DNA of 64,000 nucleotides from Druceiella hillmani (Eukaryota > Arthropoda > Insecta > Lepidoptera > Hepialidae): contig JAYKKI010000066.1 of NCBI GenBank assembly GCA_039881145.1, positions 9,249,501-9,313,500 of the forward strand, in the 5' to 3' direction. The stretch's first letter is position 1. Every line of letters starts with the position of its first letter. This document shows positions 1 to 64,000 of the stretch, in pieces. Position numbers and translations under genes: made by a program. The notes under the pieces were generated by a model. That model made no database searches, was not told where the DNA came from, and worked only from the letters and a program-made list of their open reading frames with translations.

Positions 1-540
1 TACGCCACTAAAAAAATACACAAAATATGTAAAAATCACCAGTTACCCATTTTTGGGTAACTACACGATACATAGAAACACATTGAAACGTTTATTTTAT
101 TATTTATCATTAATTGCACATTTTTCTAATGAAATATAAATCATATAGTTTCCCTGAAAGGAATGAAGTCAACTTATATCCAAATATTAAAATAGATTAA
201 TTGACTTTTACATACAAAAAATTACCTTCATTTTCCTACAAATTTTATCATGGTGGATATAATTCCTTTCAACTCCTGTGTAAATTGCTTCTAATCGTGT
301 ATCCTTTAAATAGTTTTACTTTAATAATTACCCCCAGTCTCGGGTCTAATGATGCTTTGGGCAACAATTATTGTGTAAACCTCCAGCGGTAATCGTCTAT
401 TTTCGCTCACTTACATTGATCAAAGTATTACAGACGGTGCATAAACTTGATATTTTTTCTGCTTCATTAAACTATTTCGAAGTGGGAATATAAGCTACTT
501 AATATTTCATTATTAATAATTATTTAAGTTTATTTGACTT

Positions 541-735
541 GTTTTTTTTCTATATGTCAATGCCGTCTCCGTATTGTGTGTTCGATCAATTACAAAGCAT
601 ACGGTCTTTGACGTCGAGGCACACTGCGGGGCCCGGGATTGATTCTCGAACGGAGCTGGACTGATGTTATGGTTGGTTGTAATATATTGCTCTCGTAGCA
701 ATAAATTCGCCATATGTATCAATTAGATACATTAA
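541..735 (+). mobile_element. tRNA-type SINE copy 1 (degenerate)
   Basis: This segment aligns, in opposite orientation, with 28765-28930. Shared blocks include TTTGACGTCG, GCTGGAC, a run resembling TTATGGTTGG, and a tail ending in TCAATTAGATACATTAA. It is locally GC-richer than its surroundings. The partner copy carries a pol III B-box-like GATTCGATTCCC, and here the same site is decayed to GGATTGATTCTC. I infer a tRNA-derived SINE. No target-site duplication was found, and the A box is only suggestive. A short repeat of another type sharing a T-arm-like motif is the alternative. Confidence 0.5.
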
Positions 736-3511
736 AATAATAAATAAATAAGTTCTTTGCGGTAACTTGTAAATTGGTTAAAAGATAAATAAATAACAAT
801 TTTATTTCTCATGGATATCTCCTAGACTCGTAGAAATAAAATAACAAAATGTCTTGCGGTACAAGTTTGAAATCTAATAAACTACATTACTCGATAACCC
901 GGTGGTTTGTATTAAAGTATAATTCCTATTCCGTCCGGAGAAACATAAATTACGTATGTCAAGGGTTGTTATGCGAGACGATCACGAACATTTAGGGATC
1001 CAATATGATTTAAATTATTGTGGTGCGCGCAGTAAAATACCATGCATGACTAAAATATGACAGGCGTTTACGGTGAAATAACATGGAATGTATTTGCCGA
1101 ATGTAAGAGCGTATCGACGCTTCATTACGTTACAAAGGGAACGGTTATTTGTTTAAATATTTATAACACATTTCTACTAAAGTTTGTAATACTAAAATTA
1201 AGTAGCAAATGTTTCGTTCATGTTGAACCTGGTATAAAAAGAGCAACAAAATATTACGTTCAAAGATTTTGCAGATAGCACATGCTCATGCTAATTTCTA
1301 CTTAGTATAATATGAAATAGCTACAAAAGCTACAATTCATCACGAGTGTTTAAAAAGTTACTAACATCCATTTGAATAATAAACGTTCTCGAAATTTGCA
1401 AGTTACAATGAATTTTAATAAAATAAAAGAATATTGCGGTCGTGTTTTATTTCTAACTTATTTTACTAATTAGAATATTTATTTAAAAATATATATTTCA
1501 AACAGAAGAGTTGATTTATTTAATCAATAATATACAAACAATGAAATGTTTCTCTAGAAACTTGTCAAGTTCGTAACTATTCTAGTTTTCTAAAAGATTA
1601 CTCTGTGTAAATACATTTTTCGGTCTTCAAAGTTTTTTGGAAAAATAAAAAATGGAAATAAAAGAAATTTGACTGTGCAATAATATAGACTTAATATACG
1701 ATGCAAAGTCTGCAAAAACTTATAGGTATCGAACAGAAATTATGCAGAATAAGGGAATAAACATTTTCTGTAACCGAAATAAAGATTTTAAAATATTTTA
1801 TGGTATAATAAACTTACGGACCGAAAGCAGAGAAGTTACTTTAAAAATCCAATGAAATCTTTCCAGAAGACGAACTTTATAAATAAATTTAATAGGCCTT
1901 GCAATATAAAGGTGAATTTTGTGAAGTTTTGTTCACCAGGATAGGTGATTTGCATTGTTATGGAAAATATAAAAATGAGAAACAAAATGAAAAAAATTAA
2001 TATTTTGCAAATAGGCTACTCAAAAATTTATTTTCATTTTATCACTTGAATAAAATAATATATTCAATTAAGTTAACTTTTTTGGGAAATAATTTACTGT
2101 CACAACTAGTTTCTATCAAAAACGTAGTTTCTCAATATAAGTAAAATATAATTTTAACATTTAAAAAACACAGCATCACTTTCTAACAAAAATAAAAATA
2201 ATTTTTTTTTAATACTCATAATTTTTAATAAGGTTTTCATTCAGTAATACACTGAAACATAAACTCAAATATAACATTTCTCAAGAAACATTTATGAAAA
2301 TGAAACTACGTTGCGGAAAAACATTGCTGGTATCATGGGTGTATAGGTTGAAATAGAATTTAGGGCAATTTTATTCTTTAAAACAGTTGACGGATAAGAT
2401 TCTTTTGTTGAAGTTTATAGCTTGTTTACAAATATATGCTTTTGTTGAATGGCAATTTTTTAATTTTTTGATTCACCGATTTTGAGTATCAGGCCTTTTT
2501 TTTTAAAGTCTATACCTAGTCTACATTTTATTAGAAGTTTTTAAGAAGTTTAATCGTGGTCGGATGAGATATATTGTTTCCAAATTAATTGACAGGTGAG
2601 ATATCTGCGACATCCCAAATAATTTTAATACTAAGAGAAATATTGAATGCTAAAATATTTACTTCAATATTTTTATCGTAAAACTGTTGAAAAGAATTAA
2701 TTTTTGAAGGAGTGGGCACGAAGAAAATTTTACGACTTACAGTTAAAACGATCACCATTATTTAGTAATAGAGCTATTAGTAATAGAGTAAACTATGCCA
2801 CCAAGTGTACTTATATTTTGCAAGTAGTCTGGTCTGAGAGCTAATTAACACCATATGACATTTTTAAGCATATTTGTAATATATATTTTTTTAAATTCCA
2901 CGGCTTGAAATTAAAAACATTGGGTTATTAATTATATTGACTCACATTTAACCCAATAGTCAAAAGTAAAAAAAAATGCGTGAAAATTTGAGAGGGACAA
3001 AAAAGCCGTTTCATTCCAAACTTTGTGTATCGTATATAAACTGAACGAGTGACTGTTAAGGATTCTAAAAGTAGTTTCACGTAAGATAGTTTTAGAGCTA
3101 TCGCTGAAGGAGCCAAGTATGGGAAATATGAAAATAATGGGTCCTTGCTCTGATTTTGATATATTTTAATAATTGAATTGCTATCAATAGTAGTTAACAC
3201 TGAATAATATTTTATCTCTTGACACTCAATCGTTTCCGGGTTATCATGAATATATGAAAAAAATAGCCCAATTCAGATCAGAAAAATAGGGTGGTAATGT
3301 TCTAAGACACGATGGTCTTAAACCTTGTATGTATTTTTATCGATTTTCATTAAATATTACTTTATCAGGGGTATCGTGATATATTTATGATATTTGTGAG
3401 CCTTTTAGGCCAACATGGTGATATTTTTTTTGAATGTCGAGTATACATCCTAGAAATATCAACAAATAACAGTAATCTTTCCCAATAGTCCTATAGAAAT
3501 ATACATTACCT

Positions 3512-3513
<2 letters not shown>
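736..3513. other. AT-rich intergenic DNA, nothing recognised
   Basis: No transposon protein, RNA gene or structured repeat was recognised. Open frames are short and compositionally random. A modest minus-strand frame at 2928-3200 (90 codons) has no recognisable domain and sits in AT-rich sequence, so I do not call it a gene. Confidence 0.5.
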
Positions 3514-3514
<1 letters not shown>

Positions 3515-3580
<66 letters not shown>

Positions 3581-3597
3581 GTATATATATACATATA

Positions 3598-3639
<42 letters not shown>
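3515..3639. repeat. (TA)n microsatellite
   Basis: About 125 bp of alternating TA with a few C/G interruptions (TATACATATGTATATATACA) near the middle. It creates an artificial Tyr/Ile-rich frame on the minus strand. Confidence 0.97.
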
Positions 3640-3641
<2 letters not shown>

Positions 3642-4572
3642 CATGGCTTTGTGTATATAGAATCCTCGTAGGATGGGTTCTACTCATTCTTAACATTTTT
3701 TTTACTTTTACCACATGGACTCTCACAACAGAGAAAATTTTGCCAAATACTAGTTCCATACGTAGTTGCCATCGACTTTCGCTACAAATGATTAAATTTC
3801 ATGTATTATTTTTCGTTTATAAATCGATAATTTGTTAAGATGTAAAAAGTGAAATTGTAAATTGCAGTTCAAAACAAGCATTTTAGTGAGATAAAATTCA
3901 AAAACTATCCGACTAATCCTCATTATTAAATTTTTGAAAAAAAAATTTAAACAACACAAAAAAATACTGAATTCAAATAAAATGCTACCAGTAACTCCCG
4001 TATTACTAGTGGGCAGTCAATTTAGAAGTTTTAATCGCTGTACACTAAAGTTGTTCTGTACTATAGGTAGTCGAATTGTAGTATAATAGCTAAAATTTTA
4101 TAGATTGCAACAAAAGCATTAATACCTTCAAACATTTTGACAGAACCTGAATGGAATTAAAACGATTTCTAAGGGTTCAAGACAGAGTAAAATAACTGAT
4201 CGATGAATAATTTTATACTGAATATGCCAACGTACGTAAATTTGTCACATTCACTATAAAATAATTATTGATGAATGTTTTCCAATTAATTAATAAAAAC
4301 GATATTCTGTCGAACGGAATATTATTGTTCAAATAATATACATATAATAAGTCATAATAATTTTTCATAATACTACTTTGAAACTTTTCAGTTACAAATA
4401 TGTGGTAAAATCAAATGGCACCACTATCGTATTTGTTGTACAACGGATATGGAAAACGTCTGATGTAAATTTTGTTACCAAAATTTTGTGTCATATTACA
4501 GAGCCCTCGTTAGATACATACAAATATTGATTGAATATTCCAATATCTGAACTGACGTTAGAATACTATAAT
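3640..4572. other. AT-rich intergenic DNA, nothing recognised
   Basis: No coding or RNA signal was recognised. Confidence 0.5.
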
Positions 4573-4617
4573 CCACAAAACAGTTGGGCTATTGTTTATA
4601 GCCCGACTGTTTTGTGG
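4573..4617. repeat. 20-bp near-perfect hairpin
   Basis: The left arm at 4573-4592 (CCACAAAACAGTTGGGCTAT) is the reverse complement of 4598-4617 at 19 of 20 positions, with a 5-nt loop. It is GC-richer than its surroundings. It is too small for a MITE and is probably an inverted duplication made by template switching. Confidence 0.8.
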
Positions 4618-5029
4618 AGGACTTGCAAAGAATTAAGTTATTTGATTTTTTATGTCACCTCCTTGTATTATTAGTCTTTTTTCTAATATGGATGTAGCAT
4701 TCTAACATGAAATCCTACTGAATTTAATTCATATTTATATCTTATAAACTTGAAAATAGATCTATTGGTTGTTATGTATTCATTAAGCGTATTCATATTT
4801 AGGCACATAACTTGATTTGCATTATCAGAAGCATTCGAGAAACTAATTCATGTTTCATGAAATTATTCATTTTCTACTGATTTTTTATTCATAGCAAATA
4901 AAACTTATGAACAATTAATTGATTGATTCATTGATTAATTTCTTAATTTCCTGAAAATTTCAGTGACTTGAATGATTTAAAACCGCTATTAAGTATCTGT
5001 AGCCGATCTGATCAGGTTTCAATGTGGTA

Positions 5030-5560
5030 TCGACTCAGTTTTCCAAGGAGCCCAATAAACCACTTTATAATGTGACCAAATTTGGAATGATAAGGTGCTC
5101 TAGCTTTCGTGCCCCCCTCTTAAGTGGGACAGAACTGCACTAGAAAGTGTTACATCTGCCCCGGATCTAGGCAAAATTATGGATTATCATATCATATTTC
5201 ACAGTTACAGTATTGAAACCTGTCAGAAAGCCCAGAAATTACTAGGATTTGTTAAACGATATTCCTGTTACTTTAGTCGGTAGTATTCTTAAAATTAATG
5301 GGACATCTGGTTTTCTCTATGATACTACTTATATCCACATGCTGAAGAAAATGTTTTAAAAAGTTCAAACGGTTATGTGCATAAAATCCTTAAATATTTC
5401 TTCCCAAATTTACATTGGGAGTAATCGGATATAATTCCTTGCAAGTTTTTAAAATTATAATAACGATATCTCCTCGATCTTGAATTTAGGAGCACGCAAT
5501 CCCCTTGACAGCTGAGTTACATGAGAGAATGATGTCATAGTTTATTTCACTTGCCTAGAG
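5030..5560 (+). mobile_element. Jockey-like LINE relic, post-RT region
   Basis: With frameshifts and stops, the plus strand reads segments of the region that follows the reverse transcriptase in jockey/CR1-type non-LTR retrotransposons. Around 5140-5210 is a VTS..DLGKIMDY block, which corresponds to the family's 'KDLGVxxDxxLxF' block. Around 5222-5275 is AQKLLGFVKRYS, matching 'A.KMLGFIKRNS'. Around 5300-5400 is a decayed 'WSP.Y..YIHMLEKVQ.RF'-like block. The order matches the family. There is no intact frame and no catalytic RT core, so the piece is dead and 5'-truncated. The clade assignment is tentative, but the LINE identity is fairly secure from the ordered motifs. Confidence 0.6.
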
Positions 5561-5973
5561 CACGTATGAATATTCTACAGTCTTCACTTCTTCTTCACGT
5601 ACTCACTTTGTGTAATGTTTTGTTATGAGACCAGTTTGGATATTTTTCTGTACCATTGACTGCTTAAGGATAGAGATATGGAATTGCTTGTTGTTTCACG
5701 ACTAATCCTAAGTTAGAATGATATTTATCCGAATTACTGTGTATTCCTATCTTCTTTGTTATGGTTAATATTTTAGTATCCTATCAGTCATTGTTCTGAT
5801 GTACTTGAACGGAACCGACAGTTTTTATACATAATTAGAAATACAAAACCAATGAAGAATTCGAAATTCATACTTTCAGGTATGTCAATAATTATGCCTT
5901 CATCTACAGATGTGCATGTGTTAATGATGAACATATTCATAAAAAGATATCGTACACAATCAAAAAATATTAC
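5561..5973. other. AT-rich DNA, nothing recognised
   Basis: No feature seen. Short frames here read into the adjoining TA array. Confidence 0.5.
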
Positions 5974-6021
5974 AGATATATGTATATACATATACATTTA
6001 TATATACATATATATATATAT

Positions 6022-6076
<55 letters not shown>
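5974..6076. repeat. (TA)n microsatellite with TACACA interruption
   Basis: About 100 bp of TA dinucleotides, including TACATATACAT and TACACACACATA variants. Confidence 0.95.
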
Positions 6077-6077
<1 letters not shown>

Positions 6078-9000
6078 CAATGAAGGTATATATGAGTATA
6101 TCGCAAAAATTATACAAGTGCAATGATCTGAATGTTAAATTAAATTTAACTGTGTAACTAACTTTATATAACAAATGTTGGACGTATACGCTTATAATTT
6201 ATACTAGCATCTATAAAAATTTATGCATATATTAATATTTATTCCTAGAATGACCGATACTCTCATCTCCACATTATCGGTTTATGTGACGATGGACTGG
6301 ATGGACTCAAAACTAGCCTGAAAAATTACTGAAATTGGTAAACTGAAAAGAACAAATTATAATTCTAAGAAATGACAATTGATAAAATAAAAAAAAATTA
6401 AATTAAAAGAATGAAGAAGCATTTCCATTGTCCTTGAATAATAAATACAATTTTAATATTAATAATTATAATACTATTTTAGTTATTCCTAAATATATTA
6501 TTAATTTGTAATTATATTTTTGGATAGTTGGTTTTATGGAAAAATTAAAATAATAAATATTTTCTTAATTTACGTATTAATAATAGAAGGATATTATGCC
6601 TATTTTCACATAAGGCAAGAATGAGATCTCCACGACAATATATTTAGTCTATGTAACTCATATTCTGATACTGCAGTGATACTGCCTCTTTGAACTGAGA
6701 AACATAAGATTAGTTTTAAATTGCCATGATGTATCTCAAGTAGAACATTCTTTGAATTATTAGTCCCGCCTCCTATGTCAGGATGCGTGGGGCTACTTAA
6801 CTGTGAGGATCGAAGGTGCGCTGGTTTTTAAATTAATATTATGGCACTCTAGCGAAGACTTTATTTATTGACCTCCTGGTTTCAATACCTCAGCACCTCA
6901 GTCTTGATGCTGCAGTTTTAAGATCTGCCAAGTTATGAAACTTTCAAATTGGTTTTAGGTATTAAATTGGTAAAGTACGTCACAAGTTAGAAGTTTGCGT
7001 TCTTTATAACTATAAACGCTAACTAGTAATATCTTGAAAATAAAGCGATTGGAAGGGTATTTCGATTAAATAATATTTAATTACATGTGCGAGGCCAAGA
7101 CTCCAACTACAGTGACGGTTTCGTGGTTCGAATAAGATGTAATAAAACCAGACTGGGAAAATAAAATGCACAAAAATTTAATGAGAAAATAAAGATAAAT
7201 ATCACTTTAAGTAAATCATTTAGTGCACAATCGATGATATATAAAAGCTCAAAAATAATTATGGATTGCCACCAGATTGGCACAGAAAATAAACGTAAAA
7301 ATTTTTGAATGTTACAATTAACGTATATGGTGTGTATTTCTTATAATTACACCAAATTTAAAATTTCGACGTCAAAATATTGTTGAAAAAATATTAGTAC
7401 AAATTTTTCTGAGACTCTCTAGAACTCTCTACTTTTGAAATTAAATGGAGACTCTCTAGTTTTGAAATCAAAATAAGCTGGTTTTTAAGAAATATTGGTT
7501 TCAGAGAAAAACGGCTTGACACGAGGGTAGACCGTTAACATGCGAGTGACCATTAAGGCTTGCGTTTTTTTCCTTTCTAGGTGAAAATCTCAACCAAACC
7601 AACTTGAAATTTTATACAAAGCAGAGGCTGTATTCAAACAGAAAGTGAAGTTGTTACAGAAACTCCAAGCCGTAATAAAACTTGTTTGTAACGGTCACGT
7701 TTCCAATGTTTTCAGGCTTCACTTCACTTTTACTTTCCCTCGACCCTTTGATCTCCCAGTTAACGCCTAAGAGAATAATTTAAAGTTATGTATAACAAGG
7801 CTGACAATATATGTCACGTTGCTTTCAATTTTTTTCATAATAAGGTTAAGAAAACGTTACTTACGTTTTCTAATTATTTAATTGAAATATTTCCTAACTG
7901 GTTTAAATTATTAGAACTTTTTAACAGAAAAGTAATAAATTGAATGATAAAAAGTAGATAAATTAATATTTTATTTTTTAAATTCCACCCAACGAGTCGA
8001 TATTTACGACTAGCTAACTGTTTCTTCACATATAATTACATATCATATATATTTTCCTAAAATTCTCTAATATCTCAATGGATAATAGTTAAGGTGGCTC
8101 CAGTATTTAGGTGACAAATTTTTTAAGATGTGATAAAACCTTGAGGCATTTTTTCCACTTGATTACTTTGGTTGCTTAAGGTAGATGTTTCTTCGTTTAT
8201 ATCTCGATGATTATGGGGAAACGTTTCATCCAAAATTTTGTATCAAGCAAATTCGATTCAATGTTATTCATCCTAATTTTAGAATTTCTGAAACCATTCT
8301 TCATCAAAGGTTCACTGTTCAGTGATATTAAATTTCTCTTCTAGGAGCTCATTAAAAGGCGTTCAGCCCGTTTTGGAAAACTTGTTTGATAATGGCATCT
8401 CAAAATAATTATCTATAATTTTGAAAGGCTTTTCAATTTAAAGATTGTTACTCTCGTGAATGTTGTTACATCTCTATAAAGCAACGTAGCTACAAGATTT
8501 TCTATGTAACCTACGGGATAAGCTGTATATTTTAATGTACAGGCTTTTTAAAATTAACTTCAAATTGCGGGAGATTTTTGTTTGCCTTATCCTCCAATGA
8601 TATATTCGAAAGAACTTTTAAGTATGATTTCTGAAGAAGCAACTATTTGTTTTATCAGCGTAACCGCATATAATAAGAAAAACGCATAACACAGCATAAA
8701 ACGCGGTTTGATTCACAAACTAAAACATTCATAAAATATATAAATAAAGCCATTATAAATGAAAATTTAAGAATTACCTCATATATGTAATTCTCGATCG
8801 TCACAGATATATACTTCCTCCAAAAAGGATGTATTTTAAGACCGAAAATAATTTTTGTAAATTATATTAAACATAAATGGTTTTCGTGAAGGAAAACGTG
8901 TCCGACTTTCATATCTCTGTGATTCATGGTTATCATTTTTCAGAATAGAAAATCAAAAAAAGTAAATCCAATCCTAGCTATTATACTTAAGATAATTTTA

Positions 9001-9417
9001 AAATTTTCTTTAATGCGATGTAAGTAAAGCTGATGAAATTTTTTCCGCTGATTAATTGAATTGAGTATTAATGTGTTATTTTTCTATTTTCTAAGTACAT
9101 AATTCTGATTTTCGTGCTAAAATTTGGGTTTTAGTTCTTAGTGTAAGTGAAAATAGATGCTCTTAATTGTCATTATTTTGATTTGCCGATTAGCGAATTT
9201 TAAATAAATATCCTTCGACAAGCTACATTCGAAATATTCAATTATATTCCTCGGATAGTCCGGTAAGTTCTGATATTCCACTTATTGTCTCTATTCATTT
9301 CAAAAATAAAAAGAAATACAAGTTACGAAAAAACTTACTTTTTTACTAATACACTTTTATCTCTACTAATATTTTCACCTCAAACGTAAGGTTGATCGGA
9401 ATAAAATCACAGAGAAC
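6077..9417. other. AT-rich intergenic DNA with minor local duplications
   Basis: No gene was recognised. A partial direct duplication of GAGACTCTCTAG...TTTTGAAATNAAA lies at about 7411-7475. A GTGGTTCGAAT match to a pol III B box near 7121-7131 lacks the rest of a tRNA and is not called. Confidence 0.5.
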
Positions 9418-9790
9418 ATAACAAAATATAATACATTCTAATCTAACATAACCTTACCGAAACCAACCCAATCTAAACCAATCTAATCCAACACAATATT
9501 ACCCGATTCAATCCAACGTAACCCAACCTAACCCGGTCTAATCTTAAATAACCTAACCTAACTTTACATAACTTAACCTAACCCAACCTAACATAACCAG
9601 ACTTCATATAATCTAATATAATCTAAGCTAACCTAATCTAACCTAACCCAGACTAACGCAACCACTCCAACTGAACTTTATCTAACCCAATATAACTTAA
9701 CATAGCTCTACTTAACCCTTTCTTTCGTCACCCCTCTTAAAGTAATCTAACTTAATCCGGCCTATGTCAACATAGCCAACTTACCGTAAT
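9418..9790 (-). repeat. Degenerate interstitial telomere-like (CCTAA)n tract
   Basis: About 370 bp are dominated by variants of the pentamer CCTAA/AACCT, with perfect short runs such as AACCTAACCTAAC and many AATCTAA, ACCCAA and AACATAACC derivatives. The G-rich TTAGG strand is minus. TTAGG is the usual insect and wider arthropod telomere unit. Heavy decay indicates an old interstitial tract, not a chromosome end. AACCTAACC-type simple sequence is also scattered in many insect genomes, so an origin by telomere repair is inference. Confidence 0.8.
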
Positions 9791-10919
9791 CTAATCTCAT
9801 CTAAAGAAATTGTAATTTTTTGTAAAAAACAATGTTCTGAAGTAAACTGTGTGAAGAATATATCTCTTCATTACTTATCACATTACTTCGTAGCAGGCAC
9901 CAAGGGTATTTTGATGGTTATGATCAAGTAGAGTATGATAATTTTCACGTCATTCTACCCAAAACTATATCTATACGGAACGTAAAGGCAGTACTGTTAG
10001 TATACTGGGAATAAATCTATAATTTTCCATCGCAACTCCATCCTAAATTCATTTCACTAAAGCCAACTTATATCTTAGAAAGAACAACGTTTTTTTTCTC
10101 AAAAGTACACTTGGCTGGGGCACAAATATCTTATATCTTAACTTGAACTTCAAGTCGAATCGCAGTAATAGTCTCAAGAATTTCTATTATTCAGTATTAA
10201 GCCTCACACTCGTTTTCACTAACTGAGTAATAATTAAATGTTAAACTACTTATCGAATATTTCGTCAAAAAAAGATATAATGATTTTCCATTATCTCAGT
10301 GGAAGGTAATTGAAATCAGTTTTGTAGCTTTAATGAGCGATATGTTCGTAAAACAAACAAGCAAACAGGAAAATGAAAAACAGACAAAGCAATGCTTAGT
10401 AAATATTCAAAAGGCATAAGAGAAGAAAAGGGTTGACTTGGCATTCCAAAAATATCTACCTATAGCAGTATTTTGCAATTTTTTATGTCCGTATAAAGTA
10501 TTTTACCCGAAAGCCCAAATTAAGTGCTCGTATTTTTGTTATTTTTAGTTTATTTGAAGTCGGTTAAATTTTTTTTGCTAAAAAGTTTTATTCTAATAAT
10601 TTTAAATATAATTGGTGAAAATCTACACATACACGCACACACATATTTTCGTATTTTTTAAAATGTGATCTATTTGATCTATATCATTTAAACTTATTAA
10701 CATACAACGAGTAAACTTGACTTTTTTCCCGTGCCCACTGATGATATATAGGTTTTCCAATAGAGAACATTCAAAGAATTAAAACTCAATGTCGACACAT
10801 TCTCTTAATGTTAGTCTGTACCGAGTTACAGAAAATCATAATTAGATATATGATTGTGATTTCGTTTCTGATATTTTTAAAATCTGTGATTTAATGCCTT
10901 TAAATATTATGGTTACACT
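9791..10919. other. AT-rich intergenic DNA, nothing recognised
   Basis: No coding or RNA signal seen. A short imperfect CA run lies at about 10625-10645. Confidence 0.5.
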
Positions 10920-11010
10920 GGTTGTAGGGTTATTTCTTAGTATTTTTAGTTGGTCACGTGGTTTTAGACATAATAATAGAGCCACTTCCTGTGGATGTCC
11001 TCAAGGTGAC
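10920..11010 (+). mobile_element. Possible LINE RT fragment (GCPQG motif)
   Basis: The plus strand at about 10967-11011 reads NNRATSCGCPQGD followed by a stop. CGCPQG resembles the block-4 motif 'xxGCPQGxxLSPxLW' of R1/LOA-type non-LTR reverse transcriptases. No second RT block was found, so this is weak and may be chance. Confidence 0.3.
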
Positions 11011-12192
11011 TAAGGGAAATTGATTATATAAATGCAATTTATTGACTTATTAGATAAATGAAATTTCTAACAACTGCGATCAGCAATTTGCCTGCTAAAT
11101 GTACTGATAACGACAAATCATATTTCAGAGTATTGAAAAATAGGCTTAGACCCGGGAGTGAGCTACTTAAGGTGATCAAAAATGTGAGTAATTACATGTA
11201 TTATCTCAGTATTTTACTATAAATATTCACAATTATTTCATTGAAGTATTTAAAAGTAAATAATACAAAGATTTTTATATTTTTAAGCCAGTTTATTGGT
11301 AAAATATTACAAATTAAAATCTTTCTCACTAAGTTCATTAGCTTCATTATCCACATCCTCCATTATTATTATATCGTCTAGAATAACAGTTGGTTGGTTG
11401 GATAAGATTACTTAGATAATGGTCCCATAACAGATTCGTGATAACGTCCTTGTGACACGACTTATTTCTTTCCTATATGAACCACGGATTCGTGATAACT
11501 ATATCATGCCATCTTAAGTTTCCGATCTTAATATCTCGACATACTTTTATTATATAAAAGAACATCATGTTTGATGTATTTGCCATAATAACTTCACACT
11601 TGTTTTAGTTTATAAATAATGTTAATGTTTTAGTTTGTTTATTTATATCTTATTTCAGACAATTTTCCCATTCTTGTCTTAAATTATATACATAATAAAC
11701 AAATTATGAAATAGTGTATATATATATATATATATATATTGTTAACTTTGAGAAGTATTATATACTATAAAAATGGTTCAGCGTTATAATAAATTGGACA
11801 GGTGACAATGCTGGATGTAATATATAATGACAAAGAAATAATTTAACAGATATTTATTCAGTAGGTCATAAGAATAATAAATTGATAATCATTCTAATTA
11901 CGATTTTTGGTTGACTCATATCCACTTCAGGATGTATCAGAGGATAATACTCAATTAATTAAAAGCAAAACGTGGCCGGGCCTTCGCCGGAGTGGGTGGT
12001 CGGTAAATGAGATGGCATACCGGAGAACTAATATTTTTATTATCACTTTATGTTTTTGGAAATGTGTGAAACGAAAAAGACCGATTATTTTTTTAACTCG
12101 GAATTCCCAAGTCGATTTGCTTTTAAGTGGAAAGAAAACTCAAATCTAATTTTTGATATAATTTTCAAAATTTTGTAACATTTAGAGTTATG
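11011..12192. other. AT-rich DNA, nothing recognised apart from a short TA run
   Basis: A (TA)n run of about 27 bp lies at 11714-11740. Frames elsewhere, including 11907-12149 (+), show no recognisable domain. Confidence 0.5.
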
Positions 12193-12256
12193 ATGATAGC
12201 TAAGATATTTTAACAATAATACACCTGTATTCTTATTAAAATATCTTAACTATCAT
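12193..12256. repeat. 21-bp near-perfect inverted repeat
   Basis: The arms 12193-12213 and 12236-12256 (ATGATAGCTAAGATATTTTAA and its reverse complement) match at 20 of 21 positions around a 22-nt loop. Confidence 0.85.
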
Positions 12257-13422
12257 ATTGGCAAATATGTAAAGTAAGGCATTTTATTATCAGGATTATC
12301 TTTGAATATAAAAATTAATAGTGTTATTGAAAAATAAATAAATATTTATTTGCAAATACATTACTTTAATCGAAAAATCCACTCCTTAAAAATCCAACCC
12401 TTAATCTGCTCCTCACCAATGTGGAGTTACTTTCATCGCCAGCCTATTTCATAATCAAACTCCGCTCACTATATGCAAATAAAAGACTCATCAAGGTAAA
12501 TTAAAGAAGTCCAAAATCTATGGATTTATTTTTAACATTGAGGAGCTCAATTACTATCAATAATAATTGTATGTACTCATAAAGTTATGTCAACTGATTC
12601 AAACTCGGTTTTAAATTTTTCGAAAATGACATGTACTTGTTTCAAAGTTTATAAAATATTTGCGGAGGGCAGTAACATAAGTGAATCACCAGAAACTCCT
12701 TGGTTTTGGAGATGTTTCTAAACAATTAAAATAATTAGCCTTAAACTGTGGGACACTTTTTAACCATAGGAAACAGTGTTGGAGTTAATATCGGTCATAT
12801 TAATGGAATGTTCAGTTGATCAGTTTTATTAGGGAAAAATAATATCTGTCACTTTGAGTTTTGTTTTTTATCAGTTTCATAATTTTCAACTTATTATTGT
12901 TTAAAACGGTCGTTGAAGACATATTTTTGCTACTATTAACAACTTCACTTTAAAAAAATTTCTGACTCACATTATTTGAAAGTAAAACTGACATTCCTGT
13001 CAGTAATTAATGATATTGATGAAGAAATAAATAAACTATGACAGCAACCTATGTTATATTCCTCAAATCCTCAATATCCGAATGTAAGATATGTTTTTAG
13101 GATGTCATTTAAATTTAAACAAATATTTGGGATCGGTACATACATCACAAAACATGATATTGGACTTTATGTCCAATTTTTATATCAAAATAACCTGGTG
13201 GAAGCAATTTCGCTAAAGAAGTAGCACAAGGAACCTGGAGGAACACAGAAAGCAAATATTTTGACTATTGCTAAGTAGCATGATAAACTTTCATTAAATA
13301 TTAATTTCCTTTACCTGAAATTTTTACTTAAATAATTTACTTATTTCCAAAAGGAATTGAAAGTTAAAAAGTAACAAAAGGAACATTTAAAAGGGATCTA
13401 TTTTTTGCCTTCGGGAGAAATT
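12257..13422. other. AT-rich DNA, nothing recognised
   Basis: No feature supported. Confidence 0.5.
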
Positions 13423-13443
13423 ATACATACATACATACACATA

Positions 13444-13521
<78 letters not shown>
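13423..13521. repeat. Compound (ACAT)n-(AC)n-(AT)n microsatellite
   Basis: CATACATACA-type units run into a perfect CA tract of about 30 bp and then a TA tract. Both strands give artificial open frames here (Thr/His on one, Val/Cys on the other), and neither is a gene. Confidence 0.97.
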
Positions 13522-13525
<4 letters not shown>

Positions 13526-15867
13526 TAAATGGAAAAATAGGTTTCTATCCGATTTGTTATTATATTTGGCATAAAAATAAAAAAATATTATAGGCTTCAT
13601 TGGTGCCATGCAGAATGAATCTGTGAAGTTACGGTCAACCTTGTATCATTTTGAATAGATTCAGAACAGATAGTCTGCATGTAAGTAACGCTTTCTTTGC
13701 CGTTTTCGTATGTAGTCGTAAATTGACTTACAAGTATCAAATTCACGCTTCATTTGCATATTCATCGGAACTTGATTACAATGTTTCTTCTTTAAAGTAA
13801 TCGTCTAAAATATGATGCAATATCAGAATAGAATTTTACAACATATTTATCTTATTTTCAACCATACATATATCTGTTACTGATAACATCGATTTCTTTC
13901 TTTTGTTATAAACAAGTAAATAAAAAAAATTGTTAGACTATCTAGATCGCAGTCGACCTGTGAGTAAAAGGTTGTATATCGGTAGACGCAAATTATTCCG
14001 CCATTTCATAAATTATCTGACTTATTGATGTTGTCAGCGTATTTTCTCGCAGCCATTTTCACTTGGTAAGGGTCTTATTTATTTTATCAAACTTGAGGGT
14101 AATTTAGTCCAGCATAATTATAAATTTTTGAGATTGTTTCATCTTCAGAGACGAATTTTTGAAAGTGGATTTTTTGTCACGAACTGATTGTAATTAGAAA
14201 CACCCTTCACTTTCGAAAAAAAGATTGAATTTCATTAATAATTATGTCCATACAAAGCGTAATTTTAGGTATAAATGTTGCATTAAGTAGCGCGTTGTAC
14301 GTTATTTAATTTTAGTTTAATGTACTAAAATATTTCTAATGTATTTATAAATACATAGCACCAATACAAAAAGTGTCACAGGAAAATGTGTTCTAGGTTT
14401 GATAAATATAAACTCTTGCTTCACTATGGATAAGATTTGACTGTTCTTAATTTTTTTTAATCTTTACTCTATTTTCTCCATCATTCATTGCTCATTAAAA
14501 TTTTGCAAACTAAAGAATTAATTTGTTTGTGAATTTGTGTTTTTCCATAAGGATTTCAAATTAAAATTATATTTTTTTCAACGCTTTGCTTATCACGAAA
14601 GTTTGCTATGAAATATGAATTATTTTCCTTTAATTTTACCCAGGAAATTATAATTGATTAAATAATTAATGCACGATTGCTATGTGGAATTATAATAAAA
14701 AATACAATCACAATATACCAATTAAATTATTGACGACGTGTTATGAACTTGAATTTTTAAATTGTGTTTAAACAAGTATTATAAACAAAATATAGTCAAA
14801 TACTACAAGGTACACACGATTTTATGTTTCCAAGTAGTCACGTTCTGGGACATGGAATTTAATAAGAAGTTATAACGAGAGCAGAGATAGTTAGTTCCCA
14901 CCGGGCCAATGCGACCGATCGTTTTCCTCTTATGAAATTGGGGTACAAAAATAAAAACGATACCCTCGTGCGCCATATACGTAGCTTTGTTAAGTCATTA
15001 CAATACTTTAAATACTTAATTTATGTATCAACTTAGATTATTTTATAGGTCTCTGAGATACCCAATTTGTTTACATATTATTTTGTTGTATCTTTAACTG
15101 TTTATCAAGTTCAAGCCGAGAGAACTGTCAAATTGGTCGTTCGAACGTTTAATTATATCGAACGTTTTAATTATACGACGAAAATTTAATTTTTGTGAGA
15201 ATAATATATGGCACGAATACAACTGGAATGACGTAGAATTTTAATAGTGAAATATTACAGTACAGTAGTTTTCGGTTTGTTTCATATATATATACAAGCA
15301 AAACAAAAAGAAACTCGCACTTTTTCCTTATGATATGTTGTATCGCATATTATAAATATAACATTTCTGGGTATAACAATTATATTATATATTTGCGATA
15401 CGTACATATAAATACTTATAATAAAATAAACGCGATATTAATACTTGTATTGGACAAGATATGTCACATTCTATTTATCTGTTTGTATATACCTGATTAC
15501 CTACCTGCCTAATTATTAACGTTTAATCACTACATGCATTTGTTTATATCTATACTTATTTACCTACCAATTAATACTTTAGATTCTTTAAGCATTTTTT
15601 CAATTATTGGGAAATTCTGTAGCACGTCCTTAATTTCCATAGTCACATTCTAACTAAATTTTCATGAGATGATAGTACAAGTGTATCCTAAATAAAAAAG
15701 AATTGTGCCAATTTAAAAAAAAAATACCTGTGATATGAGATAAAATATAATTAAAACAATCAAATAGGGAATCTCACAAATTTAGCATTATTTCTGAGAA
15801 GAAAAAACAATATTAAATAAATTTTTGTTTAATTTTTTTACAGCGGATGCAAAAAATTAAAATCGAC
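13522..15867. other. AT-rich intergenic DNA, nothing recognised
   Basis: A short duplication of the type CGAACGTTTAATTATA occurs at about 15140-15177. Otherwise nothing was recognised. Confidence 0.5.
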
Positions 15868-15879
15868 GGTTTATGTATT

Positions 15880-16137
15880 GAATGTATTTGGCGTTAATTT
15901 TGTAGAAATTCATTATTCACAATTAAATGAAACTACGTGATGTAGTATTATTTCTATTTTATTTAATTTCTTTACCACGACCTAGGTTTCGTTGTATTAC
16001 TACATTATCAGGTGGGATATTAGCAAAGATCTTTGCTAATATCCCACCTGAAGATGTAATACAACGAAACCTAGGTCGTGGTAAAGAAATTAAAGAAAGT
16101 AGAAATAATACTACATCACGTAGTTTCATTTAATTGT
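15880..16137 (-). mobile_element. Hammerhead foldback element, copy A
   Basis: A near-palindrome of about 258 bp centred on AGATCT at 16028-16033. The arms carry TTTACCACGACCTAGG and its complement. The asymmetric tail (TTTGGCGTTAATTTTGTAG) is on the left, so the element is in minus orientation relative to copy D. A 12-bp direct repeat, GGTTTATGTATT, flanks it at 15868-15879 and 16138-16149, a clean target-site duplication. Each arm contains a decayed hammerhead motif. The minus-strand motif (15975-16015) has CUGAUAA in place of CUGAAGA. The plus-strand motif (16044-16081) lacks 3 nt of stem II but keeps CUGAAGA, GAAA and GGUC. Confidence 0.85.
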
Positions 16138-16149
16138 GGTTTATGTATT

Positions 16150-17215
16150 AATTACAGTTTTACATCAAGTTCTTTTTAGAGTTAAACTTTTATTACTTTT
16201 TCTCTCGTTTATTAAAAAGTATTCAATGTTCGGCACCCCTATTCAGAAGGTGTGTAAAAATTATAAGTACATTTAATCGAATTAAAAAAAGTAAAAAGTT
16301 CTCAATTCAACCAGCATATTTTTTCTTAAAAGTATGTAAACTTAAAACGCAGACATGTTGACTGATTTTCACGATTATTTCTTGTTTGAAAGGAAATAAT
16401 TTCATAACATAAGTTTCAAATAACACGGACCTGATATTTGATTACAGAGATATCCTAACGAACTTTTCAATGGATAAATGTATAAAATCCCCTTTGAGCT
16501 ATTAGACATTGAGTTTGAAATAATTTCACGTGTCTTTATAAGTATATTAGTCACAATTGTTGGCCGGGGTTTGATGATGGAACTAGAAAGGGTGGCGGAA
16601 CTTCTCATATCGAAAGGTACATTCCCAGAGTTTGGCTGATTTTAAGCGTCCTAATGAGTTCTTTAGTCACAAATATTGACCAGGGGCTGATAATAGAGCA
16701 GAAATTGGTACAGAAACCAGAAACGGGAATACTATAATAGTGAAGGGGTAGATTCTCATGTTGGCGCTCCCTTAACTTTATTAACAACTCTTTTGGTCAT
16801 AAATAATATCACTAAATTAGCAACAGGAATTTCTCAGTGGTAAGGAGTTTCGGCTTATATGACTTGTTTTAACCGGTAATTTAGTCACTATCATTATTGC
16901 TGTATTTTTTTATTTGTTGCTAAGTTGAATGTGGCTTTTAGGTGTCAATAAGTGGGTGTATATATGTGGTCAGAAATAATAATGTACTGTAAAAATCTCA
17001 ACTTAACACTATTATTTTTAAAACTTTAAACGTTTCAGCGTGTTTCTGATTCAGTGATTATTGGAAGTCGGTTCAATTTATTTATTAAAAAGTTTTCCCA
17101 AAATCCTTTAAATCTAATCTTTTTTTACTTCGAAAATAATAAAAGACATTACATATCGTATTTTTCCAAAATATTCGGAAAACACGTTGTAAATCTGAAA
17201 AAAAATTATTTCGTA
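16150..17215. other. AT-rich DNA, nothing recognised
   Basis: Two minus-strand frames at 16402-16608 and 16605-16787 have loosely similar plus-strand contexts (TAGTCACAAATATTGACCAG and GTCACAATTGTTGGCCGG), which hints at a degenerate internal duplication. No domain was recognised. Confidence 0.4.
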
Positions 17216-17289
17216 ATATTGTATAACATCAGAAATAAGTGATGACTGATTGATATTGTATAACATCAGAAATAAGTGATGAGTTTATA
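17216..17289. repeat. 37-bp perfect tandem duplication
   Basis: A 30-bp segment at 17216-17245 (ATATTGTATAACATCAGAAA and onward) recurs exactly at 17253-17282. Confidence 0.9.
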
Positions 17290-17752
17290 TTACATTATAA
17301 AATATTTGTCTCAGTGACAACGAAAACGAAAGGAACGTCGAAAGAAATTATTAAAATAAACTAACAAATTTTTCAATTTGAATTCACAACTCAACTAACT
17401 TATTTTGTATCAAATTTTTCTCGTATTACCCTTATTGTCCAACGATGTAATATGTTATTTAAATTTGGACGAATATTAAAAATGACTGAGATATTATTTG
17501 CCAAAATATCATTTCATTGGTTTTGCGTTTATCTCGAAAAAAGAAATATACTAATGTTAATCTAAAGAGTTTTATTACAACAGATAATTGGTGCAGAGAG
17601 GTCGGCGAGAATTTTTTTTTGTTAAATATGGTAAAAGTCAGAAAGAAATTGTATGCTGATATCGTAATATTTCAATTTTATTTTCAACTTTATTTTGCAA
17701 CTTTTCTGGTCATTTATATGCTGGTAAACTAATACAAAAACTCGAATTTTGT
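17290..17752. other. AT-rich DNA, nothing recognised
   Basis: No feature supported. Confidence 0.5.
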
Positions 17753-17754
17753 AT

Positions 17755-17834
<80 letters not shown>
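17753..17834. repeat. (TA)n microsatellite
   Basis: About 80 bp of TA with one TACATA interruption. Confidence 0.97.
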
Positions 17835-17838
<4 letters not shown>

Positions 17839-18359
17839 ATAGTTGTTTAGACATATCTAATTAAAAATAGTGTAAATATATACTTTCACTTCATTTATTT
17901 AAGTTTTCTTTGATGACTTAAGTATGTTGTTCACTTATTACATTGTAATGAAATGTTGCTTGGAAACCTTGATTTTGAATTTGCTCCTTTGTTTCGTGTA
18001 TTAATTTAATTTCTAATGACTGACTTGAGAATATTACTTTTTTCCTTAGAATATATCTCATGCGTTATTTAAAAAGTTAAATTTCTAGATTCTCTTAACA
18101 ATCTGTTTACCTTATCATAGCAATGTACTACAACATAAATAATTTCCTCTTAGTGCAAGGATCATGGTTACTACAGATTTAGTATCTTGTTTGTACAAGG
18201 TTCTAGGGCTATCCTTTGAAAATTGCACGAAAGACTGAGCACAATCTACATTCTCTGAAATCTTCTGTGTTCAAGTTGCGAAAATTTCTATTTCATTCAT
18301 GTTGTAAATTCACTGTTCCGATTTCGTCCAAGTTTATATACGATTCCATCCAAAATGAA
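17835..18359. other. AT-rich DNA, nothing recognised
   Basis: No feature supported. Confidence 0.5.
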
Positions 18360-18399
18360 AATAAGAAACTTTGACTTATCAAAATCAAAGTTTCTTATT
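18360..18399. repeat. 15-bp perfect hairpin
   Basis: AATAAGAAACTTTGA (18360-18374) and its exact complement (18385-18399) surround a 10-nt loop. Confidence 0.85.
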
Positions 18400-21300
18400 T
18401 ACATTTAAAGCAGAATTTAATTAAAACTTATTAAATAATAAGTAATCATAAGTAAACCCATCTCCAAATCAGAAAAAAAAGTAATTAATTTACAGGTAAG
18501 TAATTAATTTTCTGCTCAGTTCAAACTTACCGTTCACTTTGAACATTTAGGAAAACCACCAAAAAGCACTCTAAGGACAAACTTCATTAATTAAATAAAC
18601 TCGTGCGATAAATTTTTAAAACATGGAAATTAAAGGTTTAATGTTTATAAATTCAATTTAAAGTTTTGCGTCAACATCTACTTTGTATTAAAATTAACTT
18701 TATTGAAGTTTGATTATTTGTTATTTTGGGGCAAAATATTATAATTTTTTGATAGAGTATCAATTTAATATTTATTTTATTAATTAATATTTATTTTATT
18801 AATTTATGTATAAATGCCTAAAATTTCGCGAACTCAATTTGCCTTTTTAAGATATGAATAAAATATAGGATGTTATACAGAAATCAATCTAGGTTATTAA
18901 CTAAACAAACGAAAACTTTATCCAGATTAGCATGAAATATAGAATACACTTAGAAAGGTTTTAAGAGAATCCCTAGAAACAAATACTGGTTGTAATACAT
19001 AACTTTTTAGTTTAGGTAAATTGAACTTCTTGAAAATAAATATTCATATAAGGAACTGGTAATAAGATCCAGGAATAAAGGCATTAAAATTTGGTTCAAA
19101 ACCTTTATTTTTTTCCAATGTTGCCCCATAATTCTTTTTTATCATCTTATCTAGTAAAAATTATTAGTTAAGAAAAATGGACAAACTAATCTTGTAATCG
19201 ACTAGATTTATGCAGTTAAACATTTTGAGTTGTTATACTAAACAGAATAATTATACTAAACAGAATTGTTTATCCATTTGCTTAAAAAATTAGATAAGCA
19301 TTAGTAATTGTTTTTTTAAAAATTAGAGATTTTTTTGAGTTTCATGGCTGAAAAGAGAAAACGGGACCTTTCTATGTTCACTTACGGATTACAAGTAAAT
19401 GATGATATGTTAACAAGTACGATAATATTTGAGGAAGTAAAATATTTTGAAAGACAAATACATTAAACAAATATCGAATAAAACTACAATGTGTCGGTAT
19501 AGTAAGTAGACATTCATAACTTTGTTGATGAAACGATATTGCGCATTTCATTTGTGCAAGAAATGTTGTAGAACTTACGCCCGTAAACTAAGGGAGGGTG
19601 ATCATCATTCGTATGTGGATTTAAGTATTTTTCAAAGTTAAATAATAAACATTCACTCAGTAAAATATATATTTAGTATTGCTTAATACACTGACGTTTT
19701 TAAAAGTTTCTTTCAATGCTCAGTATTATTGTATATTTAATTGTTTACGATGGATATTATTTTCCAGTTAGAAAGACAATACGTATTTACCGCTTGAGAT
19801 TGTAAACGTTTTATATATTAATTTAGGATCGGGATCCTGAATTAACTTAATATCCTGAATTTATTAAATAATTAGAATTATTCTTAATCCTGAATTAATA
19901 TGTTATCCTAAATTAATTTTCGTCCATACTTAACGTTGTATTATGAATGAAATTAAATCAGAAATTGATATTATCCTGAATTAATTAATTGACTTAATTT
20001 TAATTAAACTATCTCACTGTGTCTTGTAAGAATGCGACAAATAGTTGTAAATCTATATTAAATATTATTCATAACCACTTAGCAACAGTGTTTTCATATT
20101 ATTAAGTGAAGTCTCTTTAACAAACCAACGTAAAGAAAATCATTTTTTGGTAAGAGAACTTTCAACTTATTGAAGTAAAAGAATTTTGAGTGGCAGAATT
20201 GTAGAACTAAATTATTACTGGAAAGATTTCTTATTTTTCAATTCACGAAAACAGACTTATTTACGTTCTTTTTAAAGTCGATTTTCCACAAAATTGGTTA
20301 ACTAAGTCTAGTTAAATTTATTAAACAGATGTTAACAATAGCAGGTTAGATTGTTTTATTTTTGTTCAGACCTTATGAAAGACATTAATCTACAGAGATT
20401 TTTTTTGATGTCGACGATTGAATAAATCAACACTAACACGTTTTTTATTTTTTGAGCTTAAAATATTGAGGGAATGAAAAGGAAAACATAAAATATTTTT
20501 AACATGAAATAAATCAGATATATCGTTTGGTTGTTTTTTAAGAAATAATAGTAATATTTGAGTTTTTTGTACTTTTGATAAAAATAAAATGGAAATATCT
20601 TTCCTTTTAGTATAACAACATGTATTTGTAAATTTAGGAAACCCTCAAAATTTAATAAACCGTTTTAAAATATTAGATTGAAAACAAAAAGCTTCATACT
20701 CTAAGTAATGTTCGTGCGTTAATTGAGTTTCCTCGTAAAAAGTTTCTTATGAAACAGGGGTGTTTATTTATTTCGCAATAGGTAAAAGTTTTTGTGAATT
20801 AAATAAAGTCTCTAAAGATTGTAGACAAAACAAAATTTTATAAAATAGAAATTAGATATTCTGAATTACTTTATACATTTACTACATTAAAATATGTGTG
20901 TACCGAATTAAATAGTTTCACTAAAATCGTGTTCGTAGAATGTGAACAAAATAAACGTTACTCTGTATTTCATGTCGTAATACTAGTCTGTGACATAAGT
21001 TAGGTAAATAAACATGTACAGACATTCATTTCAAGTAGTTGAGTTAAATAAATTGAAGAAACGTAATTAAAACATTATAAAATATGTTTCCATTTAAACG
21101 ACTTCATTTTTACTTTTTTCACTCGATCAAAAGGCATCAATTTGGTTGAAAATGAAAGTATACAAATTTAATTTTACAAATAAATTTGTTTGCAAATGGA
21201 TAAATATTCCTAAGTCTAATATATTATATTCGCTGTGATTTTTTTTCTAAAACTATTTAATGAACAATATATATTGTTTTCATACCGAAAGAAATTTGAT

Positions 21301-22171
21301 AATGAATGCTAGAAAAAATTTGTTGTCTCGTTATTCATTTTAATAGTTTAAAAATAAAATACATATTCCATCAATATGAGCGAAATTCGCAGATTTAATA
21401 ACTATTTGCCTGTTTCTTTAAACCGACAAACGTGAGATAAAACTCTATTATTCACCTGCTTCGCAACCTATCCGCTCTTCTCTTGTAAACTTTTAACATT
21501 GCATCATGTTTTATTGAAAAACGTATGTAGTAAAAAAAATTGTAAGATGGTAAACCGACATACGTGAGATAAAACTCTATTAGGTTTAATATAAAGAAAA
21601 CTTTATATTTGGATTAAATATTTAGAGTAGTTTCAAGTTCAACTGAAGTTAATATAAGGATAAGTGGAACAAACATCTCTGAACAGTGGCGACTTTTAGT
21701 AAATGACATTAAAATATGACACGGTGTTAATGATTCATAACGTGTATAAATGGTGTAGGGATTTTCTGATGAAATCAAATCAGGGTGAAAGATTAATACT
21801 AGAAAATATTACGATATTACTAAAATCAAATATTCAATGGTAAAAAACTTTTTCTGAAAATCTCATGATAAGCCCATGAAGTTTTGAAGAGCTCTAACGC
21901 TGATTGCTAGACTTTTGGTAATCAAAAGAAGACTAAAAGTATTTCGTCTGATAAAAAATTATTTAGTGCAGTTTTTCTTTATTCAAAATTATGCTATAAA
22001 ATATACGTCTTTTTCTCAGAAATAATTTCAAAAATTATATAAAAAAATCATGTGTGCAATTGACACGTGGTAGAAGTGAAACCTTCAAAAATTTGAAATT
22101 TTAATTTTTAAAGTAAATATCAATTTTTAATTTTAATAAAAACTAAAATAATTAGAAAAGTGTTATTAAAT
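18400..22171. other. AT-rich intergenic DNA with minor direct repeats
   Basis: No gene was recognised. Small repeats: a duplicated TTAATATTTATTTTATTAA at about 18765-18800; a duplicated TTATACTAAACAGAAT at about 19235-19266; scattered ATCCTGAATTAA-like words at 19830-19985; and a direct repeat of about 33 bp (CGTGAGATAAAACTCTATTA) at 21422 and 21553. Confidence 0.5.
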
Positions 22172-22981
22172 CCCCTTCCCCTTCCCGTTCCCCTTCCCCT
22201 TCCCCTTCCCCTTCCCCTTCCCCTTCCCCTTCCCCTTCCCCTTCCCCTTCCCCTTCCCCTTCCCCTTCCCCTTCCCCTTCCCCTTCCCCTTCCCCTTCCC
22301 CTTCCCCTTCCCCTTCCCCTTCCCCTTCCCCTTCCCCTTCCCCTTCCCCTTCCCCTTCCCCTTCCCCTTCCCCTTCCCCTTCCCCTTCCCCTTCCCCTTC
22401 CCCTTCCCCTTCCCCTTCCCCTTCCCCTTCCCCTTCCCCTTCCCCTTCCCCTTCCCCTTCCCCTTCCCCTTCCCCTTCCCCTTCCCCTTCCCCTTCCCCT
22501 TCCCCTTCCCCTTCCCCTTCCCCTTCCCCTTCCCCTTCCCCTTCCCCTTCCCCTTCCCCTTCCCCTTCCCCTTCCCCTTCCCCTTCCCCTTCCCCTTCCC
22601 CTTCCCCTTCCCCTTCCCCTTCCCCTTCCCCTTCCCCTTCCCCTTCCCCTTCCCCTTCCCCTTCCCCTTCCCCTTCCCCTTCCCCTTCCCCTTCCCCTTC
22701 CCCTTCCCCTTCCCCTTCCCCTTCCCCTTCCCCTTCCCCTTCCCCTTCCCCTTCCCCTTCCCCTTCCCCTTCCCCTTCCCCTTCCCCTTCCCCTTCCCCT
22801 TCCCCTTCCCCTTCCCCTTCCCCTTCCCCTTCCCCTTCCCCTTCCCCTTCCCCTTCCCCTTCCCCTTCCCCTTCCCCTTCCCCTTCCCCTTCCCCTTCCC
22901 CTTCCCCTTCCCCTTCCCCTTCCCCTTCCCCTTCCCCTTCCCCTTCCCCTTCCCCTTCCCCTTCCCCTTCCCCTTCCCCTT
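22172..22981. repeat. (CCCCTT)135 hexanucleotide array
   Basis: This is 810 bp, or 135 units of CCCCTT (AAGGGG on the minus strand), with only one visible substitution, C to G at 22187. All six reading frames are open: Pro-Leu, Pro-Phe and Pro-Ser forward; Lys-Gly, Arg-Gly and Gly-Glu reverse. This gives long artificial frames of 277 codons (+) and 317 codons (-). The G-rich strand has tetra-G runs every 6 nt, so it can form G-quadruplexes. The homopurine/homopyrimidine asymmetry also favours triplex DNA. Exact length may depend on the assembly. Confidence 0.98.
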
Positions 22982-23910
22982 AAAATAGCATAGAATTTGG
23001 ATATCAAAAGAAATGCTCTTGTCTGGATGAAAGACATCATGAGGAGCTGAAAGTTCTGAAAATTCTTAGACACGCTTTAATACGTGAATTGCATGTCATA
23101 GTTTTTACAACATGGCAATCCAACATTCGTGTCTAGTAACTAAAGTATAGGAACACACCGTTAATTTGATTATCCGAAGAATTACTGAATTGGATTCAAA
23201 ATCTTAAATTTACTATAGAAAATAATTAATTACTGTTCATTTACTACAAGCACTAGAATAGTGATATTTTAAGTGATTACTAAATATAGAAACCAAAACC
23301 TGTAAATGTTTATAAATTATAACTAACAAAAGATTTCTGATAATAAAGTAAGAGAAATAGATATTCTGAGGTTTAAAACTTCAAATTTTGAAATATTCAA
23401 ATGCTGTTGTATTTGTTGCACATACTATGATAACAAAAGATAATATATTAATTCTAAAAATTCTGAATTCGTATTACTTAAATGTTTTGTTAATTTCAGC
23501 ATTTGCTTTTTTAAATTAAATAAATAAATATGTTTCTTCATTAATCGTGCACATAAAAAAGAAATATTTGTTTTATTACTGATATAATTATGAAAGAGAG
23601 CAGTATATTTCTTCTTTATTATCACTTAGTGATATGAGCTTCCGAAGCAGAAAGAAGCACATCGAGAGCAGTTTCAAAGTGAATAAAAAAATTAAAGAGT
23701 CAGCAATTGTTTAATTTTTTAATTTAATTTATTATAACATTTTTTCATTTTGTGTACTGAAATAAAAATATTCCATTTAAAAAAAGGAGGGAGAGAGTTC
23801 CATTATGTATTTGTGTGATACCCCTCGAAGCTCATCGTTTAATATTTCCTTCAAATCAACACTTCTTCTTTATATAAAGTCACATCATAATGGCCAAGGC
23901 TAGATCAAGT
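22982..23910. other. AT-rich DNA, nothing recognised
   Basis: No feature supported. The minus-strand frame that begins in this flank only reads through the hexamer array. Confidence 0.5.
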
Positions 23911-24413
23911 AAATTGCAACACGAAGCACAGGCACTTTTTAGTGTAACCCTTTCCTGTATTTTACTTTCATATTTAAAGTACATACGTCTACAAAATTTC
24001 ATGTAAAATCGTGGCTAAATCAGTCAGATTATTTATCTCAATAGCCATTGTTTGTAGATAAGAAAATTTATGAAAAAAATTATACATAAATACTCAATTA
24101 AATGAGGTGTTACATAGAACTTATTTGCGTTTAAAACTTTGCTCATTAGGAAATTACTATTTAGATAGCTATATTTAATAATAAATTACAACATGAATCA
24201 CAAGCACTTTTTAGTGTAACCCTTTCCTGTATTTTACTTTCATATTTGAAGTACATACGTCTACAAAAGTTCATGTAAAATCGTGGCTAAATCAGTAAGA
24301 TTATTTATCCCAATAGCCATTGTTTGTAGACAAAAAAATTTAAGAAAAAAATCGTACATAGATACTCAATTAAATGAGGTGTTACATAGGACTTATTTGC
24401 GTTTAAAATTTTA
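23911..24413. repeat. Direct duplication, two ~233-bp units, 272-bp period
   Basis: Unit 1 is 23911-24143 and unit 2 is 24183-24413. Long shared blocks include TTTAGTGTAACCCTTTCCTG, AAGTACATACGTCTACAAAA and GAGGTGTTACATAG. Divergence is roughly 10% by eye. No coding content was recognised. Confidence 0.9.
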
Positions 24414-27127
24414 CTGTTATATATGTTATATTTAATTTTATTTGATTGAAAATAAGGGAATAATTGTATATTATTGTACATGTTAGTAAAAGAAAATGAA
24501 AGGTGGTGTAAAGACGAAATATGGGGCTCTATTTATAACCTAATAATTTATGTAAAATAATTACTTACCTTAAGAGCTTTAATGAGAAAGAAAGAAAATT
24601 ATCTCTCTTTAAAAAAATTGCTTTCAACTTTCTATATTGTCATTATTTAACCTCAGTTACGTTGACTTCTAAAGAATAATAAACTTATATAAATATTTCT
24701 TACAAAAACATATCTAATTATTCTTCCGCTGATACGGATATAAAATGTCAATCCATTTTTATAAATTATCTGATACTATTTTCGACAAAATTTCGGTATT
24801 ATACCTGAATTTATTTTTGATGGAAACTACTTTTTGTTTAGATTATATTTTATAATTAATTGAATGGATCATCATTTCATGAATTATATTGAAATTTTAC
24901 AAATTGAATTGAAATATACAGGTATATTTTATAAAACATTTGTGACGGAATATTAAATCGCGAGTAATTTTTCGTATTAATAATTTATATACATATTGGA
25001 ATATTTGAACCGAATGAATACTACGGTTGTTCATCCCTTTTAAAACTAAAATTCACATCTATAATTTTTCTTAATGGATATTATATTATTTTGATATAGT
25101 TGTGGTTATAAGCACCCATCCTGCTTCTAAACATTTTTCCCAATCATGGCATTCTATGCAGGATTATCATTGCAACTTAGCTTTAGTATCCGAGGGATTT
25201 TTTTAATAAGCTTCTTAGTTTTACAAACAGATCGATCCTGCACTACATAGTTATTTTCTTTAGTCAAAAAATATATACTCTAAACGTGGTCAATAAATTT
25301 CAATTTAAATAATAGACATAACGACTAGATAATGATCATTGCTTAAAAATCTTAAATAAAATATCTGAAGAATTTATATATATTTATACAATTACTACTT
25401 AAATAGGTTATATTTACAAAATGAGAAATAAGTTAAATTTAGCTGAAGCGAGATTTGGCTTAAAATAATAAATTATTTAGAAATTAGGAATTCTTCGTTA
25501 ATTGAAGTGATGTAGATGAATATTAAATACATCTCCATCATTGTTTTCTATGAATTACTTGAGCATGGTGGTTTTTTATTCATTTGTTGCAAAACTCTCA
25601 TATAAAAACAATTATTCGCCAAATTAAATATTATCTCTCGTTATGATGTAGCTGGAAATTTCTAAATTAATTATTGTTTTGTTGCGAATAACGTAAATTT
25701 ACCGCATTAAATATACACACACCTGTCTTAGTAACTATTCTCTTGAAATATCAAATAACTTAAATGCTCCCAGGCAACAACAAACGTTATTATTTCGAAT
25801 GATTTAGTAAAATGTAAGTATTTTGACAATTGTACTTGAGACTTGTAGTAATTTAAATTATTGACCTTTTCGAATACAAATTATAATTAATTTAAATCTG
25901 TAATCTTTTTTTAATTATAATTCTGACTTTGCTTAAACTACAATGATATTCTTAATGCCCTTAATTAATTACAAATGTTCCTACTTCAAATGTTTTAGTA
26001 TATTTGTGGTTTCGTTTCGACTCATTGTGAATTAAATTATTGACATTTTTAAATGTAAATTATAGTTAACCTCAATAATCTCTGTTTCATAGCTTACAGC
26101 ATAAGCCTGTGTGGGCATAATGGTTCTTAGCTCTCTCCTTTTTAATCGACTAAGTACTTAGAGTGAAATAAATATTTTCAACAAAATCCGTAGTGAGTAT
26201 CAAATTAGTGTATTATTTATTAAACTAACTAATAATAATTGCCTTAATTACATTGTGCCACTGTATACAACAGGATGAAGGGTATTCTTATAAGTGTGTC
26301 AAACATTTAAAGACAACAAAATAGTTTTGTAAATATATTATAAATAACTAGGTTGCATTAAATAATAAGAACTAAGGTAAAAATAAAAAGAAATACATTT
26401 ATTTTCTGTTTTTCTAAATTTGTTAGTCTAGACTTAGAAAAAATTAACCCCCTTAAATATTGTTCGAGATATCTGCATGGAAATTTAGGTTTGGATGAGA
26501 ATGTTGTATTGTACTTTAAGCCATCTTTTGTAGTCTGTGTACATAAAAAGAATAAAAAAAAAAGATCTGAAACTTTTGAAACGTCAGAATTCAGGCCTTT
26601 AAAAAGACGTAAACGAAGTAAGAATTTTTTTCACTAACCTATACATCGGATAGGATGTAAAATGGAAAAAAAATTTAAGGATTTTATAACGGTTTCTTTT
26701 TCAAAATATGTAAGCCAGTTCTAAAAATGTTGTTGAAAATGTTTACAAAAATTGGTCTATTCTGATCAATTTTCGAAACTACCGTAGTAAAAATATTAAA
26801 AAAAACAATGTTATTACAATTTTACCCAAAGTGTAGCGATGATTTAGAGTCTTAAAGAATTTGTGAAATTCATTGTATGTTTACCTCAGTGAAAGAAATA
26901 CTAGGCAATACATGTACATGGCTAAAAACAATACTGACATTTGCACATAATAAATTAAATGTGCTATGTATACTTAAATATTTACATGGTCATTAGACCG
27001 ACTGCGAATTCTACTCGTATTTAACGGATTCTATTCTAACTGGTAGCTATTTTTATTATATTTTTTTTTCATGGCGTTTAAAATATACATACAATTTATA
27101 AAATTAATGTTATTCAGCGTTGAATAT
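24414..27127. other. AT-rich intergenic DNA, nothing recognised
   Basis: No transposon or gene motif seen. Confidence 0.5.
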
Positions 27128-27337
27128 TGAATATATTTGGCGTCAGTTTTGTAGAAATTTATTATTCACAATTAAATGAAACTACCTGATATAGTATTAT
27201 TTCTACTTTCTTTAAGTTCTTTACCACGACCTAGCTTTGGTTGTGTTACAGCATCTACAGGTGGGCTACTAGCAAAGATCTTTACTTAACTTAAAGAAAG
27301 TAGAAATAATACTACATCAGGTAGTTTCATTTAATTG
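27128..27337 (-). mobile_element. Hammerhead foldback element, copy B (old, deleted)
   Basis: The tail lies on the left (TGAATATATTTGGCGTCAG), followed by a full left arm. The right arm is shortened to TAAAGAAAGTAGAAATAATA plus the outer terminus, so the right hammerhead is deleted. The left minus-strand motif (about 27223-27264) has CUGUAGA, and the catalytic G12 position is changed (CCAAAG). It is predicted inactive. No clear target-site duplication was found. Confidence 0.8.
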
Positions 27338-27756
27338 CATTATTCATTGTTTTAATTTACATAGTTCTTTCCAATTAAACCTGTTACCTTTAACATTTTG
27401 TAATTTTGTTTCATTTAGCTTAAAAATTTGAACTTTAATGTTATTTAATAACTGAAAAGTCTGATAGAATTTTTCTAATCTTGGCAGATATCTAATATTG
27501 TGAGAAATATGTTTTAATCTTGGCAGGTATGTTAGCATTGTGGGAACTTTTGTTTGGTACACATAGTGGTTTTGTTAGTTTATCAAATGATATTTTACTG
27601 ATATTCCCATAAACTATCAGCATGATTATCGTCTCATTATTCATTAATCTTAGGAACTTCGTAAATTAAGTTTGTTTTGTTTTAAATATTATATAAATAC
27701 TCAACAACATACTTCATTTTAACTTAAAACATGCTTTGGTCATTACAGTAATAAAG

Positions 27757-27804
27757 TGAATAAGTATTTTGTATTATCCTTACAAAATACAAAATACTTA
27801 TTCA
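27757..27804. repeat. 19-bp perfect hairpin
   Basis: TGAATAAGTATTTTGTATT (27757-27775) and its exact complement (27786-27804) surround a 10-nt loop. Confidence 0.85.
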
Positions 27805-28038
27805 TTTTCTCGTTTGTTAATTTTTTTTCCAAATATGTATTCAATACTATTTTCCAAAGCATATTATCCCTCATAAAAATTTCATATATTTATGTAATTT
27901 TCTTAATTCCGCGTTGAGTTTACTTACATTTCTTTTGATTATTAATTATCAATCATTGACACAGCGTAGTATTTTTTAGTTGACAGTATTTGTTGACAGT
28001 AGTTGCTTGGTTATATTAATATCTGGTAATCTTTCATA

Positions 28039-28590
28039 ACTAAATGAAACTACGTGATGTAGTATTATTTCTACTTTCTTTAAGTTCTTTACCACGACCT
28101 AGGTTTCGTTGTATTACAACATCTTCAGGTGGGCTATTAGCAAAGATTAACTCTTAGGAACATCCAACAGCATATATAGTTTCAAACACAATAGCGGAAG
28201 CCGGGGTTGTGTGGGTTTTCCTACTGCTTATGTTAGTGAGTTTATTGTAGGAGAGCGGTGCAGGTTTTATTATATTTCCGAGAGTTATACTATATACCAA
28301 TATTTTAGTGAGGGTAATAACTTCAATTGTTGTTATTATATGAGGTTGTACAATGCAAATGTTCCGGTGTATGTAATAAAATTAAATGGAATTTATTCTC
28401 GGTAATATGTTTATATAAAAGCAAGGGCTACGTAAGTGTCTCTTTGCTAATAGCCCACCTAAAGATGTCGTAATACAACAAAATTTAGGTCGTGTTAAAG
28501 AACTTAAAGAAGTAGAAATAATACTACGTCACGTATTTTAATTTAATTGTGAATAATTAATTTCTACAAAATTAACGCCAAATATATTCA
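28039..28590 (+). mobile_element. Hammerhead foldback element, copy C, with internal core
   Basis: The left arm (28039-28148) and right arm plus tail (28441-28590) are the same inverted arms as in the other copies. Here about 292 bp of unique sequence (28149-28440) sits exactly where the other copies have their AGATCT centre. The left arm keeps a complete minus-strand hammerhead core. The right arm is decayed (CUAAAGA, and AAAA in place of GAAA). The core holds a 64-codon frame (28211-28405, +) with no recognisable domain. This copy may represent the longer parent form of which the others are internal deletions. Confidence 0.75.
28092..28132 (-). ncRNA. Hammerhead ribozyme, type I-like (copy C left arm)
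   Basis: Read on the minus strand: CCAC (stem I), CUGAAGA core, one unpaired U, stem II GUUGU-AAU-ACAAC, GAA, stem III ACC-UA-GGU, C17, then GUGG completing stem I. All core residues expected of a hammerhead are present (C3, U4, G5, A6, G8, A9, G12, A13, A14). N7 is A, which the family tolerates. Predicted self-cleavage is between 28096 and 28095. The extra U before stem II is the main departure. Short stem III is typical of Penelope-type hammerheads, which may work as dimers. Confidence 0.7.
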
Positions 28591-28764
28591 AAATCTATTT
28601 TAAATAAATTTAACCAATAAATTAAATCTCAATGTTATTTGAAAATTAATTCGAGGTTTTTTTTAAAAACTATTTTTAAAAATGAAGACTCGCCCTACCT
28701 TGTGAACTATTAATGCTGCAAAAAACAGTTTCTGTTAAACTTTTGAGAATTATTTATCTACTTA

Positions 28765-28930
28765 CTTTAATGTATCTAATTGACATATATAGCGGACTTA
28801 TGCTACGAAAGAGATCTCTTACATCCAACCATAATACCTGTCCAGCCCCGCTCGACGAGCAGCCGGGAATCGAATCAGGGAACCGCGACGCGCCGCGACG
28901 TCAAAGACTGAATGCTGTGTGAGGATTGCA
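28765..28930 (-). mobile_element. tRNA-type SINE copy 2
   Basis: On the minus strand this reads GTCTTTGACGTCG, then a GC-rich stretch, a pol III B-box-like GATTCGATTCCCGG, GGGGCTGGACAGG, TTATGGTTGG, and a TCAATTAGATACATTAA tail. It matches 541-735 in inverted orientation. The B box and shared tail suggest a tRNA-derived SINE. The 69-codon frame over it is incidental. Confidence 0.55.
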
Positions 28931-30893
28931 TGCCTGTTTGGATTCCTTATCTTTTACTTTCATGACAACTTTCTTAGGATGAGTAGTGCAATGGTTTTGT
29001 CCTGCATTGTTAGCAGATATTTCATAGGGTATTTAGGTTTTCGAGGTCAATGAAACCTATTCCATCTGGTTGTTCCGTCAGGTATGGTTACACCGCCATT
29101 GTTCCGTCGGGTTAGGGATATAGGAAAGTATAAATTGGTGTTGATAGGACTCAAAGTTAGGATATGGGTCCTCCACTTTTATAGGAGTTGAAATCAGAGT
29201 GAGCAGGGTCGCACACCTGAAGTAGATCTATCCGCTATCAGGGTCATAGGGTAGTACCAACTCGTTACCTGAATAGACCGTGCTATTTCAATGTCATATT
29301 TAAAAATTATGTCCAAATACATATAACATTTCATTCCATATATTTGAAAAGCTGAAACTATATCTACACTATTGATAAAATTGTAGGAGTGGAAACTCCG
29401 TACATGAAAAACATTTGAAAAAGAGTGATTGGTTGAGCATAAAGAATGAAAATAGAAGCCAGAGAATCTGCATAAAATCCTAAAGAATTTTTATCTTTCC
29501 TATTTATGTTAATTTGTTTAGCAATCACGTGCAATCTACTGGACCGATTGTGATGAAATTTGAGAGATAGGACATACGAGAGAAAAAAATTCAAAAAACA
29601 TATTTTATTCTGATTGGAAAAGACCGAAGAGTAAGTTACTAATCTACTTTGAAAAACAAATATTTAATTAGTAATTAAAATGTTATCGAAATATAAAATT
29701 GCTTAATTTATTGCTAATATATGAATCGTGTTATTATATTGCTATAACTAATTTCCCTATTTTTAACTTATATCAAAATTTAAGTTGTGATTCCATGCAT
29801 TTGACAAGCTAAAATAAAATTTAGATATGTGTGTAATTAATTTATAAAATAATGTTGTGAACATTGAATTTATGAAATTCTGAATTAAACAAATTACAAT
29901 AAATCTATTATTTAGACCGTTCAACTTACAACCGCAAGTTTAGACCATTCACTTACTTAAACTATGTATATTCTATCTCGATTGGATGTCGGAGTTAGCT
30001 GGCAACAAAGTGTTCTGTTCAAAATGAGCTGTCTGATCTGAGTCAAATCTAACCCCCTCCCTCACTTCGCCTCTAAATTATCTTACCAATACTTTTAGTT
30101 CAAACAATAATAAGTTTAATAAAATTAAGAATAAGTATTAAGTTTTACACTTAAGATATTAAAGAATAACAATCAAAAGGAAAGGGTTAATTAACTAAAA
30201 AAATTTAAATGAACCTCGAAGAGAAAGATAAACATATAATATGCGTTATTAAGAACCAAAAACACTATCATCATGAGTTACAAAATGTAGTTGAAGCACC
30301 GACATCATAAAGGCTGAATGAAAGTGAAAAGTAGAGTACTGTACCGGCAAGTAAGCGTTTAAATAACAATCATATTTCATGTCAAAATGGAATTGTATTT
30401 TATACGTCATCGAACGGCTAGTAGGTATTACTGAATATTTTTTTCATTAATATTGTTCCAAATCACTTGACCTATCTTTTCGAACTGCTTAAAAATCGAT
30501 TAACATTACACTGGTGTACGGTAATAAAGAATGAGATCAAATGATCGAATGTGATTGCTTAATATAACTTCACAAATTTGTCTTGGAGGCAATCAATCAA
30601 ATATATTAGAAACTTGAATAGCTTTAAGAAGTTAATTTTTTCAATGATAATTGAAACTTATAATATGCTATGTACAATGTGATTCTGTCCTTAGCTTAAA
30701 CGTACATTATTATTTCAAATGAAAGAAAAATAGTAGGAATACATCATAGTGTGTGCCTGCTTATTGATGTGAAGTCCTTTACGGTACATGTTAATTATTC
30801 AACATGAGACATCATTGTTAATAGCAGTGGCTAATTCACCTAAGATAATTTAATTAATAAAATTTTTTAATTATTGAGATATCACGATGTAAC
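28931..30893. other. Mixed-composition DNA, possible old repeats
   Basis: 28930-29290 is noticeably less AT-rich than its surroundings and contains repeated GTTCCGTC-type words (TTGTTCCGTCAGG at about 29076; TTGTTCCGTCGGG at about 29099). Around 29520-29575 is TGGACCGATTGTGATGAAAT, wording common in arthropod interspersed repeats. The family could not be named. From 29640 on nothing was recognised. Confidence 0.4.
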
Positions 30894-30905
30894 AATTGCT
30901 AAGTT

Positions 30906-31159
30906 TACAATTAAATGAAACTACGTGATGTAGTTTTATTTCTACTTTCTTTAATTTCATTACCACAACCTAGGTATCGTTGTATTACAACATCTTCAGG
31001 CAAAGATCTTTGCTAATATCCCACCTGAAGATGTTGTAACACAACGAAACCTAGGTCGTGGTAAAGAAATTAAAGAAAGTATAAATAATACTACATCGCG
31101 TAGTTTCATTTAATTGTAAATAATGAATTTCTACAAAATTAACGCCAAATATATTCAAT
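30906..31159 (+). mobile_element. Hammerhead foldback element, copy D (reference copy)
   Basis: A 254-bp element flanked by a 12-bp target-site duplication, AATTGCTAAGTT, at 30894-30905 and 31160-31171. It begins TACAATTAAATGAAAC, has two inverted arms meeting near AAAGATCTTT, and ends in the asymmetric tail TTAACGCCAAATATATTCAA. The right-arm hammerhead is complete. The left-arm motif is damaged (GAUA for GAAA, and a changed first stem I base). A 10-bp block is also missing from the left arm near the centre, where CAGG runs straight into CAAAG. Confidence 0.9.
31021..31061 (+). ncRNA. Hammerhead ribozyme, type I-like (copy D right arm)
   Basis: Stem I is CCAC (31021-31024) with GUGG (31058-31061). 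The core CUGAAGA is 31025-31031, followed by an unpaired U at 31032. Stem II is GUUGU (31033-31037) with ACAAC (31041-31045) and loop AAC. GAA is 31046-31048. Stem III is ACC (31049-31051), loop UA, GGU (31054-31056). C17 is 31057, so cleavage is predicted between 31057 and 31058. Every Watson-Crick pair listed is intact. The extra U and the very short stem III are the reasons for caution. Confidence 0.75.
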
Positions 31160-31171
31160 AATTGCTAAGTT

Positions 31172-32059
31172 GTTTAAGATTTGAAAGTAATGATTAATTT
31201 AGCTACTTTATGCGATTTGGAAAATTGCTTATACCGTACAGTGTTACCCGGTGCAGTTTGTATTTAGTGTTTCGTAAAAATTGAAAGAAAATCATGACTT
31301 ATAACTAGTTCATCGTCTGGTAAATTAAAGTTAAATGCATTCACAATTACGCTATTAAACGATCATCGGCGCGTTTTATGTAACCCAATTTATTCGCTCC
31401 GCCCATTTGTTATGGAAATGTAGTTGCAAACGTCTTTTCTTCTCAAGAAAGGGAAAATAATAATGTGCTATGAATACCGATTACCCGTATTTTATGTCCA
31501 TTGAATAAAATTTACTGTAATATTATTCAACAATGCTCTGACGAAAATAATACTTGAAATAAATTGGAACTTTGTATAAAAGAAAGAAAATATGAGGTGA
31601 ATAATAAGAGTACACTTCCTAGAAGTTCATGTTTATGATCGTGTTTTATTAAATAATATATTTTTTTTCATATAATAACGTCATTTTTGCAAATTGAGTA
31701 TAAAACTTATTGAAATTGGGTAAACAAATAAATCCTCGGAAGTTGATTAATGTAACATCAAAACCCGAAATAAAAATCCCCGAAAATTTAATTAGCAACG
31801 GTACAGTACGACAAGAACGCCTAAATTATTACAAAAAAATACATTGTTTAAAACATATTTGCTAAATTTCAATATTATAAAACGATGGATAGAAAGCGCA
31901 TGAAATGGAAGAGTAATTAGGAAATAAAACGCACCAATCTGTAGCCACAAGTATGTTCCTGAAATTTGCTGGTTTAACAATTATGATTTATATTGAATTT
32001 TAAGTCATTTAACATTTATTTTAATAAGCTGGTTGGTCATAAAGCTATTCATTCAGAAA

Positions 32060-32062
<3 letters not shown>
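31172..32062. other. AT-rich DNA, nothing recognised
   Basis: No feature supported. Confidence 0.5.
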
Positions 32063-32125
<63 letters not shown>

Positions 32126-32126
32126 A
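32063..32126. repeat. (TA)n microsatellite
   Basis: About 64 bp of TA with one C interruption. Confidence 0.97.
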
Positions 32127-32659
32127 AAAGTGCATACAAAAATATTTTTAGGTTCATACAATTCGTTTCGTCTATTTGCCCGTATGTATGTCACAGCACT
32201 ATGTTACTTTTGAGTTTTGGATATGATTACTGTTATACATTCTGAAAGGAATTGACAGTACTTATTTTTTATGTGTCTCTTCCCATATCAAACTTCATTA
32301 TTTTTTTCGAGTGTACACACGCTTATTTCGATGTTTCCTTCGCGAGGTTTAAGTCTCCAAAATGTTAAGAAGTGTGTCACACCCACGCCACTTTTAACCG
32401 TTTAATTGTGCATGTAAAAAATAATCAAGATAACAGTTTTTAATAAATATAATGAAAAATTATTTTGGCCAATTTATATTCATAAGCTAAGCGTCAGTAT
32501 GATTCGCGCAACTTTTACGCATCTCAATTGAAGCGAAAATAACTGAATAGTCATAAGACAGCACTAATACCTATTTTTTAATGCAATAAACATTTAATGA
32601 CAAAATACAACTAAGTAGGGGTGACATAAATTTATTGCGAAGGCCTCAAACACTAATAA

Positions 32660-33290
32660 TCTGTATATTAATACGTGAAGAAAAAATGTTGTACCTCCTT
32701 TTTAAGCATATTGTACGCACAAAAGAGTGTGAAATTTGGCATAGTTAAAGTTTAAATGGAAAAGGAATGCACAAAGCTAAAATGTAAATATGACATATGT
32801 TACAAATACATTAAATGATGTATATATTAATACGTGAAAGAAAAATGTTGTACCTCCTTTTTAAGCATATTGTACGCACAAAGGAGTGTGAGATTTGCCA
32901 TAGTTAAAGTTTATAGGGAGAAAGATTGCGCAAAGCTAAAATTTAAATAAGACATATGTTACAAATACGTATATTAATACGTGAAGGAAAAATTTTGTAT
33001 CTCTTTTTAAGCATATTGTATGCACCAAGGAATGTATGATTTGGCGTAGGTTTATATGAAAAAGGAGTATGCAAAGCTAAAATTTAAATAAGACATATGT
33101 TACAAATACATTAAATTATGTATATATCAATACGTGAAAGAAAAATTTTGTATCTCCTTTTTAAGCATATTGCACGCACAAAGGAGTGTGAGATTTGGCG
33201 TAGAGAAAGTTTTTCTGGAAAAAGAATGCAGAAAGCTAACATTTATATATAATATGTGTTACAAATACATGAAATTATATATTACAAATA
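32660..33290. repeat. Four-unit minisatellite, ~150-bp period
   Basis: Four diverged tandem copies, anchored by AATACGTGA at 32670, 32829, 32976 and 33129 (spacings 159, 147 and 153). Other shared words are TTTTTAAGCATATTG, GACATATGTTACAAATAC and GCAAAGCTAAAAT. The 68-codon frame at 33134-33340 falls mainly in the last unit and is not considered a gene. Confidence 0.93.
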
Positions 33291-33961
33291 AATTGAAAGT
33301 TTCGTCTTTTATTTTTATATTATCAGTGTCAAACATATAATATTCTGTGGTCAAACAGTCGAACAGTGGAACAGAGTAGAAAGCTTACTTAATATAGACA
33401 TGTTGCAAAACGAAAAATCGTTAATCTTGTTTAAAATACATCCATTGCGAAAAAAAAAATTGAAATAAATGATTCCCGTCTTCAACTGAAAAATACTTTG
33501 TCGATATTTATGTAATCGACATCGAGTATGTTCATGTTTTTCAGTGCTTTCTCATTTCACACATAAGCATAACCGCACGTAAATATGCACAACAGTAGCA
33601 ACAAAATTTAAATCGTGTATATACAGGGTTTTGGGAGTTCGATGTTAAGTTGGAAGAAGCTGATACTTAGACCATATAAAACATTTTCATGTCTTAGTCG
33701 AAACTGAATGGTTTTTTTTGCTAGTTTAAAGCGTTTTTTTTAAATTGAAATTCAATGAAATTTAATGAATAATAGGGTCCCAAAAGAAGCTGGTATATCA
33801 ATATTCATTTAAATCGTCTAATATGTAATCCATCTAATAAAATATATTTTAAGCAACTGTGTAATCAGAAAAAAATATAAGGAACATTTAAAATTCACGA
33901 AAGTTTTTTTAAAATTCGGGATAACTCTTTCAAATAGGGCATTTAAAAAAATATATAATAT
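33291..33961. other. AT-rich DNA, nothing recognised
   Basis: No feature supported. Confidence 0.45.
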
Positions 33962-34070
33962 AACTTTCTTTAATTTATTTACCACGACCTAGGTTTCGTT
34001 GAATATATTTGGCGTGAATTTTGTAGAAATTCATTATTCATTATGAATAATGAATTTCTACAAAATTAAC
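33962..34070. mobile_element. Hammerhead foldback element, copy E (rearranged fragment)
   Basis: It begins with an arm piece (TTTCTTTAATTTATTTACCA, ACCTAGGTTTCG) that contains only the stem III/cleavage half of the ribozyme. It then switches directly to the tail (GAATATATTTGGCGTGAATT) and the tail's own inverted copy (GAATAATGAATTTCTACAAA). The result is a palindrome of the tail, centred near 34041, a junction not seen in the other copies. This suggests template switching during replication or integration. Confidence 0.75.
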
Positions 34071-34930
34071 TTTTTAGTCGTTTAAATTACTTTAAAGTCC
34101 TTCTTCTAAGTCATCAATCACGCATATATCTTTCCTATTCTTAGAATTAAGGTCCCAAACAAAACACTGGGCAATCGCCGTCATGAGCTGAACAAATTAG
34201 CCGATCTGCAACCACGCCGATATTCTTACAATTAGGGTGCACAAACTGAATTAAGGGAGATAAATTCTAATTTAAATTTCATACATATGTGTGGTTTATA
34301 GCCATTTCTTTTAAAGTATCACTCTAGAAGTCATCTCGCCCATTCTTAGAATTAGGGTGGCCAAACAAAACATCTAATGAATAGTGTGGCAGCGCTGGTC
34401 GCCCTCCGGTCGAACCCGTCGGAGCAGCGGAATATTTAAATGAGTAATAACTGCCCTTGGAACTAGACGTCTTTTACTACTTGCGTATTGAGTTAATAAT
34501 TAACAAACCGTGTCAAGTGTAACTTGACAACCCAACTCTAGCTTTGTGCTCTTTCGCGTATTGATTTTGCTTATTTTGAACCATGTCATTGTGAAAATGA
34601 CTTCTTTTTCACTGATTGCTTACTGGGACACTATTAGCAATTAACTGAAAAATTTCAGTTTAAAAAAAATTTAATTCATAAATAGAATTCATTCAAAAAA
34701 TAGAATTCATTTTTTTTTAAATTGAAAAATTTCAGTTTAAAAAAAAATGAATTCTAATTAGCAATAAGAATTCAGTGCATTATCTATGAATAAAAAATCA
34801 AAAATTTACTTTAAAAAGGTCGATGATAAGTTTTTCATAAAAACGTTTTCAATCAGGGTCTGTTTTTGTCCATAGAACCCAAATTGTATTAGTAAGAGTC
34901 ACTGACGATAGCGCTTAACCACGGAAGAGG
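34071..34930. repeat. Degenerate repeat units and a GC-rich spot
   Basis: Three diverged matches to CTTAGAATTAGGGTGGCCAA occur at about 34139, 34229 and 34344. The first and third share upstream sequence as well (TTTAAAGT...AAGTCATC). A short GC-rich patch at 34385-34430 contains CAGCGCTGG and GGTCGAACCCGTCGG. The family and function were not recognised. Confidence 0.4.
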
Positions 34931-35950
34931 AATACTCGCGATACAATCCGCATTCTTCTCGATATTAGAAATGTAATTAACTCTGTCCATTTTAATATCG
35001 TGCTCGTCGGATTAAATTCCTTGCAAGTTTCAAATTCAGCGATAAACTAGTTCAAATCTTATCTACTTGATCGCAGATATTAGATCAAAACGTCTGCTAT
35101 TTATTCCGTGAACATTTATTCAGTGAGTATTGATTTTTATGACGGGGAGCCTTAGTTTTTCACAAAGCGGAGTACCCTACTGTTTTCCGTAGCCTTTAAT
35201 ATTGTTACGAGAAGACGTAGGAATAATTAATACATATACGCAGATGATTGGAAAATTTATATACATCCAGGCTTCTATTCAATCTTAACTGCTTTTAATG
35301 ATATGAATAAAAAGATATGATGCTCAGACAGTCAACTTAAAAAATAAGGCTGCTAAATAATCCTACCAAGTCTCGTGAATCACTGTCCTCGCCAAAAATT
35401 ATTTTCTAAGTTTTGGAATTGGGCTTACTACAGGTGTTACTAATTGTTATTATCATTACTTTTTCTCCAACTGTTAAAAACCTAGCTCCATCTATCGATA
35501 AAAATCCCCTTTAACAATCCCAGAGCAACAACGTCAGTCATGATATCTTCAGGACTACTTCACTCTTTAAATCAACTGTAAAGCATTCTTCAATTTAAAA
35601 CTGAAATTAATATTTGCCGAATACTTTTATTTCCACTGCTTGACTATGTAGTCGTATCTTACCTACGTTTGTGTGAAAATTGCTTAAGTTAGTTTGATCG
35701 TCTTTAAAATGTACGAATTACTCTATATTTTTGTCTTCGCAAAATATGATCACATTTCCATCAACAGGTCTCGCTTCAAATGGTTGACGATTTGGACCGA
35801 CCGGCTTTATATATTCTCTCACTTTTTTTGGAGTTTTAAACATTCCCAGAAGTTCTTTATATCACCCATCAAAATTCACCACCTTAGCTGCCCTTGGGTT
35901 TTGTTCTTAAAATATATTTATACTCCTCTTTCCCAATTATCATGATATCT
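34930..35950 (+). mobile_element. LINE relic: RT core and C-terminal region
   Basis: A decayed non-LTR reverse transcriptase. At about 35168-35178 an SGVP-like motif corresponds to the 'SGVPQGS' block. At 35237-35248 an intact YADD catalytic box lies within YADDWKIY, followed by a decayed thumb region. From 35600, frames resemble the conserved C-terminal region of jockey/CR1-like elements, with KYDHISINRSRFKWLTI (within the 35694-35945 open frame) matching the family's 'KYDHVS.FR.KL.WLPI'. Stops and frameshifts separate the blocks, so it is dead. The last frame is the best preserved and could be mistaken for a small gene. Confidence 0.7.
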
Positions 35951-36122
35951 TCTCTAGAAGATAATTAAAAATATATGCTACAAACTTACGGGATTGATAA
36001 CACTTCTTGATAATTTCTTGAAATGTCTAATTTTATTTTCCATAATCTATTGGCTTCCTCCACCCCATATTATTTGTAAGTATAATATATATGACTTTGT
36101 GCTTAAATGTATTGATGTTTTT

Positions 36123-36126
<4 letters not shown>

Positions 36127-36174
<48 letters not shown>

Positions 36175-36187
36175 CATATATATATAT

Positions 36188-36237
<50 letters not shown>
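36127..36237. repeat. (TA)n microsatellite
   Basis: About 110 bp of TA with TTTATACATA and TACATATACA interruptions. Three overlapping plus-strand frames crossing it are artefacts. Confidence 0.97.
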
Positions 36238-39200
36238 CAGGGAAGTTTTAGGGAAATACAGAGAGCATTTCATTCAGATTTGTCAAAATTGTATGGTCTT
36301 AGGAAGGTTTTACGAAGCGAACAATATAACGTTTGTATACAATCATGCGACTTCATTTAGCATTTAATTTAAAGAAAAAGAAATTATTTAATTTATTTGA
36401 TAATTATGTAAACAAAACGTGCTTTTAACGGTTATTGAACTCCTACAATTCTAAACTAGTATCTTGCCTACAACTCGCATACTATTTGTATGTTTTACAT
36501 AAATATGTTTTTTCTTAAAAACAAAGAAAAAATATTACTAATTAATTTATTATACGATTAGCTGATCATGGATAGTTTATTGCCTGCTATACTATATCTT
36601 AAACTCATACAATTTTAACTCAAAAAGCTCATAGTTACTAAGGAAAATATTTTAATGTCAACTTCATTACAACCAAATTTTTGAGAAGTAACCCCTTCTT
36701 AAATAATGTAAAGGAAATCTAAAATTATATAGTCATCTTTTTCCGTACTATAAACATAGATATTATAAAGTGCAGCCATATAATTCTTTCACTTAATTAA
36801 TTAGCCTTTTGAGGCAAGAGAAATGTAAAGAACAACGGGAGCACCAAGTGAAAGGCGAAGATAAGATATTTTTAAGCTAAGATAATATATTAACAGTTTA
36901 ATATCATTTAAAATATTCTAAAACGATTCTATTTTCAGTACCATTTTATATGTACTTCAATAAACATTTACGGTTTGAGCCTACCTATTAGCTAAGACGT
37001 CCATTAAGCCTAACGAACTTTTATAAACTGTTTTTAAAAATTTGTATTCATAATACAAGTGTGCAAATTTTAACTTTTATTTTCCCTGTTATGATTTGAT
37101 AGCTGACTTTAGGGTATTTTCATGCGCTGATTACGAATATGTACTTAGATTTTCTCCATCGACTGAGGACAGTTTTTTCGTAAAAGTTAAAAACTTATAT
37201 GACAATAAAAAACAATTACATGACGTTAAAATATTATAAATAGACTTAAATGACCTTAACAAATAAATTAGAAATATTAAATACTTTTGGGGTATTTTTT
37301 TCACCGAAGCTCTGATTTTGGATATTCACTTAAAAGTCCAACTTGGATCATCTTACTTTTTCATTTGTTCTGACTTTTTATTAAATGAAAAACTGACAAC
37401 ATCTATTTATATATCTACAAATCACATATTATTTAAGTTCTAGGTTCCACGATTTTAGCTCCGTTAGATGTAATTAATCTCAAACGTTTCCAATATAGTA
37501 TATCAGTATAGCAGTCAATTAAAACATATTTAAATGATTTTTCAACATGAAACGATTGAAGCTTTGGATGTTATTGAATTAAACCAAATTGTGCATTTGA
37601 ATAACTTTAAAAAAAAAATTATCAAGTATTTTGTCAATTAAGTCGCTAGAAGTTCCAAATTAAATCGCAGTCCCTAATATTTTTCTAATAAATACCTCTA
37701 CGATATCTTATATCTATAATTCAATATTGACCAAAAAAATCAAAATTACTGCTGTTCAAACCGCTAGCAACAAATCGTTAAATTGGTTAAAATAAAATAC
37801 AATAATAGTACACCGGCAAACAGAGATTGTGAATATTTCCGAGATAGTGAATAACATTATTTTCAATATAATTTGATATTCAGAATATATATTCAGAATA
37901 ATTCTATTGCTAAATAATTTATATCTAAAAAAACTTGATATAAAAGATATTTTACACATTTTATTATATTCCCCTGCACAAAAATCAAAACACGTTAATT
38001 AATTTTCAATTTATATACGTACGTAACGCATTTAATGCATTAGTAATATAATAGCACTTAGATTTTCTCTTCTCGAAAGTCTGAGAAAATTGATGTTCAT
38101 TAACAGGAATTAATTGCACATTTGTGTAGGAATTCATTAACAAGAAATTATTAATAATATTCAAGAATTGCTGAAACTTCCTCCATCTCTTACTCGATGA
38201 AGTAAATTTGCTGAAACTTGTTTAAGTGGAGTGGTTCCGCCCTTTCGATGTTACGAAGATTTAATTAAATTGACGGAACGTGATTTAAATTTAAAGGGTG
38301 TTAGAAATATTGTGGTTTCATTTTGCGGAATTCCATACTATTGTATAATAAATTTTACAACAAAGTTTATGCGTTTGCTCCTTATTATAATGACAGTGTG
38401 CGAAATGAGGAAAGCTAATAAATATTTCGATTAAGTCCTAAATTTTATCAAATTCAAATAGTACATAACGAAATTTACTTAATATTACTTGCTAATGTTC
38501 AACATATTTTTGTCAAAACGAATCTCATCAATTTAAATTAAAATATTATTGCGTTCATTTGAAAACATTGGAGGCTACATTTCGCATTAATTTTAATTAA
38601 TTTTGAATGAAAGGATATGAATTGGTGAAATAATTATTACGAGCGTATTGTGAAAACGAATGTCATACAATCGTTTCTAAAATTATCATGTTTAATTTAA
38701 TATTGAATTGTTCAAAACATTACTATTGCGTGTGTGTATGTGTGTGTTATTGTTGTGTGCAGTATTAATAAATTAAATTAAAAGTTTCTATCGAGAAAAA
38801 CACGCTTTGTGAATTGAATTTATGGAATGAGGTTATATAAAATATTTGTCTAAATTTATATGATATTATTGGAACATTGAAGAATACTAGGTAAGTTAGG
38901 TTGAAAGACTTTATTTACGCGGAATTAAAGTATATTACGAACCTAAACCTGTACTTGTTTCATTTTTCTCTTTGATGATAATATTTATTTCTGACACATG
39001 GAACTTCAATCTATCCACTGGAAAGTTCAGTGAAAGATAATAAAATCAAAAAATATTTTTATCATTTCCATTCTCAATGAGACGCTTAGCAACAATAAGA
39101 CAAATAACTGTTGTTATTAATAGTTTTTATTAATCTTTTTAAATTCAGTCCTATTGCATAGGCCTCGATTTAAACGGAAATGGTTAAAGAAAATTATTGG

Positions 39201-39970
39201 AGATATTGAAGTTAGCTATTTGGCCACTCGCGTTATGCAGTCGAGATATCAATTACCAAACTTTCGACTTCTCTACACCTTTTTCTAGCAGTCTATCACA
39301 TGGACTTCTTTCAAAGATCACATTTCTTACAAGAAAATACTGAAGCAATACGTGACATTTTTGTGAACTCTCAGTTAATTGATACTGAGTAGCATTGGGT
39401 ACCATCGCAATATTACTATAAGAGTTTTCTGATTATGATTTTACCTTTTCTGTTAATTATATATTTACCCTCTTTCTGGCATTGACACGTTATTCGATAT
39501 CTCTATTTCTATAAAGTTTTATTTGTAATCTTCTTAAATTTTTATTTTTATCAGTATCACTGCAAGATAGTGGCCATTGGCACATTCTGTCGATATTTAC
39601 ATTCAATTTGAGGTTTCTATTTTCACATTCCTACGACAGATCGTGATATTTTATATGAACTAATGCGTTTTCTTTTTGAATATGTATGTGATGTTGCCTG
39701 TATTACTTTCTGAAAAATCACTGCTTTAGTAAGCAGGTAAGAGTATTCTTATATGAAAAGTAATGAAATGAAAATTAAATTTTTTCCAGAAATTACAAAG
39801 AAGTGAAGAGAAAGATAGACGAAGAAGAAAGAAGAATAGAAATGTTAAGAAATAAAATATATAAAAACTTTCTGGGATATTGGTCATAAATTCTTATGAA
39901 CTTAAACCAGCTCACAATAAATATAGTTCAAAATTAATAGTTTTCACTATAATAAAAAATTACCATATTT
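36238..39970. other. AT-rich intergenic DNA, nothing recognised
   Basis: No gene, RNA or transposon signal was identified. The 67-codon frame at 38231-38434 (+) matches nothing I know. A short TG run lies at about 38730-38755. Confidence 0.45.
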
Positions 39971-40262
39971 TTTAAATATATTTAGCGTTCATTTTGTTGA
40001 AATTCAATACCATTTAATTTTTATTCAAAACCAAATGAAGCTACATGATGTAGTATTACTTCTACTTTATTTAAATTCTTGACAAAAACCTAGGTTTCGT
40101 TGCGTGACAACATCTTCAGGTGGGCAATTTGTAAAGATCAGAAAATCTTTACAAATTGCCCACCTGAAGATGTTGTCATACAATGAAACCTAGGTCATGG
40201 TTAAGAATTTGAATAATGTAGAAATATATCACCTAATTTCCTTTAGTTGTGAACAAAAATTA
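39971..40262 (-). mobile_element. Hammerhead foldback element, copy F (divergent)
   Basis: An older copy: tail on the left (AAATATATTTAGCGTTCATT), arms meeting at 40136-40146, right terminus decayed. The right-arm motif (40160-40200, +) keeps CUGAAGA, GUUGU-CAU-ACAAU, GAAA and GGUC. It has an A in place of the first stem I G and a G-U closing pair in stem II. The left-arm motif keeps the catalytic core but has U17 and a broken stem I. Both arms share the variant GGGCAATTTGTAAAGAT at the centre, so the arms have co-evolved or were copied from each other. Confidence 0.8.
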
Positions 40263-40963
40263 AGTGATAGAAGGCTCATTAATTTCCAAAGAAGCAATTT
40301 TCATAACGCTTCAGGAAAATGTATTTCCAGTCTGTTTATTTACTTTTTAAATACAACATTTTACGCCGATGACAAAATTTGATGCCTTACATTTCGCAAA
40401 AATTATTTTCCCCTTTTGAAAATAATAGTTGGAGTGACCATTATTGTAAATTTATACTTACATACAATCAATAAACCGAACTGTAATTATATATAAACCT
40501 ATATAGCAAATTATATGTAGTTTGGTGATGAAAATAGTTTACAATAATGGCAATTTTTCAAATAAGCTTTTCAAAACCTGATACTTGCTTAAATCTTATA
40601 ACATATTCAATAGAGATTTAATTAAATATATGGTGTCTTCACGTCAATAAATAAATACACAGGAAATAATATAACTCATGAATGTTTGAACAAACCGTGA
40701 AATATTGATGGCAATATCAAACAAATTATTTCTATTTAACTAAAATAACTTCATTTGAAACTTTTAATTTAACGAGAGAATCTATAATTATTTCAAGCCC
40801 ATTGCTGGAAGATTGGGGGTGGCGAAAGTTTAAAGTTTAATCTATAGTAATTAAATATCCTTTATGGTATTCCTAAATTTCCAGTAATAATAATATTTGG
40901 TTGGATAATGAATAATCAGTGGTTATTAATAGTATATTTTTTTATTACATTTCCAATTTCAAA
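40263..40963. other. AT-rich DNA, nothing firm
   Basis: A frame ending in FYADDKI at about 40360-40380 resembles an RT catalytic box, but no neighbouring RT block supports it. Confidence 0.4.
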
Positions 40964-41520
40964 TTAATAATTGTCGATATGGTAGTCACCGTCATTTTGT
41001 ACTATATATTTCCAACGCACTAGCATGTAGTCGAGAGCATCTGCGTAAAATTTAGATGGCTTGGAATGAATAAATCGACCTATGAACTGTTGTAAATGGT
41101 CTTCATCGAGTTTTTTTAGGCATTGATGAGCGATCTAAACAAACTGCAATCAGTGGGTTCAAAGTCTAGGGAATATTGCAAGTGAGGGATCAGTGTCCAA
41201 TCAAAATCCAAAACTTTAAGATCAAGTCAAAAGTTGGGAACAGATTTCAGAGTAAATTATTCTTTATAGTTCCTTAGGTGTAGCCAGTATGTCGATAATT
41301 GGCTATTTTCAACTGATCAATCAATTCCATCGTTCGACCAGGGCGTGTTCGATTACTCAGAGAACAATGGCTGCTACAAAACCGCTGGCAACATATTTTG
41401 TAGTAGCTTCAGATATTGCCCCAGGAAGTTACTAGTAGTAGCTTTGGTGGCAGAGTGACCAAATTGGTACTCGTAGGGCAGACAGTGTCTCACATACGTC
41501 TTAATTTCATCCACATTTTA
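40964..41520 (-). mobile_element. Mariner transposase relic, internally deleted
   Basis: On the minus strand, about 41500-41440 reads YVRHCLPYEYQFGHSAT, matching the N-terminal helix-turn-helix region of mariner transposases ('IRHCMLYEF..G..AT.A'). Around 41200-41130 a YSLDFEPTDCSLFRSL block matches 'YSPDLAPSDYHLFRSL', including the third catalytic Asp. Around 41060-40964 the C-terminal 'FY..G...L..RW...V.ndGdYi' block reads FYADALDYMLVRWKYIV and ends in a stop at 40964. Total length is about 0.55 kb against about 1.0 kb for a full gene. The catalytic central part is missing and frames shift, so it is inactive. Terminal inverted repeats were not located. Confidence 0.8.
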
Positions 41521-44040
41521 TGCTTGTTAACAGTGCAATGTCTTAGTCACTACAGAATCTATGATAGCGTGCTGCGCCTTATATATCTTCCATCTTGGAA
41601 GCTTCTAGAACGTCTTTATATTTTCAAGATAATTTTCTAAAAAACGCTCATTACTTTTTAGCAAATCCAATATTTTTATTTAACATCAAAAGTTTTATTG
41701 TATTTCACCTATTGACGACAAGTATATATTGTCTTATAATTGTCTATGGTTTCCGTATTATACTTTCTGTTTTTCGTGCGTGGCTTATTGTTTTGCATCT
41801 AAAAATTACAACAAATTATACACAAAATATTTTTTAAGCTAGAATATATATTACCTACATAAACATTTTTTTTAAATCGATTCGGCGGTTTGAGTACGGA
41901 AAAAGACAAACAAACAAATAAGGGGAGAACGTTTCATTTTTATTATTTTATCACGGTAGGTATCATAGGAACTAACGGCATTCTGTGACGTTGACTTGCA
42001 AATTACATTTTTTTAATATTCTAATCACGGCCAATTTTTAAGACAGAATCTGCATTTTTATGAAAAGAAAATTTCCAACAACTTCTCCACATGTTCATTG
42101 TTTATTACACATGTTTCATCTCTTCAAATATCTTCTCCTTCCCTCATCTCTCTTCTAATTCAATATATATTTCACTCTTCCATTCTCACGCCCTTAACTA
42201 CCTCTCATTATGTCTCTTTTATCTTTTGCTTGCCCCTTAATCCACTGTCCTTAACCACTTATCATTGAATTTAAGCAATAAATGGACAAATTATTTTACT
42301 GATAAATATTCGGTCACCTCTTTGGGATTAAAAGACAGCTTGATTTTTATCACACTAACTGTGATAACTTTTTTTATTCTCTTAGGGATAAACTTGAAGA
42401 ACATCCAATTTAACTCTTAGTGACACAATCAAAAATAAATTTGTTATTTCTAGCTTAAATCGTTTGGGCTCTGTTTTTGTAAATCAATTAGATTTAGAAG
42501 TTTTGACTATTGGTAAAAGGCAAATTTAATTATTTCCTTAATACATTCTTAAGTCACGTTTCAGTCTAATAGACGTCTTATATTATTTTCTAATAAATAA
42601 CAATTTACTCACCACTTTAGGAGTTGAAAATCTGAAAAATTGAGGACTCACTTTATAAAAGAAACCAACTGTCCGAATTTAATGTATTTAGCTTCAGTAA
42701 TTTTAATGAATTAATCGTTACATGCCCCTTTTTATATATAGATTATATATTCTCTCACCTCAGTGCAGCAGAGAGTAAAAAATTATTTACTAAATACAAC
42801 ATTTATGGGTGGTCATTAATTTGTTGATGCGTATTTTTTCCTACATAGGAGTGACTCCTATCTATATATAAAAAAATTGAAGTGTTTTTATGTTATTCAA
42901 TTTTACATAATTATTTCGAGGTGATTTATTTATATTCCTCAAAGAAGAATATAATAGTTTTTTAGGTCGTGTTTAACAATGGATCCATTACCGCTTACTT
43001 TTGTCCAACTTCCATTTTTGTGCTTAAAATTGCGATTTCATCCGGTTTAAGGTTTAGTAAATACAACACCATTTAGGGCAAACAAATTGCTTACATTATT
43101 CAAACGGCCCATTTCTCGAAAACTAACCTATTGCTTGTGTTATTTAAATTACTCAGATCTCGAACAAAAAATCACAAACACGTTATATAGAAATAATAAT
43201 ATCGCATTTTCATATGATTGATAAACCAAATATATAGTTTATTGATTTTCAGTTCAGTGTTTCATTCCTCTACAATAAGAATAGAACCTTATTTGTCGGA
43301 ACACGTCAAAAAATTTATGAAACTTTTTTTTTCAGAACCGTTTCATGTGTATTTGAAGGTACTCTTTATATTAGAAGTGAAATATATTTATAATTATTAT
43401 AATAAATAACTCTGATACCTTCTTGCCTATAGGACGTAAAAAAGAAATGTAATTTAACGATGTTTAAAAAAAATATTTGCATGGAATCATTCACGCACTG
43501 AAATTGAAATTATTTTAAAAATGTAATCAGTCAAAGCAGTCTTTTATCATTACCTTTCTTATATCTCCCATTATAAGCGTTATTCCCCCATATTATCATT
43601 ATTCCCCTTGCAAGTATATTAAATCGCGTATATAAGTACTAGAAGCACACAATAGCCATTTATGCAAACTTAAATGCAATTGTTTGTGATATTTGTGATG
43701 GCATTAAATTGTTATTTCGGGAAATGCCGTGAAAGATCATATAAATGAAAATGGAAGAGGGTGAAATTGCGGAAAATATAAAAGTTCACAAAGGATAAAG
43801 ATCAATATAAATAATGTATCCGTATTCAAAGATATAATTTCTTGTAGGCAGATATAATTTCAAGATATAATAGTTTTCACCAATATTACTTATTATAAAA
43901 GAAAAACAGGTATACTTATTCAGAAAGCAGTGTTTTTTTTACTTAAATATATTCGATAATTTTTTTTTTCAATCTCCTTATTTATAAATTTTATTTTCCT
44001 AACAAAAATATAACACTATTTAGAGCTCTCCTAGATTCTA
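41521..44040. other. AT-rich DNA with one repeat-like patch
   Basis: 41870-41925 has the wording TCGATTCGGCGGTTTGAGTA...GACAAACAAACAAATA, typical of the 3' part of many arthropod interspersed repeats. The family was not identified. Nothing else was recognised. Confidence 0.4.
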
Positions 44041-44067
44041 TTGTTAGCATGCACTATTTCCCTGAAT

Positions 44068-44150
44068 CTGATTGGTTTGGCAGTTCGGTGATTGGATGCA
44101 GACCGAGCGACTGACGTCAAGGAAAACGATTAAGCATTCCAAACTATGCG
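44068..44150. promoter_or_regulatory. Possible promoter-like motif cluster
   Basis: Two inverted CCAAT boxes (ATTGG at 44071 and 44091) lie 20 bp apart. A perfect CRE palindrome TGACGTCA (44112-44119) and a TATGCGCATA palindrome near 44143 lie within the next 50 bp, in a locally less AT-rich patch. Such clusters occur in promoters. Matches of this size can arise by chance in 64 kb, and no transcription unit was identified beside it. Confidence 0.2.
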
Positions 44151-45001
44151 CATACTGTAAACTACAAGTTCACAGTGTATGAAATAATGATAAATTTACT
44201 AATGCTCTGTAGTGTTAGTTCCACTCACATTTTAATTAAATCTTAACACCATTTGTAATAACTTAATAAAACTAATTCACTTTCTGTATGTATTCCAAAC
44301 TTTCATATAATGTCCAAAAATAATAAACTGCTCTAGGTGGTGTTAAAAGTAACATCACAGTATTAGAGGAATACCTAAAATAACCAATATATGACGCCAA
44401 AATAGGGTCATCCCTGGAATTTAAAGTTATATTTACTAAAATAAAAGCTTGGTTGTATTCACCGTGGTGTTTCAATTTGAGCGCAAGACATACACCACAA
44501 GTACTCGGGTTCAATTTGGACTGGAAGAAGCCCAACCGTTCGAGGCTCTGGCAACCATTTTTCCATATAACATCTTCTTCGTCTCATGTGGACATGACAA
44601 CAACAACAAAAGTTTAGTTTCGAAAAGTAATATTAGTTAGTAATAAATATCAATTCGGAAATAAAGTTTCTGTCCACTGCGTCGACCGCTCATCAGATTT
44701 TATTGAAAGAACTGTTAAATTCACAAATCATTGGATTTGGAAATAGGTCCAAATTCTACACATTCATTTAAACGTAGCATAAATTACATTTAAACTTAGA
44801 CCTAATATTTTCACGGTTCCGTAACGAAACAAAAAGTTTCATAGTTTCTGCATTTTCGTGTGTCAAAAGTTTTGGACCTAGGTCCGTAAAATTTTGGAAG
44901 AATACATTTTATATAAATATTGCAATCAACTTTTATCAAGGCACCCCCACTTATAAAGAAGTGGAGATAGAAAAATTTGTCTAACCTCTCCCATTATGTC
45001 G
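44151..45001. other. Unclassified DNA, less AT-rich at 44450-44600
   Basis: Overlapping open frames occur on both strands (44272-44535 minus and 44449-44640 plus). Neither gave a recognisable domain. Confidence 0.4.
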
Positions 45002-45481
45002 AATATCTTTAGAATGTTATTTTAAAACTAAATTTAAATTCCATTTAACATTTTTGGCAATGTTTACGAAAAATTAAACTTCAAAACCGTTAACGATGTG
45101 TCTCTCAGTTTCGTTTTAATAAAAAACGTACCAACTCTTTTTAAAGTTCAGCCATTACTTAGATTAATTAAAAATAAATTCTTAAATGACATTATCGTTC
45201 GTTCGGTATTGTCAAAATGAAAATGTTTCTTACTATTATACGTGAAATAGTAAGAAACATTTTCATTTTGACAATACCGAACGAACGATAATGTCATTTA
45301 AGAATTTATTTTTAATTAATCTAAGTAATGGCTGAACTTTAAAAAAATTTGGTACGTTTTTTATTAAAACGGAACTGGGAGACACATCGTTAACCGTTTT
45401 GAAGTTTAATTTTTTGTAAACAGTGCCAAAAATGTTAAATGGAATTTAAACTCAGTTTTAAAATAACATTCTAAAGATATC
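45002..45481. mobile_element. Long palindrome / foldback MITE
   Basis: The left arm (45002-45237) and right arm (45246-45481) are inverted copies of about 236 bp, with only a few mismatches and an 8-nt loop (ATACGTGA). There is no coding content. Transcripts would form a very stable hairpin. The right end directly abuts a TA microsatellite. It is unrelated in sequence to the hammerhead elements. A target-site duplication was not evident, so a foldback transposon and an inverted duplication remain alternatives. Confidence 0.85.
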
Positions 45482-45482
45482 C

Positions 45483-45491
45483 ATATATATA

Positions 45492-45554
<63 letters not shown>
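45483..45554. repeat. (TA)n microsatellite
   Basis: About 70 bp of TA immediately next to the palindrome's right end. Confidence 0.97.
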
Positions 45555-45690
45555 CTTCCTTGTTTACCTTGTTGGCTTCATGGATTAGTATGTCATAACA
45601 GTGTATGCAGTGTTCAAAGAGACGCTTTTCATCTTGCTGGGTAAAGATTCTCCCAAAAATGGATTTTACATCCTATTATAGAAAATAATC
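45555..45690 (-). mobile_element. Possible pogo-like transposase N-terminal fragment
   Basis: One minus-strand frame reads IFGRIFTQQDEKRLFEHCI and about 15 further open residues. This resembles the 'LGR..vFt.eqE.eLv.hc' segment after the first helix-turn-helix in pogo/Tigger-type proteins. No second domain was found, so this is tentative. Confidence 0.3.
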
Positions 45691-48549
45691 TCACTTTTTA
45701 TAGAAAAATGAACGAGTTGTCATTTGTCTGATTGACTATGTAAATAATAATTTTTCTTACTTTTGCTTTCTTTACTTTAAAATATTCGTTACAAAATTAT
45801 TATGCTAAAGTAAAATTTGATAATTATAACTCGAAGAAGATCACTAGAAAATTTGTTTATAAATTAAAGGTAAAAATGCTGGAAAAATGAGTTCAAAAAT
45901 AATTGTTTTTAAAGAGTAAAATTATAATTATTAATTTTATATAAAATTCCAAAAATTATTCACAATATAGAATTGCCGAATCTTTATAGAAATTCATGTG
46001 AAGAATAATATATTATTTTCACATATCTCTAATGTTTTAAGCAGCGTCGGCGAAGACATCTCTCCGATGAGTACTTTTTCCAATTTCATCGACACTCATA
46101 GTTCCAGGCCAGGTCATTTTCACAAAATATTTATAAATTATAAACTTAGAACTTCCACGTAAATAAAAAAAAATCAGTTCAATATTTACTAAAAAAATAG
46201 CTTACGTATAAATATAGACACGCGGCGGAGGTCTTTGTGTATTATATATTTTGATGTACAAACTTGTTTCATAAAGCATGATTTTTAAATTGAAATTTTA
46301 GACAATGGTTAATCAAACGCAAGGAAGCTTTTGAGATTGTTAAATATTAGAAAGAAACTAGCTAGTGAAATAGTTGAATAATTAGGCGAATAATAATACC
46401 AGCAAAAAATGTTAATAAGAAACTGTTCGATTTTTACAAAAAAATGTTAGCCTTTATATCATTTCCCAATAGGTTACATTGGGTACGAGTACAACATGTT
46501 TTAACAATTACTCAAATTATTACGAGTACCACACAAACTATCCATTACGATATTATTAAGAATATTATACAATGTAAATATTAATAACATTACTCCAAAT
46601 ATTAAAAAATCACCTATTACTACAATTGTTTAGTTTTAAATGTTAGATTAATGTATTAAATTATAAAGCCACTCCGGAGACTCTTTCTCGTAAAAGTTAA
46701 CGGCATATGTTATTTGTTAAGTCAAAGTAATATTTCATTGTTTTTAATATAAACACCACCAACGGCGTCGCACACCCCGAGCCATTCATTTCTCGACGTA
46801 TGAACACGTACAGTTACTTCAGTTTCCTAAGTAAGATTATTAATCATTATTAGATTTTAAAGAAAACAAATTGGTTAATTTATATAGTAATATGGAAAAT
46901 ATTCAATAAAATCGAATCCAAGATAAAAACCCTAAATATCGATATAAAAAAGAGAATAACGTTTACAGATACATTTAGAAACAAAAAAAATACAATATAT
47001 AATATAAATCGACGTAAAATGGGCATTAGAAACAGTGACGAACGTAACCATTTTCCTTATTATTAATGTAAAAACCAACTTGATAAAAATGTCCATTTTA
47101 ATTTTTGGGCAATAAAATTCTAGCAAAAAAAATTCCAGAAAATATTAATCTCTAAATTTTTTTTAAAGATAAATCTTTTAAAATTATAAAAAGATATATC
47201 TTTTAAAATTATATTAGGTTTTAATGACCGCTTGCAAAATTCTAAATTTGAAAGTGACATGTAACACCCCTCCTCTCATAAGGTGTGAACAATCTGAAAA
47301 AAATCACTGACATTATTTGAATAGAGCCGCCTTATCAAATTACAGCGGTTAGCTTGCATTACAAATTTTGAGAGCTAGTAGAATTCTTTATTTTGTAAAT
47401 ATTCCCACACGTACATTGCAAGAATTTTTATGCAAAAATGTTTAAATTGGACGTAGATACACGTTGCGTTAATTACCAGCATTGCATTTTAGTAACATGT
47501 TGATTTTGAATAAGTAAATTAAAAATACGGTAAAACACTTCAGGTAATGTAATGTCTTAAAATCCCATTTCTCAAATTTGCCTAAGTAGTACTTATGTAA
47601 ATTTTAAAAAGAAAATCTTGAAAACTCTGTCTCAAACTTACGTATGTAAATTTCCCCAAGTCAAGGAAACGACGTTAAATTAATAATGAAAACGTTTTAG
47701 TTTAAAAGTAAAATTTTGAGACAAAAAATTTTAAAATTAATGGACCTTGAGTCCAAATGGGGTAAAAAATAAAACTCAGTGTAAGTGAATTGAGGAAATA
47801 TACTGAATTCTGTAGAAAAATTAAGATATTTTATTTTATCAAAATATCTTAATACAAAATTATATGGATTAATTTTATCGTCTATATTTTTCAAACAACA
47901 AGAAAGTGAATAATAGAAATGAAAATATAAGACCTTTCTTCTTCAGCTTTAGTCGCCTTGGACTACAACATGTTTTCCCTACTTATTACGTAATGAAACA
48001 AAATGTATTAACATATGTATGTGTATGGTAAATGGGGTCTAATATGTAATTAAAATTAAAATAATTGATTAACGTTAAATGATTTTAATTGACATTAAAT
48101 TCGACATTCTAAAATTAGTATACATAGATTAGAAGTTAATACAATGAATGACTAGTTCAAAATTGTAAAAACCAAACCCATATAATTTTTAACTTTCAAG
48201 GAGGAAAATTTCATCTCATTAAATAACTCTTGCTTTATCCAGGATTTTTATTAAGCCATTTTAAATATGTAATAATTATGATGGGCGGTTTAAGTTTTTG
48301 TAAAAGTAAACTTCAGGTTTTTTTTACAAAATATTCTTTTGAAATATATGAAATTTCCTAATTTAAAAAGATCGCATATTCAGTAAACTTAAGGGTTATC
48401 TTTGTTTCCCATGTTTTAGAATTGTCTTGTGACACAGTAATAGATTATTTTCTTTTCACGCGCCTAGAAATTTATTTGATGTTTCAAGATTTGTTTTCTT
48501 TACAATTTTTCTAAATATAGTAGTTCATATAGTCTTTTGATTCAACTCA
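45691..48549. other. AT-rich intergenic DNA, nothing recognised
   Basis: Only a 12-bp hairpin at 47821-47852 (TTAAGATATTTT and its complement) was noticed. Confidence 0.5.
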
Positions 48550-49500
48550 CTTAGGTCACACAATGACTATTTCAACCATATTGTTCTTATTAATGGCTGC
48601 ATAACCTATTATGAACGCGGCTTCGATAGTAGGTAGGGACACAATCTGCTCTCGCTAGCTGGACCAGGTAGCGGAGATACCATTCTTGAGGAATGTATAA
48701 CCGGTTACAGAAGAATTAGTTTCAATGTCGTTAGCGTAACTTGAGTTGCTATGGCCCATCACGTTAGCGGTGTTTACATTTTGCAAGTAACGCTATGTAA
48801 GTCCTTCGATTTTTTTAGATATATCAGTATCTTAATTTCCAGTGAGATTTGTTGTAACAATGCAAACATCTACTCGCTTGGCTTACCAAAAACCTGATAT
48901 CTGATTTATTCACAATCCCAATAGAGATTACCGACTCCACTGCTTCTCTCTATGAATAGTTTTCCAAAGGTGAATAACTTCCTTCATACAGTCTTACATG
49001 GGGATCGGCAGGAATGCATTTGGATTGGCGTCGCACTTATTAAATTTGCTGAGCAGTCACTCGATGTATTTGGTTTGTTGAATGAACATTAAGCTACTTA
49101 GTTTTTCTATTTGTATATCAATAAAATTTGTGACTGGGTACATTTTTAAATTTAAATCAGCTTTAAGATCTTTAATTATCTTGTTCAAAGTATGTTTACT
49201 TTCGAATAAAGTAATCCCACATAAACGTTCTTGTCAGTTTTATTCTTAGTAAAGGCAATCTTGTTGAAATTTAAGTTTCAACATTTGCGTATAAATTTCA
49301 ATCAGTAGAGCGGATTATTTAATTTACATACCGTATTTTGTTCGCGTTCCAGTCCTCCGGGCCGAGTCGTGTACATATTTTCTCTCAAGTTACCATACAA
49401 AAATGTTGTAATTATATCAAATTACATCATTTCAAAATTTTTCTTAGCGGCTGTGGAAAGTAATAGGAATATGAAGTCATATCTAACCGTGGGAGTTAAC
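48550..49500 (-). mobile_element. Ty1/copia pol relic: reverse transcriptase and RNase H
   Basis: Read on the minus strand from about 49500: TVRYDFIFLLLSTAAKK and QFDITTFLYGNL-type blocks (with one stop) match the copia RT segment 'VVRYESIR.LLALAA...QFDVKTAFLYG.L'. A decayed 'YVCKL...LYGLK..PR.W' block follows. Then come FIDIQIE and a decayed 'Q.KYIE.lL.KFN..d.nP' block, and finally, at about 48760-48560, an RNase H-like region with YANDIET, VTGYTFLKNG and ISATWSS. Several in-frame stops and frameshifts make it a dead retrotransposon. Upstream sequence to about 50.3 kb may belong to the same element. LTRs were not located. Confidence 0.75.
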
Positions 49501-49717
49501 GTTTCATGGAAACAATGAATTTGGTGCGTACTTATACTTTTTCAAAGAGTCGTGACTTGCCCCGAGGACTTGTTGGTTATCTTTAATATGAAATACCATT
49601 TACACAATATCAGTTTGGCATTTTGAGGTTTTCTTCTAAAGGTTTAGGTTTTAATCAAGTTTGTGAGATTTTAGTCCTTTGTTTATTGATATTGCTCAAT
49701 TTACAAAATTAATTGAC

Positions 49718-49950
49718 AATTAAATGAAACTACGTGATGTAGTATTATTTCTACTTTCTTTAATTTATTTACCACGACCTAGGTTTCGTTGTATTACAAC
49801 ATCTTCAGGTGGGATATTAGCAAAGATAATATGTAATACAAATATGTAATACAACGAAACCTAGGTCGTGGTAAAGAAATTAAAGAAAGTAGAAATAATA
49901 CTACATCACCTAGAATAATAAATTTCTACAAAATTAACGCCAAATATATT
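49718..49950 (+). mobile_element. Hammerhead foldback element, copy G
   Basis: Flanked by a 14-bp direct repeat, CAAAATTAATTGAC, at 49704-49717 and 49951-49964 (the last one or two bases may belong to the element). It starts AATTAAATGAAACTACGTGA and ends with the tail TTAACGCCAAATATATT, in the same orientation as copy D. The left-arm hammerhead is complete on the minus strand. The right arm has lost the CUGAAGA half through a central deletion but keeps GAAACCTAGGTCGTGG. It sits just upstream of the copia RT relic, possibly inside that element. Confidence 0.9.
49772..49812 (-). ncRNA. Hammerhead ribozyme, type I-like (copy G left arm)
   Basis: Identical in sequence to the copy C motif: CCAC, CUGAAGA, U, GUUGU-AAU-ACAAC, GAA, ACC-UA-GGU, C17, GUGG on the minus strand. 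Cleavage is predicted between 49776 and 49775. Identity with the motif 21.7 kb away, when flanking parts have diverged, suggests recent spread or conservation of this segment. Confidence 0.72.
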
Positions 49951-49964
49951 CAAAATTAATTGAC

Positions 49965-52149
49965 TTAATCGTTTTTTTATAGTTTCGTGATGTTAAGTAA
50001 AATCAACTTTCATTGTAGATTCTGCATCGTCTTGGTTTATTTCTTGATTCTAATCTTATATTGGTATATGTCGGATCTTTATTTCTAAATTTGGCGAATG
50101 CAAGCTCCGAATAACAACTCGCTCTGAGGCGCTTCCTTTCTACCGGACTCGCTGTCTACAGCTATGTCTTTCAACTTTAAAGTGTTTTGGGTATCTTTCG
50201 AAGTCCAAGATTTATCTGAACTCGTCCTTTGGCTCTATCTTATTTACTGTATATTATTGTTCTTGAGTTGGGTATCATATATAGATACCCCTTTTTGTTT
50301 CTAAAAGATAAGAGAAATTTATCCTTCTTTCTTATATTATTGTATGTTTCCAAAACTCGATCCTTGTGAAATGCAAACTATTTTTGCCTAAATTATCTTA
50401 AAGATAATGCTGGACGTAAATTCTGAGAAGATAAGAGAAGGAGCATGCACTTAAAAGATAATGTTTTATGCACTGGTCTGACCAAATCCGCTTCCTAATT
50501 TAAACCAGTGTCCACGATGCTTTCCACAGTACTGAGAATACAGTAGTTTCCACAGCACTGAGACAGTAGTCTGCTAAAAGGTTACAATTTACAAAAAAAA
50601 TATCATTAGACATCATAATCCCCAATATTTAGGTACACTATATGAGAAATATGTTATAGAAAATAGTCATAAATACTATTTTTTATTTTTAGAGTAATAA
50701 AGTTTATGGTGTTTGTAAAGTTTAAAAAATATTGGTTGACCTGTATACATTCGTTATTATTTTCTCGCATTGTTAGGACAATTTGAACATATATTTTATT
50801 CAAAGGATTACAACTAATGTGTCGAAAGAAAGAGAGTCATATTTCAATATATTTTGTATGCATGAGAAATTTTCTTGTTCCACAAAAATATATGGGGGAA
50901 AAAATGATTCAATAAAATATAGCTTCGACGCTATCAAAACATCGTTTCATTTCTATACATCCACTATAACTTGTTCTTTGTATCTATTTTATACCTTAAT
51001 GAGGTTGACTCCGGTCATAGTTTTGGCGATATCAAGATATATCATAAAATAAGGCGTATTCAGTGTTTAGTATTTTTTATCCGATATTTTACTTTTCGTA
51101 GAACAATATTAGGTTTGACTATTCTACATAAAATTAAGAAACATAATATATGAAATTATGACTATTGTATATACGGACCAAAAACCGAAGAGGTTTACAA
51201 GAATTTTATTTCAAAAAAACAAGTAACAAATAGATTTTATATTTTATTGCATTATATTTAAAATGAAAATATTTCATATACTAATTTAATGATGCCAGTT
51301 AATTAATTTAACTTATTTAAATACCTGTTTTTGTGCATAGTATTGATATAAAAAGATTGGTAAAAAAATTGAACTCTACACATTCCTTAGCACTTTCTTT
51401 TGATATATTCCCTGTATTTCTGATACTACATTTTCGTGCGATATGATATCATTTCGTGCGATATTACCTTATTGTTTTTTTTCTATAAAAACAGCGTGTT
51501 AAGTAAGCCTGTTCATATTTAAATATGAACCTGCGATAAACAACAAGCAAATATAAAATTTTAGGAAAAAAGAAAAATTTTTTTTTTCGAAGTTATGAAA
51601 AATTCAAAATCAGTTATTTATCGTAACTAAATACTATAGTCACAATTAAATTGGCGTCAAATCATCAAACATGAAAAGCTATTAATTAATTCTAAAGTGA
51701 AATTCAATTTATTTTTTGTTGGGTTTTCTGTATTTTAACATTAGAAACGTTTATCAAGAATGTTTGTGCGATTAGGTAATCATGTAATTTTGACACTCCT
51801 AATCGGGTTTATAAAATTTTCCTTCCACTACATAAACAGGTTCGCCCAAAAATATAGCGCCATTACCTCCATATTACCTTAATTTCTCATCCAAAAAAAA
51901 TCTTACTGCATATTTTAAATGAGCGTCTTCAAACCTTTTTATCTGAAGATATTGATCGAAATAGGTGGTTTTTTTTAAAGGAAACGGCACCCGCAAATAA
52001 ATACTAATAGTGCACCAGACTATTGGGAAACCAGATTATTGGGAGTTCTACAAGCTTGTATTTGCTTCGTTGATCCTTCCAAGATATTTATTTAAGATAA
52101 TAATAGATTTATTTCTTTAAATGGGATAAATTTTGGGAAACGGTGTTTG
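49965..52149. other. AT-rich DNA, possibly copia-derived at first
   Basis: 49990-50340 could be the linker upstream of the minus-strand copia RT, but no motif proves it. From 50340 on nothing was recognised. The plus-strand frame at 50783-51052 has no known domain. Confidence 0.4.
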
Positions 52150-52870
52150 AAATGAGTAAGCAGAAAAACCTTGTAGACTTCTTCAAGTATGTCACCATTT
52201 TTTCTTTATGACAATGGAAAAATGTCAGTTAGGAGAGACGATGTATTACATAACCACATTCACCTTATTACAAGATATCGTCAAAGGTGTAAAATCTCGC
52301 CGCTTCTATTTAACATCTACATGGTGCTTATAATGAGAATTACTATCGAGAACTGGATGAAAGTAATTAAGAATAGTGGCCCAAAAATTTCGAATTTACG
52401 ACATACAAATGATACCATCTTATTTCTAACTAGTATTCGTTATATGCAACGTACACTGCAAAGGGTGGAAAATCGTATCCTTGAATTCGGATTGAAAATG
52501 GACCACAATAAGAAAAAGATGACTATTTTTTATATTGCTAATGATAACTTCAAAGTTGCATAACTAGCAAATTACAAGGTCGTTCAATTACACAAATGTT
52601 CGGATATATTGCAGGTGAAATCAAAAGGGTTGATTAATTGATCCGCTATGGACAAGCTGAGGAAGATATTAAAGAACAGTAAAATCAAGATAACGAAAAC
52701 TCGACTTGTTCGGGCATTAATGTTCCTTATTTTCTTCTACACAGTAGAAATTATTATGTAAAAGCGGAAGAAAGAAGACAGAAGCTATGGAAATGTAGTG
52801 CTTGGAATATCATGGAATAAGTTGAATACTAATGCATCCAAACCCTAAAAACTCGGTGTCATGCAGCATT
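52150..52870 (+). mobile_element. LINE relic: RT palm and thumb (catalytic Asp lost)
   Basis: A 124-codon frame at 52189-52563 is a reverse transcriptase fragment. ISPLLFNIYMVLIMR matches 'LSPLLFNIYSE.IMR', and NLRHTNDTILF stands where the catalytic 'LRYADDT.L' should be, so the box is HTND. ENRILEFGLKMDHNKKK matches the '..EFGLK.N..KTK' block. After stops, the same frame resumes near 52648 with MDKLRKILKNSKI and RLVRALMFLI, resembling the family's post-RT 'KIRLVK.LVFPI.LYGAE'. This is the endonuclease/RT LINE type common in insects. The clade is uncertain (RTE-like or related). It is inactive. Confidence 0.75.
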
Positions 52871-55800
52871 TGTTCAATATTGTACAATCTCCTGTAACGG
52901 AATTATTCGGGTAAGTGTCGCGCCATAGTAGCCTACACCTGGTTGTACACTGAACCCAGAGAAAAACTGATAAAGAGAAGTGATACGATAATTTGATAGA
53001 TAGATAAGTACGACCTCTCTGCCAAGAGCGTAACAAATAAGAAGAAGAAATTGAGTCAAGAACTTCAAACTTGGTACTTAAATAATAAAGCTAAGTAGCT
53101 GTAGAGATCTAAAAAAAGACAGCAAGTACTATTTGTTTTTATGTAATTAGTAATTTTATTATATAAAAATTGCCAGTACACGAGTTTTATTTTAATTAAC
53201 GTACAAAATTTCAGGAAGGATCTTTAAGGGCTTATTGGCATTGCGGTAAAATACTAGACTATAAACTCGGAAGTATTGAATGTGAATATTGGAATGAATC
53301 TTTCTTTTTTTTTTTCTTATACTAATATTACAAACAATTTTCATCAAGATATTAAACATATTAACAATATCACAACGTCATTTCTTTCTTTAAAATTGTC
53401 GAGTTAGTAGTTAAGTGTTTAAAAGTATGGATAAGTATTATGTACTAATTTAAATTTCCTTTGTGGTTTTTAATTTGTAGAATACAAAAAATACGTATTT
53501 CATAATATTTCCAACATGAATTGTCAAGGAACTGCATTTTGTCACTTGAAACCTAAAAAGAATGATAGTTTAATATCGCTTTTAACTACCAATCGTCAAT
53601 CAAAAGAAACTATATTGAAATGTAGATTGTTTGAAAAACTTAATTCAAGGAATTGTCGATAAGGAATATATATAGTATGTTACGAATGAAAGCTTGAAAA
53701 TTACAAACAGAACCTTTGTAACATAGTATATACCAGCTACCAATATATTTAAAATTTTCCTTCAAAATATTTCATATTTCAAATTATTGAGCATTTATAT
53801 ATACCATGATGCTGACATCTTAAATATATTAGTTAAAGCAGTCGGACAGCAATCGACGTGTCGTGTGATCTATATACATTTCACGATCATGCTAATTCGA
53901 ATTGCGATCTATTTAATCCAAAGTACAATTTTACCGTAACCCGAAAGCCAAAAAAATTATAATCTGTGGTGGATAAAAATGGTGTTTCGACACAAATGTG
54001 TACAATGACTTAGAATTAAAAATTTTTTCCATTATTTTTCCTACTTTTTCTTTAATAAGTATGCATTAATAGTCGTAAAACTTATATTAAATTACTGTAA
54101 AATTCCTTTGAATAATTTAGATGACCAACTAAATAATTTTTGTTGATCAGTGTAGTGCGTCATTAGTTACCATATCTAAACATATGTACCTAGATTGATA
54201 TACTACTAATGAAGTGATCACTTTGACTTAATTTGTTAAAATTCATAGATATATGTCACCATTATACCCTTGATCCTATTATCCATAATTATTACACTGG
54301 CATCAGCATCTTATGATATTGGATAGAAGTCATGAATTTGGTTGTAAGGCTCAACAAACAACTAACTTTTCACCATCACCGCTTATCTCGCCCATCTTTT
54401 TGCACTCGCAGATTTATTCTTCATGATTACCATAAATTTTCAAGTTTTTATCTATTTGCATAGTGTGCAAATTCTTAATACGCAGAAAGGCATATTATTC
54501 TTTAATAACTCAAGTATCAAAATAATAAACATCGATGCTTAAGACTTCGGAAAAACTTTTTAAATGTTGAAAATGTGGTAATTCTCACTTTTTCTTAATC
54601 TTTTACCTTAACTTGGTAAACTTCATTGTCATATATTTTTGAATAAAAATAATATCATTGATTAATATTATCAATGTACTTATGTGGTAACATTAGGATA
54701 TAAAAACGTTTTATAATGGAATATATTACTTTAATTATATTTTTCCTATGTACAATTAACATACAAGAGCCGCATTTTTTTACAAATTAATACGAAACTA
54801 TGACAAACAAAACATATACTAAAACTTGTTTTCCCGGGAAGGTGTTATGTAATGTTTTAAAAAGTGAAATTTTATGTTCACTTTCTGCCTTTCAGATATT
54901 TTTTTGGAAAAAATAATTGGCGCATCTAGAAATAAAGAAAAATAAACACGTTTCTTAGAATTTTGTTGCATCTGTTCGACTGATCATCGCGTAGAAATTA
55001 CTTAACCAATTTATTCCCAAATGTAGAAATCGTGTTTGTTTACGAATGAAACGATACAATATGATTTAAAATACATATGATAAAACAAAATAATTATAAT
55101 AAAAAAATGAATTTCAAAATAATTTGGAGGTCTTGCACGAAATATCACACATGCGCGACGTTAGGTCTTGCCGGAAAATATTTATGTGTTAGTGATATAT
55201 GGAATACTTTGAAGCAATCTTCCTGTAAATATAAATGAAGCTTCTTCAACATACAAGTTGTGATACTTAGGAAGTTATAGTCCGTACTATAACTTCCTTT
55301 AGACTCATGTTCGTATTCTGTTGTAATATATCCAACGTTATCTTATCGTATTTCTGGTGGAAAAGTCTGTGTGAAGAGATATTCTGTATAAGTTCAATAT
55401 GTTTTCTTTAACTTGTGTTATTTCGCTGATTATTTGTCAAATGATATATTTTTTTCATTTTCTGTTTAGAAAATCGTAGTTTTGAGAAATCAAGTATAAT
55501 TCTCTCCTAATTTGGTTTTGTCAGATAAACAAAGATTTTTTTTATCAAATTTATTTCAGCTCGCCCAAGTGGATAATTAGGTGAATAATTTCGCATGACA
55601 AGGAAAATAATCTTGAAACAAAAATACATATTTTTTACAGGGATCAAAAATTTAAGTTGATTGTGATCACTTGCTTTTTCTTTGAAAAGATATTCATTTC
55701 GATAGAGCCCAAGATATTTTCGATATTCTTTGTACCTATTTGGATAGCATTTTTGTCTTTCCTTTCACTGTCATGGTTTTGGTCTTCTTCCTTTTTTTAT

Positions 55801-56279
55801 ACTAATGCAGTGGTTTGCTCTTCTCCAATTTCGGTCTGGTGAATTTCGTATTTTGCCGCATTGTAAATAAAAAAATAGTTTTCAGTTCCTCATAGAACGT
55901 CGTGTGAATACCTGTTTTACTTCTATTATTATCAATGGAGTATATCGACCTTTTTAAATTTCTTAATTTACTTTCTACTTCAAGAGAACTCCTACTTTCG
56001 AGCATTGATTGCGTCTTATATATTCACTAAAGCATGTCAGCGCACTAATGATGAGATTATTCATTATAAACTACGTTGAATAGATGAAACAAAATAATAT
56101 ACTATTATGACAACTAGCGTTCTCTGTAGAATTTTGTGTTTCCGTTTCTTATGGAAACACGGGTTACAAAACGAAACTAAAAGTCGAAAATAAAAACCAC
56201 ATTGTGTTTTACTGGGTTATGAATCCAAACTCTCTTTCAATCGTTAGTTAAATCATAAAACATTGCGTTCTTATTTAAA
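52871..56279. other. AT-rich DNA, nothing firm
   Basis: A 13-bp perfect hairpin lies at 55269-55298 (AGGAAGTTATAGT). Minus-strand frames at 52845-53068 lie over probable LINE 3' sequence. ACTGGGTTATGAATCC at 56211-56226 could be a decayed tRNA primer-binding site just before the copia gag relic, with the LTR upstream, but no LTR pair was found. Confidence 0.35.
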
Positions 56280-57780
56280 ATGTCGAATTACATAGATCCC
56301 GAAATGTAAAGGTCGTGAGAATTATGACGATTTGCATTTGGCGATGGTAAATGTGCTCGTTTTAGACAGCAAAGTCGACGCTGTCAAGCAACCAGCAACG
56401 GCTATTGAGGTCCAGAAGGAGGATTTAAATGCTAAAACAAAACTAAGTTTTTAAATCGACCTTTTGCTGTATGAGTACATTTAATAAATAGCTACGACAT
56501 AAGATTTGTGGAAAATAGTGAAAAACATATTTAAGGATTCTGATTATTCACGAAAAATTAGTTTATTGAAACACCTTGTGGAACAGCAAATCTATGACCA
56601 ACTACGTTAGCCAGCTAATAGAAGCGGCACAACAATTTAAAGGAAGTGGTTTTGAAATAAACGACTCATAGATTGGGTTGCTTTTGTTCGCGGGATTTTC
56701 AAAAATTATTAGCATATGATTTTAAGCGTTCGAGCATAAATATCTATGCAAATGCTTTAAAAATCAAGTTGTTTGACCTGAGTACACATTTTACGGTCAA
56801 GGGGAAGGTACATTTATCACTAAGAATATTCATAAGTGTGGTAGTCTTGTGACACAAAAAAATAATTCTTTGTGGCAGATGCAAGGAGATTGGACATATC
56901 AAAAATGAATGTAATTGTGCAGAAAAATTGAAGACAAATGCAGGTTTTTTAATAAGAATTTCAATTTAACCAGCTATTACATAGATTCTGGTACCAGGAC
57001 CCATTTTCTTTTGAATATTAATATGTAAATACTTGTTAACAACGCAAAACTAAGGAGACCAATGTGGCCAATAAAACGTTTTAAGTTTTATTCTCAAGGG
57101 ACCTACTAATTTGGACACGTGTCGGTGTCGAAGAGTTCGTTACAAATGAAAACATTGTTTTTTTCTGTGCCTAATTTACAACTCTCAGAATGAGTGCATT
57201 AGGGAGACAAACTTGGAAAATGGCATATTAAACATTGTACCGTACACAGATTAAACAGTCTAATGAATTCTCAACAACGGCATTTAAACTTTATATAGGA
57301 CTTGGCCTTATAAATGCAAGTGACTTGAATAGATTTTAAAATGGAAGAGTTGAAGGTATTAATTTAGGAAAATGTAATAACACCAGTTAACAAGACTTTC
57401 ATTCCTTCAGAGTGCAAATAGAAATTATGACATCCTGTAGTTAGTCTATATAGATTAATCTATTCCAATGAAGTATCAATTCTTTGGCAAAATTAAATAC
57501 TATTTGGGGGATGGGGATATTATTTGGGGTTGACTTCAGAAGGATGAAATTTGTTTATTTTCTGCAGTAAAAGAATGAAACCTTTAAGTTTTTCAAACAA
57601 TATAGTGTTGTTGAGTACCAGCTGCTTAATAAAATCCAAATATTAAAAACAAGGTTGAGCAGAAATAATAATTTCTTTGAGACAATTCGGTATACTTCAT
57701 CAAAAAATAATTACTATTCTATACGCCGGAAAAAAAAGACTGTGAGAAGAACAATTAGTTCAGAGTTGAGAATGCATTTT
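56280..57780 (+). mobile_element. Ty1/copia relic: gag, protease, integrase
   Basis: Plus-strand blocks occur in canonical copia order, split among frames. Gag: GRENYDDLHLAMVNVL (from 56311), then SRKISLLKHLVEQQIYDQL and a decayed 'aaqqfkgsgfein' block to about 56700. A nucleocapsid zinc knuckle CGRCKEIGHIKNEC (CX2CX4HX4C, 56871-56912). A protease active site YYIDSGTRTHF (from 56975). Integrase blocks MKFVYFLQ and ETFKFFK (from about 57547), with decayed sequence beyond. Many stops and frameshifts are present. RT and RNase H were not found downstream, so the element is 3'-truncated or rearranged. No LTR pair was identified. Confidence 0.8.
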
Positions 57781-58357
<577 letters not shown>

Positions 58358-58748
58358 CACTAACTTAATTTATGATGTTATTGCACTTATTACTTAATTG
58401 TAGATGAATTTATTTACAAAGTTTAAAATTAAGGAAATTAAGTAATTAGCAAACAAATTGCCTTATGGCGAGAAAGCACGGAAAAATTCAGATAACACAG
58501 TGCAGTATAAAAAGTTGTATTAGGTTAGATTATTTAAAACGTAGTTTTTTTTAGCAGAAGCAATTTTGTACCTCGAGCCTATGATTACGAAACTAAAAGC
58601 CATTGAAAATTTAAAGGTGAATTTGTTGTTATAATTTTGGTTTTAAAGCTTTGGGATGCAAAAGAAAGTAATTGGGTATAATATAAGTGGAAAACCTACG
58701 AAGCACCGGTAGAACTCACACCACGAAGATTCCGCATATATTTTCACT

Positions 58749-58793
58749 TAGAAACATTTAATAGTAAATGCCATTTACTATTAAATGTTTCTA
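58749..58793. repeat. 22-bp perfect palindrome, 1-nt spacer
   Basis: 58749-58770 (TAGAAACATTTAATAGTAAATG) is exactly complementary to 58772-58793. The single-base spacer rules out a microRNA-type hairpin loop and favours an inverted duplication by template switching. Confidence 0.9.
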
Positions 58794-61235
58794 ATATTAT
58801 TTTTAGCTACAAAATATTAATTTTTAACAACGTAAATTTATTGCCTGCTATATCCTTTGCGAGTGCAATATATGGTGCATGTTTCCCAAATTATGAGATT
58901 CAGGGGAATTGCTTTAGTTTTCCTTTATTATGCATACTTTTCAATATATCATTGAAGAAATTACATCTTCATGTGTGGTGTAAATTTGCCTGTACGAAGT
59001 AAATTGTTCTCCTTTATACTATTATTATTTCGGACGCTGTTAAATAGTACCAACCCGAAAAGTACTGGCACTGTGCGGACATTATGTAATCTAGTATAAT
59101 CACTATTGCGATATAGACATACACTTAGCTGCAGAAATAACTACATTGCGTATTTTTGCCAAGTTACTTTCACGGTTGACTACTTCAGTTCGACTTTCGT
59201 CATTATCTTCTTCACCAGTATATACTGCATTATGTATTTTACTCCGGCTCTTACATGAGTCTTCAAATTCTTGCTGGAGACGGGTAATTCTTTTTTTTCG
59301 CAGAATTTTCCTTTCAATTCAAAAGTAAAATAAAAAAAAATTTGATAAATTTATATGTATCTTCGACATAAAATTACATAAATAATAAAATAGGATTTCA
59401 TACTTCAGTAACAAATTTTATAAAGAAATAATAACCTTATTTTTTTTTATAAATAAACTATCGTTCGACTTTTGACCTAAATTTTTCTCAGCGCAAACGG
59501 ACCTCGTTGTAAAAATTTTATTTAAATTTACTAATCTATGTTAAAATGCATACTATCAAGATGGTATTGAATTTTGTACCACTTATTTTACCATCTTATT
59601 TACATTTGTTTTAATTTTTGGAATGACTTTTTTCAAACAGTTTACCAAAAAAGGAATTTATGTCATCTCATCATATAAAAAAAGTTTTTACCATTTACAA
59701 AAGTACCAATTACGTAGGTTATGTATTAATCTAATTAGCTTTACTTTTGTGAAACTTAATATAATCAATGGCCATCCACAACTACAAGACGTTCAACTGA
59801 AACGTAAAGTTTTTACTGTAAATATATTCAGATGAGAGGCCGGTTCAAATTGCGTGAAGTTTATTGTAGTTAAGCTGCTTACGATCTATTCAGCTACTAC
59901 GTACCGTATTAAATAACAATAAAAAGCTAAAATATTAAAATGTTTATCATTTTACTTTAAGAAATTAATTTGATTAATTTTTCACAGGCAGCAAATTTTG
60001 TGAAAATTGCATGTGGGCAGTCCTGCTAAATAATATAAGCAAAATAATGAATTTAATTTTGTTGCTATGTAAAAATACCTTAGTTAAATTTTATAGAAAA
60101 TTTCTCTCTTTGGTAGTATAAGTTATTAAAATGGACCCTTTATTTTGGTACATCGACAACTTTTATAGTTAATAAATTCCATTATAATAAAGGACCTACT
60201 TTTCTGCAAATATTCGATTCGCTAGTTCATTTGTTTGTTTCTTTTTGTAATCTTTGAAATAGTTCAAAAATCTTTGAAATTTTATCTAAAATAGAGAAAA
60301 TTTATCTAGTTTCAGAGAATATTATGTAGAGAATTATTAACTTCAACGTCGTTTAATTAAGGCCATCTCTATTATTCGTTGAGATTAGTACTACTTTGAC
60401 GAAAAATATTATATAAATTGCATTGAAATTGGAATAATAATTTCGGAAAACGACCAATCTACTTCTTGGGAAAGAACTCTTTTAATCCACGGAAAATTGT
60501 TTATACTACACAATAGGAATCTATAGAGCAACGTGATTGTCTTTTGGAACTCCGTATCATTTTATACTTTAGATAACGAATGCGGTGTTAAAATAAAAAA
60601 AATTATGTTGTTGTAAAACTAATTATTACTTAAGCGTCGTGGGGCGCCAATTCATTTATATTTTCTAGTTCTACCAAGATTCAAAATATGGAAATATGTT
60701 ACTTGTCAAGGTCAATATAGAAATTGTGGTCTAAAATTTTCTCAAATTTGTTTATTAATTGTTTATTGCACTAAACGTAAAAGGTTTTTTCTCATAAAAT
60801 ATTTGTAATATGATAATGAAGTTAGTTTAATTAGCAAATATTTTCAAAGTTACTCGTAATTTTTTATGATGTTGTAGTATATTTCCTGGACTAAGAATCC
60901 TAATAGAATGTAACGCCGAAAATATTCCGTCTTGTATAAAGCGGATTCCTAATATTAACATTAAATTTACATACAGGCTATCGATGAACTGGCACAGCCC
61001 TTATTCTTTTTCGTATTTCGGAAATATAAGATGAAAATAACCCATAACATTTTTGGTTGGAAAATTTTTATTTAAATAAAATAATTTTTTCAATTTCTAT
61101 ATATTTCAAACTCTTAAAATGTTTTGGGTCATAATTACAGTTAAAGGTTTCTATATTATAAACATAATTTTCATTAACTAAAAACCCTGAAAAAACACTG
61201 GGTTACCAGAATAATAAATTTTCCTTCCCACAAAA
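58794..61235. other. AT-rich DNA, one unassigned open frame
   Basis: A minus-strand frame open for 71 codons (59318 to 59106) is rich in Glu, Asp, Arg and Lys, unlike the AT-driven frames nearby. It includes RLQQEFEDSCKSRSKIHNA and TGEEDNDESRTEVVNRESN. No initiating Met lies at its start, and no domain was recognised. It could be a decayed exon or transposon fragment. Confidence 0.3.
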
Positions 61236-61543
61236 CAATATTCGTACCGCTTCATAATTATGGCCGAATAGGCATTCATAGGCATTGCTTTGAAGATGCT
61301 CTGCAATATTCGGTGTGCGCGCACTATAGGACGCTTACGTAAACATTGCAATAGTTGTATCTCAAAAATGGGATAAAGGTTTCAAAAAATCAATATTCGT
61401 ACCGCTTCATAATTATAGCCGAATAGGTATTTATAGACATTGCTTTGAAGATGTTCTGCGATATTCGGTGTGCGCGCACTATAGGACGCTAACGTAAACA
61501 TTGCAATAGTTGTATCTCAAAAATGAGATAAAGGTTTAAAAAA
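61236..61543. repeat. 155-bp tandem duplication
   Basis: Unit 1 begins at 61236 and unit 2 at 61391. They share AATATTCGTACCGCTTCATA, ATATTCGGTGTGCGCGCACT and GCAATAGTTGTATCTCAAAA and are about 93-95% alike by eye. The GTGCGCGCAC palindrome is notable in this AT-rich context. Confidence 0.93.
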
Positions 61544-62160
61544 ATTTTGGAATAAAAAAAATTTAAAAGAAATATTTTCTGATCTGAAATGAACCTTAAA
61601 TTATTTGGCCTCCCTATACAGAGGTCGCAATGATTTTAATGTTAATTTACAAACGGATAATGCTAACTTTTACAATAAATCTTAAAACTTTGTTTGTTTC
61701 TTGTTGTGATTCTTACTCCTCGTCCATTTTGTTATTAATAAGATAGTTTATGATACCAAAAAGTTTCGAAACTTCAAACTTTATGTCGAATAAATGGAAG
61801 GGAGATCAAAAAAAGTAAAAAGTGTTTTTTTTCTACTAATAGAATGCATTGTATTAGTTTTTATCCGATACCTCGAAATAAATAACGCAAAATAATAAAT
61901 AGTAAGATTGAGAAGTGTGATAAAGATCTGGAATATGGCGATACAGAAAATATATTAGAATGAAGTGCTACTGTAATAGTACTTTCATTTTGATGGTATC
62001 ATCAAATGTCACTGAAAAGTCTATATCCTGTATATGTCCTGCTATTTTTTCTGAAGCACGGTACTTTAATGAGAAGTTTATATTACATCACTCTGTCGTT
62101 ACAAATGTCTATTAACATATATGAAGGTGTAAATGGTACCTGCTTTGATTAATTTTATTT
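61544..62160. other. AT-rich DNA, possibly 5' LINE sequence
   Basis: Nothing clear before the LINE RT relic that follows. Confidence 0.4.
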
Positions 62161-62170
62161 TATGTTGTTT

Positions 62171-62602
62171 CAGTTCCGTTTAGAGCAAGAGTCAGACGAT
62201 GATATCAATAAATGTACAATGGCCGAAATTTGTTCAGTCAACGCGATGGGCAAAGTTAGCATATCTCGAAAAGAGACTCTCAAAGCACTTTCACATTTGA
62301 ATGTACAAAAAGGACCAGGTCCTAATGAAATGCCTGCCATCTTTATTTAGAAATGTGTCCATACGCTTGCAACACCACTGAATTTCAGTTCCGTTTAGAT
62401 CAAGAGTGCAGACGATGATATCAATAAATGTACAATGGCCGAAATTTGTTCAGTCAATGCGATGGGCAAAGTTAGCATATCTCGAAAAGAGACTCTCAAA
62501 ACACTTTTACATTTGAACGTACATAAAGGACCAGGTCCTAATGAAATGCCTATCATCTTTATTTAGAAGTGTGTCCATACGCTTGCAACACCGCTGAATT
62601 TC
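62171..62602 (+). repeat. 215-bp tandem duplication inside the LINE
   Basis: Unit 1 starts at 62171 and unit 2 at 62386, both with CAGTTCCGTTTAGA. They are about 96% alike by eye. Both end in the same in-frame TAG after ATCTTTATT, so that stop predates the duplication. Unit 2 has an extra base (GAGTGCAGACG) that shifts the frame. Confidence 0.95.
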
Positions 62603-62998
62603 ATATTTAGTCATCATTAAGCACAAGTTACTGTTCAAAATGCTACAAAATGACTAACGTAACGCCTAGTCACAAAACAAGTGACTTAAACACGTAATTA
62701 TTTATCGATCTATATCAATTCTATCTATTTTTTGTAAATTTTTCGAGTGCCTTACATATGGATCTCATAAATATGATATATCATAAATAAATATAATATA
62801 TCATAAATATGGTCGAATATATAACGGATATCGCAAATGCTTTTGATAAACGCAAGCAACTAGGCGCAATCTATATTGATTTCAGTAAGGCCTTTGATAA
62901 AGTAAAACACGCATTTTTATTATAACAATTGCGATATTATATTATATTATATTATAATTATATTTGATAAGCAGGAAGTATCGTATTATGATTAAAGA

Positions 62999-63040
62999 GA
63001 TTCTAATTCAGTTTCATTTAGAGAAACTGAATTAGAATCT
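62999..63040. repeat. 18-bp inverted duplication in LINE RT
   Basis: AGATTCTAATTCAGTTTC (62999-63016) is the exact complement of 63023-63040, with a 6-nt loop. The right arm is genuine RT coding sequence just before SGIPQ, so the left arm is a secondary inverted copy that breaks the frame. Confidence 0.85.
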
Positions 63041-63655
63041 GGCATACCACAGGACCCCCATCTCGGGTTATTCGGTATTTTTATAAATGCCTTAAACAAA
63101 GAACTGTTACATGCCAAATATCTTATGTTCCCTGACGATTTCAAAATTTAAAAAACAATAAAAAGCGAGGTAGATATTCCCACATTCCAAAAAAAGCTCG
63201 ATATTCCGTCAGTATGGTGCTTGAGAAACAAAATGTACCTAAACCCTAGTAAATCACTCGGAAACCTTTAATAGTCAGTTCGTCATCGACAATGTAAATT
63301 TTGTTCAACATTGTATAATTAAGGATCTAGGAATAATTGTAGACGATAGATTAATATTTGTAAAACATGTAAACCACGGTACTAGTAAAGATGCGAAGAT
63401 GTCGGGTGTCATTTTGAGGGTAAGCAAGGATTTTAAAAACGTTCAAATATTGCTGTCTGTATATAATTCACTTGTACGCAGTCATCTGGAATACGGGTAT
63501 GTGATATGGAACCAAATTTTGAAGAAATACTCTGAACACGTCGAAAGGGTTCAAAAGATATTTTGGTACGTCATCTACAAATCAGGGTTAAGCATAAAAT
63601 TACCCACTTACAAAAAGCGTCTTTTATATTTGAAATTAAACGCTTTAGCTTAAAG

Positions 63656-63767
63656 ATGAAAACGTGCTGACCCCATATTCCTCCATAATCTTACCCACAA
63701 TACAATTGACAGCAGTCCACTTCTTCAGCACTTTCAGTTTAACATTCCACGCAGTAACAGTAGGCCT

Positions 63768-63768
<1 letters not shown>
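63656..63768. other. Short AT-rich interval, nothing recognised
   Basis: A minus-strand frame (63645-63968) spans it only by reading through the TA array. Confidence 0.5.
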
Positions 63769-63813
<45 letters not shown>

Positions 63814-63830
63814 TGTATATATATATATAA
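63769..63830. repeat. (TA)n microsatellite
   Basis: About 60 bp of TA with AAATATGTA interruptions. Confidence 0.95.
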
Positions 63831-64000
63831 ATATCGTCTCTTCTTTTTATCAAAGTGTCGCACGAATTTAGGATGTTTTGCTACCGTAAATAGAATAGAC
63901 CGTACCTTGAATGATTTTCCTTCAACTGTAGATTTCTTTGGGTTTTCAACTTTATTACATAGATACAAACTTATTGAGATTGACAGGCAGATAACCTCTA

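Follow-up and report, generated by a model that had tools for sequence, protein, structure and literature searches.

A foldback repeat family with minimal hammerhead motifs and Penelope-like anatomy in Druceiella hillmani

The stretch of Druceiella hillmani DNA analysed here (64,000 nucleotides, called the window below) contains short inverted repeats whose arms resemble hammerhead ribozymes, which raises the question of what these repeats are and how they arose. The original prediction, made from the letters of the DNA, was a dispersed family of seven copies in which two ribozymes face each other, so that each strand would carry one.

Copies, arms and flanking duplications

The repeats do form a family. 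Its sequence is present at every one of the seven coordinates first proposed, and in six of these copies (c1, c2, c3, c4, c6 and c7) it forms a foldback with head-to-head arms, whereas the copy at 33962 (c5) is a rearranged fragment, an incomplete foldback in which the 5′ half of the motif is absent. The c5 junction, at which a tail pair meets the hammerhead 3′ half via CAA, looks like the result of template switching. In the 64-kb window, a profile built from six arms recovers the 12 arms of the six foldbacks (six of the 12 scored arms are its own builders) together with three pieces of c5. Eleven of the 12 foldback arms match at E 1.2e-22 or better and the short arm of c2 at 1.1e-12; the pieces of c5 match at 4.4e-9, 4.1e-7 and 0.011, and nine matches at E of 1.4 or more were disregarded.

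Table 1. Positions of foldback copies, intact motifs and target-site duplications (TSDs) in the window
Feature	Position	Strand	Remarks
c1 foldback	15880..16137	-	long (tailed) arm 15880-16029 on -, short arm 16030-16137 on +
c2 foldback	27124..27338	-	long arm 27124-27278 on -
c2 short arm		+	reduced to a few inner bases plus 27288-27338
c3 foldback	28036..28591	+	short arm 28036-28148 on - (intact motif), long arm 28437-28591 on +
c3 interior	28149..28436	+	288 nt, single occurrence in window
c4 foldback	30906..31159	+	short arm 30906-31006 on -, long arm 31007-31159 on +
c4 tail	31118..31156	+	extension restricted to long arm
c5 rearranged fragment	33963..34070	-	inverted tail pair joined via CAA (by eye) to motif 3′ half
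c6 foldback	39972..40250	-	most diverged; long arm on -, short arm on +
c7 foldback	49718..49950	+	short arm on - (intact motif), long arm on +
intact minimal type-I hammerhead motif	28092..28132	-	c3 short arm
intact minimal type-I hammerhead motif	31021..31061	+	c4 long arm; predicted cleavage after 31057
intact minimal type-I hammerhead motif	49772..49812	-	c7 short arm
c1 TSD, 12 bp	left 15868..15879, right 16138..16149	.	17 of 3000 random pairs score as high
c4 TSD, 12 bp	left 30894..30905, right 31160..31171	.	17 of 3000 random pairs score as high
c7 TSD, 14 bp (12 if edge bases shared)	left 49704..49717, right 49951..49964	.	12 of 3000 random pairs score as high

Every one of the six foldbacks combines a tailed with an untailed arm. 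The tailed end lies on the right in c3, c4 and c7 and on the left in c1, c2 and c6; the sense strand of c1 was assigned from its tailed arm. Read from the centre outward, the consensus arm consists of a leader of approximately 18 nt, the segment CCAC-CUGAAGA-U-GUUGU-AAU-ACAAC-GAAACCUAGGUC-GUGG and approximately 56 nt more to ...TTTAATTGT, after which the tailed arm continues for 39 nt to its end at ...AAATATATTC. The single arms end near these same two sequences, the untailed near the first and the tailed near the second, with a length difference of approximately 39 nt and a scatter, estimated by eye, of approximately 10 nt at the short ends (c3 and c6 extend further) and 5 nt at the long ends. 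The long arm of c7 lacks the inner end that carries the 5′ half of the motif. There is no support for a stem-loop in the tail: the energies predicted for two copies, −0.3 and −1.2 kcal/mol, do not improve on those of shuffled sequences. CUGAAG precedes AUG in the consensus, and the ATG overlaps A9 of the hammerhead; counted from this ATG, C17 and the predicted cleavage are at +27 and the two arm ends at about +87 and +126. The frame opened by the ATG is closed at codon 3.

Five of the six foldbacks have almost no interior, the exception being c3. The 84-aa open frame within the c3 interior (28151-28402) yielded no relatives in searches (best E in PDB 0.46; none in the protein collection or among phage records). 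At 28412, approximately 27 nt upstream of the arm, this interior contains TATATAAAAG, and from its position in this one copy the inner arm end could be the start of an RNA; 9-mers of this type occur 19 times in the window, on both strands. Uninterrupted palindromes span the junction of the arms in c1 (a perfect one of 44 nt, 16008-16051), c4 (14 nt, 31000-31013) and c2 (10 nt, 27274-27283). The inner palindrome of c6 is broken by 6 nt, c7 has none left and c3 has its interior instead.

TSDs of 12–14 bp adjoin three of the six foldbacks (c1, c4 and c7), with scores of 12, 12.5 and 14 versus at most 9.5 for thirty cross-pairings of flanks. The flanks of c2, c3 and c6 contain no TSD above chance (595, 1583 and 190 of 3000 random window pairs, respectively, score as high). 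Long inverted arms, a short non-coding interior and TSDs are among the traits of MITEs, and traits of this type are present here; the family might be an ordinary foldback DNA transposon of this kind that resembles a hammerhead by chance. The ends argue against this, since in all six foldbacks they are unlike, one being tailed, and not the matching ends of TIRs. In addition, common DNA transposon superfamilies have TSDs shorter than the 12–14 bp seen here.

The window has a G+C content of 29% and contains TA microsatellites.

The hammerhead motif and its predicted folding

Three of the 12 arms carry CCAC-CTGAAGA-T-stem II-GAAACCTAGGTC-GTGG in intact form, and the consensus motif is complete for the core C3UGANGA, GAAA, U16.1 and H17 (all 12 core positions). 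The hammerhead segment proposed for the arms is thus present, but one unpaired U between A9 and stem II had been overlooked: it is found in all three intact arms, and the 10.1-11.1 pair beside the core is absent. This extra U is a departure from the strict hammerhead core; in the available text of PMC3088659, hammerhead candidates mispaired at 10.1-11.1 were rejected. Ten arms possess all 12 core positions, which are unmutated in five of them. Core positions mutate freely in single arms (eight core changes), as a MITE with a chance resemblance would allow.

A grammar for the intact motif is passed on one strand by c3, c4 and c7, and on both strands by none of the seven copies. The permissive hammerhead grammar, which including its 0–1-nt linker was composed only after the motif was known, finds 7 matches in 1.36 Gb of single-strand Markov sequence, corresponding to 0.0007 expected per 64 kb on both strands, and this low expectation speaks against chance in a MITE. 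Whole-window scans with Rfam, the check proposed at the outset, gave no hammerhead at the gathering score, and the 43 matches obtained when E values up to 10 were allowed likewise include none. On short stretches of the c4 long and c7 short arms, RF00163 scores 16.5 and 16.6 bits (E 0.068 and 0.058) versus a cut-off of 34, and in both of these intact arms the type-I model aligns end to end; neither arm of c6, each scanned singly, has an RF00163 match. An alignment of nine of the 12 arms (eight distinct rows) contains no covariation in the stems, with none of 11 pairs changed on both sides. The sub-threshold Rfam scores and the lack of covariation would suit a MITE, an explanation that we regard as quite improbable given the ends, the TSDs and the grammar. 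Judged from the sequence, the motif of the arms is a minimal type-I hammerhead, and the earlier ribozyme call was probably correct in kind.

Several other matches were set aside. miRNA-like Rfam matches on hairpins and TA repeats were each below their own cut-off. Exact-pattern scans found no relatives in viral contigs and no family motif in the genome contigs scanned; a looser PLE-type pattern matched 11 bacterial or archaeal stretches, which were judged to be chance (10 of the 11 at a G+C of 0.50 or more).

Stem III had been drawn as 3 bp closed by UA. For a stem III of 3 bp, closure by a loop of only 2 nt is impossible on steric grounds; as folded, stem III consists of 2 bp plus CUAG, or of 8 bp in a dimer. 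The monomer hammerhead fold is predicted at −3.8 kcal/mol, with the 41-mer favouring another fold at −7.2 kcal/mol, and none of the three intact arms is predicted to form the hammerhead when folded alone. For a pair of consensus 41-mers, the predicted minimum-energy dimer is a double hammerhead (−23.0 kcal/mol), which fits the minimal hammerheads of Penelope-like elements (PLEs), for which action as dimers is described in the available text of PMC7761336 and PMC6466107. Among 500 shuffled 41-mers, 66 dimerise as stably and 121 gain equally from dimerising, and with 10-nt flanks the double hammerhead stays the best fold in only one of the three intact arms.

Could the family be a working element whose two strands each bear an active hammerhead, regulated through competition with the hairpin and yielding circular or double-stranded RNA? 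The complete core of the consensus and the double-hammerhead dimer would suit such an element. Against it, no copy passes the grammar on both strands, the intact arms are not predicted to fold as hammerheads on their own, two of three lose the dimer fold once flanks are included, and some shuffled sequences dimerise as stably. A dimer also requires two same-sense motifs, which a single foldback does not have. Finally, whichever strand is transcribed, the RNA of the six foldbacks has a predicted folding energy between −82 and −208 kcal/mol, compared with −3.8 kcal/mol for the hammerhead, so that the ribozyme would be buried. We consider such an element very improbable. The proposed ribozymes on both strands thus find no confirmation and the dual-strand switch is unsupported, with nothing that favours circular RNA or switching.

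Relation to Penelope-like elements

The inverted layout had been thought undescribed. However, inverted pLTRs, palindromes, a one-sided tail and TSDs are published for Penelope: according to the available text of PMC3846280, the 5′ pLTRs in Penelope elements of Adineta vaga are inverted and shorter, one of them may carry a 31-bp tail, the TSDs measure 8–10 bp, and Pen2 and Pen3a carry palindromes of 18 and 38 bp at the 5′ end of the pLTR. The same source proposes self-priming by one cDNA and reports non-coding sequences captured between solo pLTRs, and inverted pLTRs and 3′ extensions of PLEs are likewise found in the available text of PMC8969392. The family described here is similar in its head-to-head, pLTR-like arms, one of which is shorter and one of which has a tail, and, in some of the copies, in palindromes and short TSDs. 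Unlike in Adineta, where the foldback normally flanks an RT-EN ORF, all six foldbacks are without an ORF. The window has 15 frames of at least 100 aa, of which many lie inside repeats; none of the 15 overlaps a copy, and no RT plus GIY-YIG ORF lies inside an element. The word 'hammerhead' has no occurrence in the available text of PMC3846280, whereas the arms here carry the motif.

A second comparison is provided by PAc, a Poseidon PLE of Anolis carolinensis, as portrayed in the available text of PMC11167929. There, C3 and G8 precede the start codon, cleavage falls 26 bp after it, reverse transcription starts 111–118 nt into the ORF, and a tail of 30–40 bp lies between two start sites. The PAc enzyme cleaves and extends both strands, and the targets are AT-rich; insertion mainly uses uncleaved RNA as its template, and the ribozyme requires protein. 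The present family resembles PAc in that the hammerhead overlaps the start codon, cleavage is predicted at a similar distance (+27 versus 26), the tail is 39 nt long and the targets are AT-rich. PAc differs in being autonomous and arranged in direct tandem, whereas the foldbacks are ORF-less and inverted and their distal end, at +126, lies beyond the PAc start site. The likeness to PLEs is anatomical, with distances and not sequences compared; the arm ends had been fixed before the PAc distances were known. This resemblance to a characterised PLE is a further point against a MITE.

The motif itself also has known counterparts. The minimal hammerheads of PLEs and Terminons (Cervera and de la Pena 2014; Lunse 2017) are type I and almost without stem III, with a palindromic stem III loop that permits dimers, and occur in tandem pairs, as stated in the available text of PMC7761336 and PMC6466107. 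Type, near-absent stem III and palindromic loop are the same here; the motifs are inverted and not in tandem. For animal non-LTR retrozymes, the available text of PMC7229834 gives direct tandem repeats and canonical hammerheads with loop-loop contacts, which in most invertebrates cleave efficiently as single motifs. As a small non-coding repeat with a type-I hammerhead motif, the family could pass for a metazoan retrozyme, but its arms are inverted, its hammerhead is minimal, and no direct tandem pair of whole arms occurs among the window matches, which makes this assignment highly improbable. Among the literature matches listed, whose titles and abstract starts were considered, there was no ORF-less hammerhead foldback family. 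Altogether, the ORF-less structure and PLE-like anatomy support the original prediction in one respect, that of a short non-autonomous PLE relative with a minimal type-I hammerhead.

The arms also retain information on how the copies were made. Minor variants common to both arms of a copy number 11 instances, versus a mean of 3.3 over all 720 arm pairings, of which 10 share as many; within-copy arm divergence is 0.080, and four of the 720 pairings are as low. In this tally, misaligned stretches of the c7 long, c4 short and c2 short arms were masked, and c5 and the first centre columns were omitted. The simplest cause of variants shared within a copy is that each foldback was made anew, with both arms copied from one template type, and this is probably what happened. 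One column is specific to arm role (column 52, with C in three long arms and in no short arm) and counts against fresh making from one template. It would be expected of a dedicated non-autonomous PLE parasite, in which the foldback RNA itself is copied across generations and not made anew from single-armed RNA; the closed ATG frame and the clustering of seven copies within 34 kb, none overlapping a long frame, point the same way. Since variants are shared by copy and, apart from this one column, not by arm role, we judge such a parasite possible but unlikely.

Changes at the level of the source fall once inside and nine times outside the hammerhead segment, whereas arm-private changes are evenly spread (24 inside, 25 outside; Fisher test, p 0.023 one-sided and 0.034 two-sided), a test that was devised after the data were seen and rests on small numbers. 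All eight core changes are arm-private and none is source-level, and depletion for the core alone is not significant (p 0.20). That source-level changes avoid the hammerhead segment hints at selection in the source.

A proposed route of insertion

Based on this anatomy, the foldbacks are probably ORF-less insertions made by a PLE enzyme, for which an RNA of a PLE, or one derived from a PLE, would have served as template with its 5′ end. This probable membership of the PLEs rests on anatomy; the six frames (of the 15 with at least 100 aa) that were checked against Pfam yielded no PLE protein. A reverse-transcriptase fragment is located at 52177-52563 (RVT_1, E 1.5e-6, 28.5 bits versus a cut-off of 29.6). 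Several findings count against a PLE origin: the lack of a PLE protein among the frames checked, the closed ATG frame, the extra U beside A9, the non-significant depletion in the core alone, the three foldbacks without a TSD above chance, the three without an uninterrupted junction palindrome, and the Rfam support, which is below cut-off in two arms and missing from those of c6.

In the proposed route, the template RNA would begin near the inner arm end and would comprise the leader of approximately 18 nt, the minimal hammerhead overlapping the ATG, and the stretch to two reverse-transcription start sites, placed about 87 and 126 nt past this ATG. The PLE enzyme would nick both target strands about 12 bp apart, and each target 3′ end would prime a cDNA, one at the distal start, giving rise to the tail, and the other at the proximal start. 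Once the two cDNAs had reached the 5′ end of the RNA, the palindromic AAAGATCTTT would serve to join them; self-priming by a single cDNA would fit as well. The hammerhead would be inherited from the 5′ region of the PLE, be buried in foldback transcripts and decay after insertion, and it may act in the PLE transcripts, as a dimer or with the help of protein. The insertions keep sequence upstream of the cut, which fits the use of uncleaved RNA as the main template and the protein-dependent ribozyme in PAc, as given in the available text on that element. The layout is unusual, yet mostly explained by PLE biology.

It is conceivable, though less likely than not, that a PLE enzyme makes such ORF-less foldbacks regularly, priming from both target strands and always using one distal and one proximal start, and that the hammerhead is kept by selection in the source. 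If this is true, the foldbacks would be a genomic footprint of two-ended, strand-specific reverse transcription by a PLE, which bears on PLE integration, on the origin of the inverted ends of PLEs and on the role of their hammerheads. In a dense set of such minimal insertions nothing is retained but the 5′ end of the RNA, the two start sites and the hammerhead, and genome data alone would show which strand is chosen, how the tail forms and whether the ribozyme is under selection.

Tandem repeats and a palindrome

The TCCCCT array is open in all six frames; the rest of the window is AT-rich. The large near-perfect palindrome adjoins a TA microsatellite and is distinct from the foldback family (head-to-head repeats with hammerhead motifs); a search of the window with the foldback arm profile gave no match there.

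Further features of the window
Feature	Position	Unit or arm	Copies	Matches
TCCCCT array	22171-22981	6-mer	135	99%
c3 interior	28149-28436			
Tandem repeat	32664-33282	159 bp	four	80%
Palindrome	45003-45480	235-nt arms, 8-nt spacer		96% (complementarity)
Reverse-transcriptase fragment	52177-52563			
Tandem duplication	61232-61545	155 bp		93%
Tandem duplication	62168-62603	216 bp		95%

Reverse-transcriptase fragment

The partial reverse transcriptase matches RVT_1 slightly below the cut-off (E 1.5e-6); judged by eye from its motifs, it is presumably LINE-like rather than Penelope-like (PLE-like).

Interior of foldback copy c3

The sequence between the arms of c3 occurs once in the window and has a higher G+C (0.34). 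It holds a TATA-like box and an 84-aa open frame, for which no relatives were found in the PDB, the protein collection or phage records. Possibly this interior was captured, or it could be the promoter region of a PLE.
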